In this document: positions 1-64,000 of the stretch, piece after piece | Layout of the letters: every line of letters starts with the position of its first letter | Numbering within the stretch: position 1 is the first letter of the stretch | DNA from: Asterochloris sp. CNOR1 | Lineage: Eukaryota > Chlorophyta > Trebouxiophyceae > Trebouxiales > Trebouxiaceae | Direction of reading: 5' to 3' | Assembly: GCA_963969365.1 (NCBI GenBank) | Contig: OZ017763.1 | Coordinates: 1,488,001 to 1,552,000, forward strand | Length of the DNA: 64,000 bases | Notes under the pieces: model-generated | The model's input: only the letters and a program-made list of their open reading frames with translations | Told to the model about the DNA's origin: nothing | The model's database searches: none | Translations under genes and position numbers: made by a program

Positions 1-4652
<4,652 letters not shown>

Positions 4653-4799
4653 TGCCATTCTAGATGGTGCAATTCATGTACCTTTGCAGATTTGTACTGA
4701 GCACTTGGCGCATGTGAGTGGGAAACTGCCACAATGAAATGGGGACATCACTTGAACAAGCATACATTTGTGTGTCAAGGCTTCAAGAAGGCTGCCAGC

Positions 4800-6996
4800 T
4801 CAAAACGATGAAACGCCAGCGATGGGACCTCTTATTCGCCGGGCTAGCTGCAAGTCCTTGGGCACTGCAGCAACACCCGAAACGCTGTTCAATGCTTGGG
4901 CAGGAGCTGATTGCTGATGTGCGCTTCATGAAGCACATCTTTAGAGCTGATCAGAGCGTCAATTCCGTAGAGGAGCTCAGAGCAGGAAAACACTCACTGA
5001 TGGTGACCCGCTTGGCATGGATGGCACAGAGGTTGCAGTCCTCCATCAAGTGGACCATGAAGTCTTCTGTTGCCTGCAGCAGGGTGGGCAAAGCACTGTG
5101 AAAGGGCTGCTGGTTGCATGCCAGCCGTCTGGGCCACAGGTAGGCAACAAACATCAGCTTTTGCAGCCATGCGCCCAGATACAGGGGCGCAGGTCAGCAC
5201 CTGCGCCCATGCGGAGCAGAACCTGCTGCATCAGGCGAGACTTCTTCCAGCTGCCCCTCATACTGGGATGTCTGTGTGAGGCAGAGGGACAGCCGAAACA
5301 CGCCAAGGGAACAGTGAGGGGTGCCGCACAGAGCTACAGCCTTCTTGCCAAAGCTGTGACTGCAGCACTTACCTCCTGCAGGGCGAGCAGTGCCTCCCCA
5401 GTCCACCTGAAGGGCTCTGGTGCAACCTCGTTGGTGATCTCACGAGCCTGCAGCAGGGGACAATACAAAGCTCAGCTACAGCCTGTCACATTGCACTGGA
5501 GGCACGCACTTCAGCAGGCCCTGCCGTGCAGCATTCTGAACAGAATTTGTTGCGTGCCGCCATTGTCAGAGACTGACAGTGTGCCGGCCGATTAGTCAGG
5601 CTGCCTGAAGGTCCCAGCCCGAGCAGGCTATCTGCTGCGTGCGGCCTTGATCCTGTGCTCGTGCCAGGCAGCAGACGGCAGCATAGCCATACCCTCTGTG
5701 CAGGATGTCGCCACGCTGCACCAGGAAACCCATCAAGAAGGTCAAGGGCAGCTTCGGGGGAGGGCAGCTCTGTGGTGCAACCAGGTGCGTCCAGGGAGGA
5801 AGACAGCAAGAAGTCTGTGCAACAAGTCTGTGCATTACACCCACCAGGAAGGCAGAGTGTGGCCTGCATAGACTGCTTGCTGCCTGAACTTCTGAGAGAC
5901 AGGCCGCCCGGCTCTCGACTTCCACAACATAACACAACAGTGAGTAAATCTGATGCAGCACTGGGCACCCTATTATGCTGCACTGATGTCCCCAAATGGC
6001 ATTGAACAGTGTGTGCACAACTCTGCTGGCTTTGCATTCCTCCAGGTGCACCAAGGGGGGGCATGCCCCTGCCTGAAGACTGCCAGTTGCTGTATGTCTC
6101 ACAGCACTGAGGCACCCACCAGGCGGGCAAAGGGCAGCTTCCTGATGAGCAGCTCTGTGGTGCGCTGGTACTGACGAATCTCCTTCAGCGCGCGCCTGCC
6201 GGGTTTGTAGCGGAACTTGCGTCCAGTTTTCTTGGTGCCCTCTGCACGCCAACACGCAGAAGTGGGTTGGCGTCAGCAAAACAACAGGAGGACTACCCAC
6301 AGGTCTTCTTGGCGCCCCCTGTAAGCAGTCTGCACAAGCATATTTGGGGCTGCATGTGCGAGTGTGCAGTCCAGCTGCCCCTGTGAATCATCACTGGTCT
6401 GGAGCAGAATACGAGGGCAGGGATTGTGCATGACTCTGCAGGCCAGCATAACTGGTGAGACAGCCAGAAGGATTCCTGCTTGACCCTAGACAGCCGACCT
6501 GGCAGGCTTGCTTCTGCTGCTGGACTCCAACATGATGGGTGCATCACAGCATGGCAGACAGCTGGATGTCAGACGAAGCAGTCGCCCCTTCTCTAGCTGC
6601 TTGTTGGCGAGTGTCTGACATGAAGCAGGGGGCTCGATGCCTTGTACAATAGCCACAGAGCTCTCAAACTGCTGGCATGGACAATGTATGGCTGACACTG
6701 CTGTTGAGAACTGATTGCAGCCTGAAAATGAGCTGCCGCTCACTAGGGGATGCTTTGCTCTGCCTGTTTGCTGGAGTTGCCCGTGCAGCCTTCTTGGGTT
6801 GCGCCTTTTTCCCTTTCTGGGGGCTGGTCTGCGCACGGCAAGCACACTGACCTGGAAATGGCTGCAAAGATGTCACACAGGCAAAGAAACGCATGCAGCT
6901 GGCATCAGCCATCATCATGATGCCAGCAGCATGTCAGAAGATTTCACGAGACAGTCAACAACATGTGCTCACCAATCGCCGCTTTACGCGGGCCAT
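4800..6996 (-). CDS. CENH3: Centromeric histone H3 (CenH3/CENP-A)
   Basis: Histone H3 variant that marks centromeric nucleosomes. Exons on the minus strand: 6996-6973 (start MARVKRRL), 6828-6744, 6241-6120, 5447-5373, 5073-4998, 4864-4800 (TGA). Phases chain exactly, giving 148 residues against 136 for canonical H3. The N-tail is Lys/Ala/Pro-rich and does not match the conserved H3 tail. The histone fold reads [14 protein letters not shown], then [12 protein letters not shown], then [11 protein letters not shown] and [13 protein letters not shown]. The Trp in RWTGEAL and one extra loop-1 residue relative to H3 are CenH3 hallmarks, as is the non-GERA C-terminus (GPIAGVSSF). The first exon is only 24 nt. 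Canonical H3 was considered and rejected because of loop 1, the tail and the C-terminus. Diverged pieces of the 6241-6120 exon are visible in both flanking introns (6299-6322 and 5735-5790). Confidence 0.93.
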
Positions 6997-7279
6997 TTGA
7001 GCACTCTAGGCTCGGCTGCCCTGGCGAGGGCGATGTGACATGGACCCAACCTGTCTGCCCAGATTTCTCTTAACCTTCTCGGTTAGTCAATTGAAACCGG
7101 CCATGCTCCGTTCAAGCATGCACAAGCTACAGTGGTAAGCCTTGCAAGTCCAGCGCGATGCCTCTCGAGTTCATGTATTCAGTCACAGTTGTTCATGACA
7201 CCAGGAAAAGTTGCCTCAGGACCAGCTGGCCAAGCAGGCCTACCGTCGGCGTGCAACAGCGCATCGATGCAACAAAGGC

Positions 7280-10153
7280 CTGGGGAAGCATACACCTTCT
7301 GCTGTGTGAAGTGGAGGGATGCCTGGAGTCTGCTCTGCGCCCCAGTGGAACTCCCCCACAACAGCTGTGCAGCTGCAGAGAGATGCCATCACTGCTCATA
7401 CAGCAGCTCTGCAGGCTTCGATGTTGGCGCGAGCACTGAACTGCAATATTACAGTGCAGTGAAGCTGAGGCCCTTTGTCGGGCAGTGCAGCTGACATCAG
7501 CATGCACAGACTGCCAGGTGGCTGTCCCAGCACATGACAGCCCAGCCATGCCCATGACAGCCGCAGGCAGGGTGTCAAGTCAGGCACTTACATGGGGCAG
7601 TGCAGATATGGACGAACCAGGGCATAGCAAGGTCCAGTGCCGACAGGCCGCCTGGCAAGACAGAGCCTTGCTCACGCAGCTGCTTTGGGCAGCAGCCACT
7701 TGTCAAGTCACGTGTACCATGCCACCTCAGCCACTCACTTGGGGCAGTGCAGCTGAGCCGAGCCGGGCCCAGACCCCTGAGTGCCTCCCATCCAGCGCTG
7801 CACTTTCACCAGGTAGCAGGGCCTCTGAGTGCTGGCATTATTGCTGCTGGTGATACTGTCCTCGTCCACAATCTTGTCTGCCAGCAGCCTGTTGCACTGC
7901 GTGCAGGACAGCCCAGCAGCCTGCAAGAGTGTAGGGAATGTCTGCCATGGGCCTGCTACATGGTTACAGCACAGCCTGGCGACCTGCATCAGGAAGTCCT
8001 GGTCCACCAGATGGCCCACCGGAGCACCGCGCAGGAGCGTGCTGTTTCAGATGCTGCACAGCAGCATGCGGAGTGCAGGCTCTATCTGCTCAACGCGATG
8101 CAGGCAGCAAAGCCAAGCTGCCTGCAACTGCGAGAGCGCGTCGCTCACATGCCAGTCAACATGCCAGCCTGCCAGACAACGATGCATTCAGCCACAAATG
8201 CCCATTGCACTTGTCACATTGTGGCTTGCAGTGCGACGCCTTTGAGGGTGGGAGCAGCTCATGAGACTCTGAGTCGGCCCTGCAGCCCTCTCAAACAGGA
8301 AGCAAGTGACCTGAGGGTTCCTGCTCAGCTCTCGCGCGTTCAATGCCAGGGTGCGGCGGTTCTGCTCCCCAATCATGACCAGGTAGTCAGGATTGCCTGG
8401 GTCAAATTTGTATTGCATGGCATCGAACAACTCCAGCTGCAGTGGAGGGCATGAGGCATTACAGGGTGTGGCGCAGACTTCTGTGACGAGGCTGGCCTGC
8501 CCAAATGGGCATGTAGCAGACTGCCTTGGATGGAAGCTTGAGCACCTTGTGCATAGTCGTCAGTCAGCAGAGCTGCTGCTGATGTTTGGCAGGCCCGGAC
8601 GTGCACCACCGACGACCCTCAGTTGCTCCACCCTCAACCCAGCAGTCCAGCCCCTGCACTTGAGGCCCCTCATCTTGCTGCGCCACAAGTGTGGGAGCCC
8701 CCACCTGTCTGAGGAAGCCATCATTGGGGTGCACCCAGGGTGCTTTTTTCAGAAGGGAGAACAGTGCCGCCTCTGCTCCAAGCTGCTCACTGGACATGAG
8801 GTAAGCTGTCATCACCTGCACCTTGAGGCAATGGGTTTTGGATGCCAGGCCAGTGTGCCGGACCATATCAGAGGTCCCTGGACGCACAGGTAACCCTGGC
8901 ATGCTATGAGGGGGAGCCTGCAGGAAGCATGTGCAGCAATGCATGCAGGCCAGAGATATGAAGGCTATCATGAGAGAGGCAGCTATCGTGGTGCAGCTCC
9001 TCTGCCCAACAGACCGCGTGCATGGCAGCCAGATGTTGCTGCAGGTTGAGCCTCCTGCGCAGTGCAGCCTCTGCACTGTGGTGGACTGTGGCTGGCAGGC
9101 ATGCAGCCGGCCATAGCATGCAGCCCAACAGCCCACCGTGGCGCTGCGTGAGATGCCTGCTGCACAGTGCACCATGACTCGGCCCCCTCCCTGCAGCGCC
9201 TGAGCAATGAAGCGCACAGCCCTGGGCAGGTGGGGCAGCAGGTTGGCATGGCTCACATCATCTAGAGCAATGTGCAGGCGGCTGTAGCAGGGCTTCATCA
9301 CCTGCAGTCAGCAGGGCTTCACAGCATAAGACGTGCTGGGTAATTGTGATGTGGAGGCGGGTGTGGCAGGGCTAGCCAGCAGGAACTGTAGCAGCTGAAG
9401 GCCTTCAGCTGGGCGGTAGAAGGCTCAGCACGAGCATAGGCAGAGATTGAGACTCTGCAGAGTGTTAGCAGCACTAGACAGTGGCGCACCTGCAAGAGAA
9501 TGTGCAGTGAGGGCTGCATTATGGCCTGCTGAAAGGCTGGCTGGCCGGCATCTGCAGGCAAAATATCAGGTTGGCAACCTGTGATGCCTGCAGGGCAACA
9601 TGTTGTGCAATGCCAGACCCACCTCTTGCAGCTCAGGGCACTCTCCAACGGTGCCATCTGTCTGGGGCACCAGGTTGTGCAGGCTGGGCAGGATGGACTG
9701 CGGGCAGGAGTGGAGGAGAGGGCTTATCCCTTAAAGGGATCACAGGGGGCACATCTGCGCATCTGGGCCTGTGCTTCCGAGCGGCGTGTGCGTAGCATTG
9801 CAAGGGTGAGTGGGTAGAGCTTTTAGGGACAAATCAAGCATGCAAAAGTTTCAACATCACTGATGAATGAAGCCAGCACATCATAGATGCTGCATCAACC
9901 CTGGGGATGCCCCTGGCATGGCTCACCACCACATGGGTCACGCCGATCTGTTGCAGGCAGGGCACAGCATTGATGCCCCCAAGAAACAACCCTGTGTGCA
10001 GAGTACAGCCTGGTGAGGCCCATGGCAGATCTCTGACAGAAGGGGTACATTGAAGAAGTGCGTACCTGGCCTAATCTCTGTCTGGGGAGATGTCTTGGCA
10101 AATATGGCTGCAGTATCTCCATGCTGCATGAGCATCACCTGCAGGCGGTGCAT
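7280..10153 (-). CDS. DUSP12/YVH1-like dual-specificity protein phosphatase
   Basis: Cysteine phosphatase of the dual-specificity class. YVH1/DUSP12 proteins pair this domain with a C-terminal zinc-binding domain and act in 60S ribosome maturation. Exons (minus): 10153-10066, 9991-9927, 9697-9623, 9301-9137, 8815-8705, 8436-8311, 7920-7810; phases chain. LFLGGINAV opens the domain, HIALDD carries the general-acid Asp, and VHCAAGISRSAT is the HCxxGxxRS loop with catalytic Cys and Arg. HPNDGFLRQ closes the domain. The 7920-7810 exon has a CxxC pair (SCTQCNRLLAD) like the start of the YVH1 zinc domain. A further Cys exon near 7757-7727 (LHCPK) and a piece near 7350-7290 (EFHWGAEQ, compare FNWSG in YVH1) probably finish the protein, but I could not chain those splices; the 7280 end is approximate. 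The start Met is one of several candidates in the first exon. Confidence 0.82.
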
Positions 10154-10233
10154 GTCTAGGACCTGGCGTTTTGGCTGGCACAGTAAATCTGCTGCACTCG
10201 ACTGCCACCATTGGCTACCCAGATGCTCTAGAT
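10154..10233. promoter_or_regulatory. 80-bp bidirectional promoter candidate, DUSP12-like / NAT9
   Basis: Only 80 bp separate the proposed start codon of the phosphatase (minus) from that of NAT9 (plus). Both 5' UTRs and core promoters must fit in or overlap this space unless the phosphatase starts at a later Met. No clear TATA box is visible. The inference rests on gene orientation alone. Confidence 0.5.
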
Positions 10234-11383
10234 ATGCGGCTCAACTACAACATTGCCCTCGTTGGGGACAACGTTGAGCTTCTGCCCTACAGACCAGAGC
10301 ACGTTCCTGTGAGGCTCTAGATCGACCAGTAGTTCTCTGATCAGAACAGGAAAATCAATCAATGCAGCACTGCAGGTGTACCATCAGTGGATGGAGGACC
10401 CTGAACTCAGAGAAGCCACAGCATCGGAGAGGCTTAGCCTGCAGGTCTGTTGCAACAGCAAAGCTCATGCTGAGCAGCCATGGGCCATGTTGGCTGATAT
10501 GTCCACCATCGCTTGTGCAGGAGGAATACGAGATGCAGACTGCATGGGCAGAGGACCCAGACAGTGAGCTTCTGGCCTTCCTGTTTCATGGTACTGACAG
10601 TCAACTCTGCCTGTCCCGTCTTGACAAGCCTGTCCTGCTGTGCCCAGCCAGAGCTCACCTTCATTGTGATTGACGTCCAAAGAGCTGCACAGGCGCCAGA
10701 CGGCACAGGAGCGCTGTGTGCAGGCAGGTGGCAGTGTCTGTTGGCAGTGCAGCTGATTGCACCCGCCCGCAGCGCCATGAGCCTGGTGCTAATTGTGCTG
10801 CAGGCATGTGTGGTGATGTCAACCTGTTTCTGAGCAACCCTGAAGAGAAGCACTCGGCAGAGATTGAGGTGTGAGAGGATTAGCAGATCCATGCGGTGCT
10901 CACTTTTCTGCCTATTGGGCGGTTATGTCCACTATCTGCTGCAGTGCTGTTGCAGATTATGGTTGCAGAGCATGCAAGTAGGAGGCGAGGACTTGCACAG
11001 GAGGCACTGACCTTGATGATGGCCTATGCCTATCACCATCTGGTGAGGTTGGGGAAGGCTCAAGTGCACAAACAGAGCCTCCTTCAAACGCCTCACTGAG
11101 TAACATCCAGTTTGCAGGGCATCACTATGTTTTTTGCAAAAGTTGGGGAGGCCAATGGTGCCAGCGTCAGGTTGTTTACCAAACTGGGGTTTACATTGGT
11201 GTCTTTCAGCCAGGTTTGCTCGCAGTGCCTGCCCTCATGGTGTCATACTGCTATGAGGCAGGGCAAAGGATGCTGTCCGTGCAGGTGTTTCAGGAATCTA
11301 CCCTGGAGCTCAGAATAGCTGGGCCAAGGGTGCAGCAAGTGCGGAGTCAGGCTGACGCCTTGAAAATGAGACTTGTAGACTGA
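10234..11383 (+). CDS. NAT9: N-acetyltransferase 9-like GNAT protein
   Basis: GNAT-fold acetyltransferase of the NAT9 family. Exons: 10234-10308, 10376-10444, 10521-10564, 10652 to about 10725-10750 (donor unresolved), 10804-10868, 10956-11042, 11118-11213, 11285-11383 (TGA). The start MRLNYNIALVG and VYHQWMEDPELREATASE match the NAT9 N-terminus. EEYEMQTAWAEDPD, LTFIVID, GDVNLFLSNPEE and EIEIMVAEHASRRRGLAQEA follow in family order; RRRGLA is the acetyl-CoA-binding R/QxxGxG/A segment. FAKVGEANGASVRLFTKLGF and VFQESTLEL complete the domain. The only weak spot is the 3' end of the fourth exon, where several donors fit. The gene converges on PGAP1 with 37 bp between stop codons, so the 3' ends probably overlap. 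Confidence 0.9.
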
Positions 11384-11420
11384 CGGTGGTCTCCAGGACC
11401 GTCTGATGGCAGCCTCACCC

Positions 11421-14400
11421 TCAGATGAGCAAGCTGCTGATGCAGCTGAGGGCTGCTGCAACCTCAAGCACTCTGTAAGGCTGGCCTAGCAGGGCCGCCG
11501 CTCCTGTGGCTAGTGCTGCCCCAAAATGAGCACCACTGAGAATCAATCTACGTGTCTGCTCACAAGATATTGGATTGAAAGCCATGGTCTTGACGTTGAG
11601 ACTCTGCAGCAAGCGACACCTCGATGTCAGCAGGCTCCATCTCAGCAGCACTCCCAGCATGCACTGCAGGCTCAATGCAGTTCACCTGAACTGCTGGCAA
11701 TGCTGCCATGGCCAGGGCCACTGTGCCGTCATGCCAGTGCCAGACAACTTTCAGCTTGCCAGCAGCCCGCAGCCAGCTAGCTGCTGCGAAGAGCGAGTAT
11801 ATCAGGCAACAACTATGCAGCAGGCATAGCTGCCAGGCAGCCTCCCAGCGGGTGCTGCCCTCAGCAGCTGCAGTGGGCGCATGGTGTCCTTTCTGTGCAG
11901 TGCTGGTCAGGGGGCTGCAGCTGGGAGCAGGCCATCCCACAGGCTGATCATGTGCACCCTGTACACCATGAGCATGCTGTACAGCATCGCTGGCACATGT
12001 CAGTGCTCCTGAATCCTCCACTGGCGCTGCCTCATTGCTGGCCCGCTGATTGCTGCAGGCTAAGGCCACAGCTTGACAGGCCGTGCTGCTCTGTGCAAGA
12101 TTGAGAAGGTGGAGTGCTTGGCCAAACAGCATTGCCAGCCAGGGAACAATTGGTGCAAGTGCTGCTGCACAGCTCAGCAGGCCCCAGGTCGTGCATCTGC
12201 AGTCAACGAGACAGGTATGGTCTGCACCCCAATATCGATGACATGCACTGTGATGTCCCATGCAGCACTGCTCAAGCAACATGAGCCCAAGGCTGATGCT
12301 GGCCTGGAGCTGCAACTCACTTCACAACTGCCTCAGATAGCACCCCACAGCGACTGCCAGGCCACTTGGCGGCTGTTGAGCGCCAGAGGATGTGCGCACG
12401 CCACAGCAGCAGGACTGTGGCAAGCAGAGCTGGCAGCCCAGCTGAGTTGATGTGAAACCTGTGCAGCACAGCGGCTGGCAGGTCAGGCTGCAGCCTGCAG
12501 CATGCGAAATGGCATTTCTGACGAAGGCTGCATTTGTTGGCCAGACGCAGGGTCAATTGAAGCAACAACGGCACTGCTGCCAGCCCAGCAGGGCACTTGA
12601 GTATGGGGTCTCAGACCACCCAGAGCAACTAGGCAGCAGAGGTCAGGTGTGGGCTCGGCAAACCCATGGCGTTCTGCACAGTGCCTATGATCAAGCAGCA
12701 GGAGGCACAGGAGTCAACACTACTCTGCCTCCAGCAGCCTCCCCTGATCTATGGTGCTAGCAGCCTTACGTGAGTGGGCCGAGCCCACCTGATCATCAAC
12801 GGGCAGCGGGGGTCAGACACCACGCCAATCCTGCTGCCATGCACTGCGGCATCCCATAGTGCCAGCCCTTCGCTGCCTGTACGAATTTGCTCCTGACGCT
12901 GCAGCTGCGCCTCCTTACCACCGACGTTGAAAGCAACAAGCTGAGCCTGGAAGCAGGGGCTCATGCTGCACGTGTTTTCGCTGACGGTGCAGGGCACATG
13001 GGCTTGCAGGCGCAAGGCTGCACTGCCCAGAAGCTGCCGATGCGGCAGGCGCAGTGCCAGGAGGGCTGCATGCTGCTCATGGACCATGTGGCCGCGCAGT
13101 AGAGCCCAGAGGGAGGGGCTTAGGACTCGAGCATCTGCCCCCACAGCCTGCAGAAGACACCAGGGGCAGCCTCAGGATGCAGTCACATCTGGGTGCAGCC
13201 TGACTGGCAGTGGCAGTCTCGTCACGCAGGCTGAGCCTTTGCAGCACCCGCACCTTCCAGGTCACAGGCACAGGGCTGCAATCAAGCTGCATTTATACAT
13301 CAGCGCCCGCTTCCATTCCAAGAGCCCCAAGCTAGCTGCAGGGGTGCCACACCTGGGCAGCCACTAAGCCAACTTCTGCATCAAGCGTGATTGACAGGTT
13401 CTGGTGCGCGTGGGGCGCCAGAGGCACATGAAGGATGTGTACAGCCTGCGCAAAGTAGTCCCTGCCGGCCATGATGCTCTCACTTTGCCTGCAGCGTCAG
13501 GTGTGGCACCCTGGCCAGGCATTGCCGGACAGGTGCAAGCATGGGCTTGCGCAGGCGCACCTATGCCTGGTGCATGGCACACCCAGCAGTCTCTCAATCA
13601 ACCCTCAAAGGCCATGGATTGCCAGCCTAGGTGGCGAGGTACAGATCAGTGTGGCCTTGCATAGTGTACAGATGACTGCCGTGTGGCACAAAATCATGAC
13701 CTTGAAGTCCCTCTCAGGCCCAGCCTGCATGAGGCCCCCAGGTGCAGCCCATGGCGGGCTTGGCTGCTGCTTGCCCGGCCTGTCCCTCAGAAACACCCAC
13801 AGGCTTCACCTGTTGTCATGAATGACATGCTGCTCATTGAGTGATACTGCTGGAAGGGCCGATGTCGTGGCCAGCAAGTCTTGTGCGCCCTGGCTGCTCT
13901 CCAGTGTCACTTTGAGATTGTAAGGCTGCACAGCAGCCTGAACAACCAGCGTGACGCCTGAGTACCCCTGCTGGCGCAGCTGCTGGAGACTCCACATCTG
14001 CCGAGACGGCATCCTGCACGGGGCAGCTGTCTGGGCTCGTCAAATATGCAGACAGCAAAGGCAGCGCTTCTGTTAGGTACCTCTGAGCCCACAATCTGAA
14101 CAAACCTGGACGGCGCCTGAGACCTCGCATGCTCGAACAGCATCTGCACAGGGGTCTGTGCTCCATCTGAGGCTGCTACTATGTCTGCATGCCAGCCTGC
14201 TGCAGCTGCTACCCCAGACTGTACTGCTTGCTGCATGAGCGCTGTCACCCCTTCCCGCCCAAGATCTGGCTGAGCAATGTCAATGAGCAGGCCTGCCAGG
14301 CGCACCACCAGCTGATTGCACCAGACAATCTCCTGCACAAGGCAGGCGATCCCTGTGAGCAGGCACCCTATGAAAATGTTTGAGCAGGCTCACAGCCAAC

Positions 14401-15851
14401 ATGCAAGTCACATAGCTTTGCATGCCTGGGACAGCAACACCAGGACAGCCCGACAGCAACGGCAGGCAGCAGGCACGGGCTTGAAGAAGCGCACAGCCAT
14501 GCCAATCCATGGTTTGGGAGCAGCGGTGCTGATTGCTGTGGCACAAGTGCTCACCTGGTGGCCTGCTGATGCCCACACGCCAGGGATGTCCTGCGTGTCT
14601 GCCTCTACAACAGCAGAGGCGCCATGCCTGGCAGCCCACTGCCCAAAACGTGCAGTGGCAGGCAACACCTGCACACAGGCCAGCAAGCTGCAAGAATGCG
14701 CTGCACATGCCCTGCTGTGCACTCCATGACCCTGCAGACATCAAGTGATGCGCACAGAACGAGATGCATCGGACAATCAGGGGACTCCCCGCTGACCTGC
14801 TTGTCTTGTTCACCACCAGAGATAGAGAGGAACGGGATGAGCAGATAGTCAACTGCTGCTGCTCTGCGCATGCCAGCAGGCCACAGGTGCCTGTCATAAA
14901 GGCGCTGCAGACCAACGCTGAGGGCTGCTGGAGGGCGGCCATGTGGGGCTGCCAGGGTCACAATGCCCCTGATGGCTGACAGACCTGCACATGATGAAGC
15001 CTTCAGAGGCTGTCAGTGCCCGCACAAGCAAGTCTGCTACCTCTACAGATTGTGCATGTCGAGGCTCAGGCTGTACAGGTAACAGACTTGCTTTGCGCAT
15101 GACTAGGCTCAAGCATTGTCTGTCACAAAGGCGCACCTCTTGAGTTCCCTGCAGCCAGAAGCTGCATGACAGCTCTGGCAATGATGCCCCCCATAGAGTG
15201 ACCCACAATGAGGATGGACTCTCCCTCATGCTCGCTGAGCAGATGCTGGACGGCTTGCACGGCAAAGTGTGCTTGCCTCTCCTGCACCATGGGGTTTCTG
15301 TGCTGTGTTAAGCTGTGCACTCATGGTGCAGAGCTGTGCTGTCTGATATCACCATACCAGCAGGTGCGCATCGAAGGCTGAGAGCTCCTCGTGGAAGTCA
15401 GCAGTGTACCATGCCAGCTGCACGGCACTGTCAGACTGCCTGGCCTGCCGGCGAGCAGTCTCGGACGCCATGGAGCGGACCTGCATCAGATCAGACGCTT
15501 GATGCCGCCATGGATAGAGCCTGGCCGAGGTGAAGTGGGGCTTGCCTGCTTGTGGCAACCACCATTGCCTGGAAGGAACAGGACCGGCAAGCTGCGGCCT
15601 GCAGGCACACATCTGGCATGAAGGGAGAGAGGTCTGCAGCCAACGGACACCCTCCTGCACTCACCGGCGCTTTGAGGGATGTATTGCTCTCTGTACGCCA
15701 TCAGGCGATAGTGACCGGCTGCAAAGACCTCATGATAGCTGGGCCACATGTAGGTGAGGATGCATTTTCCCGCCAGCAGTGGAGATCTCCTGCAGAACAA
15801 CGCACACATGGCAGCCATACATGCAGCCAGAATCGCCGAGAGGGCCATCAT
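11421..15851 (-). CDS. PGAP1: PGAP1/Bst1-type GPI inositol-deacylase
   Basis: ER membrane lipase that removes the acyl chain from inositol of newly attached GPI anchors. Exons (minus): 15851-15665, 15598-15546, 15480-15358, 15281-15137, 14984-14797, 14668-14555, 14332-14081, 13997-13810, 13488-13353; all phases chain, giving 462 codons. The N-terminus is a hydrophobic segment followed by ILTYMWPSYHEV. Then come VLFLPGNGG, RSMASE and DFHEELSAF. The lipase elbow is LIVGHSMGGIIAR (Ser nucleophile in GHSMGG). TLAAPHGRP, LSISGGEQDKQV, DIPGVWAS and IVWCNQLVV are further PGAP1 landmarks. From 13352 to 11421 the frames show luminal and hydrophobic C-terminal pieces, including a terminal membrane-like exon ending at the stop 11421-11423 (ALSCISSLLI), but exon joins there are not resolved. 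The intron after 15546 uses a GC donor. Confidence 0.9.
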
Positions 15852-15889
15852 CTTGCCTCCCGCAGAAATGATGCTCCCCTTCTTGCCCT
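15852..15889. promoter_or_regulatory. 38-bp gap between divergent start codons (PGAP1 / KxDL)
   Basis: The PGAP1 start codon (minus, 15851) and the KxDL start codon (plus, 15890) are only 38 bp apart. Transcription start sites of each gene must lie very close to or inside the other gene's first exon, or UTRs must overlap. Orientation and spacing are directly visible; promoter function is inferred. Confidence 0.5.
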
Positions 15890-16496
15890 ATGGATGCAGG
15901 GCCTCTTGAAGACGCAGTCGTCAGCCCTGGCAATCAGGCTGAAGGTACTCTGCACCAAGTTGTTGCCGTCCAAGACAGTGTGTAAGATTTGCTGTGATGC
16001 AGCACCTGCTGAACAATAAATTCTGCATGGTTCATTCTGCATGGTTCAAGGCATGCCTGCCTCCCCTGCAGCCTCAGACGCCTTGTGAAGAGCAAGACAG
16101 AGCTGCAGGACCATTCAGGGCACCTGCAGCAGGAACTGCTGCTGAGGCAGCAGGACCTGAAGCGCTGCACATCTGCATTGGCACAGATCCGCGAAGACCT
16201 GGACGCCATTCACTTCACATCCAGGTGAACATGGGCCTACTAGCATCAGTTCCACCATGAGACTGCACTGCCATAGGTGCTCATGGCCTGCTTGTTGTGG
16301 CCCGGCCCAGTGTCAGTGCAGCTCACACTCACAGTCATCTCCAAGCTGCACTTCAGCATTGCTGTCCTGGAGTCAGCTCATGAAGTCTGCGTGCAGGAAG
16401 CTCATCAAACACCTCAAGAAGCAGCACTCAGGCAACAGAGCCCCAGCGGCCCCCATGCTGCCTGGTGGTCACAGCGCCAGACACCTGGGCTGGTGA
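15890..16496 (+). CDS. Small KxDL-type coiled-coil protein
   Basis: Predicted 114-residue, mostly helical protein. Exons: 15890-15981, 16072-16224, 16397-16496 (TGA); phases chain exactly and every intron has GT...AG borders. The central exon is heptad-rich (LRRLVKSKTELQDHSGHLQQ onward) and reads ALAQIREDLDAIHF. This resembles the K-x-D-L segment and helix of KXD1, a BLOC-1/BORC subunit that helps position lysosome-related organelles. A basic helix (RKLIKHLKKQHSG) and a short Pro/Gly tail follow. The length is close to the roughly 100-180 residues usual for the family. The strict motif is REDL rather than KxDL, so the family assignment is tentative, while the gene model is well supported. The stop lies 144 bp upstream of the desaturase start on the same strand. 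Confidence 0.68.
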
Positions 16497-16640
16497 GCTG
16501 TCCGTGTGGCACTGCTCGCTGGGACCCATACCCATGCACTGGGACCCTTGCATTGAGCACTCATGCCGCTCCCCACCAATCTCAAGCTGAGACTCAAATT
16601 CCCCGCCACTGCAGATCAGTGTCTGGGACTATTGGGTGCA

Positions 16641-19600
16641 ATGACAAAAGCTCCTGTGAGCGCTGAGCTGCTGGAGCAGCAGGTCCAGGCAGGTCGCTTG
16701 TGGCTCATCATTGGAGGGCAAGTGTATGATGCCACAGCTTGGAGCGCTGTGCATCCGGGCGGAATGCTGCTGCTGCAGCACAGTGCCGGCCTGGACGTCA
16801 GCGCGGCCTTTGCAGGTAGGGCCCAGACATGGCTGCTGTCTGGCCTGGATAACCCCTTGGTTCTGTGTGCTGGCAAAGCTAGGCAAAGACCCTCAGACAG
16901 CCTCCTGCAGGTTGAGGGGATGTTGCTTGGTCACAACGCATGCTGCATGACTTGGCTCCTGGCTTGTGCAACCAGTGCCTAGACGTCAGAAGTAAGGCTG
17001 GAGTGCTCAATGAGCTGCCTGGGGAGAGTGGCGCCGTTGCTTGGAAGCTCCCTCTGCCTGGTGTGGCCTCCTGCAGGTATGGGGCCTGCTGGATGGGGAC
17101 GTATGACCTGCCCCTGTTAGGCTGGCACCGTACTACTTCGCAGATGGTGCCTGCCAAGCAATATGCCTCGGTACTCCTTTCAATGTCCTCAGTCGCTATG
17201 CCCTCCTGTCCTTAGCTTGGCCTTCCTGTGTCTTTTGGCCATGCTCTGAAGGTGGTTGCTGTCTCTGCCCTGCAGCCTACCATCCGCCTGCAGTGGGCGC
17301 CCGCCTTCCAGCATTCTGGGTGGGGCCAATGCACCCGGATGTGGCAGCCTCACCAGCAGGGGTCAGCAGGACAGCCAAGCTGGCAGCTGTGCACCAGCAG
17401 CTAGAGCAGGCAGGCCTCTTCCAGACCAGTCCCTGGGCGTACTGGGGCGTCGCTGCCCGATGCTGCTGCCTACTGGCAGCAGCCGTCCTGTGCCTGATAC
17501 AACAATGGCCGGTGCCTGCCGCTGTGCTGCTTGGCCTATTCTGGCAGCAGGTGAGTCTCAGCATGACAAACTGCAACCAGACCTGCCTGCGGGTTCAAGC
17601 TGACAGTGCTGCTGCCACAACAGACAGCCTTGAGGCTGATGCCTGCTGGTCCTCCAGGCTGGGCCATGCTGTCTGTGCTCATTGTTATTGCTGCCCCACA
17701 GGTCGCGTTTGTCGGGCATGACGCAGGGCACAACGCTGTTACCCACGACCGCTTCAAGGATGGCCTCATTGGCCTGCTGGTGAGCTGGGTTGGGTCTAAG
17801 ACACATTCTGGGGAGGATGCGCCACCCTCACAGCTGTTGGCATGCAATCACCCTGTGTGGATTCCACTGCCCCTGACAGGCATAGTCTGAGGCCTGCTGT
17901 GCAGTACTGCTTGCCACCAGCCTCATGCTTGACAACTGCAACAGCCACATGCTCAATGGTCATAATTGCCCAAAACCAGCAGCACCTCTGAAACCTCCTG
18001 TCCTCTACATCTGCAGGTGAATGCCTGCATTGGCATCGGGCCCTCCTGGTGGAAAGCCACGCACAATGTGCACCATACAGTGGTCAACAGCGTGGACTGC
18101 GACCCAGACATCCAGGTCAGGCTGGCCAAACAACCGGCTGCAGCGCTGCCTGCGCATCATTGGGTGCCTGCGGCTGCCCAACAGGCTTAAGGGGGTCTGA
18201 TGCCCTGGGCCTTCACCTGCTAGCTGCCCTGCGTCTTGTTCGGCACCCTTTGCTGATGAGGCTTCACAGCGTTGTGTGGCCGCCAATCGGTGTGACTTGG
18301 ACGCCGCATTCTGCACCAGCCCGTCCACCAATGTGCAGCAGACTGGCAGTGAAACATGGCCAACCCAGCTAGCTGCACCTGGTGGGCACCAACGGCAGTC
18401 ACGCACTCCCTCCTGCAGGCCATGCTCCTGCTGGCCGAACAGGAACCATTCATTCCCGTGCTGCTACCGCATGCAGCTGTATTCCCTGTCATGTCTGCCT
18501 ACAGCCTTGGTCCCCTGCCAAGCAATCTGATGCCTACCTCAAACTCATCTTCAAAGTGCTTGTCAAAACTCTGTCTCCATAGCCCTGCCTGAACTCTAGT
18601 GCGCTTGCGCTGCAGTTCATGCCGCTACTGGCCGTCTCCGATGCCTATTTCAAGTCTGTCTTCAGTCGCTATCACCTGAACACCCTCGTCTTTGACAAGG
18701 CAGCGGCCAAGCTCATCTCTGTGCAACATCTCACCTTCCTGCCGCTGCTCATGGTGGCCAAATTTGGTGAGCGGTTGCTGAAGCACATGTCAGACCCAGG
18801 ACTGCCTGTAAATCCCTGCATAGGCTGGCCCAATGTGACTGCTTCCGTCAGGTACTATCTGCTGCAAAACGGTGCCTGCCCCCCCTTCTTGGTGCTCTCA
18901 TCTGCTTTGTGTTGGCTGCTGCTGCTGAGTGCCTGGCTGGCCTGCCCATGCTTCCAGTATCTGGCTGCTGCGCCTCCCCTGCATGCTTGGTGCTTTATTC
19001 TGTTGCTGGCTGGCTAGGCAGGGCTTCAACAAGTGGTCTGTCATCAAGCCTGTTTTTGGGCTGTCAAAAGAGCAGGAATTCAGAGCAGGGCCAATGCTCC
19101 TGACCAGCCAGAGAGTGCTGTTGAAGATAGCAGTGGAGACTGCCGCCCTGCGCCCTGCAGGTCTGTATCTGCAGTCCGTGAAGCAGCTGGCCAGTGGCAT
19201 GTGTTACATCTGGCGGCCTGCAGAGTGCTGCTCCCAGGCGCTGTTCTTTGCCGGGTGAGGCTGGTGAACCTGTCTGTGCCTGCAGGCGTCATGCCTGCTT
19301 CAGCGCTTATTCGATCGAACACTCACCTGTAAATGCAGGACTGCACTCCTTGTCAGTCTCCTGAATGGCTGGGGCTCGAGATTGGCCTTCATTCTTCTGT
19401 CACATGCCACCTTTGGCATCCTCCATCTCCAGGTGAGTGTGTGGGGAAAGCCTCATCGGCTCTTGTGCCTGACGTTCGGGCTTCGACGTCCCTGATGCTC
19501 TAGATTTCTCCATTCTGAGTGACGGGAGCTCTGCTGCCTATATCACATTGCTACACTTGAGTCCATCCTGCTCTGCTGCCTCCAGGCATCCTGCACAGTT

Positions 19601-20296
19601 ACAGCAGGTTGTGCTGCGTGTCACCCTGCTGCATTGTCATGATGTGCGTTCTGCTACACTTGAGCTACATGACTGTCTATCTGCCACAGCGCCACGCTGG
19701 GCTGTGGACCTGTCTGGCCCAGTCTGCAGTGCCTGATTGCAGATCTGTCTGTCTCATTTTGCCAAGGATACGTATGAGGGCCTTCCACCTGTTGAGAACG
19801 ATTGGCTCACCACTCAGGTACAGGACCAACCATCTCACTGAACTCCATCTGACACGGCGGCAGCCTCAGCCACTGGACTTGCATGCCATGCACCACCAGG
19901 GCATGCACTAGCTGTACATCAGGCCTGCTGGCGGCCACACTTAGCTTATGCATGGCCCCCACTGGCCTTCCTGTCGTGATTTGCGGCAGCTTCTGTGTTT
20001 TTGGAAGCAATGAGATTGTCACTGCCTGCCTGCAGTTGAATGGTACCATGAACTGGTCCTGCCCACCAGCGCTGGACTGGTTTCATGGCGGGCTGCAGTT
20101 CCAGATAGAGCACCACATATTCCCCCGCCTACCGCGGCACAACCTGAGAGCAGCCAGCAGGCTGGTGCAGCCCCTGTGCAAGCAGCACGGGCTGCCATAC
20201 ATCAGCCCTGGATTTATTGAAGCAACTTTCATGACCCTGCAAACGCTGCGCAGCACAGCCCTGAAAGCCAAGAGACATGAGCTGCTGACCATTTGA
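16641..20296 (+). CDS. Cytochrome b5 fusion front-end desaturase (acyl-lipid or sphingolipid)
   Basis: Membrane di-iron desaturase with an N-terminal cytochrome b5 domain as built-in electron donor. Exons: 16641-16815, 17276-17550, 17702-17779, 18017-18115, 18616-18766, 19161-19254, 19339-19432, 19743-19817, 20036-20296 (TGA); phases chain exactly, giving 433 residues. Haem-binding HPGG sits in the first exon. The histidine boxes are HDAGH (box 1), HNVHH (box 2) and the variant QIEHH (box 3), where Gln replaces the first His as in all front-end desaturases. Hydrophobic segments lie between the b5 domain and box 1 and between boxes 2 and 3. SWWKATHNVHH and DWFHGGLQFQIEHH fit both delta-8 sphingolipid base and delta-6-type acyl desaturases; the sequence alone does not settle substrate or position. 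A TGTAA element follows the stop. Confidence 0.95.
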
Positions 20297-20814
20297 ACAT
20301 GACCTGCGGTTGTAAGCTGCTTAGTGATCTGGCCAGATGCTTTTGATCTGGCATCATCATGCTCAGGTCTGCGCCATGCGCCACGGGCTGCCCACTGTGA
20401 ACGCACTTCCCTGCCTGGCCTGTCTGCACGTGTGCATTCTGTCCTCCCTTGATGCAAAGCTGGCGGCACAGCTCACGCTGCCGCCAGCTAAACAGGACCC
20501 TGTCTCTGTGGGAGTCCACCTGTCCAGATCCCCCGCTCAGACAAAGAAGGTGGTTCTTTGTGACAGTCCTCGGACAGGTCTTTTTCTGAACATCGCGCAG
20601 AAGCGAGGTGGGGGGCTGGGAGAGCCCGCGCCTTTTTGTTGACCGTCACCATTGACTCCTGCTGGCCACTGACACATTCGTTTGCCGTTTGAATTGTGCT
20701 GCTACCTGGCATTGACACTGTCTCGCTCCCACACAAGCAGATCAGCTGTCTGCTTTCCCCTCGTACAGCATCTCCGCAGATCGCGGCTCACCTCCTCTAC
20801 ATCGACCGATCGCA
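20297..20814. other. Intergenic: desaturase 3' UTR and promoter of next gene
   Basis: The 518 bp after the desaturase stop show no recognisable coding homology. TGTAA at 20311-20315, 15 bp after the stop, matches the usual chlorophyte polyadenylation signal but may be too close to act alone. The rest probably holds the desaturase 3' UTR and the promoter of the small secreted-peptide gene. Confidence 0.6.
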
Positions 20815-21365
20815 ATGGCATCCCTGAAGAGCGTGGCGGCAGCCCTCGTGCTGCTGCTGTCCTGCCTGGCTGGTGAGCATTCCTTACTTCACTTCATCAG
20901 CACCCTGACCTGCACCTCAGCAGCTGCTGCCTGCCTCCCTAAGACCTGCTAACCTGATGAAGGCATCAGCAAGGTGGGCTCCTGCCGCTCAAAGTTTGGA
21001 ATCCTGCCCTGCAGGCGCCAGCGCTCAGGTTGAGCTGACAGGGCCCCGGCGCATGCTGCTGGCGCCAGCACCAGCACCAGGACCTGCACCTGCACCTGGC
21101 CCTGGAATCAGCCTGGCTGCTCTGAGTGCACAGGGAGCTCCTACAATTAATGCTACACCCTTCACAGGTGAGTACGCTTGCGCATATGCGTCAGCCTACA
21201 ATGTCAGCCACCCACACAGGACAAGTGCAATCCTGCCCTCTCAGGGCAAGGATCTGCTGTTTCTGTGAGGACTGGTCAGGCCCTCGGGCGCCAACTGGAT
21301 AGTAGCGTTGCACACCAAACTCCCTCCAAGGCACAAACACAGGGCCCTTTCTGCTTGCAGGTTGA
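20815..21365 (+). CDS. Small secreted Ala/Pro-rich peptide (AG-peptide-like)
   Basis: Predicted 71-residue secreted peptide. Exons: 20815-20872, 21015-21167, 21361-21365, the last supplying only the end of a Gly codon and TGA. Exon 1 encodes a textbook signal peptide (MASLKSVAAALVLLLSCLAG). Exon 2 encodes a short linker and then an (Ala-Pro) run, APAPAPGPAPAPGPG, of the kind that is hydroxylated and arabinogalactan-modified in plants and algae. NATPF is a potential N-glycosylation site. No GPI-anchor-type hydrophobic tail is evident. The third exon is the weakest point: reading through the donor or a different acceptor would change the C-terminus. No family beyond AGP-like composition is recognised. 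Confidence 0.6.
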
Positions 21366-22933
21366 TTCACCGGTCATCTAGAGATGCGCAAAGAGATGGG
21401 GAAACAAATGAACACTTCCATGCAATGGACGTCTAGCAGCAGAACCTTGCATGTCCACCGGCTCACTACTCCACCCTCAACACTCAGAGGCCACCCCATC
21501 CCTCAGAGGCAGCCCTGGTCTGTCTTCTTGGAACAGGCCAGGCCTGTCCCAGCAAGGGAAAGCGTCCCAGATGTCAGCAGTTGGCCCCAGCACCCCCACG
21601 ACCTCTTGGCCACACCTTGACCATTTATTGTACAGCAACATTTGTAGCCAGCTCCCGGAGCCTGCTGTCCTCATTCTTTATTCTTATGAAGCCCACCACC
21701 TTTAAGGCTCTCACTGGCAGGCATCTAAGGAGTTGGATTGGTCCATTGAAAACCAAAAACATTTTGATGGCCAAAGCTTGGGTGACAACGGAATAATTGA
21801 TGCCTGACAAGTGCTGGGATCTGGTCACCTCCTCAGTTGCTCATCTCCGTGGTGCAGCAGCCGTGAAGTACATTCGACGGAGGCCAGAAGCATGCTGGTG
21901 GAGCCGTGCTCACAAATGCGAGCTCAGCAGTGACAATAAGTTGGCGATGTTCCCTTCCCCGTCTGGACAGCCATACATGGTGGTGGTGTGGCCTAGCACA
22001 GTTTGTGCTGATGCCCAGCTGCAAGATGCCATGCCTGGCCTCTGTGTGAAAGGTTGATGACATTGTACGCTGGCTGAGGCCACTGTGCAGCACACCTGCT
22101 GTTACCGCTGGCAGGCAGGTTTGAGGCTGCCTACCCGGCGCTTCATGGCTGGGCAAGGCTGACATGAGCCCTAGTCCTGCCACCAGGAGCTGAAAGGTCC
22201 GGTGAGGCTCTTTGAGCTTGCATTGCTTGGTAGGCGCCACGGTCACATGGGCTGAAGTACTGGTGCAGAGGTTGACCTTTCAGGCAGCAGCCCTCAGTCA
22301 GAGCATGAGCGCGCCCGCTTGCTTGAAGAGGCGAGTACTTCACTTGAGTCTAGAGGCATGCTGGCACCGGTCTCTCAAGCTGACACTGGCTCCCCACTGG
22401 CTGTAGTTCATGGATTTTGCCAAGTTTGTGTGCAGCAAGCTGATGGATCGGGGCTGCTGTGCAGACTTTGTCGACCCATTCTTGGGAACAGCGGTGCAGC
22501 CAGCCCTGCTCCCTGCCCTGACCCCGCTGAGTCTGCCATGGCAAGGGGCCCACGCAGCAGGCCCCAAGTGCTCTGGCAAGTCCCCAAGTCATGCACCATA
22601 AAACAGCGGCAGCCATGGCAATTGTCTAAAACGCGTCGTTGAGCATCGAAGAGTGGCCCCTTATGCCGTTGCCACTAGTGCTCACACCACCGACCAGTGA
22701 CTGTTACCCTGAAAGCTTAATGCGGATGCGCATCACTCTGAAGGACACGAGACGTATCATGAGAGAAGGAGGCGCATAGACTCAAGATGTTGGTTGTGAA
22801 GGGTGGGCAGCTATCTGAAAGCCTTCAGTACACCGACCGCCAATTTCTGCTGCTGCTGTTGGGCCACTTACAGGTCTGCATTGATCCAGAATGGAGCATG
22901 CCCAGACAAGTCAAGTCGAGTCTGTAGTCAGCA
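21366..22933. other. 1.57-kb stretch without a recognised gene
   Basis: Between the small secreted-peptide gene (plus) and the 3' end of the coiled-coil gene (minus). Short open frames exist on both strands, but none shows a recognisable domain, a chain of splice signals with matching phases, or coding-like composition. The region probably holds two convergent 3' UTRs and spacer; a short unrecognised gene or noncoding RNA cannot be excluded. Confidence 0.5.
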
Positions 22934-25900
22934 TCAGCGCGAAGCTTTCAGTTTTGTTTGCTGCCATGCGCAGCAATCGGGGCACTGTCTGCAGATGCAG
23001 CAGGGGATGTTGGCAGCCACAGCTTTGCGCAGCAGGTCTGCATTGATGTCCCGCTCGTGTCTGTTCATCCATTCTGCCTCCTCCTCCACCAGCTGCCGTT
23101 CCCGCTCTGCAATCTGAGCCTCCAGGTCCAGCCTGCAGACAACAGAGAAGAAAGTTGAGTATGGAGCATCAAGGAATAGCCTGCAAGGCCCCATAACATG
23201 AGGCATCAATCCTGTTGAGCCTCTGGGTCAACATCTGCAGCACTGCACAGGCTATGATGTGAATGGTTTGGGGCCTGATTGTAGGCCTGAGCGACTTGTG
23301 CAGCTTTCCTGCAGACCAGACCTGTGAGGGGCACATGGCTGCCTGGAAACAGGCCCTGTGCAATGCAAATGCAGCACCCGCTTGATGTGGTTCCTGCTCC
23401 TGCCTGCCAGCTGGCAGCACCCTTTGCCCTCTCTAGTGCAGCATTGCTCATTTGCAGCCCAGGCCATGATTGCTTGAGACAACAGTCCTGCTCATGGCTG
23501 CCTCTGGGACTGGTCGCCCAGACTGCAAGCCAACTGCAGTTACCGAGTGATGCCCTGGACCCACTTCAGACTGATGTTCCTGCTCCTGACTGCCTGCTGG
23601 CGACGCTTTTCCAGCTCCTGAATCTCTGCCTCCCGTGCATTCAGCCGCTCCAGGTAGCTCCTGGTCTCCTTGTCAAGAGTCTCCTGCCGCTGCGTCTTCA
23701 GCTGCATCTGCTGCCTGTGCGCCTGCACGGATGGTGGTGAATATGCTAGTGCCAATCATGAGATGCAGGAGGCGGAACCCCACATGCGCTGCACTGAGCT
23801 TTACTGCAACATGTCAGCCTGCGCCTTGGCGGCCTGCAGCAGCTAAGGGCATCTGCATGCACCAGGTCGTCCACAAGCGTTCTACGCCCAGTCCATAAAT
23901 GTCGCCGTCCTGCCTGTCCAGCCTGCCTGCTGCCAACAGACGGTGCCAACTCAAGGCCAACAGGTGGGTGTGTTTCCTGGGTGCACTACATCCATGGCAC
24001 ATGAAGCTGGGCCCGACATGAGACGGCGCAGCTGTCCAGCCTCACAACACCTGGACCCTGCTGTGAACTCACCACAGTCACGGCGGCCTGCACCTTGACC
24101 TGCTTCTCGCTCTATGCTGGACTCCCTGGACAAACAGCTTTCGCTGACTCGCCAGCAGAGGTGGGGCCGGGTCAGATCTGCATCCCCATGCACGACTCCC
24201 CATGCCTGGGATCCCAGAGGCAAGCCTGTAGAGCAGGGGGTACTGCTGGCCAAGCAGGCCAAAGTGCATGCAACCTCCAGCATGACATGCCATGCACAAC
24301 GAGGGGGCCCAGGAGTGGCCGCCCAGGCCTCCTCTCCCTTTGCCAAGCTGCAGACATGCAGGCGCGCACCGCAGCCACGTCTGCCTGCATCTTGACACGC
24401 TTCTCGCGCTGCGCCACCTCCTTGGCAGCAGCCTGGCGCTCCTGCTCCGCTATGGCTGCTGCCACTCGAGCGTCCTCGGCAGCCTCCCTGGCCTCAGCCT
24501 CCCTCTTGGCCTGGAGGCAGAGCAATGAGATGCATGCCTGCTTTGGGGATGGAGCTCAGAAGCCTTGTGCAGTGCAGTCACTACTTGTGCCCCCAGTGCT
24601 GCTATGGTTGGTGCCTGAGACCGCAGCAGCATTGGGGGCATGCAGCACATGGCAGCATGCAGCACAGGCAGCATGAGGTCGGGTGGTTTGGAGTGCTGTG
24701 GTGGCAGGGCACACTGCAGCTGTGGGCAGCAAAGGTGCACCATGCAGGATCTGCAGAGCCGCCTGCCTGGTCGCCAGCTGCCTGGGAGCGGTGACCAGGC
24801 GCCCCTTGAAAGCGCAAGGGCAGGGCTGAGCAGTCGTGCAGCCAGTGCAGAGGAAGGGCAAGGCCTCTCCTGCAGGGTCGCCACTCTGGTGAGAGTTGCA
24901 CAACGTGCCCCACTGCAGGGCACAGTGCTCACCATGTCGCCGGCTGCCTGGGAGCGGTTGGCGGTGCGCTGGCGGAAGGCCCTCAGGTCAGCCTCCCTCT
25001 GCTCTGCCTGCCTGTCCAGCAGCCGCTGGTGGGCCGCCATCATCTCATCATCTGCCTTCGCCTGCAGGCAGCTACAGCTCACGTCAATTTGACTGCATGG
25101 CCTCTGCCTGGTGCGATTGCTGTTGGCCACCCGCTGGGCTACTCTTCTTTGTGCCTCAGGCAACCTTCACAGCTGCATGCTCTGCCCACTTGCTCAGAAG
25201 GCCCTTACAGCAAGGAATGCTTCTCCGAGCAGGGCCTGGCTGCCTAGAGCCTGTCCTGGGATTATGAATCTCCCATGATTTTTCAGATTAGCATCCATCA
25301 AACACCTTCTTTCCCACCTGTGCCTTGACCGCATCATGCTTGGCCTTGATGCGCTCATCATTCTCCCTGAGTGTGACCTCCATGGCTACGCGGTCAGCCG
25401 TCGCCCTGTCTGCCAGGCGCCGCTGCTCCTCTGCCAGGGCAGCTTGGTCAGCTGCCAGCTCGGCCTGCTCCTCCTGCAGCTTGGCCTGGCGGGCCCTCAG
25501 CTTGCCTTCCCTGTACTCTGTCACCTGAAGGCCATAGCAAACTCCTTGGATGAAGCCACCAGCTCTTCCTACAGCTCTGCCTGATGCCTCTTCAGTTGCC
25601 TTCTCCGTGCTCCTGCCCAGGTGCCAGTGGCACTTCGCACACTACCTACATTTTGCACCAGCCCACCTGCTGGGTCATCAGCTGCTGTGTGGCATGGGCC
25701 TTCTCCTTCTGGCGCTCAGCAGCCTTGGCGAGCTCTGCCTTGTGGAGCTCCAGGTCGGCCGCGATCCTGGCGGCCTCAGCCTGCTTGTCCAGCTGCAGCT
25801 GGCGCAGCTGCTCAGCATGCGCCTCCATCTGCACATCCAACACGCGGCGCTGCTCCGCCTGCAGGGGCCATGTGCTGCATCAGGGAGTGCAGTTCTCATG

Positions 25901-27940
25901 GCAGCTGGTCCAGCTGCTCAGCATGCACCTCCGCTGCCTCAACATGCACCTCAGCTGCCATATCTCAGAGTTTAGGGTTCAGGTGGCTTGCTTAGCTGCC
26001 CTGGGGTTAGCTGGCTGGTGTGCTGCTGTCCCTGCCTGTTGAAGCTGCACTCCTGCTCTTCTGCAGGGCATGTACACATGGTGCTGATGTGTGAGCGAGG
26101 TGGGTCGAGCAACACTCTGAACCTTGACACCCTCAAGTGAGCAGTGTGGATATTTTTGCAGGAAGACATGGCTGTAGACAGGGAGGGGCTGCAAAGGTGG
26201 GTGCACTGCCACTGTGGCTGTACTTGCCTGTCATACAAGCGATGCTGCATGACGTGTCATCATGACAGGGGCTGTCAGAGCTTTACACGAGTAGAAGATA
26301 CACCTACAGGTGCAGTTGTTTGCCGAGGGTGTGCAGGAGGCCTGGCAGGCCGCTTCAAGGTGCCTGCAGGGCTGGCGCTGCATGGCTGGCGCTGAACGGC
26401 TGGCGCTTGGCAATACAGTTGCGACTGGACTACTGCCGACGGCGGCGTTGCCATGCGCAAGGAGCTTGCAGGACACCCTCAGGACTCAAAAGGGGCAGCA
26501 GCGGGCCTCTGCTTAGTCCGGCTGACCCACAGCACCGGAGTTCTCATACAAAGCACAACCCATTTAACTCTCTCACTTGCAGACTTCTAAGCTGCTCCTG
26601 CTGAGCTCCACATCATGGGCTTACCCCCTCAGGCCCACACGGTGCAGCAGGGCCCTCCTGCTGTCTGCAGCCAACCTCTGCACCCCAAGCGCTGCACATT
26701 CCCCACCCTAGAGTGCGTCAATGGTTCCCTATACAGCCCAGCCCCTTATCAATCCTCAGTGTGATCCTCACCCTGGCCTTAGCAAGCTGTTCCCGCCTGA
26801 GCTGCACAGCATGTGCCTCCTCCTGTGCATCCAGGCGGTTCAGCAGAGCCCACTCGCTGTGGGCGCGCTGGCTGTACGTCAGCGCTGCCAGCTTGTTGGC
26901 ATGAGACATGTAGTTCTGATGGGGCTCTGCAGGGCCAAACGGGCCAATTGTGGTGGAGCCGGCGGCGCCCAGGCTCTTTGTATGGGTGCCCTTGGTAGAC
27001 TGCAGGCACATCAGAGTTTACTGTAAAAAGGTGGGTTGTGGCCAGGGCACAAGAAAGGCCATGTGGGGCCAAGAATGGTCCATTGAGGCTGAGCCAGCTG
27101 CAACCTGGCCACTTGTGTGTGCTGCTCTGGCGCCTAGGCAGAACAACAAGGGTTCAGAAGGAACTGGGCAGCGGCAGGGTATCTCTGATGTGATCCTTAG
27201 CCACACTGCAGATGGGCAGGGCACAGCTTTCGGCTTGAGCCAGGTAGCTCCTGGGCTCCTCTGGTGAGCTCCCACAGAGGGAGTGCCCTGCAGATGGGCA
27301 GGACTGCAGTAGGGAAGGGCTGAGCCTCCCCCCCCCCCCCCCCCCGCAAAATCCCGCTTGGTTGACATCAATCTATGCTCAGCACAGGCAGTGCCACGGG
27401 CCAAGGCTGGGCCAGCGCCCTTACATGCAGCCGGGACACTTTGTGCAACATGTCACAGTCTTGGTCAGCAGTCTGCGTAGTGTGGCCATCGTGACCTTCT
27501 GGCAGTGTTGGTGGAGCTTTGCACTGCAGCCTGCCAGAGACGCACAGCAACAGCGCCGCAGAACTTTCAGGGGGTCCACCTTTGACACATCAAACAGCAG
27601 CTATTGTAATCTGCCATGACATGCCCAGATCACGTCCATGCACAAAGCCCACAACCTTTCTGGGGGAGCTGCCTGTATCCTGTTTGCGTGGCTCCTTCCG
27701 CGGCTTGCTAGCTCCAAAGCTGGGCAGCTTTTCGTGTGTATCCAGGGCCAAGTCTCGCAGCTTGGCCTTTTCCCAGTGGCCATGAGCTACCTGCAAGTCA
27801 CACTGCTGCCTCAGAGACGCAGACAGCAGACACTGACAGCAATTGTAGGTCACAGATGCCCATTGTAGCACCTTGGCCTTGTCCATTTCTGCATCGAGCA
27901 TACTCTCCAGCCTGCTCCTGCTCATCTGGCTGAGGTCCAT
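22934..27940 (-). CDS. Long coiled-coil protein, TPH-like, candidate axonemal component
   Basis: Almost entirely charged alpha-helix. Chained or near-chained exons (minus): 27940-27872 (start MDLSQMSRSRLES), 27790-27656, 26999-26772, 25858-25667, 25524-25318, 25061-24933, 24510-24370, about 23722-23609, and about 23132-22934 (TGA). The exons from 25858 to 24370 are all phase 0. Heptads rich in Glu, Arg, Gln and Ala, such as EAEAREAAEDARVAAAIAEQ and KLQEEQAELAADQAALAEEQ, resemble the trichohyalin-plectin-homology helices of ciliary proteins (MNS1, CFAP53, CFAP45 group). A short Gly/Pro/Phe linker and SHANKLAALTYSQRAHSEWALLNR precede the coil. The presence of a dynein intermediate chain gene nearby supports a flagellar role, but no specific orthologue is identified. 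The last two junctions and the Cys-rich C-terminus (CCICRQCPDCC) are uncertain. Confidence 0.65.
27328..27345. repeat. Poly-C homopolymer run (18 C)
   Basis: Eighteen consecutive C residues in an intron of the coiled-coil gene. It reads as poly-G on the transcribed strand of that gene. Length may be inaccurate because such runs are error-prone in sequencing. Confidence 0.9.
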
Positions 27941-28050
27941 GGTGTGTCTATATCTGTCCGGAAAGCGAAAGAATGCAAGTCCCACCTGCTGCAAATTGCT
28001 TGATTTTTGGCAATCTGATGCGCTGATGTCAATCGCCGGCGGGTGGCTGC
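27941..28050. promoter_or_regulatory. 110-bp bidirectional promoter candidate (coiled-coil / RNA-binding protein)
   Basis: The start codons of the coiled-coil gene (minus, 27940) and the RRM gene (plus, 28051) face away from each other across 110 bp. No clear TATA element is visible. A shared promoter is inferred from orientation. Confidence 0.45.
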
Positions 28051-31000
28051 ATGAATGCCGAGCAGGTGGTGGCCGACACTCAACCTAAATCTGCCATCCT
28101 GAATGAAGTCCTACAGGATCAGAGCACAGGCCCTGCGAGGAGGAGGCATGCTGAGAACGAAGGGAAGCTCTTTCTGGGAGGCCTGGAGCCTGGCACCACA
28201 TCAGAAGCCATCCTGGAGTACTGCCAGCGATGGTGACCATCCAATGCTGTCCATGCATTTGCTGTCTCCTTTTCGCATCTGTGCATGCAGCTGCAGCCTG
28301 ATCTTGATCGCAGGCTCTGATTCCATTCCTGCCTGCAGGGGAGCAGTGCTGGATGACAAACTCATGGAGGGGAGGGGCTTCGCCTTTGTGACTTTCGCGG
28401 ATCCCGCCTGCGCTGCAGCTTTCCTGGAGGTCAGCTCTGCCCTGCCCTTTCCAGCACAGCTGGCGCTGACCTTGTGTGCGCTGAGGTGGCGCCGCAATCA
28501 GGCACCATCCTGAGCTGATGCTGCGCGGCTCATTGCCGATTGCCTGCCCTACTCGCCGTCGTTTGTGCGCCTGTCATGCATCTGCACTTGCACCATGCAG
28601 GAGATCACCTCTTTTGGAGGTCAAGCCTTGGGGTGGTGTCGCACCCGAAGCCGTCGTTGTACCGCGCATTGCCGATTGCATGCCTGCATGCACCCGGAGG
28701 CTGCACCATGCATCTGATGTCTCAAGCCCCTTGCTGCTGAGGCAGTCCTGCCCCTGCTGCAGCAGAATCAGCACGAGATCAATGGAAAGGCCATCGAGGC
28801 CAAGGCTGCTGTCCCCAAGACCAGTGGCAATGGCCTTGTTCCGGCCAACAGGAAGATGTTCGTCGGGGGCACGGTGAGCTCACGAGCCCAGAGATCTGGC
28901 CAGCGATCATGAAGTCTGTGCCAACCAGGCCAATCAAGCACTCCCCTATTCAGCACCAGCAGGCCACGCGCAACTGGTCGGCCCCGATTGCCAGTATCAG
29001 CGCTGGTTGCACACGCAGGCAGTGCTGATGGCAGAGCCTGAGCCCTTTTCAGCAGTTTGTCTGTGGCATGGTGCAGCTGGGTCTGGTCACCACTGGTGGG
29101 GGTTGAATATGGGGAGATGGGGGAGGCATAGGGCAGCTAACATCAGTCAAGCCCATGTCAGCACGCAGCTCACAAACACATGTGCTTAGCTGGGGAGTGC
29201 CGTGCTGCCGCAAGTTGGGGAGTGCAAACAGGACGCCCAGGGCTTTGAGCCGGCCAGCATGTAGTGGTTGCCTTGCGCACTGAAGTGCAAGCGCCCCTCA
29301 CAGGGCAGGCTCTGCTGCTGGCAGCAGAGCCACAGGTGTCCTGGGGCTGCAAGCCCCTGCTCATGCACTATGACAAGTGCAGTGGGCACCGGCCTGTCCG
29401 CTGTGGCCCGCCAGTGCACCAAGCTGGCACTGTAAGCCCATCTCATCCTGTTGCATGGTACCAAGCACTGAGGGTGTGAGTACCCACCATTGTCTGCACC
29501 ATGCTGCACCATGCTGCTGTGCCGTGGCCAGTGTGTGGTGCTGCTATCTTCTGTCGCAATGTTGCACCTCTTCTTGACATGCGCATTGAATTGAAGTCTG
29601 GGTGAGTGCGGGAGCAGAGCGGCCTGCAGGCTTGTGAGGAGCCCATCAATGCCAGCATGCCAGGCATGTCATTGTGGCTGGGCTGGACTTTGTTTCTCAA
29701 CATGTTTTGCAGGGGGAGCTGACTGATGAGGAGTTTACCGAATACTTCAAGCAGTATGGCGATGTCGAGGACTCAGTGGTGAGTCAGGGGGCCTGAGCAG
29801 CACTGTAAGCAGCAGCACTTGCAGCACTGCCTTTGTACCGGACAACCACAGCTTTCTCAGGCAATGCTGAGCAAGGTCTTCTTATCCAGCTCAGCACTGC
29901 TTGCCCATCTCACCCCAGTTGTGTGTCCCATTACTATTCAAGGGCTGAACATGTGTGGTCTGCTCAGATGCTGTGCTGAACAGCTTGACCACCGCAGAGC
30001 GCCAGCAGGCGTCAGGAGGCATGCCTGGGTGCGCATTGCCAAAATCAGGTGGCACAATGTAGGCAGGGCAGGACAATGGTCATTACAACATGCTCAGCTT
30101 GCCATCTACAGCAGTCTCGGCCATTTCTGCTTCATTCCTGGGTGCATGCTTGCCTGTGTAGCCCCTTACACCCCAGCTTGGCTGTCCTTTGCCCAGCCGC
30201 AGTTGCTGCATGTTGTTGTGCCCTGCTGCACGCTGTGCACCACTGCAGAGCTGCCGGTGCGTGCTGAGTGCTGGGCACCAGACAAGCTTCAGCAGCTTTG
30301 CATGACTGGGATCCTCTGGGGTGTCAGACAAGAGCTGCATTGACTTTCTTGCCCGGGGAAAATGTCTGCCTGGGGTATCAGGTCAAAATCCAGCATTTCT
30401 GCTGTGAAGACCCTGTGGCCCCATGCAGCGCCACTTTCAAACACACACAGGCCTCCGTCAGACAAGGCATGATGTGTCCAGCTCACACTGACTGGGCCAT
30501 ACTATGCATGCTCCTCATTCAGCGCTGCTGTGCAGATCCTGCGCAAGCTGGATGGCTCCTCCCGCGGCTTTGGCTTTGTCACCTTTGTCCACGAGCTGAG
30601 CGTTGAGAAGTGCCTGGTCATGCAGCACAGCATCAATGGCAAGGTGAGGCTGCCCGGCAAGGTGCAACGTGTGAGCCATTGTAGCTTTCAAGGGGTTCAT
30701 TCCCCTTTAGAGGGCTGCATGTGATGCCCCTACAAAGCCCCGTTCTTGGCCCCAGCCGGAAGCACAGCATTGACAGTAAAATGAGCACAATGCTGGGTTG
30801 CAGGCTGCTGCTGACTTTGAGGCAAGTGTACATGGTGGTGGTCTGTCTTTACTCTTGCTGCCTGCAGCCCTCCAAGCTGAAGCCTGCAGCACAAAGCAGC
30901 AGAATCGTTGCCCTCTTTGCCTGCTTTATATAACCACCCAGCAGATGTTCTGCTCAGCCTGCAGCACATTCAGCTGCACTGAGCCTTCAGAGACTGTGTG

Positions 31001-33979
31001 CCTGTAAAGCGCAGCACTGAGTTTGCACTAGCTCTGGTGGCCATGTTCAATGTGCATGAGAGGGCTGCATCCATGGCCTGCAGGGCGCCAAGGGTAGCAG
31101 CAACTCAGGAAACGGCTTGTCTGCTGTGTTCTTGAGCGGGTGTGACTTGGCTGTACTCAGCCCTACCTCTGCTCTGTCTGCAGCATGTCGAGCTCAAGCG
31201 TGCCATCCGCAAGGAGGACATGCGCCCGGGACAGAGCATGACAGAAGCAGCCGCCCTCCCCCGCCAGCAGCGCGTAAACCATAGCGGCAAGCCTCTGGAC
31301 TGGCAGTGTCCCGAGTGCCACAACAAGAACTATGGCTGGCGGACAGAGTGCAATCGCTGCAAGGCAAGCTGCGGCTGCGCTGCCCACCTGTGCAAGAGGA
31401 CTTGCTGTGAGGCCAGGCTGCCATGCTGAGGGAGTGCTCTGGCAGTCTGGCTCGCTTTTGGTGCTTGGGAAGGTCTCTGATCATGCCTAGTGCCCTTGGA
31501 GGTTGTGTTTGAGCGGTGTACGTGGCCAGGCTTTTAGGCCTCGATGGTGAAGTGTAGGCAGCATGACGCATACGAAGGCTGCTGGGCAGGCTGCGCATGC
31601 ATTGGGCATGCTTGCTGGCGCAAGATTGGTAGGGATTGTAGTCGGACCTCCCAACAGCATCGAGGGATTCAGTGGCTGCTGGGAACACCAAGCCCTGCAC
31701 CAGCCTGTCCCCCTGCTGCCATCAATGCCCTCAGCAAACCAGCTGTGTTTTGGGACACCCCTCGGCCTCTGTCCATACTGCTCATCCAAGCAGTTGCCCT
31801 GAGCGATCTCACCTGCCCGCAGCTGCCAAAGCCCTTTGTCAGCCGGGGAGCCTATGTCGCCTTTGGGCAGCAGGGCTCAGGCAGGGGCAACGGCGGCCCC
31901 CAGTACAACCCCCACGCTGTGAACAACATGATCAACGGGGCCATGCACAGCATGGCGGGCCTGACGATGCACCAGCAGCCCATGATGAGCATGGGGTGAG
32001 TCCCTGCTTTTGAGTTGTGCAGGGTCAAGTGAATGCAAATTGGGTGGCCTTGAGTGCTCTCCCTAATTTTGAGGCACAACAAGGCTGGCCTGACCATGTG
32101 CGAGCAGCCATTATCAGCAAGCTTTGTCCTTGACAATAGCAGGAGAGCTTGTGCACGCCCCAGCTGGGTGACGCTCACGCCTGTCATGCAGGGCAGCAAG
32201 CTTGTGTGCATGTTGGCTGCAGGTATGCCCTGGGAATGCTTGTCTGCAGACTTGACAGCCATCAAAGCGGGTGTGGCCTTTTGCATCATGCGTTGTGCTA
32301 ATGGTCACCTGGGCTCAAGCATCTGCTGCCTGGGATGCCAGCAGGCAGTTCCAGTCCGTCACCAGGCTGCATCAGTGAACAGCTGCGGTCTTCATCCCCT
32401 CCCTAGCAGGTGCAGGCTTGTGCATTTCACACTGCATACTTGCTGACAGCGCCTGCCACAAGGGCCTGGTTGAGCTCAGCCACTGCCTCCATTGCAGGTA
32501 CCACAACATGCAGGGGTATGGCGACATGAGCATGGCAGGCTACCCAATGGGTGAGCCCTATTTGGCTGAACCTCCCTATCCAGTTGGTGCGTACTCTGCA
32601 GACCGCTTGTCGCCCAAGCAGCCTGTTTCCAGCTGAGACCGCCTGCCCAGCACGCACCTGCCTACAGGCTGCCTCTTGGCTTGCTGCGCCTTTTGAAAAA
32701 GGCAAAGCGCTGCCTGCCTGCTCTGCCTGCCTGGCCAGCGCTGATGCCTGCACTGTATGTCAGGATGTCCTACATGCCTACACGGTGTGTCGGAATGAAC
32801 ATGCATGCTTCGCTGCCTGTGCAGCCAGCACTGGCTGCCTGCTGCGTTTTAAAGTGCAGTGAGGCTCGCGCCTGCAGACACTTGCACACTCCCTCCCATC
32901 GCCTCCAGAATGCCATCTGCACACGACCTGCATGTGGCCCCTCCTCTCAATGAATCCCGCACTGAAGTCTGCTCTGCTCCTCTGCAGGGGCTTTGGGGTA
33001 CAATATGGGAGTGCCTGTCCAGGGCATGAGCCCCATGGCGCCAGCCTCTCCCATGCATATGCCCTCAGCCATGTCGCCCATGCACATGCCAGCTCACATG
33101 CAGGTGAGCTGGTGCTGGGGGGAAAGTCGTGCACATGCCCTCAGCCACTTCGGCCCCGCCCATCTCAGTTCACACGCTGGTCACGTGTTCTTGTGCATAT
33201 GTTGCATTGAAGCTGTCACGCATGCACATCGCAGCGCACCTGCAGGTGCGTCTTGATAGGCCTGTGTGAGCACCTGAATTGAGTATTGTGCCGGCGCACA
33301 GACCTGCTCACATGCGATGAGTTGCTCAGCATGGTTGTTGGTGCACATGCCCTTGGTCACGTCGCTCATGCACATCCCAGCTCGCGTTCAGGCAATCTTC
33401 TGCTAGCCATGTTGCTTGCTGCATCTCTTGCCTTCGCCCTGCCGCACATGCACATTTCAGCTCACATGCAGGCCAGCTAGCACTCTGCACATTGAGTCCT
33501 ACTGCCTGCATGCTGTGTAAGCCAGAGGGTCCCATACTCAGCAGCAGCAGCATGATGGCTATGCATCTTCAGTGATAAGCACACTGGACCAGCTGCCAGG
33601 GCATGGCGCCGCTGCATGCACAGTGACCAGACCGCCAGTCAGCTGCCATCGGCGGGGTGCTGGTGCATGTGCTTGGCCAGTCTGCCTTACTCTGAGTTTG
33701 GCTCACCCCAGCAGCAGCCTGAGCATGCTGCTGGCTGCATGTGCTGGACGAAGTTGTTCACGACTGTACAGCTGCAGACTCAACTTCGGGGGTCAGATGT
33801 CATATGTGAGCCTGCAGATTGGCGTGCCGCCCATGCACATGGGTGGTTGGGCTATGGGCCAGCCAGCCATTGTGGGCATGGGGTATGACAATGCCATACC
33901 ACAGCAGGGCGGGTATGGCAGGCAATTGGCGGGGAGAGGCGGGGCCAATGCATCCAATCAGAGATATCGCCCATACTGA
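28051..33979 (+). CDS. RNA-binding protein: two RRMs, RanBP2 zinc finger, Met/Gly-rich tail
   Basis: hnRNP A/Musashi-like RNA-binding protein. Exons: 28051-28232, 28339-28429, 28763-28873, 29713-29778, 30536-30643, 31184-31363, 31823-31995, 32498-32550, 32988-33103, 33818-33979 (TGA); every phase chains, giving 413 residues. RRM1 has KLFLGGL (RNP2) and GRGFAFVTF (RNP1); RRM2 has KMFVGGT and RGFGFVTF. A RanBP2-type finger follows (WQCPECHNKNYGW then CNRC), four Cys with the Asn and Trp typical of single-stranded-RNA-binding fingers. The tail is low complexity, rich in Gly, Met, Gln and Tyr, with repeated PMHMP units encoded by the 32988-33103 exon, and ends NQRYRPY. The intron after 31363 has a GC donor (AAG|GCAAGC). 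The first 48 nt of coding sequence could itself hold a tiny intron, but it is open in frame. A role in mRNA processing or stability is likely; targets are unknown. Confidence 0.93.
33215..33478 (+). repeat. Three intronic decayed copies of the PMHMP exon end
   Basis: The 3' end of the 32988-33103 exon (about 33072-33105, including the CAG|GTGAGC donor) recurs in diverged form at 33215-33250, 33356-33395 and 33440-33478 within the following intron. Each copy keeps a core of ATGCACAT plus CAGCTCACATGCAGG or a near variant. The first retains a plausible donor (CAGGTGCG); the others have lost it (CAGGCAAT, CAGGCCAG). They look like serial tandem duplicates of the exon-intron junction, now degenerating. 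Confidence 0.8.
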
Positions 33980-34821
33980 CTGGGTGGAGTCGACCACAGG
34001 TAAGCTTGGCCAGGGCAGTGAGGCTGGCACAAGCAGAGTTGCGCACAGTGAGGTGTAGCAGTACCTCAGCTCCACAAGCAGAGCACCAGAGCTGCCCACC
34101 AGCCCCACAGGCAGAGCACTAGAGCTGCCTGCTAGGCTATTTGATGCGTCCCTGCTGCCTGCTTCCCCTCTTAGCTAGCTAGCAAGCGGTGTGGTGAGGA
34201 ACATCTGCCTGCCCCTGCAGGCCTGGGCCTTAGCGTGTCTGCGTCAGACGTAGCTGTCAGGCAGGCTGTCCCTGCTGTCCCAACATAAAGGGTCCAGTTG
34301 GTTCACTGGAACCCCCATCAGTTCTAAGGACATGAGCTGTGTGTGTGCATTCAGTGAGCCCAGCACTGATTCTGACATTCAATTCATCCCCAAACCTGCA
34401 TTGCAGTCTTTCAGCAGCGTGCCGCCTGTTGTGGTGCCAATTAGCTGCACTTGCTGTCAAGTTGCTCATTTATTCCATTGTCCCTGCGCATTGCTGCAAA
34501 CAACTGTATTCCAATGCGCACTCACAGCATTCGGCTCACTGCCGGCCCGCCGCCGCATGGTTGGAGGTGGACTGCCTCCCAGTGGAAGGGCAGGGTGTGG
34601 TCGATGAACGGTCTGCATGTACAACGGCCCCACTCACTTTAATAGATTAATGTCTGGCTCTGCTCAGACTACAAGGCTGGCTGGCAAAGCTCCAATGGCA
34701 TGGGCTTCTAAATGCACATCAGCGTCTCCTGAGCTGGCCCCATACACAATGGCTGCACGGCCAGGGCAGAGCGAGGAGCAGCCATTGATGAGGTAGCAAA
34801 CGCTGCGTGGTACTCCACGGA
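33980..34821. other. Intergenic with a small tandem repeat
   Basis: 842 bp between the RNA-binding protein stop and the dynein intermediate chain start. A unit of about 30 bp (CACAAGCAGAGCACCAGAGC and variant) occurs at 34072-34100 and 34104-34130. No coding homology was seen; the region probably holds a 3' UTR and a promoter. Confidence 0.6.
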
Positions 34822-37800
34822 ATGGAGGTGCGCGTCTTGGGTGGCAATGCAGGTGCATAACTTTGCTTTAAAGGGGTCCATAAGATGCCAGCTTGTCTCT
34901 GGCTCTGTTTCAGATCTATTACCAGTATGTGCGCAAGAGGCATGACTTTGGACGCTGGCCAGGATTCACTGATGAGGGCGCAGAGGTGAGCAGTCTCTGC
35001 CTGTGACAGCAAATGCTGCAGCGGGTTTATTTATCAGCCAGCGGTCATCGCCTCAAACTCGTCCCTCCATGCACGGCTGCCACTGTGGAGCCCCGCGAAC
35101 CTGCTGCAGCACAGCCTGCCTGTCTCAGTCGCTCTTGAACATGCAGGGCTGCAGCACACCTGCTGCATCCAGCCCTGCCTTGGTGGCATGCAACGGTGCA
35201 CGCCATTGCTCAGACCTGCCACAGGAAGGCTGCTGCTTTGGCAACCTGCCGCTGTGCAGCAGCCCATGCTCAAACCGCCAGCCTGCTGCCTCGCTGAAAG
35301 GTCGGGGGGGTGTCTCTGAGCACCAGCTTGCCCCTACAGATGCTGGCAGACATCAGGCCAAATGAGGAGCATGCCAAGGAGCACATTGAACGCAGTCCTG
35401 TCACCACCCTGGCCCACATTGTGCCTGACGTGTCAGAGCATGAGGTAGGCCCGCACTCTGCAGCAAAAGCCACATTGCTCACCATACAATGCCTGCGGGC
35501 ATGCTTTTCAGGTGGTACATTGCCTCATTCACACTGAGTATGATTTGTGAGAGCAAGTGGGGTGAGGCTGCTCTTCTGCCCAATGGGCAGTGTCCTGGTG
35601 CCCCGCTGGCAGGCCTACCTTATGGTGCATTGCCACAGCCCCATGGGGCCTGCCTGTCACAACACAAGGTAGGGCGAGCTGTCCCCTTCTGCAGCATGCT
35701 GCACAAGTGCTGCCTTGCAGGCCTGCCCTCCAGGTCGTGCAGTGTCACCACATCATGCCTGACGTGTCAGAGCAAGGGTTAGAGATGCCCTTCCGCAGCA
35801 CCCTGCACACTAGGCCCTGCGGGCAGGGAGCCCGTGAGAGCAGGAGGGAGGCACGGTTGGTGCAGCGAGAAGGGCAATAGTTCCTGCTGCACTCAGGTGC
35901 CTTTAGCCCCCTGCCAAGTTCCGCATAGGGCTCCTCTGCAGGCATTGTTCCTCCTCTCTGGCCACAAAATACCATCCTTTCTGGATGTTTGGCAGGCCTG
36001 CGATCAGAGGCAGCAGTCAAGGCTGCATGCCAGTACAGCAGCTGATTTTCGAACTCGTAGCAGTGCTGCATCCTGACATGACTGCTGTGGTCTATGCCAT
36101 CAAGGCAGGGAACCCTGTGCTGCAGGCCAGGCACAGCTGACTGGCTTGACTGTCTGGCTGCAGGCCAACACGACCGCTGTAGTCTACGCTACTAAGGCAG
36201 TGAACCATGTGGAGGGTGGCTGGCCCAAGGAGGTGGACTACACAGAGGCGGAGCATGTGATTCGCTACCGGAAAAAGGTGAGGCCTCTTTATGCCCAGAG
36301 AGCACCTGCGGAGGCTGCAATTCACCCTCTGATGGCTACCCAGCAACCAGCGTCCCAGTCAGCTGCGCGGGGAACAGCAGCGCTGAGCCGCATACCATTG
36401 CATTTGGATGTATCCTGGGCAGTACCAGTGGCTTTTCAGCTAGTCATGCACAGCTCAGCAGGGACCAGAGCCCTCCCTGCAGAGAGCCTTGCTTCCGGGG
36501 TCCAAGGCCTGGCACATTTTGAAAGCACCATGTCATGAAGAGCAATGATGCGTCGCTCATTCAGTTGTCACTGGCTGCAGGTGGAGAAGGATGAGGAGTA
36601 CATCAAGTCCATTGCAGCGCTTGGGGGCAAGGTGGAGGAGCTGGTCAAGGCCAACAATGCCATCGACATCTACCAGGAGTACTTCTCAGGACGGGTGAGT
36701 TGCTCCCCAAGCCCCAAAGGACACGAGGGTGGTGTGTCCTGCCGCTGGCTTGGGGGAGCCCTGTGTACAACTGGAAGGTTCCAGGCAACACCGCATCATC
36801 ATGCGGGGACCATGAAGGCTGCTTCAGTCAAGGCCAGTAATGCTATCAACAGGGTGCAGTGCGTGGCGGGCGAGGCCGCTGCTCACAACTGATCTGTCAT
36901 CCTGCTTCCAGACCACCCTGTGTAGGGGTAACACAGCAGCAGTCAAGGAGGAGGTGTAGTGTCAGGTGGGGAGCATGCTATGGGCAGAGGTGCTGCTCCC
37001 TGCATTCAGCGTCAAATGGGCCAAGACGGCCTACCTTTGGTGCGGAGGCATGTCGTGTGGAGGCAGCAGTCATCACGTAACAGTGGCCCCTGCAGCAAGC
37101 CAGTCGTTGCTGTCACATGCGGCTGTCACACACAGCACTCCAGCCCAGAAATGGCCTGGGGAGGCTGTTGCTGTGAAGGCCTGCTGAGTGCAGTGCCCCA
37201 GCAGCTTTGCAGCTGCTGGACAGATGGTGCTGGCGGCGCGCCCAGATGCAAGCCACCAAGGCACCTGCAGCAGCAGCAGCAGTGCGCGGCGAGCAGCTCA
37301 GCAGCGCAGCTTCAGCTTGGCAGCACAGTAACAGTCAGGTCTTGGCAGTCTCTCAGCTGAGGGCAGCGCTGCCACCAACCTGGCAGCCATGACCTCGGCA
37401 CAGCGCCTTGCAGCGTGACTGCACAGTATGCAGTCCAGTAATGCCAGGTTGTCAGCCAGGTGTCGTTTGGAGGTGGGTGCATGACACATCTCAAGGACGA
37501 CCGCACTTGACCTCAGCTACCTTGCGGTGCAGGTGCCAGGACGTTGCACGTAGCCCACAGGGGATCAGTGCTGTGCGGCTGCACTGGGGAACCGCTGCCT
37601 TGCTGCTTCACCACTGGCTGCCCTGCAGGTGCTCGACCACAGCACAGAGCCTCCCAGTGCGCGGACCCTGGCTGTGCTGCGGGACCCCACAAAGAGCCAG
37701 CGGGGAGTGCAGTACCTCTCATGGCACCCTGACGGCATGCACAAGGTGGCGGCTGTGCAAGCCAGAGGACATGTATGATGCACAGAGTGCCCCCCTTGCT

Positions 37801-40800
37801 GCAAGCAGATGGCATGGATGAGGCGCGTGCTGCCAAGCGACATGCGGTCCCCTGAAGGCATCCCTTGTGTTGCCCTCCTGTCCTGGCCCTCAGGTGTCAT
37901 GCACAGGGTGGGTCCTGCTGCCAAGCAAATTGCAGTGCACACGAGGTGGGCACAAAGTGCGTCCTCCTGGCCATAGAATCTCCTGCTGCAGCTGGCTGTG
38001 GCACACTTCATCAAGCAAGTTTGGCATGGGCCTCGCGGTGTCAGCACATGCGCGCAGCATGCCCCTGCCGCAGGTGGCCGTGGCGCACCTCACACCAGGT
38101 TTACAGCAGCAACCTGGCATCACTTTGATGTAGGTGGCTGTGGTGCATTCCATTCCCAAGCTTCAGCAGCATTAGGCACCTGGCTGTGGCGCGATCTGCC
38201 CCCATTTATATGACCCTGACAGCACAGTCTGCTGCAGGTGGCTGTTGCACACTCCATCCTGGAGTTCCAGCAGCAGCCTGACAACTCACCCATGAGCAGC
38301 TACATCTGGGACATCTCCAACTCCACCAATCCTGAATTTGAGCTCATCCCGCAGAGCCAGCTGACCTCCATCAACTTCAACCTGAAGGTGAGCTTGGCTG
38401 GTCGGTGTTGCATGAGCTTACAGCATGCCTGGCTGCTGCCAACTCACCTCGAAGGACATCTTTGTGACTGGCTCAGTGCCAATGTGCCCTGCCCAGCTCC
38501 TGTTGCTGCCTGCTCTTGATCCCCTGCAGAACATCAAGCTGCCCAAATGGCACTCCACACTCCTTTGTACTGAAATGCCTGTGTCACCCTGCAGGACACC
38601 AGTCTGGTTGGCGCAGGGCAGTACAACGGCCAGTTTGTGTACTTTGATGTGCGTAAAGGGAGCACGCCTGTGGAGGCATCGCCCATTGAGCGCAGCCACA
38701 GGTGGGTGCAGCTTCTGAGCGATGTGGCGCCTGATTGGCTCGCGCTCCTGGTTCAAACAGTTGCATGGGCGGTGTGTCTGCCCCTGAGGACCCTTCCCCA
38801 CACACAGTTTATGTGTCTGCCCCTGGGGACCCTTCCCCACACACAGCATGCATGCCTGTACTGTTCAGTGGGTCCTTTGGAGGCATCTTCAGGGCTCAGC
38901 ATGTGTACATGCAACCCAACCTCCAGCCTGCAGGAAAAACCCTCTGATGGTGGTTGCAGTCATCCAGCCCCTGCTAATGCCCTACATGCTACAACACTCA
39001 GCTCATGCGTCTCCTGCAGAGATCCCATCTACGATTTTGCCTGGTTGCAATCAAAGACGGGGACGGAGGCCATGTCTGTCAGCACAGATGGGCTCGTGCT
39101 GTGGTGGGACATCAGGAAGATGGGGGAGCCCACTGAGACCCTCACTCTGAAGGAGCGGGGCAGCGAGACGGTGCTGGGAGCCATGAGCCTGGAGTACAAC
39201 CCCCAGGCAAGCAGTGGATGCTCAGTGGGACTGCTGATTTGGGGGTGGTAGTGCACGTCCTGGTGTACAAGGGTGTTGTACAACCAAGCAAGCTATAGGT
39301 ATGTCAACATTCCCTGATAAGGGTGCACTTGGCTGGACCCTAGATCTGACAGAAAAAGGCTCTGACACAATGCTATAAGCCACGACTTATGAGCGTGGTC
39401 CCCAGACTTGGGGTTGGAGCGAGAGAGGCCTTGCCTCTGGGCGCTTGGGGATGCTGACATGATGTTATGGTGCAGCACCAGGCTGGCTGGGCCTTGGTTC
39501 TGCCTCAATCCCAGCAGAACCACAGGCCAGGTCAAGGTGGCCCCTGGCCTTAGGTTCTAGGAATGCTGACGTGTGCACAAGGGGCTCAGCACTCTGCCCC
39601 CTGACCCTGCATCCAACCCTGCTTGTTGCAGTGCAGAGCTCTGCAGCTAAGCTCAGCGGCAGCCACACACCCTTGACGTCTCCTGCATTCCAGGCCAAAT
39701 GGTGTGGCTGTAGCCAGCGACAGGAGCGTTCTGTGCATGCCTGCCGCTTGCTGACCATCCTGTAATCTGCACTTCATGAGGTCAACCGTGCAGAGCAGCC
39801 CCATATCCCCATCAAGATGTCTAAAGAGTCACATCGCTGCCTCTCAACTTGTAGGCGGGGCCCACGAAGTTCATGATTGGCTCTGAGCAGGGCAACATTA
39901 TCTCCTGTAACAGGAAGGCCAAGAATCCTCAGGATCGCGTGGGCGCCTCATTCCCAGGTAAGGGAACGCCATGCCAGCAGTTATGAGGCTGTGGTCCTGC
40001 TGACAGCTGCAGCTGTTGTCTTCTGCGTGGCCACTCAGTGGTCTCCGTCTGCCTGTGCAAGGGCTGTTTTGCTGGCTGATGGCATGCTGTCAGCCAACCC
40101 CACCCTGCTGGCTGTAGCACCCATACAGGATCATGTGCATGAGTGCCTGCGCCACAGACTTGGCTGTCCTGTCCCTTGCAGATGAGCTGTCATGCTGCTG
40201 CTGCAGCCCACCATGGCCTGGTGCTCAGCTCATCACAAATATGCTTCCACCTGCAGCCTTGATTTACTGTTTCTCATGCACACTGCCGCAGCCCACCATG
40301 GCCCTGTGTATGGCCTGGTGCGCAACCCCTTCTACCCCAAGTTCTTCCTGTCCATTGGCGACTGGACAGCCAGGATCTGGAATGAGGACCTGAAGACGCC
40401 CATCATGACCAGCAAGTATCACAGCGCCTACATGGTGGGCGGGCGCTGGTCGCCCACCAGGTGGGCTGCATTGAGAGCTGCCCACAACAGTGGCCGTGCT
40501 GGAGGGCATGCAGTGGAGGCTAGATGCAAGCAGTGATGGTCAGACATGGCACAAGCAAAACTTCACAGCACGACGGGTTATGAGGCAGCTGGGCAGTGTA
40601 CGGGCACATGCCGTCCATCAGGTGAGCAGCTGCCTTACTTGCGTGGGCGCCCTGGGTTAGTCCATGCAGGCTACAGCCCCCAGGCCACAGATTGATGCAG
40701 CAGCGTGCTGGTCAAACTCGTCTTTTGGCACTGTCCCACACCCCCCACACTGTGGGCAGGCGCTGGTTGCCCACCACGTGAACAGCATGGCTGAGGGTGT

Positions 40801-43161
40801 GCTCTTGGAGAGCTGCAGTTGGGCGGGCGCTGGTGGCTTGTTGGTGGCAGCATTGCCTGGCATGCAACTGAGAGGCAGCTGCATGAAGGAAGACAGGGTG
40901 CTGCTGATGTGTGTGCAGTCACTGAGTGCTGTTGCCTGTGCAGGCCTGGCGTCTTCTACACCATCAAGATGGATGGCTGTCTAGATGTGTGGGACTACTT
41001 CTACAAGCAGAATGAGCCAACGCTGCAGGTGAGTTCAGTTTCAAGAAGCTTGCTGGGCAGCGCAAAGCGATACCTTATGTGCACAACTGGATCATGCTGC
41101 AGGCAGGGGGCAGCTGTGTGGCTGGAATTTGGTTGTGTGCTGAGCCCTTCCTGCAAGCTGCAGCTGAGAATGTACTAACGGCATGCATGGGTCACGTACT
41201 GGCAGGGGCAGGTGGATCTCCTCAGCTTACAGCTTGACTGGGGTGCTGGCAGGGTTGCTTGCAAGGGGCTGGGGGTCACATTGTGCACAACTTACCACAT
41301 GGCGGACTGGTTGCAGACGTAATACAGCATGCTGCAGATTGGGCCACTCGTGTCTGCTCGCGTTCAGTCCAGCCCAGAGCTGGTGTCGCGTCCCCTGTCC
41401 CAATCTGCAGGTGCAAGTCACAGACCAGCCGCTGACCAGCTTCAAGATGATGGAGAATGGGCGCGTGGGCGCGGCAGGCAGCGCAGATGGCGCCACCACC
41501 ATCCTCCAGTTCAGCGACAGCCTGGTGGACATCCAGCCCAACGAGAAGCAGGCCATCACCTCGGTAAGCTCCTTGGAGGCAGCAGGACAGAGCACGGCAC
41601 AGCAGTGGCAGGCCAGCGCCCCAGATGGGTCGTGCCCGGACCTGTCTGCCAGGCTGCTGCTGGCCCCGCTGCAGCAGATGCAGGCAGCTTGGTGGGCATC
41701 CAGCTCAGTGCATCACCTCAGAAAGCTGTGCTGCATGCTGACAGTGCAACAAGAATTCTGTTGGCTGGCTGTGGCTTGTTGCTTGCCGTCGGTACAGGCA
41801 GCCAGGTAGACACCAAGCCTAATGAGAGGCAGGCCATCACCTCATTCAGCTGTGCAGATGAAGCAGAAGTGAGTGTGACAGAAGGGTGCGCCAATCTGGG
41901 TGGGCCATGCACCAGGCTGTTGGCAGCCTGTCAGCAGCAGGTGCACTCAGCCTGACGCAATTGCAGCCCAGTGAGATGCAGGCCATCACCTCAGTGAGCC
42001 TTTGCACGGAGACAAGGCAGCACAACAAGAGATCTTTGTGTTATTGCAGACCTTCAGACATGGAGATGCAGGCTCTGGCAGAAGACGTGATGCAGCTCAC
42101 ATGTGGCTGCCTTACCGAGTGATTTTGGCCATACCCCCCCACCATCAAGTCGGGATCACCCCCTGCCCTGCCTGTGCAGATCTTTGAGCGGGAGACCAAC
42201 CGTGAGAAGAACCTGGAGAAGGCAATGAAGGAGGCAAAGATAAAGGCACGCAAGGAGGCCGCCAAAGGCGGCGATGCTGCCTTCGATGCAGACTTGCCGC
42301 CCGCAGAACTTGAAAAGGTGGGGCCAGGTCTAGGGCCAGCACTGAGTGGTAATTCTCTGGTTGATGTCTCACATTAACTCTCCTGACGTCTCAGCGGTGC
42401 AAGTCTGGATGTGCAAGGAGGCAGCTGAGGGGGCCAATGCTGCTCGTGATGGGTATATGGCGCAAGCAAGACTCCAGGATACGGGTTTCAGTTCGGAAGT
42501 CAAGGTGTAGCTCTGATGGCACATTCTGGCTGCACAGCTTGCGGCAGCAAGCCAAGGCTGCCGTGAGTGGTCGTACAAGGGGGCCGCCAAGGGCTGAATG
42601 TGACAGGTTGGGCCTGTTCAGGCTGAAACTGTTGGGCAGAGGCTGCTTTGAATGGACAGTGCTGCCTGCTGAGCTCGGACAGGTGTAGTCGCGCAGCGCT
42701 GGCTGAAACGCGGCTGTTGCGGGGTGCTGAGGGGCGCTGGTAGTCTGGTGCATGCTTGGCACATTGTGTTGCTGGACAACGCTGATTGCTCTGGCAGGGA
42801 ACCTTGCGCCTGCTCGGTCAAGGAGGTGGCTGGCACCAGAGAGTGCCTGAATTTGTGTTGCCGTGGCCTGGTAAATCTGCAGTCCAGCATAGCGCCATGC
42901 TGGAGGCAAGCGCCTCCTATGCAGCAATGCCCAGGCTCATGCTGCGAAAGCTGTTCTGCTACATCTGTCCTGAACTCACTGCCAGGCATCTTAAGGTGCC
43001 TGTCTGTGCTGCGCACGGCTTGCTGTAGGTAGCGTCCTGTGTGTTTTACGCATTGCACACCTTGTGCTCCTCTGAATGACTGTTGCACGCCAAAGAAACC
43101 TGCCATGCTGCTGCAGTTGGAGAAGGAGTTCTTGGACAACACAACTGAGGCGCAATCTTAG
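34822..43161 (+). CDS. ODA6: Outer-arm dynein intermediate chain 2 (IC2/ODA6, DNAI2)
   Basis: WD-repeat intermediate chain of the axonemal outer dynein arm, needed for arm assembly and docking to doublet microtubules. Exons: 34822-34827 (only ATGGAG), 34914-34985, 35340-35444, 36164-36277, 36581-36694, 37629-37745, 38238-38387, 38595-38701, 39020-39206, 39855-39957, 40292-40460, 40944-41028, 41411-41563, 42180-42317, 43117-43161 (TAG). Phases chain throughout, giving 554 residues against 567 in Chlamydomonas. Family landmarks in order: [142 protein letters not shown]. The intron after 39206 has a GC donor. It implies that the organism builds motile flagella at some stage. Confidence 0.97.
37988..38175 (+). 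repeat. Intronic decayed copies of the start of IC2 exon 7
   Basis: The real exon starts at 38238 ([15 protein letters not shown]). Three upstream segments resemble it with its acceptor: 37988-38025, 38068-38130 (reads [15 protein letters not shown]) and 38131-38175 (reads [13 protein letters not shown], then a stop). The last two abut each other in direct tandem. They are interpreted as junction duplicates that are not used, because they contain stops or break the frame. Confidence 0.82.
38772..38846. repeat. Roughly 39-bp tandem duplication in an IC2 intron
   Basis: A unit beginning GTGTCTGCCCCTGAGGACCC and ending in CCACACACAG is repeated once with very few differences (about 38772-38808 and 38812-38846). 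The near identity points to a recent duplication. Confidence 0.85.
41686..42000 (+). repeat. Three intronic decayed copies of the end of IC2 exon 13
   Basis: The real exon ends at 41563 with codons for [12 protein letters not shown] followed by GTAAGC. Similar blocks lie at 41686-41725, 41800-41850 (reads [12 protein letters not shown]) and 41947-42000 (reads [11 protein letters not shown], followed by a GTGAGC donor). The third keeps a good donor but has no matching acceptor and frame. All lie in the one intron that follows the exon. Confidence 0.85.
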
Positions 43162-43546
43162 TCGGTGTCAGTTGCAAGAGGCATGCCTCTTGCCTTGCCT
43201 CGCGAAGCAGGTCCCGACTATGCGAGCATCTCTCGGCCTTTGCAGAGACAATCCTTTCCCTGATCCTGTATAAGGCACAGCAAAGCTGAATGCGCTTGTG
43301 CCATGGCCATGTAAAGTGTTGGTCATCAAGCTGGACACCTTGTTGGGCCATCCAATGGTGTGCAACAGTCAACCATTGCTGCTCGGAGTTCGGCAGGCTC
43401 GAACTTGGCCGGCCCAGGGCGTTACTGGTCGAGGTGCAGGTGACCTGATTCAAGCTAAGGCTGAGTTTGAGCCTCTGTCCCAAGCCTGACAGCTTGAAGC
43501 AGCTGTTGAGGCACTTTAAAGACACAGATCGCATTCAGTTGGCAGC

Positions 43547-46500
43547 ATGATACTCACGAGGCATGCAATCAAGCGTTTCGCAGGCCTGTTGCTACTGGCG
43601 CTAGTTCCTGGAGTGTTGTCCCAGAGCTCTGGTGCGTGCCTGAGCCAATTGCACCATTTCCACTGCAGAATGGAGGTGTGTTGCACAGTGCAAAGCCTTC
43701 TTTGGCATGCCATGAGTGACTAACGCCTCGAGGGGCCTGGACATGCACCTGGCTTGCCGTTCAGCGTGCCAGCCCTGCTGCTCCAGCACGAAGCCATGTC
43801 ACATGCCTGCAGACACCTCCTCGCCACCCAATTCCTGTGGCGGTGTGCCCATTCCTTCCACACAGGTGCGCCCCAACCAAGGCTGCTTGATTGCTGTCAA
43901 GTAAATGCTTCAGCTGCCCCTGCACTTTCTTGTACAAGTGTGCCAGGCTTTTGTGCACAGCTAAAGATGTTGCGGCCCTGGATTGTTTGCTCTACTGCTG
44001 TTCTGCAGTTCAATGCCTCGTGGACCGCCAGCCAATCTTTTGGCAGCGCCTGCTGGTGCCAGAGCAGTGGGGCTCCCGGGTGGCAGCTGTGCCCAGCGCT
44101 GGGGGGCAACACATCGCCGCAACCCGACCCTGTGCAGTCTGCGGTGGATGCGACAGGGGTGAGCTGCTGTGGCAGGTGCCGGGGTCTTGCACTGTTGCTG
44201 CCTTGTGGCACTGCGCAAAGTTCTGTGCTGCAGAGAGTGGGTCTACAAGGGCACCTTGGGGGGCCATGGGGCATGCCGGGCCAGGCCAGTTCCATGGTCT
44301 CAATGCAGCATTGAGGGTATCTTGAAGTGACGTGCAGGCACGCCCCTGCAGCTCAAGGCTGCCTGCCTGCTGTATCAGCACCTAGCTTGGCCATGTTCAG
44401 GTGCTGGCCATCTGAGGCCATGGCCTCACCACAACATGCACCTTTAGCTTTTGCCCCTCGCGGTTACTTGTGCTGTGTGCTGGGAGTGCCCAGGTGGCGT
44501 TCACCAGTCTCCCTGTGTACTAGCCTTTGCTCAAGCGCACGCTATGCACAGTTTGACACGCCAGAGCTGCTGTAGCTCCTTAGAAAACCCTCTGCAGGTG
44601 GTCATCATTAAAGTCTCTGCACCCCCAGCAGCACCTGAAAATCTCAGCTGTGCAGGGACTAGCTGTGGGGATGGTTTGCTGTGGACCTTTGCTCAAGGTG
44701 CTGACAGCAATCCAGGTTTGAGGTCTGCAAAGCTCTTGTCCTGCAGGTGGTGATCAGCGAGGTCTCTGCGTCCACCAGCGGCGGTGACGACTGGGTGGAG
44801 CTGCTCAACAAGGGCAGTTCAACAGCATCCCTGCAGGTGAGTTTGGGGTCACCTCCATCGCTGTCCTGCTGTCACACTCCAATGGTCTGATGGGAGGGCA
44901 AGTTGACACAGCCGCAACACCCTTCAGGCAGCATCTGCCTGATGCATGGCAGGGTCACCGCGATAAGGGGCCGAACAAAGGTGTTGGCAGGCTGTAAGGC
45001 AATGCGCTGGTGGCCATCACATGGCTTTGTAGCCAGCCAGATCCCATTTCAGCATCTTAGCCAGCTTAAGGCCTGCAGCCAAACATGAAGCCGACATCTA
45101 GGCGTTCAAGCTGACTTTGGCAGGGTGCCGCCAGTCCGCATACAGGCAGTACTCATCTGTCTCGCAACAGTTCACTACAGGCCTCCTGACTTGCCAAGCA
45201 CTGTCAGCCAGTCAGGCTGGGAGCACTTGGGTAGTCAGGTCAGGCCTGCAGTCAGCTGGCGTACAGGCGATGTGCTGTTGGAGCAGGGCATGCCATTTCC
45301 TCCCTCTGGCAGGGCATGGCAGGGCACTGAGATGCTCACCGCACAGGCAATGCACGATGCTCGGGCAGCCATCAGGACGCTCTGGTGAGGTGCAGCACAC
45401 AGCCTTAGTGACAGCTCACAACCTGCCTGAAGATGTCCACTCAGCTGCTTCTGCTGAGGTGTCACTTAGGCTGTGTGCTGCACCTCCCCAATTTTCTCTT
45501 GATAGCTGCCCCAGCATTGTGCATTGCCTGTGCAATGAGCATCAAGGTTTTTGGCCATGCCCTGCGAGAGAGGGGACATGGCCATGATAGGCCTCGCTCA
45601 GATGTCTTCAGCTGCTGCTGTTTGTCTTTGTGTACATGCCAGCTTGTGATAACCAACCCCATCTGGCACTGGCTTGCACTTATGATGCTGTGGCTGACTG
45701 AGGCACCAGCAGAATGAACAGAGGCAGACAGGTATGGGAGAGAATGTTCCTCTAGAGTTCAGCGCCAATGTGCTGAGCTCCAATAAAACATGGCCGTACT
45801 GCAACATGTGGGTCAGTGGGACAAGTCGTGCCTCTAACAGGGCAAGTCATGGTGCAGTGCGTCTCAGTGGCCTGAATCATGCCCCTCACATTGAACCCCT
45901 TAGCCAACAGCACCCTGTGCCAGGCTGTGCCATTGAATTCTCCTCTCAATCAAAGCATTTGTCTAATGCAGGGTGATTGCCTTTCAGCAGAGCATGTTTG
46001 CACCTTGAGCCTCCCGTCCTCTCGTCTAACAGCATCCTGGCAGTACTTGGGCACTGGCCTCTGCTATCACAGAAGCATTTGTGTGCAGCAGGCTCAGCGC
46101 CAGCCAGATGGACAGGTCATGACGTTCAACTACGAGTGTCAAATCCTGCAGCAGACACATCATTGAGTAACAGGAGAGGCCACTGGCCGCTCTGCCTACT
46201 GAAATGGGTCTCCTTCAGGGTCGGTGCCTATGCAACCAGTCACATCTGGAGCCTGGGTGAATAGGCACAGACCCTGCAGGAGACCCTCATCTGGAGCCTG
46301 TCAGCTGACAGCGGCCTGTGCCAGACTTGACCACTGGCCTCTCCTCTTCCTGAAGGAGGTGTCTGCTGCAGGATTAGAGCCCCTCACTTAAGCATGATTT
46401 TCTGCAGCGTTGGAAGGTCTCAGCCGCCAGCACTCTAAGGGAGGCTTGGCCACCGCCCCCTCCTGTCAACTCAGATGCATATGTACAGGACTGGAGCCTC

Positions 46501-49500
46501 TCTGCCGGCGGCATCCAAACAGAAGAGCCTCTCTGCAGCAATTGCTACATATATGTGCTGCTGTCAGTGATAAGCAAAAGGCTTCAAGCAAAGCTCAGCC
46601 GCAGCAGCTTGCCACTGTTCTCACCACTGGCCTGGCATTCCCGGGAACGCAAGGCCCTACAGGATGTGTCTCCTGCAGGGCTGAAGCCTCTCTGCCCGCA
46701 GCAACCAGACAGAGGAGCCTCTCAGCCACAGCACTCTGCAGCAGGCTTAATCAGGGGCCTCTCAATTCCCCGAAGGCTGTGTCTCCTGCAGGGCTGGAGC
46801 CTCTCAGCCGGTAGCAACCCCACAAACTTGTGGACGTTCCCCTCTGCCGCCTCTGTCCCAGCAGGCGACACCTTCCTGGTGTACACCAAGTTCAACAACG
46901 CAGGGGCTGGCAGTGGTGCCCTCACAGGGAGCAATCAGGTCTGTTCAACCTGTTGCGTCCAGCTGTCTCCACACAGGTACCAGAGATGCAGGGGCCAACA
47001 GCAAGCTCTGACAGGGGCGTTTGACCAGGTGCCCGCAGCTGTGGTGCATTCGTTTGTGCATGTCTCAGACATGGCAGAGTTGGTTGGCAACGCTCTTACA
47101 GGAGCCAACTAGGGGACGTGCAGCCCGCTGCATCGATACGCCTCTCACTGCAGCAGCAGGGGCCAGCAGCAAAGTCTGACAGGGGCCGACCAGGTACAGG
47201 CAGCCTGCTGCATGCTTGGTGCAGGCCTCAGAGCGTTCCACAGCCTGGCGGCAATGCCCGACAGGAGCCAGCTAGGCCTTTGCGGCCCTGCTGCAGTTTA
47301 ATGTGCAGGTCCAGCAATGCAAGGCCTGCAAGCAGTGACAGCTCTCACACTTTCTGTGATAATGGGGTTCGGCTGCTAGTGCTGACTCTCTGGTAAAGAT
47401 GTTGGCGCCCGCCGCTCTTGTTGCTGCAGCCTCTGCTGCACAGCTGGCTGCTTGAAGGAGTCTATGCTTGCGCCGCATGTTGCTGCCAGTGAAAGCGCTG
47501 CTGGGCTGAGCACAATGGTGCCAAACAGAGATGACTGCGGTGGCGGTGCAGAACAAAGCTGACACCACCTCTGGCTGCAGGCACAGGCCAACTTTGACCT
47601 GAGCTCCACAGGGGGCACTGTGGTGCTGCTTGATCCCTCAGGCAAAATCCAGAGCGCCATCAAGTACCCAGAGTAAGTTCAGGATGCGCACAGGCTGCCA
47701 CACCATCTGCCAAATACTGCGCTGCACGAAATTTGTTTAGAATCTTCCTCATGTGTCAGGCCTCAGAAAGGCAATGTCCTGCTATGCGGCCCCGAAGACA
47801 TAAAGCAGTGTGCATGCCATGTGAGTGCTGGCCATTGCCTCAGGGGGGGCCACAACCAGCCACACAGGCTGTCCCTTGCAGCTGTCAAGCCTGGGCCAAG
47901 CTTGCCAAGCCCACCTGAGCCACCAGTCCATCTTCTTGTCTGCAGGGTGATGAGCAACCAGACCTATGGCCTGGCCCCTGCAACCGTCACAGCCTCTGCT
48001 GGCCCCACCCCTGCCTCCACCTCTGGTCAAGGCTACGTGTTCCTGGCAAGTGCCACACCCAATGCACCCAATGCTGCAGCTGCCGCCGGCCCTACCATCA
48101 GCGGGTGAGCTCTGACGCTGAGCACAGCAATGCAGGAGCCCTGCAGTGCATGTTGCCTTGTGTGCCATGCATCGGAAGGCACTGGATGACAGGGCTCTGC
48201 TGTCATCCTTGAATGCTGTAGATCATGTCCAAGGAGGCGCTGTACAGGGCTCCTTCTCTGGACTGTGCCTGCTCAGCCTCTGGCCGCCATTGCAGTGCCT
48301 TGTTGCAGTTGCCCTGTGTCAGTCCCCAATGGCCATCCTCAGCCATGCTCAATCGCTACCTCCTGGGTGCAGGCTCACAGAGGACCCTGCCCAGCCCGCA
48401 GCTGGCAAGGACCTGCCCATCAGTGCCTATGTCCTGCAGGGCCTTTCCCCACTTGACGCTGTCAACCTGGAATACACCATTGGGTTTGCAGCGCCTACCA
48501 CTGTCAACATGACAGCAGGCTCAGGTGGGCCCAGCAAGGTTGTGACCTCCAGCATCGGCTGTTGTGTGTCAAATGGGCTGAACTGCATGATGTCAGCTGC
48601 TGGTGGCACCCCAATGTGCCTGCCTGCCCAGACACTTGCAGCCACCAGCAGCAGATGACAGCTGCAGCTCAAACAGGTGCTACGCTAGCTTGTCCAGCAA
48701 TCAAGGGCAGCGGTCATGGCTGCAACTGGCTTTGATTGTAACATGCTTCATGCTCCAAATTTGGCCGCAGGAAACCTGTACACCGCCAGCATTCCGGGGA
48801 GCGCCCTGACAGCAGGCAGCATGGTGCGCTGGAACGTGCAGGTGGGGCTGCCGTCCGCATTGTGGGGCCGCTGCCTGCTTCAAGGGGCTGTGGGTTTTAC
48901 TGTGGGGCTGCCGGCTGCGTTTTCAGGGCTGCCATTAGCATATTTGTCTAGCAAGGCGGTGCAACCTGTACAGGTATGTGCACACAAGGGTAGCTTGTCC
49001 ATCCATCCGCCATGGCCTGTCCAAGTGGATGAGCTGGCAGCAGCCCTAAGCGCCGGGCTGCTGCCTGCCTGCCAAGCAGTTGCTTGGCACTGACTATCCT
49101 GGGACCACCACCTGCAGTGCTGACCTCATGGCTGGTACGCTCCTGACTGCAGGCCAGCGACCAGTCAGGTGGCAAGGCCAGCCTGCCGCAGCAGACCGGC
49201 GACATGAGCAAGGCACAGAACTATGGCACTGTCGTGCAAGGTCCGCTGGACAGCAACCCCAGCAACCTGCCTACCCTGCACTGGTGAGTATGTACTCCAC
49301 ATCATGATGTGGCTGCCTGTACTAGTGAGTCTGTACTAGGCACTTGATGTGGCTGCCTGGTGTGCATGGGCGGAGCAGCTGCCGCTAACCCCAGCATCCT
49401 GCTGTTGCCCTATCTGTTGCTGGTTGTTGCCATGCAGGCTTGATATTGACGGCCTGGCAGCCACTGGCCTGAAAGCCTGAGGTCTCTTGGGCACAGACCC

Positions 49501-52500
49501 TTATAGCCTCCAGACTTGACTGCCACCTGTATGCAGGTTCAACACCGACAGTCTGGCAGCAACCAGCCAGAATGGCAGCGTGGGCTCCATGTGGTACCTG
49601 GGAAGCTTCTACGACAATGTGTTCACAGCGCGCCGCGGAGTCACAGCCCTGGCCTACCCCAAGCCCAAACTCAAGTTCAAAGCTGCCTCCACGGTGAGCT
49701 TCCTCTGAAAGCTGCACAGGCTGCAAGGGTGAGCTTCATGCCAACCACTTTGCTGGAGATTCTGCCACATGAGGTGACTCTTTTCAAGTGCTGCATGATA
49801 TGTCACCACCACCCTAAGGGGTCCTGCCACTTCCCTTAGGACACTAACACATGGCCAGCTTGATCATATGGAGTCCTGAAGGCCCACTTTCAATCCAGCA
49901 TTTGGGTTCTGCTGGCCATTGTTTGGCATCCCAGGCAAAGTGGCAGGACCCTTTGAGGTGGTGGTGGCATGTTCTGCAGCAGAACAATGGAGTACTTTTG
50001 TGGCAGAATCACCAGCAGAGTGGTTGGCATGTGACTTACCCTTGCAGCTTGTGCAGCCTTCCGAGGCTTTTGCCTGACTCAAGCCCCTCAGGTTGACCTA
50101 TACTGCCTGATCAATGTTCTACCATGGCCAAAGCCCACCTCCTTGGGATGCAGTCTGTTAGCGGGGCCACTGCAGGCTTCCTGTTTATGTGAGTGACCTG
50201 AAGGAAAGCATGCTGGCATGTCGTTATTTGGCCAGATGGCATGCTGCCAGCTCTCTCCCAGGCCCTCAGTGGGAGTGGCAAGCCGATGTAGTGTGCAGAC
50301 TTTCAGCAGCAGCCCCCTCTTGGTGAGTCAAAACTGCTTCCTGAGCTGTTTCAAGAGCTTCTGCTCGTGAAATGCTGCAGGTGTCAAAGCTTCGGTGGGG
50401 GCAGGCCTTCGGCGTCATTGTACACCTCATTTGCAGGCTTCTGGGAGTACTGTGAACGTGACTTGGCTTCCCTGCAGGTGTGGAACATCCAGTGGGGACA
50501 GGCCTTCCGCAAAACTGTGCACCTCAACAGCATGTACTATGAGCCAGGCGAGAAGAGCTACATCCGGGAGGCAGTCGCGTATCAAGCCGTCCAGTGAGCA
50601 ATGCATGTCACATGCCAGGCTGGGCAGCTGTGTGGCAGATGGCGAGCAACGTCAGGCTAGCACAGTAGTCGTTGAATGCATGTGGCATTTCAATGCAGTC
50701 TGCTGGCATGCAAGTGCCTGCAAGAACTGGATGCGGTAGACGGTGACACACAAATGGCTAGGTGAGTTTGCTGGCACCCAGCACAGCAAAAGGCAGTGCA
50801 TACCCTCCACTGTAACCGCATCTTGCAGTGCACAGGGGTGGCATGTAGATGGTGGGCATCATCCCCTGAAAGGCCTGATTCTTGTCTGGCTGCAGGCCTC
50901 TACAAGAGGTGCACTCTGCATGAACTTTGTTTCTACTGTAGTGCATCTCCTGAGTACATATTGGCAGTCCCTTTGCAATGTCCCTGCTGGTTGGCTCAAG
51001 GCCTAGCTGCTGCCTGGCCCTCTGCCAGAGACACTGCACAGGCATCACCTTGTCCAGAGCCCCATAACCCAAGCACACAGCCCACTCCATTGACATTCCC
51101 AATGAGTCGGACCGCCATGCTGGCAGCCTGCAGGGAGGGTGGCTACCCCTGTACCTGCTAAAGGCATTTCCCCCTATGGGGGGCGTAGCCCAGCACGCGT
51201 CCTGTCCAGCTCCTTGTTGCACCCACATGCTGTGCTGCCTCCCTGAACGCAGCCAGCACAAGGAAAACACCCTTTGTGCCTGCACTGAGTATGATGATTC
51301 TACACAGTTGAGCACAACGGCCTGTTGAGGCCCAAGCTGCAGGCTACAAGGCTGCCTGCCTTTTGGGAAGCTGCACACCTGTGGGCCACAGAAAGCTAGG
51401 CCTTACATGCTTTGCTGGCTGCCTTCAGGAAGTCTGGTGCCGCTTGGCCCGTTGTCAGACATCTGCAGTTGACAGATCAATGCATGTTTGGCTGGTTGCG
51501 CAGGACAGCTGGGCTCCCCGTGGCAGAAGAATGCTTGACTCCCCATGTTGCTGAGCGCAAGGTGCCTGCAGGAGGGGCCAGCGCCACCTGCTCCTGCACA
51601 GAGCGTTTTGCTGCAGCCGGGCCAGCTCGTGCGCATGGCCTGTGCACCAACCAAGGGCTGCACATGCAGAGGCACCATGCTGTGCTGCTCACATACTGTG
51701 CTGGCCGCCTGCAGGGAGGCTGCCGGTGCATGGGCAATTCAAATTTGCCAAATGGATGCACAAGCATGACATGAGCAATTTCTGCTGGCTGCTTTTAGGA
51801 TTGATATTTGCCCCCTGGCTGCACCTGCACAGAGCACTTCTTCTACGTGCACAGGGCCTGAGAACATGGCCACACATCGCACAAAACAGACCTCAACCCC
51901 GCTGCTGGCTGCCTGCAGAGAGGCTGGGCACACAGCATCTTGTGAGGGCCTCAGAGCAGCCTTCAGTATGTACGCCTCAAGTGCCATGCTGTGCTGACTG
52001 CCTGCAGAGAGGCTGGGGCCCCATGGGCCATTGACACCTTCATCTCAGTCAATATGAACAACAAATTCTACGGCATGTTCACGCTGGTGGAGAAGCAGGA
52101 CAATGAGTACCTGGCGGTGAGCGCATGTTGATTGACCAGGGCCTGCGCCCTTTATGGCAGGTGGTCGCCCATATGTGAGGCTGGTCATGGTGCGCTTGTG
52201 AATGCACCAACAAGTCAAGGCCCCAGAGGCTGGACCTCTCCTGCTGCTGGCATGGTGAGCTGCAGTGAGCGTGCATTAGCAAAGCATGGCATCAATCAGC
52301 TGCTGTTATGTGTGGGAGGTAAGGTGTTGCTGGACCTGCTTGAGCACTTGCTGGTCGCCTCTGGTCGCACATGTGTTGCTTCAGCTCAGGGTTGGCGGGC
52401 CAGACATGGCCTTACCAGAAGCTTGCCATTATGCTCTGCTCTGTGGTAGCTGACTGCTGTGCCAGGGCTTCTGCCAGACTTGCATGTTTGGCTTTGAATG

Positions 52501-55500
52501 CCTAGCCTGGCTTCAGGGCTGCTGCTCAGACAGGCAGCCGTGCTCATCTGCAGTCATGTTCACTCTCGTCTGCAGAGGAACAACCTGTCCACAGAGGGGG
52601 CCCTGTTCAAGCCTCACGATGTGACACAGAGCAACTTCCGCTGGGACCTGCCCGCAGGCCAAGTGCAGTACTTTTATGAGTGAGCCTAGCCTGAGTTGGT
52701 GCTGTAGTGTTTCACACAACAGGCTGCAATGCTGCTTCTTCCCACACCAACAGGCTGCAATGCTGCTGGTGAGTTACACTGACTAAGGCGGTCTCTTGTG
52801 CACCCACCTCACATCAAGTCTGCCAGGAACAGTTTACTTGCTTGCGATATCTGCAAGCCAGCTGAGGCTGGCAGCACACTGGGGATGTAGTGCCTTCACT
52901 GCAAGGGGACATGGCTGCTGCATGATTGTGCCCGCTGCTGAGACGTGCCTTGCTCTTGTGGGTGGACATCCACTTTGAGCACGTGCAGCAGAACAGCTCA
53001 CTTGAAACTTGCCTCCCTCTGCCCCAAGCTGACCCTGAGTCCCTCAGGCTACAGGCTTGCGAGCCACAAGCAGGCCCTCTGGTGCCTTCACTCAATGTGT
53101 AGACCCTGCAAACTGTTGCCCTGCAGCCTGGAGATTCCAAAGAAGTCCACACAGTACTTCCAGGACTTGTACAATCTCAACCAGGGCATTGCAGGAGCTA
53201 TTGCACCAGGCAGGGTCCCGTTTGTCTTTGACAATGTCAACCTCCCTGCGGTGAGAATTCTTGGTGTTGTGAAGTCAATCTGGGATCCCAGGTAGCTGTT
53301 GGTGCCAGCATGAGGCTGTAACGTACCTTGTTTTGCTGTGCGCCGCTGCTTTCAGTGTCATAAGGTGCATCTCTCCCGGCAGCCCTCCCATGCCATGACG
53401 CCATCAGACATGATGGTGCTCTGCCCTGCAAGAGCTGAGTGCCTTAATGTGCTCCCTGTGCAGAGGCGATGAACAGAACCATGACAATGGGCCTTTGTGC
53501 TTGTACAAAGGATGCATGGCTTGCAGAATGGCCTGCCTGCAGGTGGTCAACTATATGGCTGTCATGGCCCTGCTGCTGAATCAGGACCGGTGCACCAAGA
53601 ACTTCAACATCTACTGGGACCGCACTGGGACCAATGAATGGATGTTTGTGAGCCCCGGCTGTCTGCAGAGAAGCTGCCTTCACAGCCTGCTGCGGGGAAC
53701 TGGCAGAACTGGTTCTCTGGACGCAGAACACAGCAAAGCTTTGGGGCCTGGTTCACCCCAAGCCAACTTTACACACGCGTCCTGTTCCTGCTGCATGAAC
53801 AGCATGTATTGGCTGGCGTCGGCCTTCTCTTGCTCTGCCCAGCCAGCCGCTTCCTGGTGTCAGCAAGCAGGCTGCCCTTGCCTCTGAATCATGGGGCCTG
53901 ATCAGTTCCGGCGATCACCCCTCCCTGAGGCAAGAGAATGCTTGCTGGGCGTCAGCGGCAGGCTGGCGCGCTGCAGCACTGTCCACCTCACACCTTCTGT
54001 TATCTGCTCCTGCAGCTTGCTGAAGACCTCAAGAGCGCCCTGGGCGCGGACAGCGGGCTGGGCGGCGCGCCTGCCACAGACTACTGTGTGCTGGAGTGCG
54101 AGCAGTGGAACTCGCCGCTCTACTGTGACCACAACCACACGCAGGTAGCGCGCCAGGGAGGGTCTCTTGAGCAGCAGTACTTTGCATGAAGCCATTCTCT
54201 GCTGGCCTGAAGGACAGCCACAGAGACTAGGCAGGTCGCAGACTTTTGGGTAGTGACTCAGTGTGACTTATAGGTCTAGGCGATGCAGTGCCAGCAGTGC
54301 ACACTATGCTCTGCTGCGACCAGAAATGCTCCTAGGTTAGTGTGGGATTATCCCAAATACTGGGTGCCTCAGCAAGGAGGGTGGGATGCACCACTGTGAT
54401 CACCACCACAGGGGGTTCCAAGTGCAAGACTTCTGCAGCCAATTCTGAGCACCTGGGTGTGCTGCACTGATTGGCTCCTGCACATGCAAGGGCACCTACG
54501 CGAGTCTATGGACCATGCGCGAGATGTGGCAGCATGAGCCACAATGCTACTAATGGCTTGGAGCCATGCTGCTGGGCTAATGGCTTCATTACTGTGCACG
54601 CTTGGCTGCGTGCCTGCTGCACATATGCACACCTAGCCTATTGCCTGGTTGAGACATGCTGTTTTTGGTTAAGGCAAGTGCAAGGGCCATGCGGCTGCGG
54701 ATCCATGTGGTTCTGCGCTCCCGGCCCCTCACAGACCCTGCCCGATGCTGGCAGCCCTCATCACAACTCCTGATCATTGTCTTCACTGCAGGACAGCACA
54801 CCTACCTCCCCCTGGACCCTCCATACTGTCTCATGCAAAAGCTGTAAGTGTCAAACCCTTCACTTGACCCCTGCAGGAGATCACCACAACCTCCCCATGG
54901 ACCTTCATCACTGCCAACTTCAATGAACTCAATGGGCGGCGGCTGGCCCAGGCAGGCCACCGCGCCCTCAGGCAGTATGGCCCTGACCACACTGAGCCCT
55001 CAGAGGGGAATGTCAATGCAACTGACCCAGAGGGGCCCATAGACACTCCCAATGCTGACCTCACCAAGGACGGTGAGAGGTGCTGGCAAGCGCTGCACTC
55101 TAGGTCACGCCAGCTGCTGTGTGCATGTCAAGCAACAGCAAGAGCTGGCCGTCCGGTAGGCAGATGCAGTGCTCCAGCCACCAGGCAACTGCCAAGTACA
55201 CACAGCTTGCTTTGCTGCCAGCAGCTTAAAGCACAAGCATGCTCTTATCTGCTGCGCTGAAAGTAACCACTAGCGGCAGCGCAGCAGTTGCAGATGCAAG
55301 CATTGGCCTGAGCACCTCCACACACATGCGTTGTGCCTGCAGGCTCTATCAATGGTACTGCAGCCACCTTCAACTACCTGATTGACACCATACTGGCCAT
55401 CCCTGACACACGCGCAATGTACCTACGCCGCCTGCGCACCCTCATGGACCAGTTCACGGGAGGGCAGCTGGCCAGCGTGAGCCCTCTGACCTGTTGTTCA

Positions 55501-57424
55501 GGCTCAGGAGCCGTGTTCTATGGACCACTGTGCAGGGGGGGGGGCTGGCTAGCGTAATGCTGGGCTGTGGCGGTGTATCCAGGATGTGGCAGCTTGCGTA
55601 CTCATGATGCTTCAGGCCAGATGCCTGAGCACTGGATGAGCTCTACCACAGCCGTGCCAGTGTGGCGGCTGGCCCAACTCCGTGGTATGCACTGCCCCCA
55701 GCAGCACCATAGTGGGTGGGTGTAGCAAGGGAGCAAGGCAAAGCTGCCGCTGCTGCCATGCTCTTTGCCTCGACTCCAGCCGCTGAGGGGCTGTGCTCAG
55801 TGCTGCAGATCGTGACGATGTACTACAACCAGGTCAAGGCCTCAGCCGAGGAGGACAACTCTGTGTGGGGCATCAATGACCCTACCCTGGGCTACACGTA
55901 AGTCTGCACCCCTCAGATGTCAGGGCCAGGGGCCTGCTGAGATCCTCCATGTACAGCAGGTTGCTGAGGATGTGTGGGGCGAAAACCTCTGTCACTGCAC
56001 TCTAAGTGTAGGATTGCATTCTGGATTTAGACGGGGCTTTGAGCTCCTCACCTGAGGGGGCAGACGCCCTGCTTGTTTGCAGAGGCTGCTGAATGCGTCT
56101 TTGTGCTTTGCCTTGCACAAGCCCTGCTGTCCTGCAGGTGGCTCCGCCCAACCCAGGCCTGTGGCTGCTGCACGTTTGCACAGTCCCCGATGATTAGACT
56201 GTCACTCTTCTGCACTGCGACCACCTGTCCCTCCCTGACCCTGCACCTCAAACAACTGCACTAGGAGCCCTGCCTGTCTGCAGCTCTTGTGCTGCTGTGG
56301 TGATTGACCCTGCAACTATCTGTCTCTGACACCTGCTCGCCTGCCTGCGCAGCAATCTACTCTGTCTATGTACCTTACCAAATGCCGTTGACATGCCTTC
56401 ATCCCTGCACTCCCTGCACACAGCTCATCTAGTACCAGCTGCCCGCGTCAGACGCCGCTCTGGAGCCTGCTGTACCCGATTCTGCCCCACTTTGCCCTGC
56501 AGGCAACTAATCCAAGATCAGCTGCCGACGCGCAAGAACCAGCTGTACAATATCTACGGACCAGGAGGGCCCAACGCCATGATTCCTACTGCCCAGCCAC
56601 CCGGGCCCAAGCTGGCCTTTGGCAGCTCCGACGTAAGCAGCGGGGCGGGGCAGTACCTGTCGATCACCAACCCCAACACCTTTGCCGTTGACATCAGCGG
56701 GTACAAGCTGCAGGGGGATGCCACCCTCACCCTACAACCAGGTAGGCAGCGCTCCTTGCCAAAGGATCGCCCCGGGTTTGCGCTGCAGCATGGACCCTTC
56801 TGAGTCCACACCCAGGTGACACCAGGGCGTACACTTCATCCTGCCGGTTTGACTCAGTGCACCAGCACAAGATGCAGTTGCCTCCAAAAGGCTGCTGTTG
56901 CGTCTGCTGCCTGCCTGCAGGTGGTGTGGTCCATGTCAATGCCATTCTGCACCCGCCCTACATGACCATTTCACAGGCATGGTCACGCCAGCCAATGGCA
57001 CTGCCCATTTCTCTTGACATATGTTCTGCCCAAGGTTGCCTACCTGAAGGGATGCCTGTCCTGCCTCTGACTTCCTGCACCTGCCGTGCCCATCGACGTG
57101 GCCATGCTTGCCTCCAGGCAGCGTCATACCGGCCAATACTACCCCTTACTGTCCCAGCATCGTCATCTGAGACTCAACACACATTGAAGCCTGCCCTGCA
57201 GATGGCCTGTTGCCACATGGCCTGCGCCTGCCTCTGCAGGCGTGGTAATTCCAGCCAAGGGCACCCTCTACCTTTCCCCAGACGTGGTTGCCTTCCGCAG
57301 CCGCACCGCTAGCCCAAAGGGCGGGGAAAGCAACTTTGTGCAGGGCAGCTACAGCCCCCAGCTCAGCTCAGGCTTCAGTGTGACCCTGGTGGACCCCAGC
57401 GGGGCAACAGCTGCCAGTCCCTGA
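43547..57424 (+). CDS. Secreted CotH-family protein with two lamin-tail domains
   Basis: Large extracellular or cell-wall protein, about 870-920 residues. Exons: 43547-43631 (signal peptide MILTRHAIKRFAGLLLLAL), an unresolved second exon (perhaps 44009-44158), then 44747-44836, 46792-46938, 47581-47672, 47946-48104, 48373-48524, 48771-48841, 49153-49283, 49537-49693, 50478-50593, 52008-52116, 52576-52679, 53127-53250, 53543-53647, 54016-54144, 54877-55072, 55343-55476, 55809-55897, 56503-56741, 57240-57424 (TGA); phases chain from 44747 on. Domains: lamin-tail (VISEVSAS, DWVELLN), a linker typical of such proteins (NLYTASIPG, YGTVVQGP, LPTLHWF), CotH (FYDNVFTARRG, SMYYEPGEKSYIREA, GMFTLVEKQDNEYL, NYMAVMALLLNQD), and a second lamin-tail (YLSITNPNTFAVDISGYKL). 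CotH proteins are atypical kinases, but here the usual DG reads DR and WDxD reads EDLK, so activity is doubtful. Confidence 0.93.
46478..46727 (+). repeat. Intronic decayed copies of the start of CotH-gene exon 46792
   Basis: The exon starts CAG|GGCTGGAGCCTCTCAGCCGG. Related segments with the same GGAGCCTCTC or GAAGCCTCTC core and a following AGCAACC or GCATCC block occur at 46478-46535 and 46668-46727, and weaker ones near 46273-46316. The 46668 copy also keeps the GTCTCCTGCAG acceptor context of the real exon. Confidence 0.75.
46999..47296 (+). repeat. Four intronic decayed copies of the end of CotH-gene exon 46938
   Basis: The end of the 46792-46938 exon (CTCACAGGGAGCAATCAG followed by GTCTGT and a CTG-rich tail) recurs in diverged form at 46999-47045, 47090-47140, 47168-47215 and 47250-47296. 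The shared pattern is GACAGGGGCC or ACAGGAGCC, then CAGGT or TAGG, then GCAGCCTGCTGCAT or a variant. The period is about 80 bp, like a degenerate tandem array grown from the exon-intron junction. Confidence 0.8.
51123..51940 (+). repeat. Five intronic decayed copies of the start of CotH-gene exon 52008
   Basis: The exon begins CTGCCTGCAG|AGAGGCTGGGGCCCC. Copies of the acceptor plus the first coding bases lie at 51123-51150, 51419-51450, 51563-51600, 51705-51740 and 51909-51940. The nearest one (GCCTGCAGAGAGGCTGGGCA) is almost identical over 19 bases, and similarity falls with distance from the exon. Confidence 0.8.
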
Positions 57425-58973
57425 CAGCTGCAGTGCTACTACGCCAGCCACATAGAAATTCAGTGTCAAGACCCTGTGTGTCTCAGTTTCAGCTTGCTGT
57501 ATACACACCTTTTCAATGGCGATGACAGGCCCCGCCCATTTGTGCTCTGCGCCTGTCACTTGCTTTCCCACCTCTTTTCGTCCTGAAATGCACGTGAAGC
57601 ACAACGGCTTTTGTGACGAGATCTTCTCATGCTCACCGGTGAGCATGCGGTACCGCCTGACAAGCTTGTCTCAAGTACGCTCGTGGTGGGACACCCTCCC
57701 CTCATTGATATCAACAGAGCTAAGCTCACCAGCTGTTCTCTGTTCTCTTGTTGTGAAAAGCAATCAGCTGATTGCAGCCTGCAAGCTATACCTGCAGAGC
57801 ATCACTTGCAGCTGGTGGCAAAGCATGCAGCTCAACTGCGCTCACTTGGTGATTGCTGTGGTGCTGCGCGCAGACGGCAGGTACCAACAAGGGAACGATT
57901 GCCCTGGAATGCTTGCCCACAGCAGATTGACTGCACTCAGGTGACTGTGGGCCTTTGGAACATTCTATGACACTCACATGGCCTGAGCAGTCTTTGTAAC
58001 ATGTCTTTGTTGCACTGTGATGGACAGCCTTCCCAGAGTGAGCTTGCTCAAATGCACTAAAAAAAAAAGTGCCGCACTTTCTGATTTGATGCAGAAAAGC
58101 TGAGCTCTACCTGTCCACAGATTTTGTGCATTCATGAGCAGTGCATTTTGGTATCTGGATGCTGAGTTACAGATGCTGAGGCTGAGAGCTAAAGCAAAGT
58201 GAGGCATGCTTGGGCAGTGGCAAGTGCAGGTCTTTCATATGCATGGGCCCAAATCTGGGATCATGCCCAGGACTCAATGAAAATGAATGGCCATAGGGCC
58301 AGGCCAAGACTTGGAGAAGTCAGCAGAAATGGTCTGGGATTCCACATAGGTCTGTTGCCAGCTGCTGGTGCCTCAGGAGACCGGGGGTGCCCCAGCTGAG
58401 CACATCAGATCCGGAAGGCGTCATGAACAGCTGCTTAGGGGGGCTGTACTCAGCCAGCTTGTAGCAGCTGGTGCTGACTGCAAGCCTCTGGAACAAATGT
58501 GGCCCACCACTGCTCATTCTAGGCTGCATGGTATGGCTGGGGCAGCAAATAAGGGGGGAAAATATGCACCAAAGAATGCTGCTGCTGCTGAGAAGGCGCG
58601 GGGGCCAAAAGCTGACTCTGGTGGCCCGCTGTGCAGCTGCAGGAGGGTGTCAGCAAAGGGACGCTGTGCAATCAGTAGGCTGCTGCCAGCTGCTCAGGCA
58701 GGCACAGGCGCTGACTGCATCCAGCCGTGCAGCTGGAGGAGGTCCAGCATCTGCAAGCAAGCTCACACGTGAGTGGGAGATTTCCATCTGCCATGGCACA
58801 TACCTCGATACCTGCTGAGACAGCCCAGGCCACAGCAGCCACAGCAAGGTGTACAGGGCAGGCAAGGGCCAAACCAGCAGCAATTTGGTGTACAGGCCAG
58901 GTCATTTGCAGAGCTATCAGACATGCTTGTAAGCAGCAACAGCGTTCAGTGGTCAAGTAAGCAAACCTCGCAC
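57425..58973. other. CotH-gene 3' flank and unresolved 3' end of DNA2
   Basis: About 1.55 kb with no confidently assigned exon. It must hold the 3' UTR of the CotH-family gene (plus) and the final coding exon or exons and 3' UTR of DNA2 (minus), since the last resolved DNA2 exon ends in phase 0 without a stop. TGTAA at 57995-57999 could end the plus-strand transcript. A ten-A run occurs at 58059-58068. Confidence 0.5.
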
Positions 58974-61900
58974 CTGAGCAAAGTGGGGCACAGAGCGCAG
59001 CGTAGTCTGGGAGCCCAGGATGACCAACTTTGCCTGCGCGCATAAGCAGCGATGAACAGGCCGATGCTTTGCCTTGCACACAGGAGTGCCTGTGCACGCC
59101 GCAGTGGCAGACCACCGATCAGGAAGCTTGTTTGCTTCAATGGCGCCTCTACCACCCAAGGCAATGTAGGAATGTCTGCGCTCTGCTGAAGAGCAGCCAG
59201 GTAGTTGGGAAGTTATAAGCAAACCTTAGGTCTGCTTGACTTGCAGATTGCTGTGCAAGCACAGCAAGCACAGCAAAAGGGCATGGTGTGCCTGTTGCCG
59301 AAGCGGTGTTGGCAGCAAGCTCGGCCCACACGACGCCTGCTCTGGAGCGCCGCCAGTATCAAAAGCAGTTCTCAAAGGCAGTGTCAGATTTGTTCTACAC
59401 ACTGCATCAACAGCATAGCAAACCACACCTTGGCCCTCGTGACTGCCACATTAAAGCGCCGCCAGTCCAGAAGCAGCCTGCCAGCGTTACAGGCTGAATT
59501 GCTGCGCACAAGAGACAGCAGAATTGCGTCCTTGTCCCGTCCCTGGTACTTATCAATTGTCAGCACCTCCAGAGTTGGCCACCGCTGCTTGGCCTGCTGC
59601 TGCATCAGGGCCACCTGCAAATACAAACAGGCTGGCAGGTGAAAGCACTCTGAAAGAGTCAGTGGCTCCACTGAATGGGCAGCACTACTTGCCCTGCTGA
59701 AACAGCAGGGCTGCCTGCAGGCTTGAACAGTCTTGAGTGGCGGACACTGGTCGAGGCAGCTGGCATGTGCCGGCGATGGGCTCACTTGCTGCAATAGGGC
59801 AGGCACACACAGGCTCTCAAGGGTTACGCACTCCCAATAACTCCTCCAACAAATGTGCATCTTGGCCTGTCGCTGCTGCAAGATTCAACTGCGTCACACA
59901 ATGATCACTTTATGACAACACCAATCACCTCGTGAGGTGGGTGGCTGGCTCATTCAGGCCACCTCTTCTTGCATCAGTTCCAAAAGGCCTTTCAACATTT
60001 GCTTGCGGCAACATGAGCAAGGCACTTGTCTGGCCAGTACCTGGCTTATCTGAAGACCCGCTTGCTGCTTGTGTCAGCCCCGCAGCAAGCAACAAATCCG
60101 CCACCCCGCCCTGCCTCACTGATTCTGCTCAGCCAAAGCAGAGCTGGGGCAGAGCCCCACTCATGGCTGAGACAGGTCTGCAGCGATCCTTGGGTCCACC
60201 ATTTGCCCTGCCAGCCCTGCCCTGATGCAGGCACACCACGACAGGCTCACCTGGGCCCTGTAGGGAGACAGGACGCCGATCTGCTGCTCCGACAGGCCTG
60301 CAGCAACCATCGCGTCCACCACCTGCCCCGCCAGCCCTGCTTCTGTGGGGTTGCTGATGGCGTCGCCCTGCTGCAGCTCGCGGCCTGCCACCCCCAGGCT
60401 GTCTGTGTCCAGGAACACCACCCGCTGCTCCGGCTGAAGCACCTGCATTGCACTGACGCTCCTATACAACCCCCGTCTGTCCCTTCCGCAGGTAGCTAGA
60501 GTCCTCCTGCTCCGGCTGCCCATGCCCAGCCAATGGGAAGCCGACATGAACATATATTGCTGCTGCAAGCTCGAGCACCCTGCAGCTTCTGCAATGGCAG
60601 CACTGTTGTGCTGTAGCCTCAAGCTGCTGATTGAGCATCCCGCTTGCCTGTTCACAATGATTCTGCATCCAGCACAACTCCCGTGTGGGAGCACGGTCTC
60701 TGGCCCGGCCACATGTTACAGGTCTGGGCACACTTTAGGAATGCCGGAGAGCAGCATTTGTACCATCCACCGGCTGAGCTAACGGAGGCTGGGTCTGGAG
60801 AGGACACAGCACATGTAGGGCAAGGCTGCCAGCTGCCACTGCATTGTCGCCACATGTGTGCCAACCTCAAACAGACCAGGATACAGGTTCTGCATGTCTT
60901 GATGTAGCCTTACCCGCTGGAGCCACTGCGGCAGGCCTCCAACGACGCCAGGCTGCAGGGCCAGGCTGCGGGCTGCCACTGCCTCGCTGCCGCAGGTGAG
61001 CTGGCCCCCATAAACAATGGTGTTGGCCAGCAACATGATGTCAGCTGCCATGCGATACTGCATGCTGAGCGCGACTACTGCCTGCATGGCACAAGCAAAC
61101 TGACGTGAATTTGACACAGCCGCAGGCTTGCTCCAACAGTATGGTGTCTGCGTCAACAGAGGCTTGTGGGGTGCAGGGTGAGCGGTGCACACAGACTGGT
61201 GCTCAGCGCTGCGCCTTTACACTGCAAGCGGCCTGTGGGGTGTGCAGGCTTGCCTGGGGAGGGTGGGGGGGAAGAGTTGGCTGGTGCCAAGGCCCCCTTC
61301 CTCGGCTCACCTGGGGGTGAGCATCGCACAAGTGCTTGAAGAGGCTGGTGCTCAGGCCCCCATCCTCTGCCTCCCGTGAGGCCACCAGCGGCGGCAGCTG
61401 GTTTGGGTCGCCCACCAGCACAAAGCACCTGCAGCGACATTGTGTCTGATGGAGCAGATGGCGCAAAGATAGATCCTGACTTGGTCACCACAGCCCCCCA
61501 CACTTCCACCATAAGGGCTGCCCTGTGAGGGTGCAGACAGAGCTGTACAGAAGTGGCATGGGCAGCCTTACAGGCCATCGGAAGCGGGCAGGTGCTGCGG
61601 CACACACGTGGAAGCAACTATGTTGGCAGGATCGCTTCCCTACTGATGCAGAAGTCATGCCCACCTGGCCATGATCAGCAGGTCCAGGCCTGTCCAACAG
61701 CACTCAAGGGAAGAGATGGTCCATCTCTCAGTGAGCAGCAAGCTTGGGCTTCCAGCAGAACCTAAGAGAGCCCACCTGGCCTTCAGCAGCGGGCCCAGGC
61801 TGGCTGGCAGGGTCATCTGGCCTGCCTCGTCCACGATGCAGCAGTCAAACTCCTGCCCCTTCAGCATGGGGTGGTTGGTTCCCAGACAGGTGCAGGCCAC

Positions 61901-63409
61901 CTGCATTCACATTGTTGCATACACAGCAGTCACAAATGTTCGCTTCCATTGCAGTTGGTCCCCGGGCTGGTGCAGCAGATGTTTGGAAGCACAAGTCCTG
62001 GCCCTGCAATTGGGGGTTGGCTGGTTCACAGGCTGGTGCAAGCCCCCCTGCATGCAGCACATCTGCAAACAACCTGGAGTTAGCACCAGTACTGGCCCTG
62101 GAGTTTAGGATGCAGCCGGGGCGGGAGCCACTCATGTCGAGGCTCTTTTTGTGAGCGGGTTTGACCTGACAAAATCGTCATGATGACGCAGGCCATGCAG
62201 CTGCTCTGACTAGGTGGCACATGACCCAGACGTTGCTGTGCCTATGCGATGCTTGACGTCATTGGCTGTGCAGCTGACATGCTGAACCAGCTGCAGATCA
62301 ACCAAATGCAGCTAGTTCGGCTATGTCATGCAGGAGGCTGTAAACCTGCTGAGTTAGCCAGTGAAGCAGCAGTAGGCAATTTTGGTTGCAGCTCAGGCAC
62401 ATCATTGACAGCTGGGCCCTCTCTGAGAAAACCTGGGTGTTAAAGTCAACAGTCAGCTGTGCAGCACTCCCAGACCTAAGGTACTGCCGCTGCCTTGTGC
62501 ATGATATGCAGCAGCTGACCCTGTGAATCACATCTGCCTCTTGACCATTCCGGAGTTTTCAGACTTAGCAGCATGACGATGACAGCAAACTCTGCCTACC
62601 TGCCATATTGTCATGCTGTTGCCTGCCTCCCCACAAACAGACAGTAAGAGTGCAGCCCAGGGCACGACCGAGCAGCACAGCGTACCACTGGTGTTGTTGC
62701 AGCTATCCTTTGCATGCCCGCCACGCTTTGGTCTGGGTGGTGCCTGGCCCCCATGACCCAGTCCCTCAGCTCTGGGTGCACACTGTCTGTGCGACCCAGG
62801 CGCACAAAGGGCACCCCTGCAGGCAGTGCAGAGAAAGCTACCCTGCCCTGCACCTCACACTAAAGTCTACCACAAGTGTCACCATGCCCTGTGACTTAGC
62901 AGCCTGCACGTGTTTCTGTCCACCTGCCATTCATCCCAGACTTCACAAGTGAGTGAGAGGCTCGAAGCATGAGAGTAGTTCACGTCTAGATGCGCCTTGC
63001 AAGACTGCTGGCCCACTAGCTGCTTTTGCTGTGCAGCTCAACCAGACTGGGTGCTCGCATACTGGCATCAGAGCCAGTTGAGGTGTTAGCAGGCAGTCAG
63101 CCTGGCATGGCAACGTCAGATACTGCTTTGTACAGGCGCACAATGGGTGCCCTTGCCCTCCCCAGGAACCCCGTCAGAGTCTGAACACTGCCACACCACC
63201 CCGACAGGGCATTCATCACTGTCTCAAGTCACCGCTCACCTGTGGCCTCCAGCTTGAGCAGAATGTTGTCCACAGCGCTGTTGGTGTAGGAGCTGATGAG
63301 CACGCGCCTGCCACGGGCGACCAGGGCACGCACGGCCTCCACAATCGTGCTGGTCTTCCCCGTGCCAGGCATGCCGATGATGAGGGCGTAGTCATGCGCG
63401 CGCAGCACG
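58974..63409 (-). CDS. DNA2: DNA2 nuclease/helicase, helicase domain (N-terminus beyond window)
   Basis: Superfamily 1 helicase of the DNA2 family, acting in Okazaki-fragment processing and double-strand-end resection. Exons (minus): 63409-63240, 62816-62725, 61900-61776, 61428-61311, 61081-60914, 60442-60251, 59614-59429, 59033-58974; phases chain. Motif I is [12 protein letters not shown] and motif Ia [53 protein letters not shown] (motif II), [12 protein letters not shown] (motif III), [10 protein letters not shown] (motif IV), [25 protein letters not shown] (motif V), [13 protein letters not shown] (motif VI) and [14 protein letters not shown] follow in DNA2 order. The nuclease domain and iron-sulfur cysteines should lie upstream, past the right edge or in unresolved sequence at 63410-64000. 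A short exon may be missed between 62725 and 61900. The C-terminal exon is not resolved. Confidence 0.93.
60175..60232 (-). repeat. Intronic decayed copy of a DNA2 exon segment
   Basis: The intron after the 60442-60251 exon contains a block that, read in the same direction and frame, gives [18 protein letters not shown]. The real exon reads [19 protein letters not shown]. The copy is therefore a partial tandem duplicate of the exon 3' half. Confidence 0.85.
61941..62055 (-). repeat. Two intronic decayed copies of the start of the VACTCLG exon of DNA2
   Basis: The real exon starts at 61900 (minus) with its acceptor and codes [15 protein letters not shown]. Two blocks upstream on the minus strand (61978-61941 and 62055-62006) align with it base by base over 30-45 bp with substitutions; the farther one also keeps a GCATGCAGG acceptor-like start. 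Confidence 0.7.
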
Positions 63410-64000
63410 CTACAGCAGACGAACCCATGAGGGGTCAGTGAACTGCTCTGAATCACCATGCGAGGCAGGGATGTGTTTGATGGCGCAGATACACATGCAA
63501 ATGCACCGCAGCAGGCAACATCAAGACATCACAATGAACCTCAGTTCATTGGTCAGATTGCCCATACAAGGGAGGTGGGGCTGTGGTGACGCAGTCAGGC
63601 GCGCAAAGCACACTGCAGCAGGCAAGTTCAAGAGCCTTACGGCACATGGGATTGCTGCTAGGTGTTGTGAAACGACAGCTGCATAGTCAGGAGTGAGCAA
63701 CAACCTCCAATCAGGGCGGGGCAAGACTGAACAGCTGGATCTCTGCACAGCTGAGCACGGCGATAACATCAGGTGAGGGCATTCTGCATCAACAGCACAC
63801 TGCAGGGCAAGGGCAATGTGATACCCTGCGCTTTATATGACTGCGGTCAGAAAGAGAGACCCAGGGCCCCAGCCGCCCTCTGGTCCTTATTAGGACGATC
63901 AGCTGCCTGCAGCCGGTCGCAAACCGCCTCTAGGATGTGTGCCATCCAGCCAGTCAAACTCACTGCATGACAGCTGCCCTCTGGTCCTCATTCAGCCGGT
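63410..64000. other. Unresolved upstream part of DNA2
   Basis: 591 bp upstream (minus-strand sense) of the Walker-A exon. The coding segment just before the Walker A exon in DNA2 proteins (LNxEQRxAxxK-like) was not found here, so it is probably an intron continuing past the window edge. Small open frames show no recognisable domain. Confidence 0.45.

Follow-up and report, generated by a model that had tools for sequence, protein, structure and literature searches.

Internal gene duplication, reportedly described by Gao and Lynch in PNAS in 2009, is said to involve short segments that may carry splice boundaries and to alter the intron content of genes. A single event of a related type, a tandem duplication over an intron-exon boundary, is reported for potato RdRp in PMC4974935. 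Two other processes are known as sources of intron sequence: the AGGT model (Rogers; Hellsten 2011; see PMC3443670), in which introns are gained through tandem genomic duplication, and the introners, which add intron sequence across a genome (PMC9860276). Here we analyze a window of 64,000 nucleotides from the green alga Asterochloris sp. CNOR1 (contig OZ017763.1), together with further parts of the genome, in order to follow up an original prediction, made from the letters alone, that introns of this window hold copies of their own exon-intron junctions.

Copies of exon edges in the adjoining introns

Genes were predicted from DNA alone, using a gene finder that trained itself on the window and an additional 200 kb from contig C1; the models comprise 72 genes, 614 exons, and 542 introns. 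Three settings of the gene finder were discarded, one for producing far too many tiny introns, one for merging genes, and one for splitting them. In the models used, CenH3 and the phosphatase gene are fused, as are IC2 and the first CotH exons, and the DNA2 model is truncated and read out of frame.

Altogether, 146 local direct repeats were identified in the 344 kb scanned (score of at least 95) versus 0.5 in the far-distance control. Near and far pairs were separated only under stricter scoring. In a permissive alignment scan, near pairs at low score were no more common than far pairs, and therefore low-score similarity seen by eye is no evidence here; a small-word blastn self-comparison gave almost no matches. 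The first low-complexity filter penalised long repeats and removed 30 of the 146 pairs, whereas a second, length-normalised filter keeps 12 of these 30. The second filter retains 68 exon-intron pairs (63 with the first filter), 37 intron-intron pairs (34), and 23 C1 introns with a copy (20), leaving the main figures little changed. Inverted repeats nearby were limited, under the first filter, to one separate pair and 47 self-overlapping hairpins.

The edge test covered 360 of the 542 introns with splice signals left out, each probe being compared with 200 length-matched mosaics of introns from other genes. In the window, the start of the next exon and the end of the previous exon each matched in 13/82 introns at p<=0.005, compared to 1/82 and 2/82 for the far exon edges and 0/82 for each of four reverse-complement probe types. 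The respective numbers in C1 were 8/278 and 13/278, with 4/278 and 5/278 for far edges and 2, 4, 2, and 1 of 278 for reverse complements, where about 1.4 are expected by chance. Probes of 45 nt placed at the exon edge found matches in 31/342 (ends) and 23/341 (starts) cases, those placed 80 nt into the exon in 0/208 and 3/217, and those at 110 nt in 0/140 and 0/149. Copying from mRNA, with the copy running on into the neighbouring exon, was not seen (3/45 at p<=0.05). These data confirm that the junction copies in introns are real, local, nearly all on the same strand, and mostly abutting the exon edge. The original prediction also withstood its own refutation test, since similarity to an intron's own exon, with splice signals removed, far exceeds that to other genes.

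Among 25 blocks listed in the original prediction, 23 are supported. In a block test against exon edges of other genes (lowest possible p 1/401), 20/25 reached p<=0.01; blocks 40752-40842, 41686-42000, and 51123-51940 lie above this level, yet overlap strict pairs of the repeat scan. The CenH3 block 6299-6322 is marginal (p 0.022), and block 46999-47296 fails against exons (p 0.26) and represents an intron-intron duplication.

The copies in the window are described below with their sources in brackets; unless another basis is given, both the block test and the repeat scan recovered them. On the minus strand, a CenH3 exon end is copied downstream in sense at 5728..5778 (6114-6163; block test p 0.0025) and a phosphatase exon end at 7573..7605 (7720-7752). 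The coiled-coil gene has exon-end copies at 23390..23415 (23576-23601; identity 0.92; repeat scan) and 24770..24792 (24936-24958; identity 0.96). Copies of exon starts occupy 25559..25612 (25464-25518; repeat scan) and 25901..25958 (exon 25667-25858), the second overlapping a 21-bp tandem array. DNA2 contains exon-end copies at 60166..60220 (60286-60340) and 61659..61689 (61770-61800; repeat scan), as well as an exon-start copy at 61993..62056 (61848-61909).

On the plus strand, an exon start is copied upstream in the intron at 2192..2257 (2309-2373; identity 0.71; repeat scan), and an RRM gene exon end has its copy at 32074..32119 (31945-31991; repeat scan). Two serial exon-end copies follow at 33214-33248 and 33342-33404 (33214..33404; source 33054-33116; repeat scan). 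For IC2, we found exon-end copies at 35748..35800 (35414-35465), 36827..36851 (exon 36581-36694; block test), and 40737..40788 (40420-40471; identity 0.79; repeat scan, the nearest-exon block test having failed), an exon-start copy at 36065..36119 (36157-36211), a copy of the 5' part of an exon at 40198..40223 (40283-40308), and copies of two exon segments at 41948..42006 (41518-41569 and 41816-41856; repeat scan). Two serial exon-start copies are located at 37983-38012 and 38065-38119 (37983..38119; source 38229-38283; repeat scan), and an exon-start copy with its splice site at 44592..44632 (44741-44782). Further serial exon-start copies are present at 46293-46386 and 46661-46711 (46293..46711; exon 46792-46938), and three at 51406-51457, 51692-51739, and 51903-51928 (51406..51928; source 51985-52036; repeat scan). 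CotH exon starts are copied at 50375..50437 (50472-50526) and 54786..54838 (54871-54913). At 49275..49359, a 41-bp head-to-tail tandem duplication (49275-49319 and 49316-49359; repeat scan) extends over a donor site.

Geometry, distribution, and decay of the copies

The 68 exon-intron pairs are distributed over three contigs, and most of them are decayed. An exon start is copied upstream or an exon end downstream in 65/68 pairs, and in 55/68 the copy lies no more than 3 nt from the exon edge. Within introns, most exon-start copies are found toward the 3' end, and the 5' part holds most of the exon-end copies. Head-to-tail arrangement over the full offset is limited to 7/68 pairs, a number that decay could leave; among the well-preserved pairs, some are tandem duplications in head-to-tail order that span a junction. 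In C1, such duplications include a 113-bp unit at 82% identity and a 79-bp unit at 93%, the latter failing both complexity filters and hence standing outside the counts. Several pairs of high identity are short, at 22-33 nt, and non-adjacent. The orientation, the adjacency to exon edges, and the head-to-tail cases agree with the proposed local tandem duplication over the junction. The copies had also been called serial, which is correct for the minority of edges with at least two copies (7/55 under the first filter, 4 of them in the window).

Detectable copies are present in 56 of the 648 introns examined: 26/127 in the window, 23/415 in C1, 7/74 in C10, and 0/32 beside the window. Junction copying is not a rule across introns, and the statement that it occurs throughout the introns of the window was too strong. 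The window is about four-fold richer in copies than C1 (p 3e-6). Uniform scatter is not rejected at the level of genes (p 0.20) and is rejected at the level of blocks; the richness of this window stands out and is left unexplained by a uniform process.

The copies appear to decay neutrally, as suggested by mismatch frequencies of 0.20/0.18/0.26 by codon position (first filter; 57/63 pairs, leaving out the 6/63 from four genes without a clean frame), by 40 alignment gaps in 47 hits, and by 226 transitions to 217 transversions, an ordinary spectrum. No coding constraint was seen in codon positions, indels, or stops (6 in 624 codons, a count including two hits in the out-of-frame DNA2 model).

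Origin of the copies

We consider it probable that the copies derive from ordinary short tandem duplications at random places, and that they stay recognisable as selection preserves the exon half. Short tandem duplications would arise anywhere in genes, mostly with offsets of about 60-400 bp. A unit over an exon-intron junction would give the gene an additional splice site together with a redundant stretch of exon, and the protein would be preserved only when the outermost sites remain in use, either the acceptor farther downstream or the donor farther upstream. The redundant stretch and its splice site would then end up inside the intron, in every case preceding an exon start or following an exon end, and would decay through substitutions and indels. 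Pairs of exon and intron would be recognisable for longer than pairs within introns, because the true exon barely changes and both intronic halves decay. In this scheme, we infer that selection filters the splicing outcome and that the copies evolve neutrally.

We modeled randomly placed tandem duplications with the exon half frozen and the copy decaying neutrally with ordinary indels. The data contain 25 intron-intron pairs, 39/65 (60%) pairs with at most 10 intron columns, and a median length/offset of 0.31. The model gives 25 pairs, 40%, and 0.54 at 0.15 indels per substitution; 15 pairs, 54%, and 0.41 at 0.2; and 3 pairs, 83%, and 0.30 at 0.3. No single indel rate fits the three measures together, and the model only brackets the data. 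It requires about 0.15-0.3 heavy-tailed indels per substitution. Where it matches the intron-intron count, exon-side-only copies exceed the prediction (60% vs 40%), and it fails clearly at lower indel rates (14% at 0.05, and 15% with small indels only). The length-normalised filter was applied to data and model alike, giving a poorer fit than the first filter. Explanations by error-prone copying or an old burst, prompted by the few young copies and the missing intron flank, were set aside once longer indels had been modeled and in view of the ordinary substitution spectrum; young events are nonetheless few in the fitted age spectrum. Counting against random duplication are the few whole-offset head-to-tail pairs, the short non-adjacent pairs, the weak flank homology, and the rich window.

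An alternative would be a process that preferentially copies the exon edge with its splice signal, for example through CTGCAG/GTGAGC microhomology or through breaks linked to transcription or splicing. The splice signal is often where copies end, flank identity in exon-probe hits being 0.28 for starts and 0.33 for ends at 11-20 nt on the intron side and about baseline further out; the excess of pairs with at most 10 intron columns over the model matching the intron-intron count and the enrichment in the window also favor it. However, intron-internal probes find copies too (87/2978), the intron side is detectable at p<=0.05 in 19/49 pairs (chance 2.5, biased upward by choosing pairs on whole alignments) and in 13/45 exon-only hits, and a somewhat higher indel rate clears most of the discrepancy. 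We thus regard expansion of introns by targeted copying as unlikely, and equally doubt that junction-focused duplication in parts of the genome, including the window, repeatedly lengthened introns and left latent splice sites. A junction-targeted process is not needed, although a modest preference for junctions may exist. The proposal that introns grow by a rule specific to junctions and valid genome-wide is not borne out, given the minority of introns with copies, the intron-intron duplications, and the bracketing of the data by random duplication.

The copies might also be functional decoy or alternative splice sites under selection. Among the copies, 10/21 acceptors and 7/26 donors have scores in the range spanned by real sites, compared to 4% and 4.5% of random positions in introns. 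Neutral decay of once-real sites predicts 17-36% and 28-48%, respectively (divergence 0.25-0.45; first filter), a comparison not quite like for like as observed sites were allowed a 3-nt shift. Since acceptors are above the prediction, donors are at or below its lower end, and the comparison is unequal, the site scores speak neither for nor against selective retention; with no coding constraint in the copies, we judge a function in splicing to be improbable. Decayed whole-exon tandem duplications, or dead mutually exclusive exons, would be consistent with 16 exon-exon pairs, some with exon and flank both duplicated, but far exon edges are near background and probes at least 110 nt inside exons match nothing. 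This origin is mostly refuted for the bulk of the copies, and we give it very little credence. Almost none is left for dispersed elements (introners or other repeats) resembling exon edges by chance, despite the CTGCAG-rich composition common to introns: repeats are nearly absent from the far control, and 46470-46830, 50375..50437, and 51406..51928 had no match in the 56-Mb genome other than their own locus (best candidates alone scored, very common words skipped), which refutes this origin for the three loci.

Comparison with known systems

Random tandem duplication implies that the uptake of failed junction duplications can make introns longer. Each junction copy is neutrally decaying intron sequence paired with its preserved ancestor, the exon edge, and therefore provides a polarised record of intron substitutions and indels from one genome without an outgroup. 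Junction-targeted duplication becomes a countable question, and the contrast of window and C1 offers a starting point for studying how the duplication rate varies locally.

Serial junction copies are not described among the literature matches listed, in a search mostly outside subscription journals. The original remark that no described lineage is known to grow introns in this way as a rule should be read alongside the comparable single event in potato. There, the unit likewise spans the junction, the exonic part of its upstream copy comes to lie in an intron, and splice signals are inherited; however, it is a single recent case read as a new intron, in contrast to the mostly decayed pairs on three contigs described here. 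The AGGT model shares tandem duplication as a source of intron sequence, but, as we derive from it, exon-start copies would lie at the 5' end of the intron and exon-end copies at the 3' end, opposite to the positions observed, and we rejected it for these loci. Introners are dispersed copies of one element, whereas each copy described here is local and similar to its own exon. The closest system is internal gene duplication, which likewise consists of short within-gene duplications able to carry splice boundaries. The kind of event is thus already known; the copies in Asterochloris are mostly decayed and lengthen an existing intron rather than create a new one, and what stands out is their visible fossil record, together with the richness of this window.

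Copies of exon edges within adjoining introns

All exon edges used here are predictions: a gene finder was trained on the window (C18:1488001-1552000) together with 200 kb of contig C1, and was then run without retraining on 40 kb of C10 and on the 40 kb of C18 adjoining the window (the flank). The genome comprises 56.4 Mb in 21 contigs; the window has a GC content of 57.9% and introns bounded by GTGAGC...CTGCAG, and training yielded the donor CAG/GTGAGC and the acceptor CTGCAG/G. Base composition, intron ends and gene content suggest a green alga. In a Pfam check of six proteins, support was obtained for the phosphatase and histone-fold (CenH3) regions, the cyt-b5 desaturase, the RRM gene, a PGAP1-like lipase and CotH, while the IC2 region matched beta-propeller (WD40-type) models only, every one below the cut-off. 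DNA2 and the coiled-coil gene, outside this set, carry the names of the original prediction.

We compared exon edges with their own adjoining introns and with the introns of other genes after removal of splice signals. In the window, 13 exon starts and 13 exon ends, out of 82 each, matched at p≤0.005, versus 1 and 2 of 82 far edges; on the reverse strand, no match reached this level (82 per probe type). The corresponding numbers in C1 were 8 of 278 starts and 13 of 278 ends, with 4 and 5 far edges and 2, 4, 2 and 1 reverse-strand matches. The match to a gene's own intron was far stronger than to introns of other genes, as originally proposed. Similarity is confined to the outermost 50 nt at either end of an exon and has vanished by 80-110 nt inside.

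An annotation-independent scan of 344 kb (offsets 20-800 bp, score at least 95) found 146 near direct repeats, whereas the far-distance control averaged 0.5. A length-normalised complexity filter keeps 128 of these (68 exon-intron, 37 intron-intron, 16 exon-exon, 7 intergenic); an earlier, harsher filter (the first filter) kept 116 (63, 34, 13 and 6, respectively). Copies of exon starts lie upstream and copies of exon ends downstream, as local junction duplication requires, in 65 of the 68 exon-intron pairs. Among the 25 intron blocks originally listed as exon copies, 20 pass directly and three more overlap repeats from the scan; block 6299-6322 is marginal, and block 46999-47296, an intron-intron repeat, gained no support as an exon copy.

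Near inverted repeats in the same 344 kb amount to one separate pair and 47 hairpins, six of them large. The separate pair (46139-46186 / 46331-46378) shares an intron with serial exon-start copies. Large self-complementary fold-backs, hairpin or MITE-like, occupy long introns of the CotH region (49702-50066, 45292-45582 and 46177-46317). The flank holds two palindromes of ~0.9-1 kb (12002-12979 and 15907-16800 of the 40-kb block) and a 34-bp minisatellite (11032-11175). It also contains a 213-bp segment that recurs at offset 435 with 100% identity (12882-13529), both copies being called exonic; no other direct repeat in the scan was as strong.

Anatomy, decay and distribution of the copies

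The copies reach within 3 nt of the exon edge in 55 of 68 cases. Among the well-preserved pairs are some simple tandem duplications spanning the junction, including a 41-bp duplication across a donor site (window 49275-49359), a 113-bp unit in C1 (82% identity), and a 79-bp unit in C1 in which exon and intron are both repeated (112562-112650 / 112641-112729 of the block, 93%); the last is too simple in sequence for the complexity filters and stands outside the pair counts. Just 7 of the 68 pairs run head-to-tail across the full offset. Among pairs of high identity, several span only 22-33 nt and are non-adjacent. Mainly the exon side is retained in most pairs: in exon-only matches, ungapped intron-side identity at 11-20 nt is 0.28 for starts and 0.33 for ends, and beyond that approximates the baseline. 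Allowing gaps, intron-side homology appears in 13 of 45 exon-only matches, and in 19 of 49 strict pairs (those of the scan), a set biased upward by selection on the whole alignment.

By codon position, divergence is 0.24/0.24/0.27 in 47 matches, two of which lie in a DNA2 model read out of frame; over 57 of 63 pairs it is 0.20/0.18/0.26. The copies contain stops and many gaps, and their transition excess is ordinary; none of these four measures gave a sign of translation or special mutation. Among copied splice sites, 10 of 21 acceptors and 7 of 26 donors have scores exceeding the 5th percentile for real sites, a threshold passed by 4-4.5% of random positions. Neutral decay of a once-real site at divergence 0.25-0.45 predicts 17-36% and 28-48%, placing acceptors above expectation and donors at its low end, in small numbers and with a 3-nt shift allowed only for observed sites. 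Judged by their sequence, copied sites may be latent splice sites. The called IC2 exon 41802-41868 resembles part of exon 41411-41691 (region 41518-42006) and may itself be an old copy, in which case a duplicated piece may have turned into a called exon.

Detectable copies occur in 26 of 127 introns in the window, 0 of 32 in the flank, 23 of 415 in C1 and 7 of 74 in C10. These 56 of 648 introns do not bear out a rule acting throughout the genome, and since the window was picked for its visible pattern, the other blocks (30 of 521) give the fairer rate. The window is richer than C1 (p = 3e-6), the flank (p = 0.002) and C10 (p = 0.049; the latter two under the first filter). Of 82 genes with at least three exons, 25 contain a junction copy and 38 a local duplication of any kind. 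Under the first filter, copy-bearing introns are longer (median 422 vs 221), as would follow from added sequence and equally from easier detection, and serial copies exist at 7 of 55 copied edges.

Random duplication as the probable source, and comparison with known systems

Most likely, the copies are explained by random duplication, a splicing filter and decay. Short tandem duplications would arise randomly, some spanning an exon-intron junction by chance, and would be tolerated only if splicing retains the outer sites; a spare exon piece would thus be buried in the intron and decay while the true exon barely changes. We simulated random duplications in these same genes, with decaying introns and copies, identical detection and an age spectrum fitted to the observed identities. 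A version restricted to small indels fails: it predicts 43 intron-intron pairs where 22 were observed, and puts 15% of pairs at no more than 10 intron columns, against an observed 36 of 60. Later runs used heavy-tailed indels and a corrected filter for data and model alike, under which we observe 25 intron-intron pairs, 39 of 65 pairs (60%) with at most 10 intron columns, and a median length/offset of 0.31. At 0.05, 0.1, 0.15, 0.2 and 0.3 indels per substitution, the model gives 54, 39, 25, 15 and 3 intron-intron pairs, 14, 40, 40, 54 and 83% with at most 10 columns, and length/offset of 0.94, 0.68, 0.54, 0.41 and 0.30, respectively. The data are bracketed, so most of the pattern would be a survival effect; no single rate matches all three measures, and exon-only copies are in slight excess. 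A modest preference for junctions may therefore also play a part, or the indel spectrum may differ from the assumed one.

The pattern is real and well supported, and its cause is probably for the most part ordinary; its interest lies in a within-genome fossil record and in the unexplained richness of the window. Introner-like dispersal was not seen for the three copy clusters searched in the genome. The AGGT model (PMC3443670) predicts copies in the opposite placement from that observed here. An event of the same kind is already in print: PMC4974935, which cites internal gene duplication as common, describes a potato RdRp gene in which a tandem duplication across an intron-exon boundary left part of an exon buried within an intron.
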